Positions 1 to 52,761 of a DNA stretch of 52,761 nucleotides are shown piece after piece. The notes below the pieces were generated by a model. That model saw nothing but the letters and a program-made list of their open reading frames with translations, was not told the origin of the DNA and did not search any database. Source of the DNA: a bacterium (GTDB lineage Bacteria; Actinomycetota; Acidimicrobiia; Spongiisociales; Spongiisociaceae); NCBI GenBank assembly GCA_026710435.1, contig JAPOQZ010000234.1, positions 1 through 52,761 on the forward strand, given 5' to 3'. How positions within the stretch are numbered: the stretch's first letter is position 1; each line of letters begins with the position of its first letter. A program made the position numbers and the translations under genes.

Positions 1-209
1 CGCGACCTTCTATCCCCTGTGCGGGCCGGTTCCGGACAGTATGAACCCTGCCACGGTCCGCTCGACGTCGGAAACGAACCGCCGGTGTATACGGCTATCT
101 ACCATTGTGAAACGAGCCTGTGACAGATACAGCCTGCTCGTAGCGTTGGTCGGTTCCGGTTCGGCTCATCAAGCCCGGAACGCAAGCGAAACAGAGATAC
201 AGGACACTA
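1..209 (-). repeat. R3 repeat, contig-edge copy (left)
   Basis: Bases 22-209 are the reverse complement of 52574-52761 with only two mismatches that I can find (about 99% identity over 188 bp). Bases 1-21 have no partner because the other copy ends at the contig end. The inner boundary is a TA (208-209) followed outward by GTGTCCTGTATC read on the minus strand. That TA is part of the TAG stop of the higA gene. The outer end is not visible. A divergent complete copy lies at 41474-41805. Confidence 0.85.
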
Positions 210-515
210 GGAGCCTGCGGCCACAGCTGTGGGTTCGAGGGGCTCGACGTTGATCCGGTCTTCGTTGGCGCGTGCCTGGGCGAGGTCGTAGTACGTCTGG
301 AGACGCATCCAGAACTCGGCGCTGGACCATCCGACCTTCTCGAAGCGGATCGCCATCTCCGGTGAGATCCCGCCGCGGCCGTTGAGGACACGGGAAAGGG
401 TGGGGCGGGTCACACCGAGGATCCGTGCTGCTTCGGTGACGGTGAGACCCTCGGCCTCGATGCAGTCCTCTCTGACGGTGCCACCAGGATGTGGGGGGTC
501 TTTCATCATGGGCAT
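207..515 (-). CDS. higA: HigA-type antitoxin (XRE-family HTH)
   Basis: This 102-residue protein is the antitoxin of a HigBA module. It would bind and neutralise the HigB mRNA interferase and repress its own operon through a helix-turn-helix. The HTH is visible at about residues 24-45 (LTVTEAARILGVTRPTLSRV), followed by the family's NGRGGISPEMAIR stretch and a C-terminal DLAQAR helix. It lies 12 bp after the toxin gene, in the usual toxin-first order. A second ATG at residue 3 or 4 (MMKDPPHPGG) could be the real start, since many relatives begin there. Its stop codon TAG (207-209) is made by the end of the R3 repeat, so the C-terminus may have been altered slightly by that insertion. The family call is firm. 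Confidence 0.9.
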   Translation of the reverse strand: MPMMKDPPHPGGTVREDCIEAEGLTVTEAARILGVTRPTLSRVLNGRGGISPEMAIRFEKVGWSSAEFWMRLQTYYDLAQARANEDRINVEPLEPTAVAAGS

Positions 516-527
516 AGATGTTCGCTC

Positions 528-810
528 CTAATTGTGGTAGTCGAGGAGGTCCACGTCGTAGACGTGGACTCCTTCCATCCGGAAGACGATCCGCCAGTTA
601 GCGGAAACTCTGATGCTCCGGAGTCCTTCCATGTTGCCTTTGAGTGAGTGGAGCCGGTATCCGGGAAGGTCGAGGTCTGAGGGTTTGGTAGCTGCCTGCA
701 GGGTGGCTACCACTCGGGCGATCCGGTCGGCGTGAGTGGCGTTGCCCCGGTGGTAGTTGCCGCGTTGGTGTGCCCTTCGGAGCCCCCGATGCCGGTAGCT
801 CTCTATTCAC
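528..810 (-). pseudogene. higB: HigB-type toxin, start codon frameshifted
   Basis: HigB is a RelE-fold ribosome-dependent mRNA endonuclease of about 92 residues. The full homologous frame runs 806-528 (92 codons plus stop) and reads IESYRHRGL at its beginning and GYRLHSLKG, NWRIVF and YDVDLLDYH later, matching the family from end to end. It begins with ATA, however, and is preceded in frame by TGA. The nearest start, GTG at 808-810, is one base out of frame; removing one A would give M-I-E-S-Y-R-H-R-G-L. The only in-frame start is an internal GTG (711-713) giving 61 residues without the N-terminal helices. The toxin is therefore probably dead or mis-assembled here. Use of ATA as a start is possible but rare. 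Confidence 0.75.
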
Positions 811-921
811 CACCGCTTATCGTAGCATGTAATAAGACAGATACCGTCACCGGGTGGGCTCTTCGGTAGTGCGATGCACCGCCTCCGGGTTAGCGCGCTG
901 CGGCATCGCTGAACCAAACCG

Positions 922-1596
922 TCACATCCACATCCCGAAGTGGAGTCCATTCTTGTGGTGTAACGGGGGGTGATGGTCCTGTGATTTGGGTGACCATCGT
1001 GCCTCTCCTGACCGGGCTGCGGTCAGCACCACGAACTCGAACGCCAACCGGACTGTCGGATTAACGTGGGTAGCCTCCCGGACCTTGTCGACAGCAGCCG
1101 CAACTTCACGATGCGGCAGCGCGCGGTGGTGCTTCTGGCGGCGCTCCTGTTTGGGGAGAGCGGCCAGCACCGTGTCACCTGCCGGGTTGTCCTGGCGATA
1201 CCCTTGGGCCATCGTCCATCTCATGACTCTGGCGACCCGCTGCCGGACCCGTCGGGCTGTCTCTGGTTTGGCATTCCATATCGGAGACAGACAGTCCATG
1301 ACGTCAGCTGTTGTGATCTCATCCACCCGCATCGAGCCGATAGCCGGCAGCAGATAGGTCCCGAGGCCGGACCGCCAATCATCAACGGTTGTGCTGTTCT
1401 TCCACCTACCCGCGTGCAGAGCGATCACCGCCTCGCCGGCGGTCGCGAACGTCGGAACTGCCCCGGAACGTAACAAGGTGGGGTCGCCGTAAGTGTCCCC
1501 CTTGGCGTCCCACAATACGGTGAAACTACCAGAACCAATCTGGGAAAGCGGGCGACAAGGCGCTGGTTGGTGAGGGATCACCTCAGGGCCGACCAA
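922..1596 (-). pseudogene. Tyrosine-recombinase integrase remnant
   Basis: A fragment of a phage or island integrase of the P4/IntA type, which recombines attP with a tRNA attB. The central part (about residues 50-180) looks like the SAM-like core-binding domain (WRSGLGTYLLPAIGSMRV, RRVRQRVARVMRWTMAQG, NPAG). It is followed by the start of the catalytic domain with the first catalytic arginine in LTAARSGEAR. Homology stops near residue 200 and the last 24 residues are unrelated, so the H-x-x-R and nucleophile Tyr motifs are gone. The N-terminal arm-binding domain is also missing and the only start is TTG. Intact relatives are around 400 residues. It starts 72 bp past the 3' end of tRNA-Arg, the classic integrase position, so it marks a decayed element. 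Confidence 0.8.
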
Positions 1597-1667
1597 GGTC
1601 TACAAAGTACCTGACTACCTGGGGGTTCAGGGCAGTATGAACCGATACGAAACGGCCGGAAACGGTG

Positions 1668-1740
1668 CGCCCGCGGCAGGATTCGAACCTGCGACCTACC
1701 GCTTAGGAGGCGGTTGCTCTTTCCCCTGAGCTACGCGGGC
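1668..1740 (-). tRNA. tRNA-Arg (anticodon CCT)
   Basis: On the minus strand the 73 bases fold as a standard cloverleaf: acceptor GCCCGCG/CGCGGGC, D arm GCTC...GAGC, anticodon arm ACCGC-CTCCTAA-GCGGT with anticodon CCT (reads AGG), and T arm GCAGG-TTCGAAT-CCTGC. The 3' CCA is not encoded. The integrase remnant downstream suggests this gene was used as an attachment site. Confidence 0.95.
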
Positions 1741-2082
1741 CGGATGCGTGCACGAACCTGGTGGAGCGACGCTTTCCCTACCGATGGTAGCGGGGTTGGG
1801 AACTCGGGCAGTTTTCCGGCAGTGTTCGGAGGGCTTCATCCTCCCGCCCTGGATCGATCATTGAATGACATCAGTCGATGGCTCATCCGGGGTGACGACA
1901 CACACGATTGCGTGGGTGGTGATAGCGATGTGCTACGTGCACCACGAGGAGGCGCCGCTGATGCCTAGGGCCAGGATGACCGGCTCTCAGCCATCCGCTG
2001 ATTCCCCGGATCCGCAAGGAGAGTGGAGGAGTCGAGTCCGTGGGATTATGGTCTATGTCAGGATTCCCACCGGAGTGGCTCG
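1741..2082. other. Intergenic region, no gene recognised
   Basis: This 342-bp stretch lies between the divergently placed tRNA-Arg and the CDP-alcohol transferase-like gene. Short open frames exist but none has a convincing start or a recognisable product. It presumably holds the promoters of both flanking genes; I see no clear operator, riboswitch or repeat. Confidence 0.4.
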
Positions 2083-2667
2083 ATGAGCGGCAATGTCACC
2101 CATCAAGGCGTGGTGATCGACCGGGCGCTCGTTGCCGACCTGCTGACACTCGCGCGCTTGCTAAGCGCGCCGCTCCTACTCTGGTTAGTGGCTACCAGCA
2201 GCCTGGACGTGGCTGTAGTGGTCCTGGGATTCGCCTGGTGCACCGACTTCTTCGACGGCAGGTTCGCCAGGTCGGCGCCTCGGGACACGATCCTCAAGGA
2301 GTGGGATCTGCGGGCCGACGCATGGTTGGCGGTCGCTTTGGGTACCGGCCTCGGTTTCAGCGGACTGATATCTTGGTGGTTGTTGGCGCCGGTAGCGGGG
2401 GTCGTGTTCGTGGGGTCGGTTCTTTTCAGCAATCCGGCGGCCGTCATGGTCGGCACCGGCTATCTGTTCGGAGTGTTTCTCTGGTCGGTAATGCAGTGGG
2501 GCGGGCTGTGGTGGCTTCCGTCCGTTTACCTGGTCTTAGCACTTCTAGCCAATTGGAGGAGGTTCTTCTGGGTCATCCTCCCGGCCTGTTGGCAAGGTCT
2601 CGTGTCTGCTGCTCAGGGCAAGCGTCAACGAGGTAGGTCCCTCGTGCTCGAGGACTGGGTGGACTGA
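2083..2667 (+). CDS. CDP-alcohol phosphatidyltransferase-like membrane protein
   Basis: A 194-residue protein with several hydrophobic segments. It resembles the CDP-alcohol phosphatidyltransferase family, which joins a CDP-diacylglycerol-type donor to an alcohol in the membrane. The signature is D-x2-D-G-x2-A-R-x8-G-x3-D-x3-D. Here I can place D55, D58, G59, A62-R63, D75 and D79 (DFFDGRFAR then WDLRAD), but the second glycine of the motif is not present. The metal-binding aspartates are kept, so activity is plausible, but the substrate cannot be told. The ATG at 2083 was chosen because it follows a purine-rich CGGAGTGG; upstream starts would add an unrelated tail. It stands alone, followed by Bpa on the same strand. 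Confidence 0.65.
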   Translation: MSGNVTHQGVVIDRALVADLLTLARLLSAPLLLWLVATSSLDVAVVVLGFAWCTDFFDGRFARSAPRDTILKEWDLRADAWLAVALGTGLGFSGLISWWLLAPVAGVVFVGSVLFSNPAAVMVGTGYLFGVFLWSVMQWGGLWWLPSVYLVLALLANWRRFFWVILPACWQGLVSAAQGKRQRGRSLVLEDWVD

Positions 2668-2835
2668 GTGCGAAGCCCCGGCCTGTGGCCCATTGATTGG
2701 CAGGTGTGCCGGGCAGAACTTTGGCGGCCTCGGCCGGACGCGACGGCCAGTTATCCGAGACGGATGGATTAAGGTGTTTATCCGCAGGGTGGGACTGGCC
2801 AGCCCTCGGGATTGCTTCAACATGGAGAGAGTCCG

Positions 2836-3318
2836 ATGATCGAAGATATGACGGAACGCAGTATGGAGTCACCAGAAGGTACGGTGATGGTGGTCGAGTC
2901 GACGCCTGTCGAAACCGATCTGCCGGATCGTATCGAGGAGCCCGCCAAACTGCTCCGGATCGCCTCGATGACCCGTTCGATGCTGGAGGAAGTTCGCACC
3001 GCCACTCTTGACGAGGAGGGCCGGGTCCGCCTGAGAGCTGTGTTCGACGCGTCGCTCGAGCAATTGCACAACGTCCTCACCGACGACCTCCGCGCCGAGC
3101 TGACAGAAGTATTCGTGCCGCTGGACAGCGAGATCCCCACCCAGGCCGAACTCCGGGTGGCCCAGGCCCAGTTGATCGGCTGGCTCGAGGGATTATTCAA
3201 CGGGATCCATGCCGCCATCATGACGCAGCAGATGGCAGCGCGCTCCCAGTTGAAGCAGATCATGAGCAGCAAGCAGCCCGACGACCGGGCAGACGCGGCC
3301 GGCGGCCTTTACCTTTAG
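2836..3318 (+). CDS. bpa: Bacterial proteasome activator Bpa/PafE
   Basis: This 160-residue protein matches the ATP-independent activator of the actinobacterial 20S proteasome (Mycobacterium Rv3780/PafE, 174 aa). The family forms a dodecameric ring that docks on the proteasome and feeds it unfolded proteins. The helical core is visible (KLLRIASMTRSMLEEVR, then RAVFDASLEQLHNVLTDDL and QAQLIGWLEGLFNGIHAA). The protein ends in GGLYL, the position where the family carries its GQYL docking tail; the Gln is replaced here and Tyr-Leu kept. The ATG at 2836 follows GGAGAGA. The gene stands apart from proteasome genes. Its TAG stop (3316-3318) is the first TAG of an R1 repeat. Confidence 0.9.
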   Translation: MIEDMTERSMESPEGTVMVVESTPVETDLPDRIEEPAKLLRIASMTRSMLEEVRTATLDEEGRVRLRAVFDASLEQLHNVLTDDLRAELTEVFVPLDSEIPTQAELRVAQAQLIGWLEGLFNGIHAAIMTQQMAARSQLKQIMSSKQPDDRADAAGGLYL

Positions 3319-3414
3319 GAGGGTGCTTTACAGTGACGTCTGCTCGGGCCCGCCCGCACAGGAGTCGTGCCGGCGACTTGGCAGGCCGCTGGTGGATTGC
3401 TCAGCACTCTCCTA
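3316..3414 (+). repeat. R1 palindromic element, copy 1 (at bpa stop)
   Basis: The 99-bp element is bounded by TA on both sides (3316-3317 and 3413-3414). The left end TAGGAGGGTGCTTTAC is more diverged than in other copies and the right end reads TTGCTCAGCACTCTCCTA. It starts at the TA of the bpa TAG stop codon, in the sense orientation, so the bpa mRNA would end in its hairpin. Confidence 0.85.
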
Positions 3415-3721
3415 ATAGGGTGCTCGAATAGGTGCTCATCGGGGATCACCGATGCTGCCGGTTTCTGTGCGCCAGCCGATGGGCACGGTTGTTCCGAGTG
3501 GGCACACGATCCGGTCATCGGCAGGGGCCGCCGCTGTCCGCCTGTCTGCCCGTCCTGGAGACGACCCCGCCCACTCCTACAGCTGGTATCGCTTACGCGT
3601 GTTTCGCCGGCGGGGAGGTTAGCCATCGGTCGACGACCGCAACCCTTCTACCGGAAAGGCAGGCTATGCGAGATAGCGACGCGAGGGTAAGCCCACGGAA
3701 CTAGAACTGATCCTGCTCTTT
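3415..3721. other. Intergenic region, no gene recognised
   Basis: These 307 bp between the R1 element and the TauE/SafE gene contain only short frames without good starts or homology that I recognise. A promoter for the transporter is expected here but no confident -35/-10 pair stands out. Confidence 0.35.
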
Positions 3722-4429
3722 ATGGCCGGCTTCGGCGCCGGGTTCATAAACGCGGTTGCCGGAGGAGGGTCTGCACTCACGGTTCCGCTGGTAACCCTCA
3801 TGGCCGATGCCAACATCGCCAACGGCACCATACGGGTTGCCGTGTTCTTCGCCAACATCGCCGGCGTGAGCGCCTACCAGCAGGGCAAGTCGATCGCGTG
3901 GCGCCGGGTCGGGAAGTTGCTTCCACCCGTTCTGATCGGGAGTGCGGCCGGGGCTTGGACAGCTACGCAATTGTCTCCCGAGGGCATGCAGCGCGTGTTC
4001 GCAGTGGTGTTGCTCCTGGTGGCCCTGTCGGTGGTGTTCAGGACCAGCCGTTGGTTGGAGGATGTCCCGGCGCGCCTCTCGCCGTTCTGGAGTACCGTCG
4101 TGTTCGTCCTCATCGGTTTCTACGGAGGATTCATCCAGGTGGGTGTCGGGATCCTGCTGCTCACCGCTCTGGTGCTGGGCTCGGGCTTCGATCTGTTGAG
4201 GGGGAACGGTGCCAAGGTGGCTCTGATACTCGTCTACACCCTGGTGGCCCTGCCCTTCTACCTCTGGGCCGGGCATGTGGACCTGAAGCTCGGTTTGGTG
4301 CTGGCGGCCGGCTACTCGTCGGGTGCCTACCTTGCAGCCCGGCTTGCCGTCAGCAAGGGGGCCGCTTGGGCCAGGTGGGTGCTGGTAGTGGCATCGGTCG
4401 GTGCGGCGATACGGATGATGTTCGCCTGA
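3722..4429 (+). CDS. TauE/SafE-family anion exporter
   Basis: A hydrophobic 235-residue protein of the sulfite exporter TauE/SafE family (DUF81), which moves small sulfonates or sulfite-like anions across the cytoplasmic membrane. The family's duplicated motif is visible as FINAVAGGGSALTVPL near the N-terminus and GFYGGFIQVGVGILLL near residue 135; about eight membrane segments fit. The start is uncertain. The hydrophobic first helix seems to begin upstream (codons 3695-3721 read TELELILLF) but no ATG, GTG or TTG is available before an in-frame stop. An ACG at 3695 has GAGG at 3683-3686 before it. I list the ATG at 3722, which clips the first helix. The substrate cannot be predicted from context. 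Confidence 0.85.
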   Translation: MAGFGAGFINAVAGGGSALTVPLVTLMADANIANGTIRVAVFFANIAGVSAYQQGKSIAWRRVGKLLPPVLIGSAAGAWTATQLSPEGMQRVFAVVLLLVALSVVFRTSRWLEDVPARLSPFWSTVVFVLIGFYGGFIQVGVGILLLTALVLGSGFDLLRGNGAKVALILVYTLVALPFYLWAGHVDLKLGLVLAAGYSSGAYLAARLAVSKGAAWARWVLVVASVGAAIRMMFA

Positions 4430-4563
4430 CGCACGCAGAGAATCAGGTTCCACAATCCAGGGCTTGACCAGCGGGTGACCATCGTGGTGGCCGGTTCAGT
4501 GCTCGCCGGCAGGGACCTTCGTTACCGCTTGCGGAGTCGAAGGAGGTTCGGTGCCTCTCCCGG

Positions 4564-4785
4564 CTACTTGTAGCGCCAGACTATCCGGCCTCGGCTCGGG
4601 TCGTAGGCGGACAACTCCACATCGACACGGTCACCGGGGAGGATCCGGATGAAACGGCCTCGCCGCATCTTGCCCGATGCTCTGGCCAGAACCTTCAGCC
4701 CGCCGTCGATCTCCACGCTGAACATTGCGTTGGGTAGCGTTTCGACAACACTTCCCTGAACTCTCAGTACGTCGTCCTTGGCCAA
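4564..4785 (-). CDS. infA: Translation initiation factor IF-1
   Basis: IF-1 binds the A site of the 30S subunit during initiation. The 73-residue product is collinear with the family (72-73 aa): [20 protein letters not shown] at the start, SGKMRR in the middle, and [17 protein letters not shown] before a terminal YK, an S1-like OB fold. The start is TTG at 4785, preceded by GGAG 6 bases away; upstream codons in frame would only add an unrelated tail. The gene stands alone, convergent with the TauE/SafE gene, rather than in the usual rpmJ-rpsM-rpsK-rpoA cluster. It is either a relocated infA or a second copy. Confidence 0.93.
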
Positions 4786-5017
4786 ATATAACTCCTCTAT
4801 CGGATACACAGCAGGCGGTCCCGCATTCCCTGAAGGGTAACGCATCGGGCTTGCGGGTGCTCGGAAACGAAGCAAGCGATAATCACCGGTCGGCAAACCA
4901 TCCGGTCCCGAGTGCTACGGGGCTAGCTGGCGAGTCGCTCCCAACCGGCTCTTCTGAGCCACCCATCCTCGATCAGGGACCGGGTGCCGTCGATGCAAGG
5001 AGGACCGACTGATCCGG

Positions 5018-6463
5018 TCAGTCTGGCGATGCGGGACTTCCGCCGCGTGCCGCTAGGAGGGAGCGCCCCCGCGCGATGTCCGCCGGGCAGGTCTTGGAGG
5101 CCATCCAGTAGCACAATCCGGTAGGGAGGAAGAACACCTGGAAGGCGGTGAGGCCGATCGCGTAGTTCCAAGGGGATCCGAACCGAGCGGTCAGCAATCC
5201 GGCCGCCACGACCGTCAAGCCGTTGCCGAGGGTGCGTGATACCCCGTTGGAGAGGTTCCCCAAGCCAAAGGCCGTGCCACGGTGTTCGGGCAAGTTCACG
5301 TCGGAGATGAGGGCGAACCAGTTGGCGGAGTCAGCCGATGTGAAGGCCAGAGCCAGCACGGAGAGCACGAAGGCGGTGGCCGCGAAGGGATTCGTGACCA
5401 CGCTCGAAAGCGTGGCGAGCACTATGGCCATGCTGCCTTGGTCGGTGGGTATATCCAGTCCGGTAAGGGGTATGAAGAAAAAGGCGACGAAGAAGGGGAT
5501 CGCCCCGAGGATGCCGACCATGGATATGATCGCTCTGGCGCGCGTGCTTCGTCGCTGGAAGCGGTCCCCTAGGTGGCCGGTCAGGATCGATGTGACGCCC
5601 CCGATCTGGAAGACGGCGCCGAACACCGAGCCCACAGCCGTTGCTGTGGCCAGATCGTATCCCAGCGCTTGAACCTTGCCTTGGTACAGAAGTGGTACCC
5701 AGATGAGGGAACCGTACGCAAGCTGTGCTGAAAGGCCTTGGAGGATGAGCCAACGGTTCGTGCGCGTTCTGAGCAGCAGCGCGAGGTCGGACTTCTCGAT
5801 CTTGTAGTCGTACTCTCCCCCCTTGGCGAGAATCTCGGCCAGTTCCGGCTCCGACCGGCCCCGGGTGGCGTCCACGGTCGTCAGGTACAGAACGGCTACC
5901 CCCAAGCCGATCACCCCCAGACCGAAGAACGGGCTACGCCAATTGTCGGCGCCGAGCACCCCTCCTACCAACACACCGAAGAATCCCCCGGTACCCTGGG
6001 AGAGACCCCAGAAGCTCATTGCAAGGCCGCGCCGACGAGGTCCTATGAAGTCGGCGACAACCGAGAATCCGACCGATGCCACCGCCCCCAACCCCACACC
6101 CACCAGCACCGACCACCAGGCGAGTTCGGCCAGTGACCGCGAACGGGTGACCAGCATGAGTCCGATACTCCACACCACGGTCGCCCAGAACAGAAGCGGC
6201 TTGCGCGACCTGCGGTCGCCGAAGTAGCCCCACACCACCGCGGTGACGGCCGTTACCAGGATCACGAGCGCGGTCACCAGACCCACGCTGCCCTCGGCGA
6301 GATCCAGGTCGGCTGCCATCACCTTGGTGAGTGCCGGGTACAGCGCGATGGCGGCATTGTCCAGCGATGCGAGCAGTACGAACACGGTGATGGTATAGAT
6401 GATGTGGGTTCGGTCTCCCCACCATTTGGGAGTGGTTCGCAACATCCGGTACAGTCTTATCAT
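5018..6463 (-). CDS. MFS transporter (Spinster-like)
   Basis: A 481-residue major facilitator protein with about 12 predicted membrane helices. The signature loop between helices 2 and 3 is clear (WGYFGDRRSRKPLLFW, about residue 78), and a second half-motif occurs near LTGHLGDRFQRRS. A hydrophilic loop near the middle (about residues 200-235) separates the two halves as usual. It would be an uptake or efflux carrier driven by an ion gradient; the substrate cannot be told. The first ATG (6463) sits directly against AAGAGG, so the ATG at 6445 may be the true start. It is divergent from the BldC-like regulator gene, which could make that regulator a candidate controller; this is inference from position only. 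Confidence 0.85.
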   Translation of the reverse strand: MIRLYRMLRTTPKWWGDRTHIIYTITVFVLLASLDNAAIALYPALTKVMAADLDLAEGSVGLVTALVILVTAVTAVVWGYFGDRRSRKPLLFWATVVWSIGLMLVTRSRSLAELAWWSVLVGVGLGAVASVGFSVVADFIGPRRRGLAMSFWGLSQGTGGFFGVLVGGVLGADNWRSPFFGLGVIGLGVAVLYLTTVDATRGRSEPELAEILAKGGEYDYKIEKSDLALLLRTRTNRWLILQGLSAQLAYGSLIWVPLLYQGKVQALGYDLATATAVGSVFGAVFQIGGVTSILTGHLGDRFQRRSTRARAIISMVGILGAIPFFVAFFFIPLTGLDIPTDQGSMAIVLATLSSVVTNPFAATAFVLSVLALAFTSADSANWFALISDVNLPEHRGTAFGLGNLSNGVSRTLGNGLTVVAAGLLTARFGSPWNYAIGLTAFQVFFLPTGLCYWMASKTCPADIARGRSLLAARGGSPASPD

Positions 6464-6657
6464 CCTCTTACGCTATGTGCATCGGGCCAGTACCCGGAAG
6501 GCTAAGAAATACGCTAAAATACCCTTGCCTTACTTTGAGGTCCAGTGCCGGAGGCTCATACACCCCTGGCCCCTGAGCGAGTCGGACACGGGACGGAGGA
6601 TACCTCCCGTGGCCGAGCCAGGAACGAAACTGATGGTATCGATTGAGGAGAGGAGCC
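6464..6657. promoter_or_regulatory. Divergent promoter region (MFS / BldC-like)
   Basis: This 194-bp spacer separates the divergent MFS and BldC-like genes. It contains an unusually AT-rich patch at about 6500-6540 with a TAAAAT (6515-6520) that would serve as a -10 for the rightward gene. No good -35 is present at the expected distance. The rest is ordinary GC-rich sequence. Confidence 0.35.
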
Positions 6658-6876
6658 ATGGTCGCACGTGAAGATGACAAGATACTGGGTGCACAGGAAG
6701 TCGCCGACTTGCTGGATATGAACGTACAGATGGTCCGTAAGTACGCCAGAGAAGGACGGCTTCCGGCATATCGGCTTCCAGGCGGCAGGACCTTCAAGTT
6801 CTTCCGCAGCGAGATTCTCGCCTATCTGCGGAGATTCCCGGTGGACACGGACGAGATGGCTGCGGAGCCTACGTAG
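6658..6876 (+). CDS. BldC/excisionase-like MerR-type HTH protein
   Basis: A 72-residue DNA-binding protein of the excisionase/BldC kind. The winged-helix MerR-type fold is visible in order: LGAQEVADLLDMNVQMVRKY (helix-turn-helix, about residues 9-28), EGRLPAYRLPGG (wing), and FKFFRSEILAYLRRF. BldC of Streptomyces, also about 70 residues, is a global developmental regulator; whether this protein has that reach is unknown. The ATG at 6658 follows a strong AGGAG. It is not next to the integrase remnant, so a phage excisionase role is unlikely. It may control the divergent MFS transporter. Confidence 0.8.
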   Translation: MVAREDDKILGAQEVADLLDMNVQMVRKYAREGRLPAYRLPGGRTFKFFRSEILAYLRRFPVDTDEMAAEPT

Positions 6877-6898
6877 CGCTGGTAGCCGGTCCTTCGGG

Positions 6899-7507
6899 TT
6901 AGTCGAGAACCGAGCGACGGGCGGACTCGGCGCGGCGGTACTCGTGGTCCAGTAGTCCCCAAAGCGAGTGATCCAGCCAACGGGCGCCAACCTTGATCTC
7001 CTCGCGAAGTACGCCTTCCCGGACGAACCCCAGCTTTCTCGCGATCCGCTCGCTGGAGACGTTGCCGAGCGCGATCCGCAGGACCATCCGGTGCATGTTC
7101 AGTTCTTCGAAGCCGATCTTGAGGGCCGCTCGCGCTACTTCGGTCGCGATACCCAGTCCTGTTTCATCTGTGCGGATCCAGTATCCGATCTCGCCGCTGC
7201 GGAAGGGGCGGGATACATGCCACACACTGACGTTTCCTATGTGGCGTCCCGGTTCCGCAGGTCTGCGGATGGCGAAGTCGTATGCTCGGGTCTCTCTCCA
7301 CGAGTGGATGCTATCTCTGACGAAGCTGGCGGCGGTGGCTCTCGTATAGGCCGTGGTTGCCCAGGGGAGGTATTCCGCCAGTTCGGTCTTCGAGGCGCAT
7401 ACAGCCCGGTACAGGGCGTCGATGTCGCGGCGGCGGAACGGGCGGAGCGCGAATCGCTGGGTATGACGGTCGGCCAGGGGGAGCGGTTCCCGAGATGATC
7501 TCTTCAT
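6899..7507 (-). CDS. GNAT N-acetyltransferase, RimJ/RimL-like
   Basis: A 202-residue GCN5-related acetyltransferase resembling RimJ/RimL, which acetylate protein N-termini such as ribosomal proteins S5 and L12 using acetyl-CoA. The fold elements run LRPFRRRDIDALYRAV (first strand and helix), GEIGYWIRTDETGLGIATEV (strand 4 and the pyrophosphate-binding loop, normally R/Q-x-x-G-x-G/A) and NVSSERIARKLGFVREGVL (C-terminal helix and strand). The length fits the subfamily. The acceptor cannot be predicted. It is convergent with the BldC-like gene and stands alone. Confidence 0.88.
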   Translation of the reverse strand: MKRSSREPLPLADRHTQRFALRPFRRRDIDALYRAVCASKTELAEYLPWATTAYTRATAASFVRDSIHSWRETRAYDFAIRRPAEPGRHIGNVSVWHVSRPFRSGEIGYWIRTDETGLGIATEVARAALKIGFEELNMHRMVLRIALGNVSSERIARKLGFVREGVLREEIKVGARWLDHSLWGLLDHEYRRAESARRSVLD

Positions 7508-7589
7508 GTCAGGCCGAGCCTATATTCCAGGCACCAGGAATGTCGGGTGAAGGTGGACACCAAACTCGCCGACCGTACTATGGGTTCCG

Positions 7590-8126
7590 ATGACAGACCG
7601 CTGGGGTATCTTGAGAATGAACTCCCGGCCGCCGCCGCCGAGTGACGTCCCGCAGGCAGCCGTTCTAGCACCGCTGTATCGGGACGGAGAGGACATCCGC
7701 ACGATTCTCATCCGGCGGCCGGATCACATGCCGACCCACGGCGGAGATCTAGCCTTCCCGGGTGGTAAGCCGGAGCCGGACGAGGGTCCGCTCGACACGG
7801 CGCTACGCGAAGCCCGGGAAGAGGTCGGAATAGATCCCGCCGATGTTGAGATCCTCGGCTACCTCCCTCCTATACACACTGTGACCTATCCCCGTATGGT
7901 GGTACCTGTGGTGGGGAGGCTTCGCGGGACTCCCGAGTTGATTCCCGATCCGAACGAGGTGGACCGGATCCACACCCCGTCCATTGCCTCGCTACGGAAC
8001 CAGGCCCGTTGGCGGGTCGAGGATTGGAACGGTCGCTCGGTCTACTTCTTCGACATCGACGGCGATGTGCTGTGGGGCGCCACGGCGAGGATGGTTCGGA
8101 GTTTGCTGGGCATGGGAGGATACTGA
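7590..8126 (+). CDS. Nudix hydrolase, CoA-pyrophosphatase (NudL-like)
   Basis: A 178-residue Nudix enzyme. The Nudix box starts at GGKPEPDEG and continues as ALREAREEVGI, giving the catalytic G-x5-E-x7-REUXEEXGU pattern. Just before it lies ILIRRPDHMPTHGGDLAFPGG, close to the LLTxRSxxxRxxxGxxxFPGG motif of the CoA diphosphatase subgroup (NudL, Nudt7). These enzymes cut CoA into 4'-phosphopantetheine and 3',5'-ADP and may clear oxidised CoA. The first ATG (7590) is used; an ATG at 7618 is possible. It is followed by an R2 repeat, and the Gfo/Idh gene beyond converges on it. Confidence 0.85.
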   Translation: MTDRWGILRMNSRPPPPSDVPQAAVLAPLYRDGEDIRTILIRRPDHMPTHGGDLAFPGGKPEPDEGPLDTALREAREEVGIDPADVEILGYLPPIHTVTYPRMVVPVVGRLRGTPELIPDPNEVDRIHTPSIASLRNQARWRVEDWNGRSVYFFDIDGDVLWGATARMVRSLLGMGGY

Positions 8127-8202
8127 TCCGTTGCCGGGCGGCCGGACTGCCTGATTGTGGGACGTGGATGAGCAACGTTGACGGATTTCCAGCCCTACCG
8201 GT

Positions 8203-8406
8203 TAACCCCTGACTCTTCGATTCCTCACACACCACCGATGAAGGGTCACTTCAAGCCTGTTTTCGTGGCGTCGCTCGCATTCAGGCGACGGGTGAATGTG
8301 GCGCCGGGCTGAGGCGGGACTATCGAAAGGCCGTAATCCGTGGTCAGAAGCTCATGTCCCGCACCCCTTTCGCCCAGTACGAACCCCCGCACGAGAACCA
8401 GGGCTA
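8203..8406 (+). repeat. R2 repeat, copy 1 (at Gfo/Idh gene stop)
   Basis: A 204-bp element bounded by TA (8203-8204 and 8405-8406). Its right half matches the R2 copy at 32217-32422 (shared stretches GGTCAG.AGCTCATGTCC and CCAGTAC.AACCCCCGCA) and its left half matches the copy at 35213-35417 (CTTCAAGCCTGTTTT). The terminal inverted repeats are of the type TAGCCCTGATTCTT. The right TA is the TA of the minus-strand gene's TAG stop. Confidence 0.85.
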
Positions 8407-9705
8407 GCTGTTCGTCATCGGCAGCCGGCCACTGGTTTCCGTGGACCGGATCCGGTCGACGTCAACGGTTTCACCCGCGAGGCGGGCCCGTTCTGCTGTG
8501 AAGGCGAGCAGGTGGCTCTCGTACCACGTCTCGCCGGAGGTTTGGGTGGGAGTTGGTGTGTCGAGCGAGTTGAGGAATGATTCGATCAGACCGGTGTCGC
8601 CACCTCCGTGGCCCCGGCCGGGAGTGGGAACAGGGATCCTTTCCGTCGCGCCACCGAGATGGTCGGTAAACTCGATCCGGGAGTCCGCTCCGAAGGTCGC
8701 CAACACCGATCCCCGCGTCCCGTGGTAGCGCGCTGTCCGTGCCTGGTAGGACGCGTGGCCATTCATCAGCAATGCAGCCGTCGCTCCGGTCGATGTCTGC
8801 ATCGTTACGGTCTGGTGGTCGACAACGTCGGAGCCTGAGCGGTATACACAGCGTCCGTAGGGTCCTTCGCGTAGAGCCAGTATCCGCCCCTCAGGGGTCA
8901 GGTCGTCGGTGATCGCATGGACGGGCCATCCCGTCAGGTCCGGGTTTAGGTAGAGGCGCCGGGCGTCGAACGGGCAGGCCGCCGCGGCCGGACACGGGGC
9001 TGTACATCTGGAGGCGGCGCCCTCGGGAGCGTTTTCGGGGCGGAAATGGAGGAGGGAGCCGAAGGAGTGGAGCTTCGTTACCCTCCCAGGATCGGGCGCG
9101 GTCGCCAGGTTCCATGCCAGGATGTCGAAGTCGTGGCAACACTTCTGGACGATCATCGGCGTGGATGAGGCCGCCCTGCCCCAGTTGCCTCTCACAAAGC
9201 TATGGGCCATGTGCCAGTACGCGACATCCTCGCGATGCTCGATGGTTACCAGCCGACCGAGCCGTCCAGATCCGATCAACCGGTTGAGGGTCCTGAAGAA
9301 CGGGGTGTAACGCAGCACATGTCCGATGGTGAGCGTTCCGGGGCTAAGCCGGGCCGCCTCCAACACCAGGCTGCAGTCTTGGAGCGTATGGGCCGCAGGC
9401 TTCTCCAGCAGCACGTGCAGGCCCCGCTCGAGCGCCGCGATCGCCGGAGCGACATGGTGCCGGTCGGGAGTGGCGATGACACATATGGGTGCTAGTTGGG
9501 CGTCCATCATCTCCTCCCAGTCCGTGAAACGGTGAGAGGGTGTAATGGCGTGTTCCTCGGAGAACACCCGACGCCTCTGACGGTCCGGCTCGGCGACCGC
9601 CACGAAGCGCAGCCGGTCCGGGTGACGCGATGCGTAGGCGCCGTATACGTGCCGCCCCCGTTGTCCGGCGCCGAGCAGGATCGCGCTACGTACCACCCGC
9701 GGCAT
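8404..9705 (-). CDS. Gfo/Idh/MocA-family oxidoreductase
   Basis: A 433-residue NAD(P)-dependent sugar or cyclitol dehydrogenase-like protein. The Rossmann motif G12-A-G-x-x-G17 opens the protein, the family's catalytic EKP lies at 101-103, and KCCHDFD near residue 190 supplies the catalytic Asp/His region. Between the domains is a cysteine-rich insert (CTAPCPAAAACPFD, followed by ARRLYLNPD) found in a subset of the family, which may bind a metal. The substrate is unknown. It is the last gene of a possible minus-strand unit with the IMPase-family gene and cimA (35-bp gap to the former). The stop codon TAG coincides with the R2 element end. Confidence 0.85.
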   Translation of the reverse strand: MPRVVRSAILLGAGQRGRHVYGAYASRHPDRLRFVAVAEPDRQRRRVFSEEHAITPSHRFTDWEEMMDAQLAPICVIATPDRHHVAPAIAALERGLHVLLEKPAAHTLQDCSLVLEAARLSPGTLTIGHVLRYTPFFRTLNRLIGSGRLGRLVTIEHREDVAYWHMAHSFVRGNWGRAASSTPMIVQKCCHDFDILAWNLATAPDPGRVTKLHSFGSLLHFRPENAPEGAASRCTAPCPAAAACPFDARRLYLNPDLTGWPVHAITDDLTPEGRILALREGPYGRCVYRSGSDVVDHQTVTMQTSTGATAALLMNGHASYQARTARYHGTRGSVLATFGADSRIEFTDHLGGATERIPVPTPGRGHGGGDTGLIESFLNSLDTPTPTQTSGETWYESHLLAFTAERARLAGETVDVDRIRSTETSGRLPMTNS

Positions 9706-9740
9706 CGTAGTTGAGAGTCCGCAGCTCCTGCCGGCGCCGG

Positions 9741-10541
9741 CTACAGCGTTCTGTCCGCTCCCGTCCGGGCTTCCGGTCCGGCAAGCACCTGTAGGACCTC
9801 GTCGTGCAGAGTTCCGTTGGTGGCCAGGCCATTTCCGGAGTGGAAACCGTCCTCACCATTGAGATCGGTGAACCGTCCGCCGGCTTCGGGGATTATCACC
9901 GCCATCGGCGCTATGTCCCAGGGCTTGACCACGGGATCGAGCATTGCCTCGGCGCGGCCCCCGGCGACCAGTGCGTAACCGAATGCGTCTCCCCAGCCAC
10001 GCAGGATCAGCGGGCTTCGGTGCAGTTGAGAGGCCATTTCACCGGGAATCAGGTCGAAACCGCTCGTGCATAGCACCGATCCCTCGAGGCTCGTACGGTC
10101 GCTTACCCTGATGGCCCGGTCGTTGAGGAAGCATCCGATGCCGCGGCCCGCCATCACCGTCTCGCCCAGGGCAGGGAGATCGATTACCCCTATGGCGATC
10201 CCGTGAGGATCCTCGAGGGCCAGCAGGGTGGCGAAGAGCGGGACTCCCCGGACGAACGACTGGGTCCCGTCGATAGGGTCGATGAACCAGGTGCGTCCGG
10301 AGTCGCCTTCTGAATCACCGAACTCCTCACCTACCACCGAATCGCGGGGATAACGGTGAAGTAATGCGTTCCGAAGCAATCGTTCTGCGGCTCGGTCGGC
10401 CTCGGTCACCGGGCTCCCGTCCCTCTTGGTGTCGACATCGACGGTCGGCGTATACCAACCAAGGGTCAGGCGTCCTGCCTGCCGAGTAAGTTCGGCGGCT
10501 TCCTCCAGGAGGGATTCGGAGACTGGGGGCATTCCGGCCAT
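9741..10541 (-). CDS. Inositol-monophosphatase family, histidinol-phosphatase-like
   Basis: A 266-residue Mg-dependent phosphomonoesterase of the IMPase/HisN family. Metal ligands are visible: VVGEEFG (Glu72 region), WFIDPIDGTQSF (Asp88 and Asp91, about residues 85-96) and KPWDIAPMAVIIPEAGG near residue 210. The WGDAFGY stretch resembles the actinobacterial HisN group that dephosphorylates histidinol phosphate, but inositol or other sugar phosphates are not excluded. The ATG at 10541 follows GGAG; an in-frame ATG at 10619 would add 26 residues that the family lacks. It lies between cimA and the Gfo/Idh gene on the same strand. Confidence 0.82.
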   Translation of the reverse strand: MAGMPPVSESLLEEAAELTRQAGRLTLGWYTPTVDVDTKRDGSPVTEADRAAERLLRNALLHRYPRDSVVGEEFGDSEGDSGRTWFIDPIDGTQSFVRGVPLFATLLALEDPHGIAIGVIDLPALGETVMAGRGIGCFLNDRAIRVSDRTSLEGSVLCTSGFDLIPGEMASQLHRSPLILRGWGDAFGYALVAGGRAEAMLDPVVKPWDIAPMAVIIPEAGGRFTDLNGEDGFHSGNGLATNGTLHDEVLQVLAGPEARTGADRTL

Positions 10542-10651
10542 CAAGGGTGCTCCATCGTGGATCCATTCACTCGCGCCGACGGTAGCCGATAGGTTCTGTG
10601 GACGGCCACGGATCGCCATAACCGGCCATCATTGGATGTGGCCTCCTGGTC

Positions 10652-12223
10652 TCAGGCCCCCGCCCGAAGCAGACCCAGGATTATCCCGTCCTCCAGCGCT
10701 TCCCAGGAGGCCTCGATCACGTTGGCGTGGACTCCGATCGTGCCCCACGCGTTCACGCCGTCGCTCATCTCGATGAAGACCCGCACGGTTGCGGCGGTGG
10801 ACTCGGTGGCGTCGAGAACCCGGACCCGGTAGTTGGTGAGCCTCAGTTCTTCCAGTTCCGGAAAAGGCCGGCTGAGTGCTTCCCTTAGGGCGTGGTCCAA
10901 GGCGTTGACCGGGCCGTTGCCCTCTCCGGTGGTGATGATCCGTTTGCCGCGGATGCGCAACTTGACGGTGGCTTCGGCCAGGATCTCCGCGTCGGGTCTC
11001 CGCTCGGTGAATACCCGGAAGGACTCAAGTTCAAAGTAGTCGTGGCTCCAACCGGCGGCACGGCGCAGCATCAGTTCGAACGATCCGTCAGCCGCCTCGA
11101 AATGGTATCCACGGTGCTCCATATGCTTGATCTCATCGAGAACCGCTTCGGCGTGGACGTCGGTCAACTCGATCCCGAGGTCCCTGGCTTTGGACAGGAT
11201 GGTGGCCTTGCCCGACAGTTCCGAGACCACCATGCGGGTCCGGTTGCCCACCGACATGGGATCCTGATGCTCGTAGGCGTCCGGTCGCCTGGCCAGGGCA
11301 GACGTGTGCAGACCGGCCTTGTGGGTGAAGGCCGACGTGCCGATGTAGGGTCGGTGGGGGTCGAGGCTGATGTTGACGATCTCCGCGATGTGGTGGGCGA
11401 TGGGCGAGAGGCTCTCCAGGCGAACCCGATCCAGCACCGGGACTTGCATCTTGAGCACCAGGTCGGGCAGGAGGGTGGATAAGTCGGCGTTGCCGGTGCG
11501 CTCCCCGTAACCGTTTATGCATCCCTGCACTTGGCGCACACCGAGATCGACCGCCGCCAACGACGAAGCGACCGCGCATCCCGCGTCGTTGTGGAAGTGC
11601 ACGCCCAGATCCGCTCCCGGGAGTGCCTCTTGAGCATTGCGCAAGGTTTCGCTGATCCTTGCCGGGAGAGCCCCTCCGTTGGTGTCACATAGGACTAGCC
11701 GCTCGGCCCCCGCCTCGTAAGCTGACCGCAGGACCGCCAGGGAGAAGTCCGGGTTGGAGGCGTAGCCGTCGAAGAAGTGCTCGGCGTCGAAGAACACTCT
11801 CCGGCCGTGGCGCACCAGGTAGGCGACCGACTCGGCCACCATGGCGATGCCTTCCTCGAGTTCCGTCCGGAGGGCTTCCGCGACGTGGTAGTCCCATGCC
11901 TTGCCGACGATGCAAACCACCTCGGTCTCGGCTTCCAACAGATTGTGCAACTGCGGGTCACCCACGACCGATGCTCGAGGTCTGCGTGTCGAGCCGAACG
12001 CGGTGAGGGAAGCTGTGGACAGGTCCAGTTCGGACCGGGCCCGCTTGAAGAACTCGCTGTCTTTGGGGTTGGCGCCCGGCCAACCCCCTTCTACGAAGGC
12101 GACTCCGAGCTCGTCCAGAAGCCGGGCGATGCGCAGTTTGTCCGTGACGGTCAGCGATATTCCCTCCTGCTGGGCGCCGTCGCGCAGCGTCGTGTCATAG
12201 ATCTCGAGTTGCGGGTGTGCCAT
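10652..12223 (-). CDS. cimA: (R)-citramalate synthase
   Basis: A 523-residue enzyme that condenses pyruvate and acetyl-CoA to citramalate, the first step of the threonine-independent route to isoleucine. The HMGL-like TIM barrel opens with DTTLRDGAQ (10-18) and carries the metal-binding HFHND near residue 215 and NGYGERTGNADL near 240. The CimA-type EGGWPGANPKD segment separates it from 2-isopropylmalate synthase. A LeuA-type regulatory domain fills the last 130 or so residues (FRVFTERR, GKRIITTGEGNGPVNALD), the allosteric site where isoleucine would bind. A short Ile-rich leader peptide and an attenuator-like terminator lie upstream, which supports the isoleucine role. Confidence 0.93.
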   Translation of the reverse strand: MAHPQLEIYDTTLRDGAQQEGISLTVTDKLRIARLLDELGVAFVEGGWPGANPKDSEFFKRARSELDLSTASLTAFGSTRRPRASVVGDPQLHNLLEAETEVVCIVGKAWDYHVAEALRTELEEGIAMVAESVAYLVRHGRRVFFDAEHFFDGYASNPDFSLAVLRSAYEAGAERLVLCDTNGGALPARISETLRNAQEALPGADLGVHFHNDAGCAVASSLAAVDLGVRQVQGCINGYGERTGNADLSTLLPDLVLKMQVPVLDRVRLESLSPIAHHIAEIVNISLDPHRPYIGTSAFTHKAGLHTSALARRPDAYEHQDPMSVGNRTRMVVSELSGKATILSKARDLGIELTDVHAEAVLDEIKHMEHRGYHFEAADGSFELMLRRAAGWSHDYFELESFRVFTERRPDAEILAEATVKLRIRGKRIITTGEGNGPVNALDHALREALSRPFPELEELRLTNYRVRVLDATESTAATVRVFIEMSDGVNAWGTIGVHANVIEASWEALEDGIILGLLRAGA

Positions 12224-12277
12224 GGAGTTTCCGGCCTCCTCGCCTGCTGGAGCTCGCGCGACACGCTTCGGGCATAG

Positions 12278-12306
12278 AAAAAACCCTCCGCCGGAGCGCA
12301 GGGTTT
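12278..12306 (-). terminator. Attenuator terminator upstream of cimA
   Basis: Read on the minus strand, AAACCCT and AGGGTTT flank GCGCTCCGGCGG, and the second arm runs into six T residues. An alternative inner stem CTCC/GGAG is possible. It lies after the Ile-rich leader peptide and 54 bp before the cimA start, as expected of a Rho-independent attenuator rather than a gene-end terminator. Confidence 0.75.
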
Positions 12307-12307
12307 C

Positions 12308-12338
12308 GGGGCACGGGCTGTTCGGGTCCTTGTGCCCC
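12308..12338 (-). promoter_or_regulatory. Pause-type hairpin in cimA leader
   Basis: On the minus strand GGGGCAC (12338-12332) pairs with GTGCCCC (12314-12308) around a 17-base loop. The first arm overlaps the leader peptide stop codon, so a ribosome on the leader could open or mask it. This is the place of the 1:2 hairpin in classical attenuators. I cannot identify the antiterminator pairing by eye. Confidence 0.65.
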
Positions 12339-12370
12339 TATCCGATAATGATCCCGATCACGTTTGTCAT
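12338..12370 (-). CDS. Isoleucine-rich leader peptide of cimA
   Basis: A 10-codon frame reading M-T-N-V-I-G-I-I-I-G followed by TAG. Four of its ten codons are Ile (ATC, ATC, ATT, ATC) and one is Val. It lies between a promoter-like TTGACA/GAGACT pair and the paired hairpins ahead of cimA. The predicted transcription start is only about four bases before its ATG, so it would be translated nearly leaderless, as is common in actinobacteria. Ribosome stalling at the Ile codons when charged tRNA-Ile is scarce would be the sensor. The frame is seen directly; the function is inference. Confidence 0.75.
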   Translation of the reverse strand: MTNVIGIIIG

Positions 12371-12380
12371 AACGCGTGGA

Positions 12381-12409
12381 AGTCTCGTGTGTCGCCTCGA
12401 CCCTGTCAA
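12381..12409 (-). promoter_or_regulatory. Promoter of the cimA leader
   Basis: On the minus strand a perfect TTGACA (12409-12404) is followed after exactly 17 bases by GAGACT (12386-12381), which keeps A2, A4 and T6 of the -10 consensus. Transcription would start near 12374, just upstream of the leader peptide ATG at 12370. Confidence 0.6.
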
Positions 12410-12644
12410 GTTTCCTCACGAGCCTGACTGTGTGCTGCTCGTCTGTTCGAGACAAGCAAGCACGGCGACGCAGGTCGGCCCAACGGATAGGAGGACGGGC
12501 ATGCTCCGCCCGCATCGTCCGTCGGGGGTAGTGCTCCTCTGCCCTGGCGCCAGCCTGATAGGATTGGTGCCGTCCCCGCGTCCGAGTCCGATTGCGCGGG
12601 TTCTCGGGGGTATTGGGGACGTGGAGGGAGCGATCAGGAGCGAC

Positions 12645-13625
12645 GTGACCAGGAAGAAGGTTTTCTCGGGAATCCAGCCCAGCGGCGACATCCACATCGG
12701 GAACTACATGGGGGCGTTACGCAACTGGGTCGCTATGCAGGACGACTACGACACGGTCTACTGTGTGGTGGACCTCCACGCTCTCACCCTGCCGCAGGTT
12801 CCGGCGGAACTTCGAGACGCGCGCCTCCGAACCGCCAAGATCCTGCTGGCATCCGGAATCGACCCGCAGCGTTCCCTCATCTACTACCAGAGCGAGGTTC
12901 CCCAGCACGCCGAGCTTTGCTGGATCTTGGGAACCCTGGCCTCGATCGGGCATCTGTCCCGGATGACCCAGTACAAGGAGAAACTGGACAAGGGCGGCCA
13001 GAACCTCGGGCTCTTCTCCTATCCCGTCCTCATGGCAGCCGACATCCTGGTGCACAGGGTCCATGCGGTTCCGGTGGGCAACGACCAGACCCAGCACTTG
13101 GAGTTCACACGGGACCTCGTGGACCGCTTCAATTCGCGTTACGGGGAATACTTTCCGCGGCCACGCCAGATCACTCCCGGCGTGGGAGCACGCGTAATGT
13201 CGCTGAAGGAACCCACGTCCAAGATGTCGAAGTCCGACCCCGACGCGAGTTCCCGGATCCTCGTGACCGACGACGCCGACGGAATACGGCGCAAGATCCG
13301 GAGGGCGGTCACCGATTCGGGACGTCGGATAGTGTACGACGTGGCTCGAAAGCCGGGGATCAGCAACCTACTCGACATCCTCGCCGTATTCACCGGCGAC
13401 AGCGTCGAGGAACTGGCTGACCGGCACTCTGCAAGCGGGTACGGGAAGCTCAAAGAGGTGGCGGCCGACGCGGTGATCGCCGGTTTGGCACCGGTCCGGC
13501 GGGCCTATCTCGACCTCGACGATGTGGACGTTGAGAGGATCATGAATGCCGGGGCGGTCGAGGCTCGCCGCAGGACCGAACAGACGATGGCCGACGTTAG
13601 GGAGTTGATCGGTCTCCCGGGCTGA
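12645..13625 (+). CDS. trpS: Tryptophanyl-tRNA synthetase
   Basis: A 326-residue class I aminoacyl-tRNA synthetase that charges tRNA-Trp. The ATP-binding signatures are visible as HIGN (17-20, from the GDIHIGNYMG context) and KMSKS (193-197), and the tryptophan pocket region includes SYPVLMAADILVHR and VGNDQTQHLE. The length fits the family (about 330 aa). The GTG at 12645 is preceded by AGGAG at a good distance and places the first strand (KKVFSGIQPSG) where the family begins; a longer upstream frame would add 141 unrelated residues. It is divergent from the cimA leader. Confidence 0.95.
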   Translation: MTRKKVFSGIQPSGDIHIGNYMGALRNWVAMQDDYDTVYCVVDLHALTLPQVPAELRDARLRTAKILLASGIDPQRSLIYYQSEVPQHAELCWILGTLASIGHLSRMTQYKEKLDKGGQNLGLFSYPVLMAADILVHRVHAVPVGNDQTQHLEFTRDLVDRFNSRYGEYFPRPRQITPGVGARVMSLKEPTSKMSKSDPDASSRILVTDDADGIRRKIRRAVTDSGRRIVYDVARKPGISNLLDILAVFTGDSVEELADRHSASGYGKLKEVAADAVIAGLAPVRRAYLDLDDVDVERIMNAGAVEARRRTEQTMADVRELIGLPG

Positions 13626-13638
13626 TGGTTCGGCGGAT

Positions 13639-13658
13639 CACCGGCCATCGGTCCGGTG
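13639..13658. terminator. Hairpin between convergent trpS and CPBP genes
   Basis: CACCGG (13639-13644) and CCGGTG (13653-13658) form a 6-bp GC stem with an 8-base loop in the 41-bp gap between two convergent genes. There is no T-run, so it is at best a weak bidirectional terminator. Confidence 0.4.
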
Positions 13659-13666
13659 CGCCCTCA

Positions 13667-14380
13667 TCAGACGATGAAGAACAGGGTTGCCAGGGTCATG
13701 AGATTGAGCCCGCTGTGAGCGAAGATCGAGGCGCCGATGTTGCCCGTGCGTATCCTGAGGACACCTAGGAACAGGCCGAACAGGAAGAGGACCGACAGGG
13801 TGATAGCACCGGCCCGGGAGAAGAGCGACGCGTCCGCCAGGTGGGCGACCGTGAAGACCGCCGCCGATACCACCACAGCCAGGGCCGCGGGCATACCCCT
13901 GTCCAAGGCGATCCGGATGGTCAGCCCACGGTAGAGCAGCTCCTCGGCAATCGGTCCCATGACCCCCACGCCGATGACCGCGGCGACCATCGTTCCCGTG
14001 CTGGTGACTTCCTGGGCTGCCTCCACTATGGCCTGCGGGCTAGCCTCCTCAACCCCGAGCAGGGACCTGAGGGCCTCCGCGAGCACGGCCAGAAGCAACG
14101 AGGAGGCCGCGCCGGCGAGAACCCACCCCCAGCGGTGGCCCTCGACGATAAAGCCGAGGGAATCGGCAAGAGTCCCGCTACGCCTCGCCCGAGCGATCAG
14201 GACCAGCACCCCGATGTGGCCCAGGTTCTGGCAGGGGATGATCAGCCAGAAGACCCGGTCCGCGTCGTACGCCCCGGCAGTCGAGGGATCCCCGGCAAAG
14301 AGCCCGGCCAGCAGGCCCGCTAGGGCGCCGCCCGCCAAGACGACGAGAACGTCGTACCAGCGCCATGAAGTTCGGTTCAC
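13667..14380 (-). CDS. CPBP-family intramembrane metalloprotease
   Basis: A 237-residue membrane protein of the CPBP (CAAX protease and bacteriocin-processing, Abi) family. The diagnostic motifs are present: EELLYRG near residue 143 (EExxxR), FTVAHLADAS near 178 with the second motif His, and FAHSGLNLM near the C-terminus (HxxxN type). About seven hydrophobic segments fit. Bacterial members cleave membrane proteins or act in bacteriocin self-immunity; the substrate here cannot be guessed. It is convergent with trpS and divergent from guaB3. Confidence 0.88.
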   Translation of the reverse strand: MNRTSWRWYDVLVVLAGGALAGLLAGLFAGDPSTAGAYDADRVFWLIIPCQNLGHIGVLVLIARARRSGTLADSLGFIVEGHRWGWVLAGAASSLLLAVLAEALRSLLGVEEASPQAIVEAAQEVTSTGTMVAAVIGVGVMGPIAEELLYRGLTIRIALDRGMPAALAVVVSAAVFTVAHLADASLFSRAGAITLSVLFLFGLFLGVLRIRTGNIGASIFAHSGLNLMTLATLFFIV

Positions 14381-14614
14381 GAGTCCAACAGGCTAGCGCC
14401 GGGTTGAGAGATACCATGCCCGAACCCCGCGACGTGATCTGTTAGGTTTGTCTCTCGGACGGTGCTGACGAAACCCGTACGAAGGGCTTCGCCCTCGCTG
14501 GTCGACAAAGCTCAGGCCACGATGTTGCCGGCCACCGGACCGTGCACAATTCGTTCTTGCTGTGCGTTGCCGGCGAGAAAAGGTCGGGAGGCAGGATTGG
14601 ATGTAGTGATAGGG

Positions 14615-15754
14615 ATGGCGAAGTCAGGACGCCGGGCGTACGGCTTCGACGACATCTCCATAGTTCCGAGCAGGCGGACGCGTAACCCCGACGACGTAGA
14701 CATCTCCTGGGAGATCGACGCCTACCGCTTCGAACTTCCGATGATGGCGTCGGCGATGGACTCGGTTGTCAGCCCCGCGACGGCTATCGCGATCGGTCGT
14801 ATAGGCGGGCTCGCGGTGCTGAATCTCGAGGGGTTGTGGTGCCGGTACGAGGATCCGCATCCGGCACTCGAGGAGATAGCGGCGTTGCCATCCGATAAAG
14901 CCACCCGCCGGATGCAAGACCTGTACCGGGCGCCCATCCATTCCGACCTGATGCAGCAGCGTGTTGCTGAGATCAGCGCCTCCGGGGTGGTGACTGCGGC
15001 AGCCCTCACTCCGCAGAGCGTCGAGCGGTACGCTGACGTGGTCTTGGGGTCCGGGCTCGACATCCTCGTGATCCAGGGGACGGTCGTGTCGGCCGAGCAT
15101 GTTTCGAGCCAGGGGAAGCCTCTTGACCTGTACGCTTTCATTGCGGGTCTGGACATCCCGGTCATCGTCGGTGGTTGCGCCTCTTACGCCGGAGCGATCC
15201 ACCTAATGCGAACCGGCGCGGCCGGGGTTCTCGTGGGGGTAGGTCCGGGCGCCGCCTGTACCACCCGGGGCGTGCTCGGGATCGGGGTCCCCCAGGCGAC
15301 AGCCATTGCGGACGCGGCCGCGGCCCGGATACGTTACCTCGACGAGACAGGTCGGTACGTCCACGTGATTGCCGACGGGGGGATGAGGTCCGGGGGAGAC
15401 ATCGCCAAGGCGATCGCCTGCGGTGCGGACTCTGTGATGCTGGGTTCCCCACTAGCGGCTGCTTCGGAGGCTCCCGGGTTGGGCGCCCATTGGGGTATGG
15501 CCACCTTCCACCCAACGCTACCGCGCGGCGCCAGGGTAATGGTGGGCCGGCTCGGCAGCTTGGAGGAGGTTCTCGTGGGACCCGCCCATGAGAACGACGG
15601 CCGCCAGAACCTATTCGGGGGGTTGCGAGTAGCCCTGGCAACGACCGGATACTCCAACCTGAAGAGCTTCCAGAAGGCGGAGGTTATGGTGGCTCCGGCG
15701 ACCAGAACCGAAGGCAAGGAGCTCCAACATGCTCAGCGGGTCGGCATGGGGTGA
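14615..15754 (+). CDS. guaB3: GuaB3-family IMP dehydrogenase-related protein
   Basis: A 379-residue TIM-barrel protein of the GuaB3 group typical of actinobacteria (Mycobacterium GuaB3 is about 375 aa). It lacks the CBS pair of true GuaB. It keeps the catalytic loop G-P-G-A-A-C-T-T-R (Cys near residue 218), the substrate strand [12 protein letters not shown] and the [19 protein letters not shown] phosphate-binding segment. Related proteins have been reported to act as GMP reductase or to have unknown roles, so IMP dehydrogenase activity should not be assumed. The ATG at 14615 is used as it begins the conserved [14 protein letters not shown] block. It overlaps the guaA start by 26 bp, implying co-translation. 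Confidence 0.9.
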
Positions 15755-17357
15755 CCGGTTTGCCGGTGGCGACCCGCTGGCAGCCGGTGTGTCCGTGACC
15801 CGCACCGAGCGTCAGGTGCCGTCCGAGCGCCACCGTCCGGTTCTCGTTGTCGACCTCGGCGCCCAGTACGCCCAGCTAATCGCCCGGCGGGTCAGGCAGG
15901 CGGGGGTCTTCTCCCGGATAGTTCCCCATACAGTCGGCGCGGACGAGGTTATGGCTCACCGGCCGCTCGGGATGATCCTGTCCGGGGGCCCGTTGTCGGT
16001 CTACACCGAAAACGCTTACCTGGTCGACAGGCAGTTGTTCGGTCTAGGGGTGCCGATCCTCGGGATCTGTTACGGCCACCAGTTGCTGGCCTCCATGCTG
16101 GGTGGAACGGTGAAGCGGACCGGCGACGCGGAGTACGGGCGCACCGAACTCACCGTCACGGGGGCTTCACGGCTACTGGAGGGTACGCCGCAACACCAGA
16201 ACGTTTGGATGAGCCACGCGGATGCAGTTACCGAAACGCCGCCAGGATTCGAGCGCGTCGCCACCACCGGCGGATCACCCGTCGCGGCGATGGAGGATCG
16301 GGAACGGGGGATGTACGGGGTCCAGTTCCACCCCGAGGTCATCCACACCGACCACGGATCGGCCGTGATCGAAGGGTTCCTCCGCTCCGCATGCCAGGCA
16401 CCCCCCTCCTGGACACGTGGGTCCATAATCGCTGATCAGATCGAGGCGGTCAGGGCGCGGGTGGGCGACGCCCGCGCGATCTGCGGGCTCTCGGGTGGTG
16501 TGGACTCGTCCGTGGCGGCTGCTCTGGTGCACCGAGCCATCGGCGATCGTCTCACCTGCGTCTTCGTTGACCACGGACTGCTACGGGAGGGAGAGGCATC
16601 CCAGGTTACCGAGACCTTTGGCCGCTACTTCCAGATGGACCTGGTGCATGTCGACGCTTCCGGCCGTTTCCTGGGTGCGCTCTCCGGTGTGACCGATCCG
16701 GAGGCTAAGAGGACCATCATCGGTGAAATGTTCATCAGGACTTTCGAGGAGGCCACCGGCGACATACCGGATGCCCGGTTCCTCGTTCAGGGCACTCTTT
16801 ATCCCGATGTCATCGAGTCCGGTGGGGGAGCTGCCGCCACGATCAAGACCCACCACAACGTCGGAGGGCTGCCTCCCGACCTCGGCTTCGAGTTGGTGGA
16901 GCCACTCCGCGACCTGTTCAAGGACGAAGTACGGGCAATCGGGAAGGAGTTGGGCCTGCCCGACGAGATCGTCTGGCGGCAACCCTTCCCCGGTCCGGGG
17001 CTGGCGGTGCGGATAACCGGGGAAGTGACGAGGGAACGGCTCGACGTTCTGCGAGCGGCCGATGCCATAGTGACGGAGGAAATCCACAGGGCAGACCTGT
17101 ACCGTGAGATCTGGCAGTCCTTCGCCGTGTTACCGGCGGTCAAGACAGTGGGGGTGCAGGGTGACGGTCGAACCTACGCCCATGCGCTGATCGTGCGGGC
17201 TGTTACCTCCGAGGACGCAATGACAGCGGATTTCGCCCGGATCCCGTACCCGGTCCTCGAACGGATCGCAAGCCGTGTCATGAATGAGGTACCAGGTGTG
17301 AACCGCGTTGCCTACGACATCTCCTCCAAGCCCCCTGCCACCATCGAATGGGAGTGA
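15729..17357 (+). CDS. guaA: GMP synthase (glutamine-hydrolysing)
   Basis: A 542-residue enzyme that aminates XMP to GMP. The class I glutamine amidotransferase domain has the nucleophile in GICYGHQL (Cys114) and the His/Glu pair in QFHPEV near residue 201. The ATP-pyrophosphatase domain has the P-loop [12 protein letters not shown] near residue 255. The C-terminal dimerisation domain closes with [10 protein letters not shown], the usual terminus. The ATG at 15729 is preceded by AAGGAG and lies inside guaB3, so the two are translationally coupled; the first 35 or so residues are longer than in most relatives, and GTG starts at 15789 or 15795 remain possible. Confidence 0.95.
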
Positions 17358-17594
17358 ACACGCACGAACCCGGTTGAGGCGATGCCTATCTTCCCGTGTA
17401 TTCAGTTCAGAGGGTGCGCGGATAGATGCTTACCTGGGGGTGTGTGACCTCTCGCTCGCTGAGGGCGTAGCGAGTGTCGTGCTTCAGCACATGAGCTTGA
17501 TGCGCCGCTCTCCCTTGACCGACCTGTCGAAACCGTCCGTTGCCGAAATCCCGGACATGGAGGGTTAGGGGGTCGTTGAGGATCGGGTCTTGTT

Positions 17595-17864
17595 CTACCG
17601 GCCCCGCCGAATCCTCTTGACTTCTCGCTTGACGGTCGAGACCGACACCTCAGCCACATCAGCGATCGAGGCGAAGTCAACTCCCGCTTTGTCAGCTCTG
17701 AGCATGGCTTTAGCCAGGGCGTCCCTGGCTCTCTTGACCTGATACTCCATCCGGACCAGGTGCAGGGCTTCAGTCTTCACCTGGTGGAGCCGATCATCAC
17801 GCAACTGTCGATCGATCCACGGGCGGCGGCTCACGGCGATCCTTCTGGCTCGGTGGCCGCTCAT
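17595..17864 (-). CDS. Small HTH protein, function unknown
   Basis: An 89-residue basic protein. The C-terminal half reads ASIADVAEVSVSTVKREVKR (about residues 65-84), a convincing helix-turn-helix of the Fis/homeodomain-like or sigma-region-4 type. The N-terminal half is Arg-rich with a helical stretch. It begins at an ATG preceded by GAGG. I do not recognise the family. Its neighbours, guaA and pcrA, are on the opposite strand and give no hint. It could regulate its own promoter or be a remnant of a mobile element. Confidence 0.6.
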   Translation of the reverse strand: MSGHRARRIAVSRRPWIDRQLRDDRLHQVKTEALHLVRMEYQVKRARDALAKAMLRADKAGVDFASIADVAEVSVSTVKREVKRIRRGR

Positions 17865-18304
17865 CCTAAATCCTCATCAGCTCACGGATGAACTCTTAAC
17901 CCTGGTCAAGGCTGGCCCCTCATGCTGTCTATCTAGGTTAGGAGCGAAAAGTGTAGACAAATACAACCGTTAAAGTTAGTTAGCCTGCCCTACATCTGGA
18001 ACCGGATTAAAGGTTCAGGGTTGACCTTGTTTTGCCTTCGGCGGTGGCCGGGCCATCCGGACCGCGAGGGACCCCCGGATCGGCCCGGCTCTCGCTCTCC
18101 GTGCCTTTGCGCCGCTTGGCCTTCCAGCAGCGAGGCGCATCTGGGCAACCGTGACTGCGACGGTGGCGACCCTATAGCCATGACCAAGGGACTTGTACGT
18201 GAGAAGAGTGGCGGGTCTCGCGGCGAGGACGACGCATCCGCCTATGCACGCACCGTCTTACATCTGTGTAGTTTCTCGTCCCAGCGCGCCGTTATGATGA
18301 TGGA
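17865..18304. other. Intergenic region upstream of pcrA
   Basis: This 440-bp gap lies between the divergent small HTH gene and pcrA. It includes a distinctly AT-rich segment at about 17940-17985, likely promoter territory for one or both genes. An open frame at 18021-18326 has no recognisable features and runs into pcrA; I do not call it. Confidence 0.4.
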
Positions 18305-20533
18305 GTGTTCAAAGCGATGGAACTGAAGGGGTTGCAGCCGGACCCCGTGGACTCTGTCCTGTTCGCCGATCTCAACCCGACCCAGCGGGAAGCGGTGGCG
18401 ACCACCGAGGGCCCGGTCCTGGTGGTAGCCGGAGCAGGCTCGGGCAAGACACGGGTGCTGACCTACCGGGTTGCCCACCTGATCCGGGATCGGGGGGTTG
18501 CTCCTTGGGAGGTGCTGGCCATCACGTTCACGAACAAGGCCGCGGGGGAGATGAAGGAGCGGGTTGTGCAGTTGGTGGGGAGGGCGTCCCGCAACATGTG
18601 GGTATCAACCTTCCACTCGGCCTGCGTCCGCATCCTCCGCCGGGAGGCACCGAGACTCGGATACCGGTCCGGGTTCACGATCTACGACTCCCAGGACACC
18701 CGCCGGGCGATCACCGCGGCGATTAGGGACCTGAGTCTCGACACCAAGAAGTTCGAGCCCCGCACCATCCGGGCCGCCATCTCGAAGGCCAAGAACGAAC
18801 TGATCGACTTCGAGAGTTTCCGCGACCAGGGCTACGGTTTCCATCACGGGATAGTTGCGGACGTGTACCGCCTCTACCAGCAGCGCCTGCTCGATGCGTC
18901 GGCGATGGACTTCGACGATCTTCTCATGAACACCACCGTTCTGTTCGATGCCTTTCCCGACGTGCTGGCTGACTACCAGGACCGTTTCCGTTACGTTCAC
19001 GTTGACGAGTTCCAGGACACGAACCGGGCCCAGTACGTCCTGGTCAACCAACTGGCGGCCCAGCACCGCAATATCTGTGCCGTGGGGGACGCCGATCAGT
19101 CGATCTACGCCTTCCGGGGTGCAGATATCCGCAACATCCTGGACTTCGAACGCGATTACCCGGAGGCGAAGGTGCTGGTGCTCGATCAGAACTACCGGTC
19201 CACCGAGACCATCCTGGCCGCAGCCAATGCGGTGATCGCCAACAATGGTCGGCGGCGCCCCAAGCGGCTGTGGAGCGATCTAGGGCCCGGGGTGCTCATC
19301 TCCCGCTACGCAGCCCAGGACGACCGCGACGAGGCAGGGTTCGTAGCCGACAGGGTGGTCGAACTCGAAGCCGATGGGGTCGATCTATCGGAGATGGCCG
19401 TCTTCTACCGGGTCAACGCCCAGAGCCGGGTCCTCGAGGAGGTTCTGGGTCGCTACGGCGTACCCAACAAGGTGATCGGCACTGTCAGGTTCTACGAGCG
19501 GCGCGAGATCAAGGACGTTCTCGCCTACCTGCGAGTGGTCTGCAACCCTGACGACGGAATCTCAGCGAGACGGATCATCAACTGTCCCCGGCGGGGCGTC
19601 GGCAGGGTTACCGTCGGGCACGTCGACCACTTCGCCGAGGCCGAGGAGATCTCCTTCCTCGCGGCCGTGGGGCGTTTGGACGAGATCCATGCGCTGGCGT
19701 CCCGTTCAGCGAAAGCGCTTCGGGGCTTCCTGACCGTCCTCGACCGGATTCGGGAGAAGGCCCGCGAAGGTCCGGCCGCCGCGGTGCGGGCCGTACTGGA
19801 GGACGCGGGGTATCTCGACTGGGTGCAGGAGCACAGCACCTTCGACGCCCAGGTCAGGGCTGAGAACCTGAACGAGTTGGTCTCGGGCGCCGAGGAGTTC
19901 GAGCAATTGTCCCAGGGTGAAGAATTCGGCGGCGTGGACTGGGAGGACCTCGACGGGCCGGCGCGTCTCGAACTCTACCTGGAGTCGGTGAGTCTCGTGG
20001 GTGACATCGACGACTTGGAGGAGGGGAGCGGGGCGGTCACCCTGATGACGCTACACAACGCGAAGGGTCTCGAGTTCCCGGTTGTGTTCTTGACCGGGAT
20101 GGAGGACGGTGTCTTTCCCCATATGCGAGCCCTGACCGAGCCGGACCAACTCGAGGAGGAGCGTCGCCTCTGCTATGTGGGGCTGACACGGGCCCGCCAA
20201 TGCCTTCACCTGTCGTATGCAAAGTCCCGGATGCTCTACGGGCAGTCTTCCTACAACACGCCATCCCGGTTCCTGAGCGAGATACCGGCTCACCTCGTTG
20301 ATCACGTCAAGTTTCGTGACCGCGATCGCCGCCGGGAGTCCGTCGAACCACACGCAGCCTCCTCCATGGAGGGGGAGATTCTGGCGGGGGACACGGTACG
20401 GCATGACAAGTGGGGACCTGGGAGGGTCGTCTCCGTACGGGGTACCGGGGATCGGGCCGAGGCGGAGATCGTCTTCGAGTCCGCAGGCGCCAAGCGGCTG
20501 CTGCTGTGCTGGGCGCCTCTCGAAAAGGTCTGA
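18305..20533 (+). CDS. pcrA: ATP-dependent DNA helicase PcrA/UvrD
   Basis: A 742-residue superfamily 1A helicase that unwinds DNA 3' to 5' in nucleotide excision repair and replication restart. The motifs appear in order: Q-motif LNPTQREAV, Walker A AGAGSGKT (42-49), motif Ia FTNKAAGEM, motif II DEFQDTN, motif III GDADQSIYAFRGAD, motif IV YRSTETIL, motif V TLHNAKGLEFPVVF and motif VI CYVGLTRAR. The tail GDTVRHDKWGPGRVVSVRG is the Tudor-like RNA-polymerase-binding domain. The GTG start is used; an ATG lies four codons later. It is followed by transaldolase after 138 bp. Confidence 0.95.
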   Translation: MFKAMELKGLQPDPVDSVLFADLNPTQREAVATTEGPVLVVAGAGSGKTRVLTYRVAHLIRDRGVAPWEVLAITFTNKAAGEMKERVVQLVGRASRNMWVSTFHSACVRILRREAPRLGYRSGFTIYDSQDTRRAITAAIRDLSLDTKKFEPRTIRAAISKAKNELIDFESFRDQGYGFHHGIVADVYRLYQQRLLDASAMDFDDLLMNTTVLFDAFPDVLADYQDRFRYVHVDEFQDTNRAQYVLVNQLAAQHRNICAVGDADQSIYAFRGADIRNILDFERDYPEAKVLVLDQNYRSTETILAAANAVIANNGRRRPKRLWSDLGPGVLISRYAAQDDRDEAGFVADRVVELEADGVDLSEMAVFYRVNAQSRVLEEVLGRYGVPNKVIGTVRFYERREIKDVLAYLRVVCNPDDGISARRIINCPRRGVGRVTVGHVDHFAEAEEISFLAAVGRLDEIHALASRSAKALRGFLTVLDRIREKAREGPAAAVRAVLEDAGYLDWVQEHSTFDAQVRAENLNELVSGAEEFEQLSQGEEFGGVDWEDLDGPARLELYLESVSLVGDIDDLEEGSGAVTLMTLHNAKGLEFPVVFLTGMEDGVFPHMRALTEPDQLEEERRLCYVGLTRARQCLHLSYAKSRMLYGQSSYNTPSRFLSEIPAHLVDHVKFRDRDRRRESVEPHAASSMEGEILAGDTVRHDKWGPGRVVSVRGTGDRAEAEIVFESAGAKRLLLCWAPLEKV

Positions 20534-20555
20534 GTGCCTGCGGTCGGAGCGGGTA

Positions 20556-20577
20556 AGAGGCGGGCACACAAGCCTCT
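20556..20577 (+). terminator. Possible terminator after pcrA
   Basis: AGAGGC (20556-20561) can pair with GCCTCT (20572-20577) around a 10-base loop, 22 bp after the pcrA stop. No T-run follows, so this is only a candidate. Confidence 0.3.
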
Positions 20578-20671
20578 CCCCTGTATTAGCGTGGACCTAC
20601 CGGACGCTGGTCCGCGGGCCTGCCTGCGAACCGCATACGAGCCCGGGTCTTGATCGACAGGAGGAGAAGAC

Positions 20672-21820
20672 ATGGCTGAGACCGGGAACTCCAAACTCGG
20701 CAACCTGGCGGGGCTGGGCCAGTCCGTCTGGCTCGATTCGCTCTCGCGGGCGATGCTCGACTCGGGCGAGTTGGCCGGGTACCTCTCCAAGGCCATATCC
20801 GGCGTTACCTCCAATCCCACCATTTTCGCCAAAGCGATGCTGTCGGGCGACTCCTACGACGCTCAGGTGGGCGAGATGGTCGCTCGCGGTGCGAGCATCG
20901 ACGAGGTATACACGGCGGTCGTTACCAGTGACATCCGGCGGGCCTGCGAAGTCATGGAGCCCGTATACCGCCGGACCGGAGGTCTGGACGGTTTCGTTTC
21001 GGTTGAGGTCTCGCCCGAGTTGGCTCACGATGCGGCGCCCACCGTCGCGGAGGCGCGGGACTGGGTCAAACGGGTGAACCGTCCGAACCTGCTCATCAAG
21101 GTGCCCGCCACCAGGGAAGGCATCGGGGCGATCGAGGACCTGACTGCCGAGGGGATCTCCGTCAACGTCACCCTCATCTTCTCCCTGCGGCGGTACCGCT
21201 CGGTCATGGACGCCTACTTCGGCGGGCTGGAGCGTTTCGAAAAGGCGGGTGGTGACCTGGGCACGGTCAACTCGGTGGCCTCTTTCTTCGTCTCCCGCTT
21301 CGACACCGAGGTGGACGCTCGCCTCGTGAGCATCGGTACGCCCGCCGCCCTCGCGCTCCGGGGCCGCGCGGCGGTGGCCAATGCCCGGGTCGCCTACCTC
21401 GAGTTCCTCCGGGCCTTCAGCAGCGCCCGGTGGTACCGGCTCCGGCGGGCCGGCGCCAACGTGCAGAAGCCGTTGTGGGCTTCGACATCCACCAAGAATC
21501 CCGCGTATTCCGACACCCTGTACATCGATACCCTCGTGGCGCCCGAGACAGTCAACACCCTTCCGGAGTCGGCTTTGGCGGCCTACGAGGACCGCGGACC
21601 GGCTAGTCCGACGGTGCTCGGGATCAACGAGTTGAACGACGCGGTGCTCGTCCTCGATGATCTTGCCTCGGTGGGTGTTGACTACGACGACGTGACCGCC
21701 AAGCTCGAGCAGCAGGGGGTGGCCGGTTTCGTATCGTCGTTCCGCCAGATGATCGGTGACATCGAGAGCAAGCGGGACATGCTCACAGCTATCCGGGGCG
21801 AACCCGCTCCGGAAGGGTGA
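20672..21820 (+). CDS. tal: Transaldolase
   Basis: A 382-residue transaldolase of the pentose phosphate pathway, which moves a dihydroxyacetone unit between sugar phosphates through a Schiff base. SGVTSNPTIFAKAM (about 43-56) is the TAL signature, LIKVPAT (near residue 142) carries the catalytic lysine, and NVTLIFSLRRY follows. NVQKPLWASTSTKNPAYSDT is the conserved C-terminal block. The length fits the longer actinobacterial class. The ATG follows AGGAGGAG. The next gene, a B12-binding subunit, begins 10 bp later and may be co-transcribed. Confidence 0.95.
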   Translation: MAETGNSKLGNLAGLGQSVWLDSLSRAMLDSGELAGYLSKAISGVTSNPTIFAKAMLSGDSYDAQVGEMVARGASIDEVYTAVVTSDIRRACEVMEPVYRRTGGLDGFVSVEVSPELAHDAAPTVAEARDWVKRVNRPNLLIKVPATREGIGAIEDLTAEGISVNVTLIFSLRRYRSVMDAYFGGLERFEKAGGDLGTVNSVASFFVSRFDTEVDARLVSIGTPAALALRGRAAVANARVAYLEFLRAFSSARWYRLRRAGANVQKPLWASTSTKNPAYSDTLYIDTLVAPETVNTLPESALAAYEDRGPASPTVLGINELNDAVLVLDDLASVGVDYDDVTAKLEQQGVAGFVSSFRQMIGDIESKRDMLTAIRGEPAPEG

Positions 21821-21830
21821 GAGGCATCTG

Positions 21831-22223
21831 GTGCCCAGGCGTATCCTGATCGCCAAGCCGGGACTCGACGGTCACGACCGCGGTGCCAAGGTGGTGGCAA
21901 GGGCGTTGCGCGACGCCGGTAACGAGGTGATCTACTCGGGACTTCACCAGACTCCCGCCCAGATCGTCGAGACGGCCATCCAGGAGGACGTGGATGCCAT
22001 CGGGCTCTCCACCCTGTCCGGGGCTCACATGACCCTCTTTCCTGCGGTCGTGAACCAACTCCGGGATCGGGACATCGGCGATATCGTGGTGTTCGGAGGG
22101 GGAATAGTCCCGGAGCACGATGCCGAGCTACTCAAGGAAGGCGGCATGGCAGCGATCTTCACGCCGGGTACCACCCTCGCCGAGGTTACCCGATGGGTCG
22201 AATCCAACGTCCAAGCCCGTTGA
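21831..22223 (+). CDS. Cobalamin-binding small subunit (methylmalonyl-CoA mutase type)
   Basis: A 130-residue stand-alone B12-binding domain resembling the C-terminal domain of methylmalonyl-CoA mutase. The D-x-H-x-x-G motif that brings the lower-axial His to cobalt is LDGHDRG (about residues 11-17). The following SxL and GG elements are LSTLSG (about 58-63) and VFGGGIVPE. The GTG start at 21831 is chosen because it precedes the conserved RRILIAKPGLDGHD strand. The large catalytic subunit is not in this window. The next genes encode succinyl-CoA synthetase, which would use the mutase product succinyl-CoA. Other mutases that use a separate B12 subunit remain possible. Confidence 0.85.
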   Translation: MPRRILIAKPGLDGHDRGAKVVARALRDAGNEVIYSGLHQTPAQIVETAIQEDVDAIGLSTLSGAHMTLFPAVVNQLRDRDIGDIVVFGGGIVPEHDAELLKEGGMAAIFTPGTTLAEVTRWVESNVQAR

Positions 22224-22723
22224 GCCTCTCCTTAGAGTCTCGCAATCATCCGAGGATCGACACGCCCATAAGGTCGACGCGTGCTCCGGTGTTCTGGCAC
22301 CGCTGATGCCATCGTCGTCATACGAGAGAGATCAGCCTCGGATGGTCACGCCGTCCGGAAAGCCGGACCGAGCCGTCCCGATGCCAGGTTCAACCCCTCA
22401 CCGCGAGGTGAGTCGAGTCCACGATCTGCCGCGATCTGCATGGGTGGTACCGATGATCGGGCATGGCTGGGAGAGTCGCGCGACGATGTTGCCCTGCCTT
22501 GCGCAGCGAGCGACGTGCCCGGCGCCAACGGGTCCATTGGACGGGCGGCGCCGCGGGTCGTCACCGTCGTCCTCGCGTGCTCGGCGTCGTGGTCGCCTTT
22601 CTTCGCTGGTCGGCCGGTTGCTAGCCGCCGTTTGCATGTCGTTCGGTCAGGTTGCGATAGGAGTTCTCCGACAGCGGCCCCCTGCGAATCGGTCCCCTGA
22701 GAAGATGGATAGAATCACGGCCC
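22224..22723. other. Long intergenic region upstream of sucC
   Basis: A 500-bp gap unusual for this compact window. Open frames here lack start context and do not resemble any protein I know. I see no R1/R2/R3 repeat and no cobalamin-riboswitch core. The last 80 bp should hold the sucCD promoter. Confidence 0.45.
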
Positions 22724-23872
22724 GTGGACCTTCTTGAGTACCAAGGAAAGCAATTCTTCGCCCGTTTCGGGCTCCCCGTCTCGCCTGGTTTGGTGGCCGA
22801 CCGGAGTTCCGGGGCGGTTGCGATTGCTGAGAGGCTCGGCTTCCCCGTTGTCGTGAAAGCCCAGGTGCACGTAGGCGGCCGGGGCAAAGCGGGCGGGATC
22901 AGGCCGGCACGGAACGCCGAGGAGGTTGCGGAAGCCACCGAATCGATCTTGGGGATGGACATCGGCGGTCACAGTGTGAAATGCGTCCTGGTCGAGGAAG
23001 CGGCCGAGATCGCGGCCGAGTACTACGCCGGCTTCACCCTCGACCGCTCGGCCCGGCGCTATCTGGGGATCCTCTCCGCCCGCGGCGGTGTGGACATCGA
23101 AGGAGTCGCGGAATCGGATCCGGACGCCATCGCCAAGACCTGGATCGACCCGGTGGAGGGTCTCGACGAGGCCGGCGCGCGGAGTTGGGTGCGGGCCGCC
23201 CGGTTGGATGAGGGAGCCGCCGATGAACTGGTCGAGGTGCTCATCAAGCTCTACGGCGCCTTCGTGGAAGGAGATGCCGACCTGGTGGAGATCAACCCGC
23301 TGATCCTCACCCCGGACGGCCGGGTGCGGGTTCTGGACGCGAAGGTGACCTTGGACGGAAACTCCCGCTTCCGGCATCCCGGCTACGGGGAATACGACGC
23401 CACGCAGCCGAGGGACGTGCGGGAGAGGGCCGCCCATGCACGCGGACTCCAGTACGTGGGGCTCGAGGGCACAGTCGGTGTGATCGCCAACGGCGCCGGC
23501 CTGGCGATGAGCACAGTGGACGTTGTGGCCCAGGCCGGCGGATCAGCCGCCAACTTCCTCGACATAGGGGGTGGGGCGGACGTGGACACCATGGCGGGTG
23601 CTCTCGAGGTGATCAACAACGACCCGGCGGTGAGGGCGATCTTCATAAACATCTTCGGGGGCATAGTCAAGGGCGAGGTGGTGGCCCAGGGCATTCTCGA
23701 TGCGTTGGACCGGGTCGAGATGAGATCGCCGATCGTGCTGCGCCTTGACGGAACCAACGCCACCGAGGGCCGGGCGATGATCGAGTCCCGGCTGTCGGAC
23801 ATGCTGATTCTCGCCGACTCGATGCCGGCCGGCGCGGCCAGAGCGGTGGAACTCGCAGGGGCCGCGTCATGA
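22724..23872 (+). CDS. sucC: Succinyl-CoA synthetase beta subunit
   Basis: The 382-residue nucleotide-binding subunit of succinyl-CoA ligase, which makes ATP or GTP while turning succinyl-CoA into succinate in the TCA cycle. The ATP-grasp domain begins MDLLEYQGKQFFARFG and includes VVKAQVHVGGRGKAGG (about 44-60). DLVEINPLILTPDGRV and the C-terminal NIFGGIVKGEVVAQGI follow as in the family. The start is GTG. Its stop overlaps the sucD start by four bases (ATGA), so the subunits are translationally coupled. Confidence 0.95.
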   Translation: MDLLEYQGKQFFARFGLPVSPGLVADRSSGAVAIAERLGFPVVVKAQVHVGGRGKAGGIRPARNAEEVAEATESILGMDIGGHSVKCVLVEEAAEIAAEYYAGFTLDRSARRYLGILSARGGVDIEGVAESDPDAIAKTWIDPVEGLDEAGARSWVRAARLDEGAADELVEVLIKLYGAFVEGDADLVEINPLILTPDGRVRVLDAKVTLDGNSRFRHPGYGEYDATQPRDVRERAAHARGLQYVGLEGTVGVIANGAGLAMSTVDVVAQAGGSAANFLDIGGGADVDTMAGALEVINNDPAVRAIFINIFGGIVKGEVVAQGILDALDRVEMRSPIVLRLDGTNATEGRAMIESRLSDMLILADSMPAGAARAVELAGAAS

Positions 23873-24753
23873 GCATCTGGGTGGACGAGCACAGCCGGGT
23901 TTTATACCAGGGTCTGACCGGACGGCAAGGGCGGTTCTACGGCCTGCGCAACAGGGATTACGGGACCAACGTCGTGGCAGGTACCAACCCGAACAAGGCC
24001 GGCACGGATGTGGATGGTATTCCGGTCTTCGCCTCGGTCGCCGACGCCGTCGCGGCGACCGGCGCCGACGTGTCCTGCCTGTTCATCCCGGCGCCCTACG
24101 TGAAGGAAGCGGTGGTCGAAGCGGCGGAGGGGGGTGCAAGGCTGGTAGTGGTGATCACCGAGGGGGTTCCCGCGAAGGACGAGGCGTGGCTCTGCAACAA
24201 GCTTCTGCGGGACCATCCGGACGTGCGGGTGATCGGACCCAACTGCCCGGGCATTATCAGCCCCGGCAAGGCCAACATCGGCATCACCGCCGGCCATATC
24301 GCCCGACCTGGAGGTCCCGTGGGGATCGTCAGCCGCTCCGGGACCCTCACTTACCAGGCGCTCTACGAGCTCAAGCTGAACGGTATCGGTGTGACCACCT
24401 GCGTAGGGATCGGCGGCGACCCCGTACCGGGCACGTCGTTCACCGATTGCCTGGCCGCTTTCGAGGACGATCCGGAAACGCAAGCAGTCATGATGATCGG
24501 CGAGATCGGCGGTTCGGCGGAGGAGGAGGCGGCAAAGTTCATCGCCGCGCGCATGAGCAAACCGGTGGTGGCCTACGTAGCCGGCATCACCGCCCCCCCG
24601 GGGAAGAAGATGGGGCACGCGGGTGCCATCGTCTCCGGCGGCAAGGGAACCGCCGCGGCCAAGATCGAGGCTCTCCGCGCGGTTGGGGTGCGGGTTGGGG
24701 CCAATCCGACCGAGGCCGGCCATTTGATGGTGGAGGTCGTGCAGGATCTCTGA
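23869..24753 (+). CDS. sucD: Succinyl-CoA synthetase alpha subunit
   Basis: The 294-residue CoA-binding subunit. It has the Rossmann CoA-binding motif near GLTGRQGRFYGLRN, the GPNCPGIISPGKANIGI loop (about residues 123-139), and KKMGHAGAIVSGGKGTAAAK near residue 246-265 with the phosphohistidine. The length is standard. It follows sucC with a 4-bp overlap and precedes purH by 42 bp on the same strand, so purH and folD may share its transcript. Confidence 0.95.
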   Translation: MSIWVDEHSRVLYQGLTGRQGRFYGLRNRDYGTNVVAGTNPNKAGTDVDGIPVFASVADAVAATGADVSCLFIPAPYVKEAVVEAAEGGARLVVVITEGVPAKDEAWLCNKLLRDHPDVRVIGPNCPGIISPGKANIGITAGHIARPGGPVGIVSRSGTLTYQALYELKLNGIGVTTCVGIGGDPVPGTSFTDCLAAFEDDPETQAVMMIGEIGGSAEEEAAKFIAARMSKPVVAYVAGITAPPGKKMGHAGAIVSGGKGTAAAKIEALRAVGVRVGANPTEAGHLMVEVVQDL

Positions 24754-24795
24754 CTCGGCCGAGGAGCAGCGCCATCCGAAGGCTACGAGCCTGCG

Positions 24796-26313
24796 ATGAG
24801 AAGGAAAGCCCTGCTGTCGGTGTACGACAAGACCGGGATAGCGGAGTTCGCCAACGGACTGTCCTGCCTTGGCTGGGAGTTGATCAGTAGTGGCGGGACG
24901 GCAGACGTCCTCCGAGCGGCTGGTCTTTCCGTGACCGACGTGGCCGACCATACCGGCAGCCCGGCCATGCTTGGACACCGGGTCGTCACCCTCCATCCCA
25001 GGATCCACGGGGGCATCCTCGCCGACCGGAGTGATCCCGGCCATTCGAGAGAGCTCGAGGAGTACGGAGTCGACCCGATCGACCTGGTGGTGGTGAACCT
25101 CTACCCGTTTGCGTCGGAACCAGGCCTGGAGTTGATAGACATCGGCGGTCCCGCTCTGGTCCGGGCAGCCGCCAAGAATCACCTCTCCGTCGGGGTGGTG
25201 ATCGAGCCCCGGGACTACGACCGTGTACTGGACGAACTCCGATCCAACGGCGACCTATCCGAAGGCACCCGGCGGGAACTGGCGCGCACCGCGTTCGCTC
25301 GGACCGCCTCCTACGACGCGACGATCGTCGAGTGGTTCGACGCCGGCGGCCCTCGGAGCGAGTTGTTGCCTCCTAGCCTCCACGTCACGCTCGAGCGGGC
25401 GGACGTGCTGCGATACGGGGAGAATCCCCACCAGCCCGGCGCCCGGTACCGCCGGACGGGGTTGTATGGCGTTGACTGGTGGGACCGCACCCAGCAGCTC
25501 GGGGGGATGCCGATGAGCTACCTGAACCTGCTCGACGCCGGTGCGGCCTGGGCTCTGGTGCACGACATGGGCAACCGTCCGTCTGCGGCGGTGATCAAGC
25601 ATGGAGCTCCGTGCGGCGCCGCCCATGGCGAGGATATCCGTGAGGCGTACCGCAAGGCGGTCGAATGCGATTCGAGGGCGGCATTCGGCGGGGTGGTGGC
25701 CTTCAACCGGGTCGTGGACCGGGACACGGTCGCCTGCTTCCAGGATGCTCCACAGGCGGACGTCGTCATCGCTCCGGGATTCGACAGTGGGGTCGTCGAC
25801 AGGATCCGAGCTCGCCGGGCCGGCACCCGAGTTCTCCAGGCGCCTCGGCCCGTTCCCCCGGAGCGAACCGTTCGCCAGATCCACGGTGGCTGGCTTGTCC
25901 AGGCAGCCGCATCGACGAGAGGCCGCAGCGGCTGGCAGGTTGTCACCCGCAGGAAGCCGACCGCCGACGAGGAGGCCGATGCGGCATTCGCTTGGACGGT
26001 CTGCCGCCACGTCCCGTCGAACGCCGTGGTGATGGCCAGGGGCGAGACGGCTTGGGGGATAGGTGGCGGCCAGCAGGACCGGGTCGGCGCGGTCGAGCTT
26101 GCCGCTGCCAGGGCTGGAGGGCGGGCCGCGGGCGGTGCCTGTGCATCCGATGGCTTCTTTCCGTTCGCCGATGGCATCGATGCCGCGGGGGATGCCGGCG
26201 TCACAATGGTGGTTCAGCCAGGTGGATCGGTTAACGACGATTCGGTCATCGCGGCGGCTGACCGCCTTGGAATGGCGATGGTGCTGACGGGCGAGCGGCA
26301 GTTTCGCCATTGA
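24796..26313 (+). CDS. purH: Bifunctional AICAR transformylase / IMP cyclohydrolase
   Basis: A 505-residue enzyme for the last two steps of IMP synthesis. The N-terminal IMP cyclohydrolase (MGS-like fold) opens with [11 protein letters not shown] and includes [12 protein letters not shown] and VVVNLYPF. The C-terminal AICAR formyltransferase has [12 protein letters not shown], the catalytic IKHGAPCG (K-H pair, around residue 270) and the closing [10 protein letters not shown]. The GAPCG form differs slightly from the common ANPCG, but the Lys-His pair is kept. FolD, encoded next, supplies its 10-formyl-THF cofactor, so the adjacency makes sense. Confidence 0.94.
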
Positions 26314-26400
26314 TCGGGAGACGATGGGCGGACGTGGCTTTGATACCGTTCTGCGTCCAGGGAGGTTCGACCCGTATGACCATATGTACTGGAGTAGGTG

Positions 26401-27264
26401 ATGAGTGCAACCGTTCTTGACGGCAAGGTCGTGGCGCGTGTGGTGCTCGATGAGGTCCGAACGCGCGTCGCTGCGTTAGCGGAGGCCGGTGAGGGGGTCA
26501 CGCTGGCCACTATTCTGGTGGGTGACGATCCCGCCTCGGCCACATATGTACGTTCCAAGCGTAGGCGCGCTGCAGAAGTCGGCATCCGCTCCGTCCATCA
26601 CGCACTCGACGCCGGTGTCACCCAGGAGGAAGTAGTAGGTCTCATCAGGAGCCTGAGCTCCGATCCCGGCATCCACGGGATACTCCTCCAGCTTCCGCTG
26701 CCGGGAGGGCTTGACGACCAGGCCGCCACGCAGCAGATCCATCCGTCCAAGGATGTGGATGGGCTGCATCCCACAAACCTGGGCATGATCGTTCTCGACC
26801 GTTCGGTCCTCGCACCGTGCACCCCGAGCGGATGCTTGCGCATTCTCGATCATTACCGCGTCCCCGTTCGAGGCGCAAACGTCGTAGTGGTGGGGCGATC
26901 GTTCCTCGTTGGCCGGCCGCTGGCCCTGCTGCTGGCTACCCGGGGCATCGACGCAACGGTCACCATCGCCCATTCTCGAACCAGGGCGCTCCCCGAGGTC
27001 ACTCGACGCGCCGACATCCTCGTCGTAGCGGTGGGCAGGGCTGAGATGATCTCCTCAGAACACGTCCGGCCGGGCGCGGTCGTGATAGACGTAGGGATCA
27101 ACAGAACCGACTCGGGCCGTCTGGTGGGCGACGTGGATTTCGAGGACGTGGCACGGGTTGCCGGTGCGATCACGCCGGTTCCCGGAGGTGTGGGTCCGAT
27201 GACCGTGGCGATGTTGATGCGAAATACTGTGATCGCAGCCGAGAACCGGATCCGAGGCGCGTGA
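26401..27264 (+). CDS. folD: Methylene-THF dehydrogenase / cyclohydrolase
   Basis: A 287-residue bifunctional enzyme that interconverts 5,10-methylene- and 10-formyl-tetrahydrofolate with NADP. The catalytic Tyr49-x3-Lys53 pair is in [31 protein letters not shown] and the C-terminal [14 protein letters not shown] are the family signatures, and [13 protein letters not shown] is the NADP loop. The ATG at 26401 is chosen; a GTG one codon earlier is equivalent. It probably belongs with purH, 87 bp upstream, which consumes 10-formyl-THF. Confidence 0.95.
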
Positions 27265-27613
27265 CGGTCGAGAAGCGGGGTTTCGGACGGTCGGACTTGG
27301 TCCATACGAGGTGTTGCTGAGAACCGCCCTGCCGTCCCGACGATGGGTCTCGAGCCATGATTCTCCATGGACCCGACACACCCACGTACATCAGTCCCAG
27401 GTCAATCTCACTATGAGGGACAGGACAACATGCACCTGGCGGGTGGGGTAAGCGTGCTAGCAATCCTGGGCCATCGGATCTTCATGTTCGCAGGCTGGCG
27501 CCTGATCCTCCCCCTCCGATTCGCGCCAAAAACCCCGATCCATGCGGAGTCGGGCCCGGGAACTGATCCGCGGGCGGTGGAGCAACCGGATTCTCGGTTG
27601 CCCGCCACGGATC
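27265..27613. other. Intergenic region with an R2 fragment
   Basis: A 349-bp gap between folD and the R1 element next to the menC-like gene. Apart from an R2-like fragment at about 27353-27395 I see nothing in it; open frames here have no recognisable product. Confidence 0.45.
27353..27395 (+). repeat. R2 repeat fragment
   Basis: About 40 bp match the left end of the complete R2 copies: GCCATGATTCTCCATG followed by GACACACCCACGTA, compared with GCCTTGATTCTTCATG and GACACACCCACGTA at 32219-32253. No terminal TA and no opposite end can be found, so this is a decayed or truncated copy. Confidence 0.55.
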
Positions 27614-27718
27614 TAGGAGGGTGCTGAGCAATCCACCAGCGGCCTGCCAACCGCTGGCATAATTCCTGGGCTGGCGGGCGGCAGGCCCGAGCAATCGTCA
27701 TTGTTCAGCACCCTCCTA
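27614..27718 (-). repeat. R1 palindromic element, copy 2 (at menC-like stop)
   Basis: A 105-bp element with TA at both ends (27614-27615, 27717-27718). On the minus strand it starts TAGGAGGGTGCTGAACAAT and ends ATTGCTCAGCACCCTCCTA, a perfect basal stem. The TA at 27717-27718 belongs to the TAG stop of the minus-strand menC-like gene, and the element lies in sense orientation downstream of it. Confidence 0.92.
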
Positions 27719-28771
27719 TGGTGTGACTAACTCTGAGCGCACTACATGGTCGGACGCAGTGCCGGAAAACGGGTCAACCCGGATCCCAAGACCGGGATCC
27801 TCGGGAAGCGTGTGGTGTCCGGCGGCCAGATCCCAGGGATGATCCGAAACGTCGGCTGCCAGCATCCAACGGGTCGGTACTAGATCGGTGAACTTCACCC
27901 CTTCCAGCGACGCGATCGCCAGCGCGTGGGACCGTCCTACCGACGTTTCAACCAAGCCGCCCACCTTCACGTCGATTCCGGCCTCCCTAGCCCGTTCGGC
28001 GATCCGAAGGACGCTCGATGTCCCGAGGAGCCCGGGTTTGAGGCTCACCATGTCGGCACATCGTCTCTCTATCACGCGGGTAGCGCGGTCCGGAGTGGTA
28101 ACAGACTCGTCCAGACACAACGGTGTATCGATCCGGGATCGCAGTTGCTGGTGCCCCCCGAGGTCATCTCCATCCAGGGGCTGTTCCAGGTAGCTGAGAG
28201 AGAGGGTGTCGACCGCTTCGAAGATCGGATCACCCATCTGGTAGCTGCCGTTGGCATCAGCGGAGATCGCCAGGCCGGGAAACTGTCGGCGAACAGCCTG
28301 CAGGTGTGGCAGGTCCTGGCCGGGTGCGATCTTGATCTTCACCTCCAGGATTCCGGCCTCGACGGCCTGGTTCACATGTTCCACCGTTTCGGCGGGGGTT
28401 CGTTTCAGGCCGATTGCCGCACAGGCCCGGATGGATCGGGGAGTTCCACCGACGAAGGTCCATAGGGGCACCCCGGCCCGCCGGGCTTCCAGATCCTTCC
28501 TGGCTTGATCGATGGCTGCGCGTGCCGATGGGGGAAGTCCTCTCGTGTGGCCCGCCGGCGCTGGTCTCCCGTTGGACTGAAGAGCGTTCCACACGTCGGC
28601 TACCGTCTCGATGGTGACTCCCGGATACGGAGCTGCCTCACCCCAGCCGGTCAGGCCGTCCTCGGTGATGGAGACGAGCACGATGCGTCGCTCTCCAACT
28701 GCTCCCCGGGCATTGGATAGAGGGCGAAGCAGGGGTATACATAGCTCGGTCAGACGCATAGCCGTCGGCAT
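27716..28771 (-). CDS. menC: Enolase-superfamily enzyme, o-succinylbenzoate synthase-like
   Basis: A 351-residue enolase-superfamily protein of the muconate-lactonising subgroup. The catalytic residues are visible: KIKI with the K-x-K pair (near residue 163), metal ligands in SADANGSY (Asp), YLEQPL (Glu) and CLDES (Asp), and the second lysine in SLKPGLLG. The spacing and the KIAPGQD stretch look most like class II MenC, which dehydrates SHCHC to o-succinylbenzoate in menaquinone synthesis. N-acylamino-acid racemase activity is common in this group and cannot be excluded. The ATG at 28771 fits the family start. No other men gene is nearby. Its TAG stop is the end of an R1 element. Confidence 0.8.
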   Translation of the reverse strand: MPTAMRLTELCIPLLRPLSNARGAVGERRIVLVSITEDGLTGWGEAAPYPGVTIETVADVWNALQSNGRPAPAGHTRGLPPSARAAIDQARKDLEARRAGVPLWTFVGGTPRSIRACAAIGLKRTPAETVEHVNQAVEAGILEVKIKIAPGQDLPHLQAVRRQFPGLAISADANGSYQMGDPIFEAVDTLSLSYLEQPLDGDDLGGHQQLRSRIDTPLCLDESVTTPDRATRVIERRCADMVSLKPGLLGTSSVLRIAERAREAGIDVKVGGLVETSVGRSHALAIASLEGVKFTDLVPTRWMLAADVSDHPWDLAAGHHTLPEDPGLGIRVDPFSGTASDHVVRSELVTP

Positions 28772-28848
28772 CAAGGCAGGATACTCCACGATCAACCACG
28801 GGACGGCGATACCGAAACGGCTGTGCATAGCGTGAACACGCCCCAGGG

Positions 28849-28943
28849 GGGTGGATGGGAAACGGGTTCTTGGTGGGCCAGACGTCCGCTGACCAGGTAG
28901 TTTACCATCGGGTAACTGGCCGGCAGGGAGTTTCCCACCACCC
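28849..28943. repeat. Inverted repeat between menC-like and icd
   Basis: GGGTGGATGGGAAAC (28849-28863) is matched by GTTTCCCACCACCC (28930-28943), a 14-bp inverted repeat with a single bulge enclosing 66 bp. The enclosed part has its own partial palindrome around AGTTTACC/GGGTAACT. It lies directly beside R1 copy 3 in a divergent promoter region and does not resemble R1, R2 or R3 internally. Confidence 0.5.
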
Positions 28944-28946
28944 TCA

Positions 28947-29050
28947 TCGGCGGGTGCTGACCAATGACGATTGCTCGGGCCTTCCGCCCGCCGGACCAGG
29001 ATCAATCCGGCGATTGGCAGGCCGCTGGTGGATTGCTCAGCACCCTCCTA
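28947..29050 (+). repeat. R1 palindromic element, copy 3 (upstream of icd)
   Basis: A 104-bp copy whose right end is intact (CAGCACCCTCCTA, TA at 29049-29050) and whose left end has drifted (TC instead of TA, GGCGGGTGCTGA). The apical stem is CGCCGGA/TCCGGCG, a paired variant of the stem in other copies. It lies in the divergent space between the menC-like gene and icd, 35 bp before the icd start, not at a stop codon. Confidence 0.85.
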
Positions 29051-29085
29051 GGCTCGGGGTCCGGAAGTAGAAAACAGGAGCGTGT

Positions 29086-30357
29086 ATGGCGGAACGTATA
29101 GCGATGGGGGATTCCGGACTGCTTGTCCCGGAGCACCCGATAATCCCGTACATAGAAGGTGATGGGATCGGGCCCGACATATGGAACGCGTCCCGAAGGG
29201 TGTTCGACGCAGCCGTGCAGCACGTGTACATGGGGGAACGGCGCGTTGAGTGGCTTGAAGTGCTGGCGGGTGAGAAGTCGTACCGTGACTCCGGCGAGTG
29301 GCTTCCAGCCAAGACACTCGAGATACTGTGGTCACACCTGGTCGGCATCAAGGGCCCGTTGACGACACCGGTTGGCGGAGGCATCCGCTCCCTCAACGTC
29401 ACTCTGCGACAGACCCTGGATCTCTATGTGTGCCTTCGGCCGGTTCGCTGGTTCCGGGGCATTCCTTCCCCTATCCGGACACCGCACCTGGTCGACATGG
29501 TCATATTCCGTGAGAACACCGAGGATGTCTACGCCGGAAAGGAAGTGGAGCAGGGCACCCTCGATGCGGCCCGGATGCGTACGTTCCTCGCAGAGTGCTA
29601 CGGATGGGATATACGGGACGACTCGGGCATCGGGATCAAACCGATCTCGATAACAGGATCGAAGCGGCTCGTCCGGGCCGCGATCCACTTCGCGATAACG
29701 TTTGGTCGACGCTCTGTGACTCTCGTTCACAAGGGAAACATAATGAAGTTCACCGAGGGAGCTTTCCGGAGTTGGGGATACGAGGTCGCCACCGAGGAGT
29801 TCCGCGAGGAAACGGTGACCTGGGAGGAATGCGGTGGAGATCCGGGGGATCGGATCCTCATCCAGGACGTCATAGCCGATGCGATGCTGCAGCAGATCCT
29901 CACCCGTCCCGCCAATTACGACGTCATCGCGACCACCAATCTCAACGGCGACTACCTTTCGGACGCGCTGGCTGCACAGGTGGGAGGGATCGGCCTGGCG
30001 CCGGGGGGCAATATCAACTACACCAGCGGCCATGCCATCTTCGAGGCGACGCACGGAACCGCGCCGAAGTACGCCGGACTTGACAAGGTCAACCCTGGGT
30101 CCCTGATCCTGTCGGGGGCCATAATGTTCCGCTACCTGGGCTGGACGGAAGTCGCCGATCTCATCGAGGCGAGCCTAGAAGCGGTCATCGGCGATCGAAT
30201 AGTCACGTACGACTTGGCCCGCCTCATGAAGTTCGCCACAGAGGTCAAGACCTCCGCCTTCGCGAGCCAGATGATCGACCGGATGCCAATCATTGAGGAG
30301 TATGCGGCCCTCCACGGGACTAGGCGAGCTCCCAGCCACCTCAGGGCATACATGTAG
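29086..30357 (+). CDS. icd: NADP-dependent isocitrate dehydrogenase
   Basis: A 423-residue dimeric isocitrate dehydrogenase of the E. coli type (416 aa), making 2-oxoglutarate and NADPH in the TCA cycle. [11 protein letters not shown] (about 23-33) opens the fold, [11 protein letters not shown] carries the substrate-binding serine (the AceK phosphorylation site in E. coli), [11 protein letters not shown] and [13 protein letters not shown] follow, and [20 protein letters not shown] is the NADP-binding C-terminal block. The ATG follows ACAGGAG. The promoter must lie in or next to R1 copy 3. mdh follows after 38 bp. Confidence 0.95.
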
Positions 30358-30395
30358 AATCGTCCTGCCGTCGCAGACAGTCGGGAGAACGCTTC

Positions 30396-31349
30396 ATGGG
30401 GCATGAGATAACCAAGAAGGTAACAGTGGTCGGCGCGGGCAAGTACGGCTCTACCGCTGTGCAAAGGCTCGCTGGATGGGACATAGCCGACGAAGTGGTC
30501 ATGGTCGACATCGTGGAGGGGCTGCCGCAGGGTCTGGCCTTGGATATGAACCAGTCCCGGCCCATCGAAGGCTACCGGACCAGGGTGATCGGCACCAACG
30601 ACTACGACGCGACCGCAGGCAGCGACGTGGCCATCATCACCGCCGGCCTGCCCCGCAAGCCCGGCATGTCACGTATGGACTTGCTCGCCGTCAACACTCG
30701 TATCGTCAAGCAGGTCACCGAACAGTTGGTGGAGCGATCCCCGGACATGACCATCATCGTGGTCACCAACCCGCTCGATCAGATGACCCTGCTTACCGCG
30801 GACGTGAGTGGCCTACCGAGGAACAAGGTTATGGGTCAGGCCGGAATCCTCGACTCGTCCCGCTTTGCCCACTTCATCGCCGATCGATTGGACGTCGACG
30901 TCCTTTCGGTGAGGGCCCTGACGTTGGGAAGCCATGGCGAGACCATGGTGCCGGTTCCTTCGCAGTGTTTCGTAGGTGACACCCCGCTGTCCGAACTGCT
31001 TGCGCCCGATGAGATCGACGCGTTGGTGGAGCGCACGCGCGGTGGTGGGGCGGAGATAGTTGGGCTCCTCAAGACCGGGAGCGCCTACTATGCCCCGTCG
31101 TCCGCTGCGGCGGTCATGGCGAGAGCGATCCTGACGGGTGAGCCGTACAATGCCCCGGTCTGCGCGTGGCTATCCGGTCAGTACGGCATCTCCGGGGTCT
31201 ATCTAGGGGTCCTTGCTCGACTCGGGGCGGGCGGAGTGGAAGAAGTCATCGAGTTGCCCCTGACCGACACGGAGCGGCGCGATCTGCACGGCGCCGCGGA
31301 GGCCGTACGGGCCAAGGTCGCGGAACTGGCCGAGTTGGTGGTCGACTGA
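30396..31349 (+). CDS. mdh: Malate dehydrogenase
   Basis: A 317-residue LDH-like malate dehydrogenase oxidising malate to oxaloacetate. The NAD motif G13-A-G-K-Y-G18 and the NAD-selecting Asp38 (MVD) are visible. The substrate arginines are in GLPRKPGMSRMDLL, and the active His is in LGSHGETMVP near residue 187. The Arg in the GLPRKPGMSR loop, where lactate dehydrogenases carry Gln, indicates malate. It follows icd closely on the same strand, so the two TCA genes probably share a transcript. Confidence 0.95.
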   Translation: MGHEITKKVTVVGAGKYGSTAVQRLAGWDIADEVVMVDIVEGLPQGLALDMNQSRPIEGYRTRVIGTNDYDATAGSDVAIITAGLPRKPGMSRMDLLAVNTRIVKQVTEQLVERSPDMTIIVVTNPLDQMTLLTADVSGLPRNKVMGQAGILDSSRFAHFIADRLDVDVLSVRALTLGSHGETMVPVPSQCFVGDTPLSELLAPDEIDALVERTRGGGAEIVGLLKTGSAYYAPSSAAAVMARAILTGEPYNAPVCAWLSGQYGISGVYLGVLARLGAGGVEEVIELPLTDTERRDLHGAAEAVRAKVAELAELVVD

Positions 31350-31514
31350 GTCCACGCTCACAGGGTCCGGTCTCGATGACGCGCCGAACCGGAGGTTTCT
31401 TGTGGGCTTGGAGTCGGCTCGTGACGGGTGCCAAGTTCGCTGAGCCGATGCTTATACTCGGATGGTCGTGAGGGTCGGCATGCTCCCGATCTTCCGGACA
31501 CGATGGAGGGCTCG

Positions 31515-31790
31515 ATGAACAAGCGAGATCTGGCTTATATAGTCGCCTACGAGACCGGGATGTCGAGAGCGCTTGCCGAAGCTGGGGTCGACTCCGTCTT
31601 CAAGGCGATCAGCGCGGCTCTCCAGGATGGCGCCAAGGTCCGGATCAGCGGTTTCGGGACCTTCGAGGTACGGGACAGGAAGGCGCGGGTGGGGCGCAAT
31701 CCGCGTACGGGTGAGACCGTTCCGATTCCCGCTACCAGGGCGCCGGCTTTCCGGGCAGCCCAGGCGCTCAAGCAAGCCGTGAACTCGTAA
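31515..31790 (+). CDS. hup: HU-family DNA-binding protein
   Basis: A 91-residue histone-like protein that bends and compacts DNA as a dimer. MNKRDLAYIVAYETGMS forms the N-terminal helices, VRISGFGTFEVRDRKARVGR contains the FGTFEV core, and NPRTGETVPIPATRAPAF is the DNA-binding arm with its intercalating proline. The ATG at 31515 follows GGAGGG. It lacks the long Lys/Ala-rich tail of mycobacterial HupB. It is convergent with the SCP2 gene, only 18 bp apart. Confidence 0.93.
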   Translation: MNKRDLAYIVAYETGMSRALAEAGVDSVFKAISAALQDGAKVRISGFGTFEVRDRKARVGRNPRTGETVPIPATRAPAFRAAQALKQAVNS

Positions 31791-31808
31791 AGGGGCCTTC
31801 TGGTCGTC

Positions 31809-32198
31809 TCAGTACTCGACGTCGAGAGACGACACCGCGGGTGCCAGGTGGCCCAAGACTGACTGGTGGAGCATGAGTTTGGCCAGGTTCCCAGAGACTT
31901 TCAGCTTGCCGCTGAAGAAAGCGGTCTGGATGTTCAGATCCCCTTTCGAGATCGCAGCGGCCGTGTTGTAGTCGGTTGCTACCGTCACATCGGCCTTCTT
32001 GATCGTCCCGATCTCGATAGCCGCGCTCCCATCGGCCACTCTCAGGTAGTAGCTCGAGTTCGCGCCGTCGGGTGTGGCGCTCACCTCGAACTGCAGTGAG
32101 ACCCCCACCCCTTCAATGGCAGAGGAGAACGGGGTGTGACGACTCAGGATGTCGGTAGCCGCCCGGGCCCACTCGGTGCTTAAGAACTTGGTACCCAT
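31809..32198 (-). CDS. SCP2 sterol-carrier-domain protein
   Basis: A 129-residue protein that is a single SCP-2-like domain, a hydrophobic-ligand binding fold. The central strands (YYLRVADGSAAIEIG, KADVTVATDYNTAAAISKG) and the helix GKLKVSGNLAKLMLHQ are typical; small bacterial SCP2 proteins are thought to bind lipids or acyl-CoAs, but the ligand here is unknown. The ATG at 32198 follows GGAGG. The left end of an R2 element (32217) sits 18 bp upstream of this start and its right end is the sdhB stop, so the gene is either read through from sdhB or uses a promoter within the repeat. Confidence 0.8.
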   Translation of the reverse strand: MGTKFLSTEWARAATDILSRHTPFSSAIEGVGVSLQFEVSATPDGANSSYYLRVADGSAAIEIGTIKKADVTVATDYNTAAAISKGDLNIQTAFFSGKLKVSGNLAKLMLHQSVLGHLAPAVSSLDVEY

Positions 32199-32216
32199 CG
32201 AGTAGCCTCCGGTTTC

Positions 32217-32422
32217 TAGCCTTGATTCTTCATGTTTCCAGACACACCCACGTAAGCGTGCCACATCAACGACGTCATCGGGACCGGGCCGGGCTTCACC
32301 AGACGGGCGAAGGTCGCGCCGGTCCGAGACGGGACTAGCGAAACACGATGATCCCTGGTCAGGAGCTCATGTCCTACGCCCCGCTCGTCCAGTACAAACC
32401 CCCGCATCAATAATCAGGGCTA
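32217..32422 (+). repeat. R2 repeat, copy 2 (at sdhB stop)
   Basis: A 206-bp element bounded by TA (32217-32218 and 32421-32422) with terminal inverted repeats TAGCCTTGATTCTTCATG and, reversed, TAGCCCTGATTATTGATG. The right TA is the TA of the sdhB TAG stop. The left TA sits 18 bp ahead of the SCP2 start codon, so the element fills the whole sdhB-SCP2 spacer. Confidence 0.9.
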
Positions 32423-33187
32423 GTGCTGCCCGCGTAGTCTTCGGTTACGGAACTTCGCCTGCAGGTAGTCGCGGTTCATCAGGGCGATGTTGTCCAGCGA
32501 GATGTCCTTGGGACAGGCCTGCTCGCACTCGCCATGGTTGGTACAAGATCCGAAGTACTGCTCCATGGTCTCCACCATCCTCTCGACCCGCCGCCACCGT
32601 TCCGGTTGTCCCTGGGGGAGGAGGTTGAGGTGCGCCACCTTCGCGGCGGTGAACAGTTGGGCGGCACTGTTGGGACAGGCGGCGACGCAGGCGGCGCATC
32701 CGATACAGGCAGCCGCGTCCATCGCGGCGTCGGCGGTTTCCTTGGGAACCGGGATCAGGTTGGCTTCGGGCGCCGATCCGGCCGGGGCGCTGATGTAGCC
32801 TCCGGCTTCGACGATCCGGTCGAAGGCGGACCGATCCACCACTAGGTCCCGGACGACAGGGAAAGCCGTGGCCCTCCAAGGCTCGATCACTATCACGTCA
32901 CCGTCGTCGAACTCGCGCATGTGCAGTTGGCAGGTGGCGGTGCTCGCCTGGGGACCGTGGGCCCGTCCGTTGATCATGAGGCCGCAGGAACCGCATATGC
33001 CCTCGCGGCAGTCATGATCGAAGGCGATGGGTTCCTGGCCCGCGTTCATCATCTGCTCGTTCACGATGTCGAGCATCTCCAGGAAGGACATATCCGAACT
33101 AATGTCAGCCGCTTCGTAGGTCTCGAAGCGGCCTTCGGAATCGGGACCCTTCTGGCGCCATACCCGCAAAGTGAGATGCATAGCCAT
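32420..33187 (-). CDS. sdhB: Succinate dehydrogenase iron-sulfur subunit
   Basis: The 255-residue subunit that passes electrons from the flavoprotein to quinone. The N-terminal [2Fe-2S] ferredoxin domain has C60-x4-C65-x2-C68 ([11 protein letters not shown]) and C86. The C-terminal domain has the [4Fe-4S] motif [13 protein letters not shown] near residue 156 and the [3Fe-4S] cysteines in [13 protein letters not shown]. The ATG at 33187 follows AGGGAGA, five bases after the sdhA stop, so they are co-translated. The stop TAG is the end of an R2 element. Confidence 0.95.
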
Positions 33188-33192
33188 TCTCC

Positions 33193-35109
33193 CTACTTGT
33201 AGCTGCGTTGGCTGGGTTCGACGTATTCGAAGTGCAGGTCCTCCCGGTACATGGTCGGGGTGTCGCCGTAGCTCCAGTCCCATGCGGCCACGTAGGCGAA
33301 CTCCTCGTCATTGCGCTTCGCCTCGCCATCCTCCGTCTGGTGCTCGGTCCGGAAGTGACCTCCGCACGATTCCTCCCGGTGGAGCGCGTCCCGGCACATC
33401 AGGGCGGCCAATTCGAAGAAGTCTTTGACCCTGCCGGCTTTCTCGAGTGACTGGTTGAGGGAGCGACTGTCGCCGAGTACCAGGAGATCCGTATCGAGCT
33501 CCTGCCTTAAGGCTGCGATTTCCCCGATGGCCTGCTCGAGGCCGGCCGCGGTGCGTTCCATCCCGCAGTGCTCCCACACTATCTTCCCGAGTTCACGGTG
33601 AAACCAGTCGACGGTGCGGGTTCCGCCGATCGATAGGGACCGTTTCACGTCGGACCTAACCGCGGCCTCCGCGTCCCTGAAGGCGCGATCACCGGTAGGC
33701 ACGGTGGATTCTCCCAGGAGCGGAGCAAGATAGTCGCCGATCGTGTAAGGAACCACGAAGTAGCCGTCCGCCAATCCCTGCATGAGGGCCGAGGCGCCCA
33801 AGCGGTTGGCGCCGTGGTCGGAGAAGTTTGCCTCGCCGAGAGCGTAGAGGCCGGGGATGGTCGTCATCAGGTTGTAGTCGACCCACAAACCTCCCATCGT
33901 GTAGTGAACGGCCGGGTATATGCGCATCGGTTGCCGGTAGGGGCTCTCGCCGGTGATCCTCTGGTACATGTCGAGCAGGTTTCCGTAGCGCTGCCGCACG
34001 GCTTCCTCGCCGAGCCGGTCCAGCGCCCCTGCCAAGTCGAGGTACACGCCGTTGCGCAGCGGGCCGACGCCCTTTCCGCTGTCAACCTCCAGCTTGGCTG
34101 CCCTCGACGCCACATCGCGTGGTACCAGGTTCCCGAAGGCGGGGTATCTTCTCTCGAGGTAGTAGTCCCGTTCATTCTCAGGTACCTCACCTGGGGCGCG
34201 GCTCTCCTCCGACCGGAGCGGCACCCAGATGCGACCATCGTTGCGCAGCGATTCCGACATGAGGGTCAACTTCGACTGGAACTCGTCGGAGGCCGGGATG
34301 CAAGTGGGATGGATCTGGGTGTAACACGGGTTGGCGAACAGGGCCCCCTTGCGGTGAGCCCTCCAGATCGCGGTGACGTTGCACTTCATCGCATTGGTGG
34401 ACAGGTAGTAGACGTTGCTGTAACCGCCGGTAGCGAGCACGACCGCGTGGCCCGAATGCGACCTGACCTCGCCGTCGAGCAAGTCGCGGATCACGATGCC
34501 GACGGCCCTTCCGTCCTTGAGAACCACATCCAGCATCTCGGTCTGTGTATACAACTCCACGGTCCCCAGATCGACCTGGCGCATCATGGCTTGGTAGGCG
34601 CCGAGTAGGAGTTGTTGACCGGTTTGCCCTCGGGCGTAGAAGGTCCGCGAAACCTGGGCGCCCCCGAACGATCGGTTGGCGAGCAGACCTCCGTACTCGC
34701 GGGCGAACGGCACTCCTTGAGCAGTGCACTGGTCGATGATCTCCACCGAGAGCTGAGCCAACCGGTATACGTTCGACTCCCGCGAGCGGTAGTCCCCGCC
34801 CTTGACCGTGTCGTAGAACAAGCGGTAGATGGAGTCGCCGTCGTTCTGGTAGTTCTTGGAGGCGTTGATGCCCCCTTGGGCGGCGATGGAGTGGGCCCGG
34901 CGAGCCGAGTCGTGGTATGTGAAGGCCTTGACCCGGTAACCGAGTTCGGCCAGGGTTGCCGCTGCCGAGGCTCCCGCAAGCCCGGTACCCACCACGATGA
35001 CCGTGAATCTTCTCTTGTTAGAGGGATTGACCAGCTTCATCGAGAACCTGTGGTCGTCCCAATGTTCCTGGATCGGTCCGTCCGGAATCCTGGCGTCGAG
35101 TGTCAGCAC
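33193..35109 (-). CDS. sdhA: Succinate dehydrogenase flavoprotein subunit
   Basis: The 638-residue catalytic subunit oxidising succinate to fumarate. The FAD Rossmann motif is [20 protein letters not shown] (about 37-56), the FAD-linking His lies in [14 protein letters not shown], and the substrate loop includes [13 protein letters not shown] and [15 protein letters not shown], with [19 protein letters not shown] following. The GTG start is preceded by AGGAGG. It lies between sdhC (306 bp upstream, with an R2 element inside the gap) and sdhB (5 bp downstream). Confidence 0.95.
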
Positions 35110-35212
35110 TCTGGTGTCCTCCTAGGAGTGTGGTCTGAACAGCCCGTCTTCCTCTGACAGGGAATCATGTCATCGGTCGACGGCCCGGGAAGGCGTTTCG
35201 CACCACTCCTCC

Positions 35213-35417
35213 TAGCACCGGTTCTTGGTGCGCGTGGCTTGTCCGAGCGCATGGGTAGCCGTGGCAGACTCATGACCTGCAAGGGCGGCGGACTTGACAA
35301 GACCGGCGACTTGAAAAGGCTCTTCACCCTTGGGGTGCATGTGAGAGAGGCCACAAAAACAGGCTTGAAGGGGCCTTTCATAGGTGGGTGTCTCAGGAGC
35401 ATGAAGAATCAGGGCTA
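35213..35417 (-). repeat. R2 repeat, copy 3 (at sdhC stop)
   Basis: A 205-bp element with TA at 35213-35214 and 35416-35417. On the minus strand it begins TAGCCCTGATTCTTCATG and ends GAACCGGTGCTA. Its first half matches the left half of R2 copy 1 (CTTCAAGCCTGTTTTTGTGG), so relative to the upstream gene it is flipped compared with copies 1 and 2. The TA at 35416-35417 belongs to the sdhC TAG stop, placing the hairpin between sdhC and sdhA. Confidence 0.87.
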
Positions 35418-36155
35418 GCGGATGATACCGACGGCCACGCCCACCGGGACCGACAGGAATCCCAGCGCGACCAGGGTCGAGATGGCGTTGGCGAACGTTC
35501 TCCGGAACCGGTTGAAACGTGGGTTGTTGATCCCGAGGCTCTGGAACAGGCTCCAGCATCCGTGCCATATGTGGAAGGCTAGAGCCACCTGCGCAGCAAC
35601 GTAGAAGACCCAGACCGGCCAGCGGCTGAGGCTTGACACCAGGTTCTCGTATACCATGCCCCGCTCGAATCCGGGATTCACGGCTGGAACCCCGACCGTC
35701 AGATCCGCTAGGTGCCAGATGAGGAACAGGAGCACGATCACGCCGCTCCAGCGCATCGTGCGGCTGGCGTAGTTGGCGGCCAGGTAGTGTCTGGGGGACT
35801 GGTACTTGGTCGCGCGGGCCGCTCGGTTGCTCCTTGTCAGTGCCCAGGCAGCGTGAATGTGGATAGCGAAGGCGGCGGCGAGGGGTATCCGCACCGCCCA
35901 GAGAACCATGGTACGGGGGAACAGCGGAGTGCCGAGATCACGTAGACCCTCGCCGTACTCGTCGATCCGGAAGACTCCGTTGTGCGCACCTTCGAAGGCG
36001 TGCAGGTTCCCGATCATGTGGCCGAGCACGAAGCCCAGCAGCACGACTCCGCTGATAGCCATGGCGTACTTCTTGCCGGTGTCGCTGCGATAGATACCGG
36101 TCAACCATGACAGAGGATGTGTCCGGCGCCTCTTCTCGGGGATGGTGAGTCGCAT
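35415..36155 (-). CDS. sdhC: Succinate dehydrogenase cytochrome b subunit
   Basis: The 246-residue membrane anchor of the five-helix, di-heme (B-type) succinate dehydrogenase. Five hydrophobic segments are visible (GVVLLGFVLGHMIGN, IPLAAAFAIHIHAAW, GVIVLLFLIWHLADL, WVFYVAAQVALAFHIWHG, ISTLVALGFLSVPVGVAVG). The heme-ligand histidines sit in the first four: GHMIGN, HIHAAW, WHLADL and HIWHG. It is the first gene of sdhCAB on the minus strand. The TAG stop is the end of R2 copy 3. Confidence 0.93.
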   Translation of the reverse strand: MRLTIPEKRRRTHPLSWLTGIYRSDTGKKYAMAISGVVLLGFVLGHMIGNLHAFEGAHNGVFRIDEYGEGLRDLGTPLFPRTMVLWAVRIPLAAAFAIHIHAAWALTRSNRAARATKYQSPRHYLAANYASRTMRWSGVIVLLFLIWHLADLTVGVPAVNPGFERGMVYENLVSSLSRWPVWVFYVAAQVALAFHIWHGCWSLFQSLGINNPRFNRFRRTFANAISTLVALGFLSVPVGVAVGIIR

Positions 36156-36226
36156 CCCTATATCCTACCCGCGCCCGGTGAGCGATCCGACCCCGGCCGC
36201 GACCGACCGGACCTGTCGACGCGAAT

Positions 36227-36255
36227 TTGACAAACCTAGTCCCCCAAGACAGAAT
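36227..36255 (+). promoter_or_regulatory. Promoter of whiB
   Basis: A perfect TTGACA (36227-36232) is followed after 17 bases by CAGAAT (36250-36255), matching four of six -10 positions. Transcription would start near 36262, giving a leader of about 34 bases to the preferred whiB start. Confidence 0.6.
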
Positions 36256-36295
36256 CACAACACTGTAATTGCATAAGTGTAGTGGGGAGGGGGTC

Positions 36296-36577
36296 TTGTA
36301 TCCTCAGTTGATTGACGCCTTAGCGACCGGGCCACTCGGGTGGAAGGATTACGCCAATTGCCTGGGCGCCAACGAAGATCTCTTTTTTCCCGACAGGGGA
36401 GCGTCCACGAGGGTCGCCAAACAAATCTGCGCGGAGTGCCAGGTACGCGTCGAGTGCTTGGAGTACGCCGTAACCCGAGGTGAGAAGTTCGGCATTTGGG
36501 GTGGCCTGTCCGAGAGGGAGCGCAGGAAGATCAGAAAGCAGCGAGCTCTCGAGGCGCTCGAACGAGCGGTTTCCTGA
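36296..36577 (+). CDS. whiB: WhiB-family iron-sulfur transcription factor
   Basis: A 93-residue actinobacterial regulator that holds a [4Fe-4S] cluster and usually acts by binding region 4 of the principal sigma factor. The four cluster cysteines are C22, C45, C48 and C54 (C-x22-C-x2-C-x5-C), followed by the GIWGG turn (66-70) and the basic SERERRKIRKQR DNA-contact tail. The TTG at 36296 is preferred because GGAGG lies five bases ahead; a TTG at 36269 would add nine residues. The subclass (WhiA/B-D, WhiB1-7) is not resolved by eye. It is divergent from sdhC. Confidence 0.93.
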   Translation: MYPQLIDALATGPLGWKDYANCLGANEDLFFPDRGASTRVAKQICAECQVRVECLEYAVTRGEKFGIWGGLSERERRKIRKQRALEALERAVS

Positions 36578-36646
36578 ACGTCCCGATCCGTGTTTATTCG
36601 CAACGTCCGCGCCTTGCCTGCTCTTCGCGAGTAGACTGGCGTCTAG

Positions 36647-38023
36647 ATGGGATCGCAGGAGCTTTCTTCAGGGGCGGCGCGTGTAGCTGCACTTTGCATC
36701 GCCGTCGTGATGACGGCGCTCATCGTGGCTTGTTCCGACGACCCGGCCGACTTAACCGAGGAACCCACCTCAAGTGCCGCCACCACCACCTTGAGCCCAC
36801 CGAGCACGACGGGGGTCGTAACCACTGAAGCGATTCCGACTTCCACAGTGCCAACCCCGACGACGGCGCCGTTCCCCGGTCCGGTTGTCCTGCTGTATCT
36901 GGAGGATATGCAGGGCTTGGCCGTGCGGATCGGCGAGCTGGTGCTGGACATGAGGGCCGCGAACAACGACTGGGACAACCGTGTCAAGACGTACCAGGAA
37001 ACCGAAACGGCACTGGAGAATGTCGAGCGCACGGCTCTGGCGCTGCGTGGCGATATCGGGCTGATCGAACCTCCTCCTGACCGCGGGCTCCCGGTGGAAC
37101 ACCAGACGGCGTGGGTGGCGGTAGGCCAGATGGCGGACGCAGCGGTGGACTCGCTGGCGGGACTGCGCTCGCCTGACACCGGCGAGCGTCGCCAGGCCGC
37201 ACTGGGGCAGTTCCTCGTCGCCTACGAGCGTTACGCCGCTGCGTTCGGCCGGATCGTCGAGATCGTCGGAGTCGCAGCGAACGTATCGTTGCCGTCCGTC
37301 GCAACCACCAGCGTTCCCACGACCGAGGCCACGACGACCACGACGCAGGCGTCCGCCACGACGACCACCACGGCGGCGGCCACCACCAGCACCACGGAGG
37401 CGTCCGATACCACAAGCACCACGGAGGCGTCCGATACCACAAGCACCACCGCGGCGGCGGCCACCACCAGCACCACCGAAGCACCCGGCACCGGCACGGA
37501 GACCGTACCTCCCGCACCCGACATCTATGAGGTCCTTACCGAGAACCCTTCCCCCTTCCAGGGTGCAGACCGTACCTGGCTGACGGTACGCGTCGATGCG
37601 GGCGCCACCAAGTCCGAACTGGCGCAGATCGGTAACCGCTTGGCGTTCGAGTACCGGGTTGCCCAGCAATACCAGGCCCTGGCCATCTACTTCGTGCACT
37701 TTCCCGAAGGTGTGGACACGCTCGGTACATGGATCCATGCTCCGTACGGTGACTGGACCCGGGCGGCGGAGGCGTCCAGGGGCGACTACACGCAGCACCA
37801 GGTTGTGGATCGCACGGTCGAGAAGGACTGGACACTGTTGCCAACCGACGCCCAGGTCGACTTGTACCGTAGGTACCGGGAGTACAAGGCCAACCTCCTG
37901 GACTCCGGGGATACCGTCCCACCCGACGACGAGTTGATTCCGGTGGTTGCCCAGGAGTTCGAGGTTACGACCGCGGAACTCCGGGGTGCGGTTGAAGCCT
38001 GGGAGGCCTGGGAAGCGAGATAG
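36647..38023 (+). CDS. Thr-rich lipoprotein of unknown function
   Basis: A 458-residue protein. Residues 10-29 form a lipoprotein signal ending in the lipobox L-I-V-A-C (Cys29). A short Thr-rich stretch (30-70) leads to a helical domain (about 75-210), then a Thr/Ser/Ala-rich linker (about 215-285, TTTTTQASATTTTT-like), and a C-terminal domain of about 165 residues (DIYEVLTENP to WEAWEAR) with conserved-looking aromatic residues. I do not recognise either folded domain. The linker DNA contains two perfect tandem copies of a 27-bp unit. The linker would span the cell wall and be a target for glycosylation. tatA follows on the same strand. Confidence 0.75.
   Translation: MGSQELSSGAARVAALCIAVVMTALIVACSDDPADLTEEPTSSAATTTLSPPSTTGVVTTEAIPTSTVPTPTTAPFPGPVVLLYLEDMQGLAVRIGELVLDMRAANNDWDNRVKTYQETETALENVERTALALRGDIGLIEPPPDRGLPVEHQTAWVAVGQMADAAVDSLAGLRSPDTGERRQAALGQFLVAYERYAAAFGRIVEIVGVAANVSLPSVATTSVPTTEATTTTTQASATTTTTAAATTSTTEASDTTSTTEASDTTSTTAAAATTSTTEAPGTGTETVPPAPDIYEVLTENPSPFQGADRTWLTVRVDAGATKSELAQIGNRLAFEYRVAQQYQALAIYFVHFPEGVDTLGTWIHAPYGDWTRAAEASRGDYTQHQVVDRTVEKDWTLLPTDAQVDLYRRYREYKANLLDSGDTVPPDDELIPVVAQEFEVTTAELRGAVEAWEAWEAR
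37394..37447 (+). repeat. Perfect tandem 27-bp repeat in lipoprotein linker
   Basis: A 27-bp unit starting ACGGAGGCGTCCGATACC (37394-37420) is repeated exactly at 37421-37447. It encodes a 9-residue Thr/Ser-rich unit. In-frame gain or loss would change linker length without breaking the protein. Confidence 0.85.
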
Positions 38024-38119
38024 CGCGCGTATTCCGGCTGGGACGGGCTGAGAATCCAAACCTCTGGCGGCTAGGCCACTACGAGTGGTATCATCCGCTC
38101 TGCAAGGAAGGGAGAACGG

Positions 38120-38344
38120 ATGCCCAAAATCGGCGGCGGCGAGATAATCATCATCCTCGTGGTTGTTATCCTGCTCTTCGGGGCAAAGAAGCTCCCCGAG
38201 TTGGCTCGGTCATTGGGCAGCTCGGCACGCGAGTTCCGCAAGGGAGTGGAGGACGGTCGGACGGGCGAAGCGGTCGAGGCTCAGGCCGGCCAGGTCACGG
38301 CTACCGCCCAGACCACAGCCACCACCACCAGTTCGGAGACGTAG
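38120..38344 (+). CDS. tatA: Twin-arginine translocase subunit TatA
   Basis: A 74-residue subunit of the Tat pore, which exports folded proteins. It has the short N-terminal membrane helix (EIIIILVVVILLFGAKKLPEL, about 8-28), the FG hinge, the amphipathic helix ARSLGSSAREFRKGVEDG, and a disordered Thr-rich tail. The ATG follows GGAAGGGAGA. tatC is not nearby. A small CCACT/AGTGG palindrome lies about 30 bp upstream. Confidence 0.92.
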   Translation: MPKIGGGEIIIILVVVILLFGAKKLPELARSLGSSAREFRKGVEDGRTGEAVEAQAGQVTATAQTTATTTSSET

Positions 38345-38390
38345 CGGCTCAGTCGCCCGAAATTTGACAGCCGAGCTTCGGTATAGGTTC

Positions 38391-38495
38391 TAGGAGCGTG
38401 CTGAGCAATCCACCAGCGGCATGCCAACCGTCGGCATTACTCCTGGGCTGGCGAGCGGCAGGTCCGAGCAATCGTCATTGTTCAGCACCCTTCTA
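38391..38495 (-). repeat. R1 palindromic element, copy 4
   Basis: A 105-bp copy with TA at 38391-38392 and 38494-38495. It lies between the convergent tatA and DUF2342 genes, 20 bp past the DUF2342 stop and in sense orientation to it. Both arms carry substitutions (GGAGCGTGCTGA on the left, TCAGCACCCTTC on the right). Confidence 0.9.
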
Positions 38496-38515
38496 GCGCG
38501 GTATACGCAATCCCC

Positions 38516-39616
38516 TCAGCCAAAGGGGTCGTCCAGGATTACCCGGGCCGCCCAACCGGTGGCATCCTCGAGTTCAACGGGACTGGGTAGGTTCTCCGGT
38601 CGTTGCCAGATCCGGTGTACCGCTTCGTCGCCCCAACGGTTTCGTACCTCAGCGCAGAAGGCTGTCACCGGGCCACCTGAACCCGCTGCGCTCTCGATTC
38701 TGAAGAGGCCACCCAGCGCGGAGGGAGCGCTCCGGTTCGCATGGCGAGCGGCCATGGCCGTCCTTATCGAGGGCAGATCAGGCAGTAGCGCCACCGCGGC
38801 ACGATCCACCAGATACGAACCGTATCCTTCGAGTGTTGCGATCAGGGTCCTGATCGGTCCGAGGCTCTCATCTTGGAGAGGGCCTCCGAACAGCCCGGCA
38901 AATCCTCCACCCTGGGCCAGTTTCTCTTCGAGTTTGTCCGGGTCTGCCATTTCCTCGTACCAGTGAGCCATGGCTTCGGCATCCGGTTCGACTGCCCCGA
39001 CCAGATTCTTGGACTGGTCGACCAGATAAGTCCGAACCCACGCCCGTCCGACTAGCGCGTAGTGCACTACTTCGTGCATTGCGGACCACAACCGAACTTG
39101 CCGCGCATCCAGGCCATGGTCGTCAGCAAAGGTTTCCAGGTTCGATAGCGGAACGATGATCCCGGCCGCCTCGGCAGTGGGTAACCCGGTGTCGAACAGC
39201 CCGAGCACTTGCTCGCTCATCATGCCGACCATCGCGCCCATCTGCATGCCCAGCAGGGCAGGTCCGAGCGGCTTCAGGATCGAGTCCAGGGTGCCGGCCC
39301 CCGGTGCGGCGTCCAGCCTGGCTGCTAGCGGCTCTACAAGGTAGGAGAAGGACCGCAGGTTGCGCTCCGCCCATCCGCGACGATCAACCAGAACCACTTC
39401 GGTCGTCGGGTCGGAGGGGATTCCGGTCGCCTGCGGCACATGGATCTGGGCGAACCGGGCGAGTTCGAGATACTCATCGGCGAGCCAGGGATCGATCGGT
39501 GCAACTGGTCCGGACAGGTGGTCAGCCAACTGGGAAGCCAAGGCCCAATTGATCCGACCCGGTTGGTTGAGCAGTTTCATCAGCTCGTTCAGAAGGTTTC
39601 GTTCCGGCATCGTCAA
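38516..39616 (-). CDS. DUF2342 zinc-metallopeptidase-like protein
   Basis: A 366-residue protein of the DUF2342 family, found in actinobacteria and noted as associated with coenzyme F420 biosynthesis. A zincin-type H181-E-V-V-H185 motif lies in LWSAMHEVVHYALVG, and a Gly/Met-rich segment near 120-140 (ALLGMQMGAMVGMMSEQVLG) may be membrane-associated. Its biochemical role has not been established to my knowledge. No F420 synthesis gene is in this window, but a flavin/F420-type oxidoreductase gene occurs at 50541. It is 41 bp downstream of the HtrA-like gene on the same strand. Confidence 0.82.
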   Translation of the reverse strand: MTMPERNLLNELMKLLNQPGRINWALASQLADHLSGPVAPIDPWLADEYLELARFAQIHVPQATGIPSDPTTEVVLVDRRGWAERNLRSFSYLVEPLAARLDAAPGAGTLDSILKPLGPALLGMQMGAMVGMMSEQVLGLFDTGLPTAEAAGIIVPLSNLETFADDHGLDARQVRLWSAMHEVVHYALVGRAWVRTYLVDQSKNLVGAVEPDAEAMAHWYEEMADPDKLEEKLAQGGGFAGLFGGPLQDESLGPIRTLIATLEGYGSYLVDRAAVALLPDLPSIRTAMAARHANRSAPSALGGLFRIESAAGSGGPVTAFCAEVRNRWGDEAVHRIWQRPENLPSPVELEDATGWAARVILDDPFG

Positions 39617-39657
39617 GTCCCCTTAGGTTGACCCGAGGCTACACCGATGGGAGAGCG

Positions 39658-40914
39658 TCACGAGGGGTACATGTCCAGTGTCATCTGGATGTCCAACGTC
39701 TCGCCGTCCCGTCTCAGAGTGACTGTCATACGATCCTCGGCCCGGTACTCCCGCAGCAGGGCGATCAGCAACGGCATGGACCTTACCGGCTCCCCGTTCA
39801 AGGCTACGATGACGTCGCCCCCCTCTGCCCCGGCCTCGCCTATGGCGGAGTCCTCCAAGAGGCTCACTATCTCGACCCCCGCAGGGGACTCCACGCCGTT
39901 CTCGAGGTCCTCGAATGCGGAACTTCCCTGGATCCCGAGAAACGCGTGACGAACCTCTCCTGCGGACATCAGGTCGTCCACGACCCTTTCGACCAGGTTC
40001 ACCGGTACGGCAAAGCCCAGACCCTCGGCACCCACGTCGCTCAGGCCGATGGCGGTGGTGATCCCGAGCAAGCGTCCGTGAATGTCCAGGAGGGCGCCTC
40101 CGCTGGAGCCGCGGGTGATCGGAGCGTCGGTCTGCAGGAGCCCGTACAGGGCGACGCCGGTTCCGAATTCGGTAACCAGGGTTCGGTTGAAGGCCGAGAT
40201 GACGCCAACGGTGACGGATGGCCCACCATCGAGACCCAACGGATTGCCCACCGCAATAGCTTGTTCACCTGTGCGCAGGCCTTCCATCGAACCGAATTCG
40301 ATCGGTACCAATCCGTCGGTCTCCAGCTTCAGCACGGCGAGGTCCATCAGCGGATCGGTACCCACCAGTTCGGCCGGATAGTGGAGACCATCGGCCATGA
40401 TGACCTTTAGCGTGTCGGCACCGTCGACCACATGGTCATTGGTCACGATGAATCCGTCTGAGCGCACCACCACCCCGCTTCCCGATCCCGCAAACCCGAA
40501 TTCCTCGTTGAGACTCTGAACGGTCACGATGGACGGAATCGCGCGGGAGGCCACGTCGCTCACCAGGTGGGTGGATGGCAGCACGGGGACGGTGGTTGCG
40601 GCCGGCGGCGCCGCCTCGCCGGCCTCAAGTTGGGAGTTGATCGGAGCGGTGGCGATTGGAACGGGCTCCGCCGATGCCTCGGTGGCCGGGACCTGCACCA
40701 TTTCTCTTATCTCCACTATCTCCGTGACACGGACCTCCTCTCGTTCGAAAGTACCTGAGAACCAGAGGACAAGGAGGGTGCCAACCGTCGCCAGAAGGGC
40801 TGAGCCGAGTGCGATGGCAAGGGAGGTGCTTCGTGTGACCAACTTGTGGTTGTAGGGTCCGACGCTATCGTTTCCGCCGTCGCCCGCTGATGGCGGCTGA
40901 TCCACGATGCTCAT
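39658..40914 (-). CDS. HtrA/DegP-like serine protease with PDZ domain
   Basis: A 418-residue membrane-anchored protease for envelope quality control. One membrane helix is at about 27-53 (SLAIALGSALLATVGTLLVL). The trypsin-like domain has the triad His161 (TNDHVV), Asp191 (DLAVLK) and Ser271 (GSSGG), and a PDZ domain fills about residues 315-410 (FLGIQGSSAF, GDVIVALNGEPVRSM). The start at 40914 puts a short cytoplasmic head before the helix. The moaE start lies only 13 bp away on the other strand, so their promoters must overlap the opposite coding regions. Confidence 0.92.
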   Translation of the reverse strand: MSIVDQPPSAGDGGNDSVGPYNHKLVTRSTSLAIALGSALLATVGTLLVLWFSGTFEREEVRVTEIVEIREMVQVPATEASAEPVPIATAPINSQLEAGEAAPPAATTVPVLPSTHLVSDVASRAIPSIVTVQSLNEEFGFAGSGSGVVVRSDGFIVTNDHVVDGADTLKVIMADGLHYPAELVGTDPLMDLAVLKLETDGLVPIEFGSMEGLRTGEQAIAVGNPLGLDGGPSVTVGVISAFNRTLVTEFGTGVALYGLLQTDAPITRGSSGGALLDIHGRLLGITTAIGLSDVGAEGLGFAVPVNLVERVVDDLMSAGEVRHAFLGIQGSSAFEDLENGVESPAGVEIVSLLEDSAIGEAGAEGGDVIVALNGEPVRSMPLLIALLREYRAEDRMTVTLRRDGETLDIQMTLDMYPS

Positions 40915-40927
40915 ACACTGCGAGTCT

Positions 40928-41374
40928 ATGCAAGAGCCGAACTTATCCATACCTGGCCTGCGCAGGGTCCGCGTCTCCCCCTTACCCATCGACACGGGAG
41001 CGCTTCTAGCGGAGGTGTCCGGTCCTATGAGTGGGGCCATCGCCCTCTTCCTCGGCACGGTCAGGGACCACTCTCCCGGCAAGCAGGGGATCACCCACCT
41101 GGAGTACGAGGCGTACGAGCGTCACGTCGTCGCCAAGATCGAGGCGATAGTCGACGAGGCGACCACCCGCTGGCCGATCAACAGTCTGGTAGTGGAGCAC
41201 CGGATCGGGAGGGTCGAACTCGCCGACGCCTCGGTTGCGGTTGTGGTTGCGTGTGCCCACCGGGCTGAGGCATTCGCCGCCGCCCGACACCTGATCGACG
41301 AACTCAAGGTCCGCGCTCCGATCTGGAAGAAGGAATGCTGGCCCGGTGGCGAGGAGTGGTCGGCCGGTTCCTAG
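40928..41374 (+). CDS. moaE: Molybdopterin synthase large subunit
   Basis: A 148-residue MoaE, which with thiocarboxylated MoaD inserts the dithiolene sulfurs into molybdopterin. The GAIALFLGTVRDHSPGK block, YEAYERHVVAKIEAI, and the C-terminal APIWKKECWPGGEEW with the two catalytic lysines are all present. The ATG at 40928 is the most likely start. moaD and other moa genes are absent from this window. Its TAG stop (41372-41374) is the first TAG of an R1 element in sense orientation. Confidence 0.92.
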   Translation: MQEPNLSIPGLRRVRVSPLPIDTGALLAEVSGPMSGAIALFLGTVRDHSPGKQGITHLEYEAYERHVVAKIEAIVDEATTRWPINSLVVEHRIGRVELADASVAVVVACAHRAEAFAAARHLIDELKVRAPIWKKECWPGGEEWSAGS

Positions 41375-41475
41375 GAGGGTCCTGACCAATGACGATTGCT
41401 CGGTCCTGCCGCCCGCCGACCAGGGATTATGCCGGCGGTTGGCAGGCCGCTGGTGGATTGCTCAGCACCCTCCTA
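41372..41475 (+). repeat. R1 palindromic element, copy 5 (at moaE stop)
   Basis: A 104-bp copy with TA at 41372-41373 and 41474-41475. The left TA is that of the moaE stop. The right TA is shared with the start of an R3 element, so the two families abut. Confidence 0.92.
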
Positions 41476-41805
41476 GTGTCCTGTATCGGGAATTCGCTGG
41501 AGACAGCCTCCTTCGCCTGATACGCACCGGTTCCGGGGAGCCGAGACCGCGAAAACCGTCGAGGCGGTCTCCTCCGGCGGGCCCTCCCCCAACCGCCACC
41601 TCCTCGGCGTCGAACGCGTCCCGCCGTACCCTCTACGAGGGGATGGGTGGACAACATGAACCAAATCACGGTCCGGTCGGTACCGAAAGCGGACCGTTGG
41701 CGCTTTGCGGTTACCTACAAGCATGCAACAGGCCTGTGACACGACCAACCCGTCGCATGACTGCACGTCTTCCAAACACCACCGAACTAAAGACTCGGGA
41801 CACCA
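41474..41805 (-). repeat. R3 repeat, complete but diverged copy
   Basis: About 332 bp bounded by TAGTGTCCTG at 41474 and, reversed, TGGTGTCCCG at 41805. Read from the right end it aligns loosely with the contig-edge R3 copies: shared TGTCACAGGC, GGACCGTG and GGTTCAT blocks in the same order and spacing. It lies directly after R1 copy 5 and before the bioY 3' end. No convincing protein is encoded. Confidence 0.6.
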
Positions 41806-41959
41806 GGAGGGTATGGAGGAACTCCCTGCAATCGGTTTCGGCCTAACGCGGCAGAACTCGCACGAGTTTGTCCGCGAGGCACCGGACCCGCTGGATCTTC
41901 CAATCGCTTCTCTAGGTGTTGCGGGCTCTCGACTCCCGGCTGCCGCCGGCGTGCGCCTG

Positions 41960-42547
41960 CTACCGGTTTCCAACCATCTTCCATGCGGTCGGCATGGCCC
42001 CTCCGACAAGAAGGATCTTGATGGTGTCACCGATGATGAACGGCGCCATGCCCTTCTCCACGCCCTCGGCCAAGCCCCACGAGAATGTCTGCATGAGCCA
42101 GGCAACGCCTAGGACGTAGATGATCAGGTTGCCGGTCAGGAAGGCGCCCACAGATGTAGCGAAGCGGCGGTCCTGGCGGTGTTCAGCTAGGTACCCAACG
42201 ACGTAGGCCGCGACGATGAAGCCCACCAGGTACCCGGCAGTCGCGCCGGTGGCCGATTCCCATCCTCCTGCGCCGCCTGCGTAGAACGGGAGTCCCACCG
42301 CGCCGAGGACAACATACAGAAGCTGGCTGGCGGCGCCGGCTCGGGATCCCAGGACAGCCCCGGTCAGCAACACCGCAAAGGTCTGACCGGTGATCGGTAC
42401 CGGCGTGAATCCCAGATGGATCGTGATCTGGGCGCAAGCAGCGGTCAGCAGTGCGAATCCCAAGACTAGGACTGCGGTGGCGACGCGCTGATCGACGCGT
42501 TTCATCGGAAGAATCCTGCTTGCCAGGACCGGGGGAGCGTAGGTCAT
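41960..42547 (-). CDS. bioY: Biotin transporter BioY
   Basis: A 195-residue S-component for biotin uptake, working alone or with an ECF module. The first half has AQITIHLGFTPVPITGQTFAVLL, with the family's substrate-site P-V-P-I-T-x-Q-T, then LLYVVLGAVGLPFYAGG and GATAGYLVGF; six membrane helices fit. The ATG at 42547 follows AGGAGG. No bioM/N partners are nearby, as is common for solitary BioY using a shared ECF module. It is divergent from the Lon-like protease. Confidence 0.92.
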   Translation of the reverse strand: MTYAPPVLASRILPMKRVDQRVATAVLVLGFALLTAACAQITIHLGFTPVPITGQTFAVLLTGAVLGSRAGAASQLLYVVLGAVGLPFYAGGAGGWESATGATAGYLVGFIVAAYVVGYLAEHRQDRRFATSVGAFLTGNLIIYVLGVAWLMQTFSWGLAEGVEKGMAPFIIGDTIKILLVGGAMPTAWKMVGNR

Positions 42548-42705
42548 AAGGGCCTCCTGGTTAGTGTCTGGTCTTGGACCTTTTTCCGAGCGGTTCGGTT
42601 TCCGGTAGCTTTGGAGAGCGAGCATGACGGCGAGGCGCCCATTGAATGGGATCCTAGGTATCCTCGGTTTGCCTTGCCAGCCTGGACACCCTCGACGGTA
42701 CCCTA

Positions 42706-43791
42706 ATGGATTCCTCTCCGATGGAGCCCTCCGAGTCGCGAAACGAGAATGGGGCCCCGCCGCTCCTGAGCCGCCCTGAGCCGCCACGATGGCCCCTCTG
42801 GATAGTTCCCGGCTTGGTGCTGCTGGCCGGTCTATCCGCTCTCGCCTGGTTCGTGACACTCCCTTTCTACGCGCTGTGGCCCGGTCCTGTGGAGGAAGTG
42901 TCCGATCTGGTCAAGGTTGAACGGGGACCGGCTCTCTACGAACTAAACGGTGACATGTACATGCTCACCGTGACCTTGCAAGAGGTCAACGCCTTCGAAT
43001 TCGTGCAGGGTTGGCTGGATCCGGGAATCGATGTCGTTGCTCGCGAAGTCATACGTCCCGAGGGGGTGACGCCGGAGGAACACCGGAAGGTCAATCTCCG
43101 GCTCATGGACAACTCCAAACAGGTGGCTATCGAGGTTGCACTCCGATTCTTGGGGTACCCGGTCGAATACATCGGCGAGGGGATGCTGGTTGCATCCGTC
43201 GCCGAGGGAACCCCGGCACATGGTCGCTTGGAGGTCGGTGATGTGATCGTGAAGGTCGGGGAGTACGCGGTGTCGGTGAGGGAGGACGGGATCGACGCCA
43301 TCCTCGCCAACGAGATAGGGGACACCGTTCCCCTTACTGTTATGCGAGGGGACAGCACGATCACCATCGATGTAACTCTGGTGGAGCATTCCCAAGATGC
43401 GGGCAGGCCGATGGTGGGGTTCGTACCGGAGACCTACAACGGTTCTTCCAATCTACCCTTCGAGGTCGAGATCGAGACCCACGGCACGGGCGGACCGTCC
43501 GCCGGTGTGATGTACGCCCTCACTCTGATCGATCTGCTTACCGAGCAGGACCTGGTCGGCGGAAACATAGTTGCCGGTACCGGAACGATCTCGCCTGACG
43601 GACGGGTCGGTCCGATCGGGGGAGTCCGGCAAAAGGTCGTAGCCGCCCAGAACGCCGGGGCCCGATTCGTGCTGGTTCCCGACGAGAACTACGCAGACGC
43701 CCTGACCGTCAAGAGAGACGATGTCGAGATCCTTGCGGTGTCATCCATAGAACAGGCAGTCGACGCTCTTGAGCAGATAACCGCCGGTTGA
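42706..43791 (+). CDS. PDZ / Lon-like (S16) serine protease, YlbL type
   Basis: A 361-residue membrane-anchored peptidase. One membrane helix is near residues 31-52 (WIVPGLVLLAGLSALAWFV), a PDZ domain covers about 160-225 (GMLVASVAEGTPAHGRLEVGD), and a Lon-type proteolytic domain follows with the catalytic Ser in GTGGPSAGVMYAL (about residue 264) and Lys in GGVRQKVVAAQ (about residue 309). The fold matches YlbL-family proteins of actinobacteria and Firmicutes. The client proteins are unknown. The next gene is the DivIVA-like protein, 91 bp away on the same strand. Confidence 0.9.
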   Translation: MDSSPMEPSESRNENGAPPLLSRPEPPRWPLWIVPGLVLLAGLSALAWFVTLPFYALWPGPVEEVSDLVKVERGPALYELNGDMYMLTVTLQEVNAFEFVQGWLDPGIDVVAREVIRPEGVTPEEHRKVNLRLMDNSKQVAIEVALRFLGYPVEYIGEGMLVASVAEGTPAHGRLEVGDVIVKVGEYAVSVREDGIDAILANEIGDTVPLTVMRGDSTITIDVTLVEHSQDAGRPMVGFVPETYNGSSNLPFEVEIETHGTGGPSAGVMYALTLIDLLTEQDLVGGNIVAGTGTISPDGRVGPIGGVRQKVVAAQNAGARFVLVPDENYADALTVKRDDVEILAVSSIEQAVDALEQITAG

Positions 43792-43882
43792 ATCATCCCG
43801 AACCGTCTTGAGCGGTACCGGATGGAACTTTTTCGGATCGCTTTGGGCCTTCTATTCACAAGTACGGTAGAGTTATCCACAT

Positions 43883-45730
43883 ATGAGCGACCAAGCGATT
43901 CCTGCAGAGTCCGAGGAGTTGGCTTTCAGCCGGTCCTTCTTTGGTTTCGACCCGTTGGAGGTCCGTGCCCATCTGGCGAAGTTGAACGACCAACTAGCTC
44001 GTCTGCAGGCGCGCGCCAACGGCGATACGTCGCTTGACGCCGCGGTTGACGACCAAGACGTGGCGGTCGCGATCGATTCGGCCGTAACCGACATAGCCGA
44101 GGTTCTGGAGGCGGCCAGGCTGGCGGCCATAAGGATACGTGATCGGGCCGAGCAGGAAGCCTCGGACGGAAACGCTGCCGCTGCCAGGCAGGCGAGAGGG
44201 ATCCTGGCGGCCGCGGATGCTGATGCCTTCGCCGTGCGGCAGTCAGCCTGGGACACTTCGACAGAACTCCTGGAGTCCGCCAAGACCGAGGGAGCCCGCT
44301 TGCTGAGCGCGGCCGAGCGAGACGCGCTGGACATCATCGGTGATGCTGAACGGAAGGCACACCGCAATCTGGCAGCCGCCCGCCGCGATGCCGACAACGC
44401 CATGCAAGTGGCCAGTGCGGAGACCGAGCGCTTGATGGGTATGGCTCGCGCAAAGGCCAAGGAGATTGTCCGGGCGGCAGAGGACCGGGCCGCGACGATC
44501 CTCGATCAGGTCTCGTTGCTCGAGAAGCGTCATGAGGATCTACAGCAGGATGTCGAGGCTCTAAGCGCGCAGTTGGAGGGACCCTCCGGTGGCTCCGACG
44601 TGCGGGAGCCGTCAACAGTGCGAGTGGTCCATCCCGGCGCCGGACCCGCGGACGTGGGCGGGTCGAACGGGGAACAACACGCGGAGGGGTCCCGACGGGT
44701 GGGCTCGGAATCCGGCCCCCCCCTGGCCGGAACCCGAGCGAGCCGTGCGGATGGCCCCGAGAGTGTGCGGCTGGTCTCCGGGCCTCCTCGTAGGGACTTT
44801 GCCCAGGTGGACGCATCCGAGGTGGGCGATTCGATGGTAGTTCTGAGCAGTGAGGGTCCGGTCGCTGCTACCAGTCCCGGTGTCCATACCGGCGACTTGG
44901 TCGTGGAGCACGAGCCGAGCGCGGCACGAGGGCTGCTCGTAGCCGATTCCCCCGGAGGCGCCGACATGGTCCATCCTCCGGAGCCTTCGAGGACGTCGAC
45001 CGAGATCCTGGACGGCACCGCCGCCGACGAGTTGGATGCGTTGTTCAACGAACTCCGGGTGGGAAAGGCCACTACCCCCTCGCCCCGACCTGCCCGACCG
45101 GGGAGGGTTCTGTCCCCGCTCGAGCACTACGACCTTGAACTGCTACCTATCGTCAATCGGGCCGTGCGGGGAGTCAAGCGCCAACTCACCGACCTACAGC
45201 GGGAACAGATCAAGGCTCTCGAACAGGACCCGGGCGGCTGGGTGCCGAGACGCCCCGACTTCGCCCCGTACCTTGTCCATGCCCTTTCGGTCATGGAGAG
45301 GGAGGCGTCCGAGCGCGGGTTGGCGACCGCTGCCGAACTATCCGGGATCCGATTGGCGTCTTCACGAGGCAAGGAGATCCCGGGGGAAGGCGGATCGTTT
45401 ATCGATGACCTCTTCGACGGAGTTGCAGCTTCGATCCGTACCGCAAGGGAGCACGACCGGTCCGGCCGGGGTGTTTCCAGCGATATTTCGAGGGTGTTCC
45501 GCCGCTGGCGCACCCAGGAGGTGGAACGACGGCTGCGTTTCCTCGCCGGCCGCGCCTACCATCGGGGCTTGGTGGACGGGCTGAGTAGGGCCGGCCTGGA
45601 AGAGGTTCTGGTGGTGGCCGGGAACGGTTGCGATGCATGTGCACGACTCGGGGGAGATGCTGTTGCCCCGGAGGATCTGCCATCACTGCCGGTTCACGAA
45701 GACTGCCGCTGCACCGTGATTCCCGCTTGA
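43883..45730 (+). CDS. DivIVA-like coiled-coil protein with gpF-like C-terminal Cys/His motif
   Basis: A 615-residue protein. The N-terminus (FSRSFFGFDPLEVRAHLAKL, about 14-33) resembles the DivIVA membrane-curvature domain. Residues of about 45-235 form a long Ala/Glu/Arg-rich coiled coil. A low-complexity Pro/Gly/Ser/Val region (about 235-390) follows. The last 220 residues are a separate helical domain (LSPLEHYDLELLPIVNRAVR to the end) closing with C583-x2-C586-x18-H605-x2-C608-x-C610. That closing pattern is the zinc-binding-like tail seen in phage Mu gpF/minor head proteins. I know no defined function for this combination. It may be a polar-growth or division factor; the tail may bind metal. 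Confidence 0.65.
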   Translation: MSDQAIPAESEELAFSRSFFGFDPLEVRAHLAKLNDQLARLQARANGDTSLDAAVDDQDVAVAIDSAVTDIAEVLEAARLAAIRIRDRAEQEASDGNAAAARQARGILAAADADAFAVRQSAWDTSTELLESAKTEGARLLSAAERDALDIIGDAERKAHRNLAAARRDADNAMQVASAETERLMGMARAKAKEIVRAAEDRAATILDQVSLLEKRHEDLQQDVEALSAQLEGPSGGSDVREPSTVRVVHPGAGPADVGGSNGEQHAEGSRRVGSESGPPLAGTRASRADGPESVRLVSGPPRRDFAQVDASEVGDSMVVLSSEGPVAATSPGVHTGDLVVEHEPSAARGLLVADSPGGADMVHPPEPSRTSTEILDGTAADELDALFNELRVGKATTPSPRPARPGRVLSPLEHYDLELLPIVNRAVRGVKRQLTDLQREQIKALEQDPGGWVPRRPDFAPYLVHALSVMEREASERGLATAAELSGIRLASSRGKEIPGEGGSFIDDLFDGVAASIRTAREHDRSGRGVSSDISRVFRRWRTQEVERRLRFLAGRAYHRGLVDGLSRAGLEEVLVVAGNGCDACARLGGDAVAPEDLPSLPVHEDCRCTVIPA

Positions 45731-45877
45731 CCGGGTTTCCCACGGTTGGTCCGGCTCGGGTACCCGGAGCGACATCATCTCCCTCGACCCGTTGGATCGG
45801 CGGACCTAACCTGCAGCGACGATGGGGTCAATGACTTCACCACCTGGTGCACCAAGACAGACTGCCGACCGACCTCG

Positions 45878-45981
45878 TAGGAGGGTGCTGAACAATGGCG
45901 ATTGCTCGGGCCTGCCGCCCGCCGACCAGGTATTCTGTCGGCGATTGGCAGGCCGCTGGTGGATTGCTCAGTACCCTCCTA
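45878..45981 (+). repeat. R1 palindromic element, copy 6
   Basis: A 104-bp copy with TA at 45878-45879 and 45980-45981, in sense orientation 147 bp after the DivIVA-like gene. The apical stem is CGCCGAC/GTCGGCG. The basal stem has a G-U-type pair (GGTGCTGA against TCAGTACC). Confidence 0.92.
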
Positions 45982-46121
45982 GTCGCACCGGCGTTGCGCT
46001 ATTCGACGGCACTGCCGGCGGGACCATCGGATTGCGCATCGTGGTTTCTCGGCCGGCTCGGCTACTGTTGGAGGATCAGGTCACATCAGGATGTGGCCCG
46101 GATCAGGGAGAGGGTTAAGCG

Positions 46122-49025
46122 ATGATCAGGATGGAACCGGGGTCCTTCGGTCCGAGGCGCCGCCGCCCGCGGCGCTTGCTGGGACTGCTGGTCGGGGTGG
46201 TGCTCGTTGCGCTTATCACGTTCAGGGGCCTGGCTACGGCGTGGACCGACTATCTCTGGTTCTCGTCCGTCGGCGCCACAACCGTATGGAGTACGGTGCT
46301 GGTGAGCCAGGTCGTACTCGGCGCGGCGGGATTCCTGGTCGCAGGCTTGGTGGTATGGATAAACCTGGTAGCGGTTCGCCGCATCTCGACCGGGCGATTC
46401 GTGCTGGCAGGGCCGGCCGACGAGGCCGTGGAGCGCTTCCAGGAGTGGGTGTCCTCCCGCAGGCGGTGGTTCGAAGTCGCGGTTGCGGCCTTGCTGGGTC
46501 TGTTCGTCGGGGCCGGAGCCTCGGGTTGGTGGCGGAACGTCCTCCTGTACCTCAACGAGGTGGGTTTCGACATAGCGGATCCGATATTCGGGCGGGACGT
46601 GGCTTTCTACGTCTTCAGGATCCCCGTTTACCGCGACATCATCGGGTTCCTATTCCAACTGGTCATCATCACGATCCTCGTGTCGGTGGCTGCCCATTAC
46701 CTGTTCGGAGGGATACGCTGGAGTTCCAATCGTCTGCCGGAGGTTGCGTCCGGCGTCAAATCCCACCTTTCCGTGCTGCTCGCCGCCATGGCGATTCTCA
46801 AGGCCATCGCCTACCGGTTGGACACCTACGATCTGCTCTACTCCACTCGAGGCGCCATCTTCGGCGCCTCTTTCACCGACGTGAATGCCCATCGACCCGC
46901 ACTCACGTTGTTGGCCGCAATCTCCCTGTTCGCGGCAGGCCTCCTGCTATGGAACATCAGGCGCGCGGGATGGATCCTCCCGGCGGTGGCTGCAGGATTG
47001 TGGCTGGTGGTCTCCGTGGTGGTTGGGGGCATCATCCCCGCCGCAATTGAACGATTCCAGGTTCAGCCCGACCAGTTCAACAAGGAACGGCCGTACATCG
47101 ATCACCACATCGAGTTCACCCTGGAAGCGTACGGTCTCGGCGAAGGACAGGTGGAGATCCGAGACTTCGCTGCATCCTCGGAGCTGACTGCCGACGACAT
47201 CGCGGCCAACCAGGCCACCATCAGCAATGTACGTCTCTGGGATCCGGGAGTTCTAACCCCGGCCTACTCGCAGTTGCAGGCCATCAGGCCCTACTACCAG
47301 ATCTCGACCGTGGACACGGACCGGTACGTCATCGACGGCGCTTTGACACAGGTAATGGTGGCGGCACGCGAACTCGACTCCGACGATCTCCCGGCCGAAG
47401 GGTGGGTCAACGAGAAACTCGTGTACACCCACGGATTCGGTGAGGTGATGTCGAGGGCCAGCGACGTTAACCCCACGACGGGCGAGCCGGCTTTCCTCGT
47501 GCGGGACGTCCCCCCCCGTTCCTCAGTCCCCGAGTTGGAGACAGCACAACCCCGCATCTACTTCGGCGAGGCAGAGGAGGCCGGTAGCTACGTTATCGTG
47601 GGAACCGCCCAGCAGGAGGTTGACTTCCCTTCCGGTGAGGGCGACAGCGTGGTCCGGAACACCTACGCGGGCTCCGGCGGCGTGCAACTCTCCAACACAG
47701 CTATCCGCTCGGCGATGGCCCTGAGGTTCGGCGACCTGAACATCCTGATCTCGGGGCTCCTGACCTCGGAGTCCAAGGTCCTGATGGTCCGAAACGTGGT
47801 GGACCGGCTCAAGCAGGTAGCGCCCTTCATGTACGCGGACGACGACCCCTACCTGGCCTTGATCGATCAACGGCTCGTGTGGATCGTAGACCTCTACTCC
47901 GTTAGCAATCGCTACCCGTATTCCCAGCCGGTGATCGACAGCCGGCTCGGATTCCGTTCCCCGCTCCCGCGCGATCTCAACTACATCCGCAACTCCGTCA
48001 AGGCCGTGGTGGACGCCGAGGACGGGACCATGACGCTGTACGTGTTGGAGGGCGCCGATCCCCTCACCCTCGCCTACACGAAGGTGTTTCCCGATATCTT
48101 CTCCGATGGTTCGCAGATGAGCGACGAATTGCGCAACCACATCCGGTACCCCGAGGACATGTTCCGCCTGCAGTCGGACATATACGCGACCTACCACCAA
48201 CTGGATGCGGAGGACTTCTTCCAGGACGAGGACAAGTGGGAGGTCCCGCTGGATCCGTCCTCCTCGGATCGTCCCCTGATCCGTGGAGACACGATCGACC
48301 AGTTGGGCCAGGTTAGGCAGGAGACCAAGCTGAGTCTGCCCTACTACCTGCTGATGAAACTTCCGGGCGAAGAGAATCTCTCCTACCTGATCCTGCAGAG
48401 TTTCAACCCCGCCAGCCGCCCGAACATGACGGCTTTCATGGTGGCGAAGAGCGACCCGGGAACGTACGGCAAGATCGTGGACTACCGGTTGCCAAGGGGC
48501 AAGTTGATCAACGGGCTGCAGCAGGTGAGCACCCGCATCGACCAGGATCCGGTCATTTCCCAGCAGTTCACCCTTCTAGGCCAGCAAGGCTCGGAGATAA
48601 TCCGCGGGAACATGCTGTTGGTTCCGATAGAGGAATCCCTCATGTTCGTCCAGCCCATCTACCTGAAGGGCGAGCAGGTGCTCCTACCGGAGTTCAAGCG
48701 GGTGGTGGTGGTGTTCGGAGAAGAGTCGCCGCCGATCATGCGTGAGACTCTCGACGCGGCGCTGCAGGAGGTATTCGGGCGGTCCAGGTCGGCCCCCGTC
48801 TCCGGCTTCGGCGAGCAGCCCTCGGACGCCGCGGATGGACCCGGCCAGGCCGGAATAACAGGATCGGAGGGACTGGTGTCGTTGATCGGCGAGATCAACG
48901 ATGTGTTCGAGGAGGCCGATGCGGCGCTGCGCTCGGGCGATCTCGGCGGCTACCAGGAGAAGGTCGACGAGGTGGCGCGAATGATCCGGAGGCTCGGGAT
49001 CCTGCTGGAAGAATCAGCCTCCTGA
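46122..49025 (+). CDS. UPF0182 family membrane protein
   Basis: A 967-residue protein of the UPF0182 family, large membrane proteins of actinobacteria and relatives with no settled function. About seven membrane helices occupy the first 310 residues (LLGLLVGVVLVALITF onward, including FVAGLVVWINLVAVRRI-like segments and the DPIFGRDVAFYVFRIPVYR block). A large extracytoplasmic domain follows (PYIDHHIEFTLEAYGL, FMYADDDPYLALIDQRLVWI, DLNYIRNSVKAVVDAEDG). The C-terminus has a Pro/Gly linker and a helical end. The ATG at 46122 follows GGGAGAGGG. It is monocistronic, with R1 copies on both sides. Confidence 0.92.
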   Translation: MIRMEPGSFGPRRRRPRRLLGLLVGVVLVALITFRGLATAWTDYLWFSSVGATTVWSTVLVSQVVLGAAGFLVAGLVVWINLVAVRRISTGRFVLAGPADEAVERFQEWVSSRRRWFEVAVAALLGLFVGAGASGWWRNVLLYLNEVGFDIADPIFGRDVAFYVFRIPVYRDIIGFLFQLVIITILVSVAAHYLFGGIRWSSNRLPEVASGVKSHLSVLLAAMAILKAIAYRLDTYDLLYSTRGAIFGASFTDVNAHRPALTLLAAISLFAAGLLLWNIRRAGWILPAVAAGLWLVVSVVVGGIIPAAIERFQVQPDQFNKERPYIDHHIEFTLEAYGLGEGQVEIRDFAASSELTADDIAANQATISNVRLWDPGVLTPAYSQLQAIRPYYQISTVDTDRYVIDGALTQVMVAARELDSDDLPAEGWVNEKLVYTHGFGEVMSRASDVNPTTGEPAFLVRDVPPRSSVPELETAQPRIYFGEAEEAGSYVIVGTAQQEVDFPSGEGDSVVRNTYAGSGGVQLSNTAIRSAMALRFGDLNILISGLLTSESKVLMVRNVVDRLKQVAPFMYADDDPYLALIDQRLVWIVDLYSVSNRYPYSQPVIDSRLGFRSPLPRDLNYIRNSVKAVVDAEDGTMTLYVLEGADPLTLAYTKVFPDIFSDGSQMSDELRNHIRYPEDMFRLQSDIYATYHQLDAEDFFQDEDKWEVPLDPSSSDRPLIRGDTIDQLGQVRQETKLSLPYYLLMKLPGEENLSYLILQSFNPASRPNMTAFMVAKSDPGTYGKIVDYRLPRGKLINGLQQVSTRIDQDPVISQQFTLLGQQGSEIIRGNMLLVPIEESLMFVQPIYLKGEQVLLPEFKRVVVVFGEESPPIMRETLDAALQEVFGRSRSAPVSGFGEQPSDAADGPGQAGITGSEGLVSLIGEINDVFEEADAALRSGDLGGYQEKVDEVARMIRRLGILLEESAS

Positions 49026-49120
49026 GGGTCGCCCGAGATACCTCTGCCGTCCATTCCCTCGAATCCGACCGGTAGGCGGTAAGTCGCCTGAACCTGCCAC
49101 ACAGCAGGTACGGTCCCGGC

Positions 49121-49226
49121 TGGGAGGGTACTGAGCAATCCACCGGCGGCATGCCAATCGCCGACATCCCTTCCTGGGTCGGCGGGCGGCAGGCCCGGGC
49201 AATCGTGATTTTTCAGTACCCTCCTA
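49121..49226 (-). repeat. R1 palindromic element, copy 7
   Basis: A 106-bp copy, TG at 49121-49122 on the left and TA at 49225-49226 on the right. Both basal arms changed together (GGTACTGA with TCAGTACC), keeping the stem. It lies 95 bp after the UPF0182 gene, in the opposite orientation to that gene, and 88 bp before the aminotransferase. Confidence 0.9.
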
Positions 49227-49314
49227 TGGGTCGGATGGTGGTGCAGAGGAGTCGATAGGCCCGGCAGGCCATGCCCTGTGATGGTGGACCAGCTGGTGCG
49301 TTTAGGAGGTGAGC

Positions 49315-50541
49315 ATGGCCGGCCCCGGTCTGGAGATGCTGGGTCTGGAGGAACTCGCGCAGGTCAGAGAAGTCCTGGAGAGCGGGTATCTGGCCCGTTA
49401 CGGACCGGATGAGGGCTTCCCGGCCAAGGTCCGCAGCTTCGAGGAAGAGGTGGTGCGTCGGGCCGGGGTGAGGCATGCGCTGGCTGTCAATTCGGGCACG
49501 AGCGCTCTCTACCTGGCCCTCACCGGTTTAGGCATCGGCCCCGGCGACGAAGTCATCGTCCCTGGATTCACGTTCGTAGCTTCGATGTCGGCAGTGGTGT
49601 ATGCGCGGGCCCGTCCGGTCCCCGCCGAGATCGACCGTAGCTACAACCTCGATCCCGATGACGTGGAAGCGAGGATCGGACCTCGCACCCGGGCGGTGAT
49701 CGCGGTGCACATGCTCGGTAATCCGGCTCGTCTGGACAAGCTCAAGAAGCTGGCCGATCATCGCGGTCTGGCTCTGATCGAAGACGCCGCGCAGGCGTTC
49801 GGCGCCACTTACCAGGGTAGGTGGGTCGGTGGTCACGGCGCGGCCGGGATCTTCAGCTTCAACATCTACAAGACCATCACTTGCGGGGATGGTGGCATGC
49901 TGGTCACCGACGACGAGGCCTTGTACCGGCGATGCTTCGCCATGCACGACCAGGGTCACAGTCCGCACCGCCTTGGTGTGGAAATCGGGCACAGGCCCTT
50001 GCTCGGGCTGAACTTCCGGATGGTCGAGCTGCAGGGCGCGGTGCTGATGGCACAGATCGGAAAGCTGGACTGCATCCTCGGCCACCTCCGGCGTAACCGC
50101 GACATAGTGCTCGAAGCGCTTGCGGGGGTGGAGGGGATCGAGTTCGCGGAACGGCCCGATCCGGAAGGCGACCTCGGCACGCATCTGGTGGTCGTCTTCC
50201 CGACCGCCGGAGTTGCCCGGAGCGTGGCCGCCGAACTCGGTTCCATCACCTTGGCTGAGTCAGGGTGGCACGTCTACAACCACATGGAACACCTGCTCGG
50301 CGGACGCACCGCGACCGGCCGGGGCTGTCCGTTCGAGTGCCCGGCCACTGATCCCCGGGGTCCGCGTTACCGTAAGGGGATGCTCCCCCGTACCGACGAC
50401 CTCCTGGAGCGCTCGATGAGCATCGGTATCGGGGTGGTCGATCCCAATTTGGCTCCGCTCGGTCTGGGTATGAGGGCAAGCGCGGACCGAGCCCACCGCC
50501 TGGCCGCCAGGATCCGCGGAGTGCTGGCCCGGTACCTCTGA
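49315..50541 (+). CDS. DegT/DnrJ/EryC1-family aminotransferase
   Basis: A 408-residue PLP enzyme of the sugar aminotransferase class, usually transferring an amino group to a keto-sugar nucleotide. NSGTSALYLAL (59-69) is the phosphate-binding loop, Asp157 and Gln160 (EDAAQ) contact the cofactor, and Lys186 in FSFNIYKTITCGDGG forms the Schiff base. The C-terminal third has a longer, Cys-containing segment (HLLGGRTATGRGCPFECP) than the basic family. The ATG at 49315 follows AGGAGG; a GTG two codons earlier is possible. Its stop overlaps the next ATG by one base. The natural substrate is unknown. Confidence 0.9.
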   Translation: MAGPGLEMLGLEELAQVREVLESGYLARYGPDEGFPAKVRSFEEEVVRRAGVRHALAVNSGTSALYLALTGLGIGPGDEVIVPGFTFVASMSAVVYARARPVPAEIDRSYNLDPDDVEARIGPRTRAVIAVHMLGNPARLDKLKKLADHRGLALIEDAAQAFGATYQGRWVGGHGAAGIFSFNIYKTITCGDGGMLVTDDEALYRRCFAMHDQGHSPHRLGVEIGHRPLLGLNFRMVELQGAVLMAQIGKLDCILGHLRRNRDIVLEALAGVEGIEFAERPDPEGDLGTHLVVVFPTAGVARSVAAELGSITLAESGWHVYNHMEHLLGGRTATGRGCPFECPATDPRGPRYRKGMLPRTDDLLERSMSIGIGVVDPNLAPLGLGMRASADRAHRLAARIRGVLARYL

Positions 50542-51521
50542 TGCCCCCCGGGATCCGGCCGCCGCTCCGTATGGGGTTCCAGATGTGGGCTCAGCACGTC
50601 TCGTGGAGGGCTTTGGTGGACGCCGCTGTCGCCATCGAGAGCCGCGGGTTCGACAGCCTGTGGAGCAACGACCACTTCTTCCCCATTGCCGGTTACCAAT
50701 TGGACATCAACGAGAGCCTCGAAGGTCCGATCTTCGAGGCTTGGATGGTGCTGTCTGGATTTGTCGCCTGCACCACGCGACTCCGACTCGGCTGCATGGT
50801 CTCCGGGGCGGGTTATCGGAACCCCGGTTTGCTGTTGAAGATGGCGTCGACCCTTGATCATGCATCCGAGGGAAGGCTGGTACTGGGTATTGGCGCCGGA
50901 TGGTACGAGCGGGATCATGTTGCCTTCGGATACCGCTACCCCGGGGTCGGGCAGCGACTCGATCGGTTGGAGGAGAGTGTCGTCGCCATCAGGCGCCTGC
51001 TCGATGGGGAGATCGTGACGATGCATGGTGATTGGGTCCGGTTGACGGATGCGCGCAACGATCCGCCTCCCCTCCAGAAGAGGATGCCTTTGCTGATCGG
51101 CGGAAGTGGAGCAAAGCGCACCCTGCCCATTGTTGCCGGCTATGCCGACTGGTGGAACGGCGAGGGTACACCCGAGGAAATCGCCGGCAAGAACGCTCTC
51201 ATCGATCGACTGTGCACGACCAATGGACGCCAACCCACAGATATCGTCAGGACAGTGGGACTGGCGACACCCGTGATCCGGGCTACATCAGCGGAGGCCA
51301 TCAAGGTCTCGGTGGAAACTCTGGTCCGGCACGGGATGGCTCCAGACGAGGCCCGGAATGCCGCCTCGTCTTCCCCTTTCGTCGGTTCCGCGGAGCAGGT
51401 GGCGGCGCAGCTAGTCAAGTATGCGGATGCCGGCGCGGAAGAAGTGCTATTCGACTGGCCTTCGCCTTTTGATAGAGAGACCCTCGACGCTCTAGCCGAT
51501 CTCCGCCTGGCACTCGGCTAG
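50541..51521 (+). CDS. LLM-class flavin-dependent oxidoreductase
   Basis: A 326-residue luciferase-like TIM barrel protein, either FMN- or F420-dependent. It opens with MGFQMWAQHVSWRALVDAA, has FDSLWSNDHFFP (about 34-45), LVLGIGAGWYERDHVAFG (near 114-131), and PLLIGGSGAKRTLPIVAGYADWWN (near 178-201), all typical of the group. F420 use is plausible in an actinobacterium but cannot be read from these motifs. It overlaps the aminotransferase by one base (TGATG) and is followed 12 bp later by an EamA transporter, so the three probably form one operon. Confidence 0.9.
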   Translation: MPPGIRPPLRMGFQMWAQHVSWRALVDAAVAIESRGFDSLWSNDHFFPIAGYQLDINESLEGPIFEAWMVLSGFVACTTRLRLGCMVSGAGYRNPGLLLKMASTLDHASEGRLVLGIGAGWYERDHVAFGYRYPGVGQRLDRLEESVVAIRRLLDGEIVTMHGDWVRLTDARNDPPPLQKRMPLLIGGSGAKRTLPIVAGYADWWNGEGTPEEIAGKNALIDRLCTTNGRQPTDIVRTVGLATPVIRATSAEAIKVSVETLVRHGMAPDEARNAASSSPFVGSAEQVAAQLVKYADAGAEEVLFDWPSPFDRETLDALADLRLALG

Positions 51522-51533
51522 GGAGGGTCTTCG

Positions 51534-52421
51534 GTGTCGGTCTTCTACGCCGTAGCGGCAGCGTGCAGCTTTGGGACCCTCGCCATCGCCGTGACGCGCG
51601 GCCTCCGCAACAACAGCTTGATGACCGCCTTGCTGGTGTCACTCCCGGTCGGCGCCTGCGTGACCGGCATATTCACGCTGTTCGACATGCCCTCCCAGGT
51701 GTCGGTCCGAGCCGTGGGGATCTTCGTCGCGGCGGGGATCATCGGCGAAGGGATAGGACGCACCTCGTTCCTCGCGGCCGTGAGCCGCCTGGGTCCCTCG
51801 ATCGCCACGCCCATCCAGACCGCAACATATCCGGCACTGGCCCTGTTGGGTGGGGTGGTGCTGTTCTCGGAGTCGGTAACGGGGTGGAGGATTCTCGGCG
51901 CGGCGTCCATCGCCGGCGGGATATGGGCGCTGGTAGGGAAGGAGTCGTCCTCGGGTGCTCCGAGTTCCGGGCGGTGGCGCAAGGGCTGGCGCTGGGCCTA
52001 CCTACTCCCGGTAGCAGGGGGAATCGCTTTTGCTGCCTCGGACCTGATCCGGAAACAGGGTGTCATCGAAACCCCACACCCCGCCTTCGGTGCGGTCGTG
52101 GGGACAGTTGCGATGATGGTGGTATGGACGGTGGCGGTGGTCTCGGTTCCCCGAATCAGAGCGCATGTCAGCTTCGCCCACGGTTGGCAGTGGTTCCTGC
52201 TGGCAGGGTTGCTGGCAGGCTTCGGTGTCCTATCGGTGTTCAAGGCTCTGGAGGCCGGCGACGTTTCGGTGGTCGGCCCGATCATCATGGCCCAACCCTT
52301 GGTGGTGGTGCTCCTGTCGGCGTTGTTCCTCCGGGGCCTGGAAATTCTGACCCGGCGGATTGTCACTGGAGCGGTGCTGACGGTGTTGGGAGTCATCCTG
52401 GTGTCGCTGAGCAGCGGATAG
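51534..52421 (+). CDS. EamA/DMT-family transporter
   Basis: A 295-residue drug/metabolite transporter with about ten membrane helices in two EamA halves. The first half ends in TATYPALALLGGVVLFSESV and WRILGAASIAGGIWAL, the second in VVGPIIMAQPLVVVLLSALF and RRIVTGAVLTVLGVILVSL. Such proteins export amino acids, nucleosides or other small products. The start is GTG at 51534 with GGGAGGG upstream. As the third gene of the aminotransferase/oxidoreductase cluster it may export the cluster product; this is inference. Confidence 0.88.
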   Translation: MSVFYAVAAACSFGTLAIAVTRGLRNNSLMTALLVSLPVGACVTGIFTLFDMPSQVSVRAVGIFVAAGIIGEGIGRTSFLAAVSRLGPSIATPIQTATYPALALLGGVVLFSESVTGWRILGAASIAGGIWALVGKESSSGAPSSGRWRKGWRWAYLLPVAGGIAFAASDLIRKQGVIETPHPAFGAVVGTVAMMVVWTVAVVSVPRIRAHVSFAHGWQWFLLAGLLAGFGVLSVFKALEAGDVSVVGPIIMAQPLVVVLLSALFLRGLEILTRRIVTGAVLTVLGVILVSLSSG

Positions 52422-52470
52422 GGCTGGGGGCTTGTTTCCGACGGCTGCGGATCCGGCCTCGTTTGCCTCC

Positions 52471-52575
52471 TAGGACGGTGCTGAACAATGACGATTGCTC
52501 GGGCCTGCCGCCCGCCGGCCCAGGCATTTTGCCGGCGGTTGGCAGGCCGCTGGTGGATTGCTCAATACCCTCCTA
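52471..52575 (+). repeat. R1 palindromic element, copy 8
   Basis: A 105-bp copy with TA at 52471-52472 and 52574-52575, in sense orientation 49 bp after the EamA gene. The apical stem is CGCCGGC/GCCGGCG, fully paired. Its right TA is shared with the R3 copy that runs to the contig end. Confidence 0.92.
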
Positions 52576-52761
52576 GTGTCCTGTATCTCTGTTTCGCTTG
52601 CGTTCCGGGCTTGATGAGCCGAACCGGAACCGACCAACGCTACGAGCGGGCTGTATCTGTCACAGGCTCGTTTCACAATGGTAGATAGCCGTATACACCG
52701 GCGGTTCGTTTCCGACGTCGAGCGGACCGTGGCAGGGTTCATAATGTCCGGAACCGGCCCG
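52574..52761 (+). repeat. R3 repeat, contig-edge copy (right)
   Basis: It starts TAGTGTCCTGTATC at the right TA of R1 copy 8 and runs to the end of the sequence. All 188 bp match 22-209 in reverse complement with two mismatches. The repeat is cut by the contig end, so its full length is unknown here; the diverged copy at 41474-41805 suggests about 330 bp. Confidence 0.85.

Follow-up and report, generated by a model that had tools for sequence, protein, structure and literature searches.

Short CTAG-preferring repeat elements at the stop codons of a GC-rich bacterial genome

IS630 reportedly prefers TA within CTAG, to judge by the title of a 1991 paper by Tenzen and Ohtsubo that PMC2170065 cites. 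Among short repeats, RUP measures 107 bp, has about 108 copies, and combines IS630-Spn1-like ends with a TA target (PMC2229807), and intervals between convergent genes hold more RUP and BOX copies than expected (PMC3049150). IS5 duplicates Py-T-A-Pu, with CTAG at 15 of 24 listed sites (PMC5493358), and MITEPsy1, which has been ascribed to the IS5-type element ISPsy2, targets CTAG or YTAA (PMC3189936). A fusion between a repeat and the 3′ end of a gene has also been described for an ERIC-type unit (PMC2759123).

The window analyzed here, a stretch of 52,761 nucleotides, contains copies of three repeat families: R1 (~105 bp, with 303 end matches per genome strand), R2 (~206 bp, with 51 matches within 1.03 Mb of sampled genome sequence), and R3/R4 (~330 bp or more). 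R1 shares with IS630/Tc1-mariner elements both the TA duplication and the preference for CTAG, and R2 is similar to IS5 in duplicating mostly YTAR, chiefly CTAG (PMC5493358), while its end, CCYYGATTCTTCAT, is unlike that of MITEPsy1 (PMC3189936). Like R1 and R2, ERIC and Correia elements are short palindromic repeats flanked by TA (PMC2229807). However, in the sections of the sources cited, stop codons are not described as a RUP or BOX site (PMC3049150, PMC2229807), and the ERIC-type fusion loses the stop and lengthens the protein (PMC2759123), whereas insertion in this genome restores a stop without moving it to another residue. MITEAba12 is likewise a short MITE, with stops in all six frames, but its duplication is 9 bp and gene fusion there is a truncation (PMC6382973). 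The IS1182 member IS1272 replaces stem-loops without the usual duplication (PMC5678879), whereas R1 duplicates TA; the intact IS1182 member of the present genome shares R1-like ends and a CTAG site. No report of a habit of inserting at stop codons was found in the literature searched, a scope that took in few subscription journals.

From target duplications, site preference, avoidance of coding sequence, empty same-genus orthologs, and recurrence in a second genus, we consider it highly probable that R1, R2, and R3/R4 are MITEs of CTAG and YTAR sites whose surviving copies lie between genes or on TAA/TAG stops, which are rebuilt with the protein unchanged. The elements would be moved in trans by transposases preferring the palindrome CTAG and its YTAR variants; since sites within genes are hardly tolerated in this genome of 65% GC, insertions would persist only between genes or exactly on TAA or TAG, mostly with C or T before. 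R1 and R3 supply a G beside the TA, so any TAA or TAG would turn into TAG, and the YTAR duplication of most R2 copies would reproduce the original stop in full; with the protein unchanged either way, insertion may be nearly neutral. An earlier note on this window had called stop codons a safe harbour in a GC-rich genome, and they appear to be so in the sense of a harmless one. A palindromic target that coincides with a stop codon and is rebuilt on insertion would offer dense repeat families a simple route into a compact GC-rich genome with its proteins intact, and the same pattern is predicted wherever CTAG-preferring elements are active.

Repeat copies and gene ends in the window

All seven genes that the earlier note had placed on repeats have ORFs ending on the TA of a repeat, and the names it gave them are backed by Pfam matches (Table 1). 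With eight R1 copies, three full and one partial R2 copies, and three R3/R4-type copies in the window, its count of about 14 elements was a fair one. Seven of about 14 on stops is nevertheless an outlier, because the genome-wide share of intact R1 and R2 copies on a stop is only 29/112 (20/78 in the 1.03 Mb sample and 9/34 further copies). At bpa the far side of the R1 copy completes TAA, and the empty site was therefore TTAA. The right end of the R4/R3-type copy beyond moaE is placed by model extrapolation near 41820.

Table 1. Repeat elements and element-ended genes of the window, with coordinates in the window
Feature	Coordinates	Strand	Remarks
R3 end	23..209	−	IS630-type end GTGTCCTGTATC; reaches past contig edge
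higA-like HTH antitoxin-like gene	207-515	−	Pfam HTH_3; ORF end 207; stop TAG 207-209 = R3 TA + G
bpa	2812-3318	+	Pfam BPA; ORF end 3318
R1	3316..3414	+	on TAG stop of bpa; opposite side TAA
R2	8203..8406	+	on TAG stop of Gfo/Idh/MocA gene; far side TTAA
Gfo/Idh/MocA gene	8404-9705	−	Pfam GFO_IDH_MocA; ORF end 8404
R1	27614..27718	−	on TAG stop of menC-like gene
menC-like gene	27716-29005	−	Pfam MR_MLE; ORF end 27716
R1	28949..29051	+	one end decayed; off any stop
R2	32217..32422	+	on TAG stop of sdhB; CTAG flanks both ends
sdhB	32420-33283	−	Pfam Fer2_3/Fer4 (SdhB-type); ORF end 32420
R2	35213..35417	−	between sdhC and sdhA; on TAG stop of sdhC; CTAG flanks both ends
sdhC	35415-36155	−	Pfam Sdh_cyt; ORF end 35415
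R1	38391..38495	−	off stop; 21 bases past stop of gene 38516-39610 (−)
moaE	40907-41374	+	Pfam MoaE; ORF end 41374
R1	41372..41475	+	on TAG stop of moaE
R4/R3-type	41476..41754 (matched stretch)	+	left TA common with R1 copy at moaE
R1	45878..45981	+	off any called stop
R1	49121..49226	−	one decayed end; off stop
R1	52471..52575	+	right TA common with R3 end leaving contig

Target duplications and candidate movers

R1 and R2 are short, have inverted ends, occur in many copies, and make short target duplications, as MITEs do, which bears out the earlier description of these repeats as small non-autonomous elements. The elements' own G and C were retained at 23/25 of the R1 copies in non-CTAG sites, which shows that R1 duplicates TA and rules out a 4-bp duplication. 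R2 carries the same 4-mer on both sides in 25/38 intact copies, seven of them at TTAA, CTAA, or TTAG rather than CTAG, so that it mostly duplicates 4-bp YTAR; its duplication is not uniform, as 13/38 copies, including the one at the Gfo/Idh gene, have unequal 4-mers, 9 of these 13 differing by one transition. The earlier view that the stop consists of the element's terminal TA plus its first G consequently fails for most R2 copies, where the stop lies inside the YTAR duplication and can therefore stay TAA. Its proposal of a TA target is right for R1, in which TA is duplicated, but the sites are CTAG or YTAR rather than any TA, and R2 mostly duplicates 4 bp. Of the R1 ends that follow a TA, 15/146 in the scanned loci were without a partner, and in two hybrid copies (L031:17704 and L037:258) an R1 end is joined to an R4 or R3 interior.

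Transposases were searched for in the genome itself with PF13358, PF13586, PF01609, and PF05598, and with the first two of these in 15 genomes of the family as well. Judging by its ends, the IS1182-type element at C243:3-1832, which is intact and measures 1830 bp, is the best candidate mover of R1, and we tentatively put the chance that R1 was moved by an element of this kind at slightly below even. This element lies in C-TA-G and holds the genome's only DUF772 match, its transposase reaches 295.4 bits in the NCBIfam IS1182 family against a cut-off of 270, and palindromes are reportedly the target of certain members of that family (PMC5678879). The ends of the C243 element, TAGGAGGGTGGTGT and TAGGAGACTGGTGT, have 12 and 10 of 14 bases as in the R1 end, a degree of likeness that is rare among coding TA 14-mers (4/26,034 reach 12), but the likeness fades after ~12-14 bases (13 and 14 of 22 over a longer stretch), the candidate is present in a single copy, and the hybrid copies tie R1 ends to R3/R4 interiors. 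A second R1-like end match there, at 1034-1047, falls inside the transposase frame and was taken as chance.

Those same hybrids, together with the TA duplication in 23/25 informative copies and the preference for CTAG that IS630 is said to share, would suit a derivation of R1 from IS630, as for R3/R4; we regard this as possible but less likely, given that the R1 ends are closer to the IS1182-type element than to R3. An origin from an IS5-group element is unlikely: the R1 end resembles the MITEPsy1 end GGAAGGTCTGAAAAAGCC (ISPsy2, IS5-type; PMC3189936), and the version in G008, a genome of a second genus, GGAGGGTGCTGAAAAAGAC, is closer still, but R1 duplicates TA rather than 4 bp, and the presence of the IS1182-type element lowers the chances further.

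The genome's only DDE_3 match, a fragment on C16 that scores 35.1 bits and exceeds the cut-off, ends in AACACAGGACAC-TA, and the R4 end is, by eye, like that of this fragment over ~25 nt; the R3/R4 ends thus appear to match an IS630 transposase-bearing element, known from a fragment. The DDE_3, DDE_Tnp_1_2, and DDE_Tnp_1 loci fetched included no transposase locus bearing R2, and the duplication of R2, taken by itself, suggests an IS5-like mover. We infer an IS630-type mover for R3 and an IS1182- or IS630-type one for R1; where the earlier note pointed to IS630/Tc1-mariner relatives, the mover of R1 may instead be of IS1182 type.

Occupancy of stop codons

Among 127 intact element matches, with R1 counted on both strands, C preceded the TA in 99, G followed it in 104, and the site was CTAG in 80. 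CTAG was occupied at 9/66 sites on stops, 8/61 at ≤60 bp downstream of a stop, 17/171 in far intergenic sequence, 8/120 at ≤120 bp upstream of a start, and 6/526 in coding sequence. One R1 copy (L050:7217-7321) sits in a TA common to two convergent stops, both of which are restored.

In the 1.03 Mb sample, 31/280 TAA/TAG stops coincide with the end of an element; transposition thereby fixes stops as TAG and, for R1, sets a strong predicted hairpin directly at them. Stops made up 19/68 of the occupied intergenic TA sites vs 260/4533 of the free ones (odds ratio 6.4, p = 9e-9), and with the 4-base context matched over all intergenic sites, 20 copies on stops were observed vs 9.4 expected (z 3.85). 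Against sites ≤60 bp downstream of stops, context-stratified, the figures were 20/30 observed and 13.8 expected (z 2.4). The residual excess came mostly from CTAA/TTAG, TTAA, CTAC, and ATAG sites, not from CTAG, for which a first count gave 9/40 at stops vs 58/389 over all intergenic CTAG (p = 0.25). The earlier note, which had staked its claim on an excess over intergenic TA sites and called the placement far more than chance, stands on the first point at ~6-fold and must be scaled down to ~2-fold once the 4-base context is matched. The pattern recurs in the second genus, where 5/9 intact copies in G008 are on stops and matched contexts would predict 1.35.

Most of the excess over chance is due to target choice and purging from coding sequence; target choice and selection are the main cause of the stop pattern, and these counts do not demonstrate dedicated targeting of stops. 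The remaining ~2-fold excess might arise, for example, if the TA of a stop is kept by selection while intergenic TAs decay and their copies drop from the intact set. This retention account is not supported by the age split of R1 (4/28 young vs 6/28 old copies on stops), which is too small to decide.

It is doubtful, though conceivable, that stop codons are for some MITEs a preferred niche beyond the CTAG preference, to which the elements are drawn or in which they survive better, in which case transposon ends would account for about one in nine TAA/TAG stops of a genome, and transposition would shape both the choice of stop codon and the structure of mRNA 3′ ends. True stop-codon targeting, with integration machinery attracted to gene 3′ ends beyond the CTAG preference, for example by ribosomes in the act of terminating, by the ends of transcription, or by a broader sequence context at the stop, strikes us as improbable. 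The context-matched excess persists in both this genome and G008, 10/22 intact R2 copies of the sample are on stops with 4 more ≤60 bp downstream, and the spike is sharp, 32 genes ending exactly on an element end vs 16 ending 3 to 26 nt before one; however, CTAG occupancy at stops is no higher than just downstream, the first CTAG count points the same way, and outside the first sample the shares of intact copies on a stop were 5/16 for R2 and 4/18 for R1.

We give very little credence to positive selection for a hairpin after the stop that stabilises or terminates the mRNA, with helpful copies being kept. Three R1 copies of the window have strong predicted folds (-54 to -64.5 kcal/mol, z -4.0 to -6.9), and an effect of ERIC elements on mRNA stability has been reported (PMC2229807), but R2 orientation at stops, read by hand, is balanced (7 one way, 8 the other), R1 ends without the T-run of an intrinsic terminator, and R2 occupies the sdhC-sdhA interval, where a terminator would be expected to harm. 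At the gathering score, Rfam matched nothing in the window but one tRNA (1668-1740).

Empty sites in relatives

Relatives of <55% identity or of low coverage in G001 and G008 were left out of the orthologs. In G001, a genome of the same genus, 6/6 clear orthologs of element-ended genes are without the element and equal in C-terminal length, with TAG as the stop in five and TAA in one, as compared with 41/124 control orthologs ending in TAA/TAG (Fisher p = 0.0018). The elements thus entered pre-existing stops, in agreement with the earlier proposal of insertion into a TAA or TAG that leaves the protein unchanged. Without the element, the G001 orthologs of the menC-like gene and moaE end in TAG (as does moaE in G008) and that of sdhB in TAA, and for sdhC the relatives compared end in TAG or TAA.

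Some comparisons outside the genus do not fit insertion into an existing TAA/TAG. In a comparison that took in 6/14 relatives, those with loci in forward orientation, the sdhB of four genomes from another genus has TGA as its stop, and a separate comparison gave TGA at a fifth locus. In G008, a relative of the higA-like gene at 64% identity carries on for two residues to a TGA stop, and one of L019:4388-7384, a gene that ends on R2, is 56 residues longer (63%, over a partial match). Truncation, in which an element enters a coding TA and its TA-G creates a new, earlier stop, is ruled out for the six testable same-genus genes, which have TAA/TAG at the same residue, and is extremely improbable as the general explanation, as the far side completes TAA/TAG in 35/35 rows (R1 listed twice; the preference alone gives A/G in 114/127). 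It is possible in a minority of genes elsewhere, to which the longer relative of L019:4388-7384 may point: in other frames, genes end inside R1 at 13 nt (four), 20 nt (two), and 61 nt (one), another ends 8 nt inside R2, and the sdhB of G011 takes its last residues and TGA from an R1-like end.

Repeat families and element-borne stops

Three repeat families, R1, R2 and R3, are present in the window, which is one complete contig (52,761 bases) of a genome of 4.9 Mb and 270 contigs (GC 64.6% in the first 449 kb sampled). The R1 end pattern has 303 matches per strand across the whole genome at up to two mismatches. Repeat ends lie, as an earlier note had reported, on all seven stop codons named in the window (higA-like, bpa, Gfo/Idh, menC-like, sdhB, sdhC and moaE), with the gene names backed by Pfam, and the placement of element ends on stops is a sound observation.

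Copies were counted in 61 records (60 fetched genome stretches and the window; 1,033,983 bases), in which a codon-usage gene caller predicted 1018 genes; it overlooked moaE, calling an antisense ORF instead, and moaE was entered by hand for the ortholog comparison. Intact R1/R2 copies bounded by TA on either side numbered 78, of which 20 were on a stop (R1 10/56, R2 10/22), 51 were intergenic, and 7 touched coding DNA. A second set took the top 30 matches to R2 and the top 30 to R1 from the whole genome, with 40 of the 224 candidates from the first look scored for R2 and 40 of the 394 for R1. Of these 60 matches, 43 fell outside the sample; 34 of them were intact, 9 being on stops (R2 5/16, R1 4/18), which gives 29 of 112 intact copies when both sets are pooled. 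Counting any R1, R2 or R3 end, 31 of 826 scored genes terminate on an element, comprising 29 of 219 TAG and 2 of 61 TAA stops (31/280 together) and none of 546 TGA stops.

Recent R3 copies run off contig ends, both ends of the window contig included, and abut R1-type ends with the TA in common, as seen for 10 of the 13 best R3 copies with a visible start; many of these junctions are at contig ends. Element ends, being CTAG sites themselves, may draw further insertions.

Repeat families and associated features (L, sequence stretches read; C243, a contig of this genome; G001, same-genus genome; G008, second genus; G011, another genome of the family)
Feature	Location	Description
R1		~105 bp near palindrome, TA-GGAGGGTGCTGA...TCAGCACCCTCC-TA
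R2		~206 bp, ends CCYYGATTCTTCAT
R3		End GTGTCCTGTATC; older copies pair with R4 ends in elements of ~330 bp
R3/R1 junctions	Contig ends L035, L027, L041, L034, L059, L051, L052, L036, L050; window 52471-52761	
R1 in overlapping stops	L050:7217-7321	
R1-like-ended palindromic repeats	L034:7459-7561, L033:9142-9249, L024:9464-9566, L041:7126-7255	~105 bp, different interior (GAGAAACCCCC); TA-flanked in 3/4
R1/R3-R4 hybrids	L031:17704, L037:258	
IS1182-family element	C243:3-1832 (L070, C243:1-2568)	1830 bp
IS5-type elements	G001 L162:1484-2318; L165:939-1771 or 1821; L166:940-1771; G011 L161:928-1772	~835 bp, ends TAGGGCGTGTTCAC
TAG-rich units just 3' of stop	G001 L135 (menC-like, moaE), L104 (sdhB); G008 L160 (moaE)	
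Tandem repeats	Window 37305-37492, inside ORF 36647-38023	27-base spacing, frame kept

Target preference and rebuilding of the stop

Against non-genic TA sites, stops are clearly over-used (occupied, 19 stop and 49 intergenic; free, 260 and 4273; odds ratio 6.4, p = 9e-9), and to this extent the earlier claim of placement beyond chance stands, but the excess shrinks once the 4-base context is matched. The target contexts of 127 intact hits, with the palindromic R1 entered twice, were CTAG in 80, TTAG in 16, CTAC in 10 and CTAA in 6; with context matched, 20 copies were observed on stops and 9.4 expected (z 3.85), and in comparison with sites no more than 60 bp downstream of a stop, 20 of 30 were observed and 13.8 expected (z 2.4). 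CTAG sites at stops (9/66 occupied) are used about as often as those nearby downstream (8/61), somewhat more than those in far intergenic DNA (17/171) or upstream of starts (8/120), and far more than those in coding DNA (6/526). From the context-matched counts and these occupancies, target preference and purging account for most of the pattern; a modest excess at stops remains beyond them, and a specific attraction of the elements to stops is possible.

At non-CTAG sites R1 retains its own G and C beside the TA in 23 of 25 copies, which indicates that it duplicates TA and that its G makes TAA or TAG into TAG. Identical 4-mers flank R2 in 25 of 38 intact copies (among them TTAA in four, CTAA in two and TTAG in one), indicating mostly a YTAR duplication in which the stop is copied entire; 9 of the 13 unequal pairs differ by one transition. 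One R1 copy sits where two convergent genes overlap at their stops, and it restores both stops. Gene stops also fall within elements in other frames (R1 offset 13 in four genes, 20 in two and 61 in one; R2 offset 8 in one), and sdhB of G011 (L109) takes its final residues GGY and a TGA stop from an R1-like end, near the R2 site of the window. The safe-harbour idea is right in outline, with its mechanism restated: CTAG/YTAR-preferring MITEs would persist where stops offer such sites and insertion rebuilds them.

Stops in related genomes

The sole same-genus genome in the relatives search, G001, has no R1-end match with one mismatch allowed. In ~0.7 Mb of G001, clear orthologs (>=55% identity, >=60% coverage) were found for 130 of our genes. 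In six of these (menC-like, sdhB, sdhC, moaE and a pair in stretch L012) the stop lies on an element. The ortholog terminates at the same residue in every one of the six, the stop being TAG in five cases and TAA in one, compared with TAA/TAG in 41 of the remaining 124 (Fisher p = 0.0018). This comparison, called for in the earlier note, supports insertion into stops already present. For sdhC, each of the six relatives read, out of 14, has TAG or TAA at the matching place. The comparison is less clean outside the genus: moaE of G008 stops with TAG at the same residue, but sdhB has TGA in four genomes from another genus, the higA-like gene has a G008 relative with TGA two residues later, and a G008 relative of an R2-ended gene (L019:4388-7384) is 56 residues longer.

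Within 342,614 bases of G008 there are 12 R1-like pairs, nine having TA at both ends, and five of these nine are on stops against 1.35 expected from matched contexts, in a small sample with some stretches chosen for containing such repeats. Tandem TAG-rich short units (e.g., GTTAGGT, CTAGTTG) follow stops in relatives where the window carries R1 or R2.

Predicted hairpins and candidate transposases

RNA folds of three window R1 copies were predicted at -54 to -64.5 kcal/mol, well under shuffled sequence, and the mRNA would therefore carry a strong hairpin from the stop onward. No T-run was found at R1 ends, no Rfam family matched the repeats in the window, and R2 orientations at stops were equal (7 vs 8).

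The MITEs probably stem from more than one transposase family. An intact element on contig C243, inserted in C-TA-G, encodes a 543-residue transposase assigned above cut-off to the NCBIfam IS1182 family and is the only DUF772 match in the genome; over the first 14 bases its two ends agree with the R1 end at 12 and 10 positions, and 4 of 26,034 coding TA 14-mers reach 12 matches. Unlike this IS1182 likeness, hybrids in which an R1 end is joined to an R4 or R3 interior point to an IS630 origin of R1; the sole DDE_3 (IS630) match in the genome is a contig-edge fragment with an end, AACACAGGACAC-TA, that matches R3/R4. No mover for R2 was found in the genome loci scanned. The R1 end is also similar to that of an IS5-type MITE, and R2 shares the IS5 duplication; in G001 and G011, CTAG lies on either side of the IS5-type elements in all four loci read.
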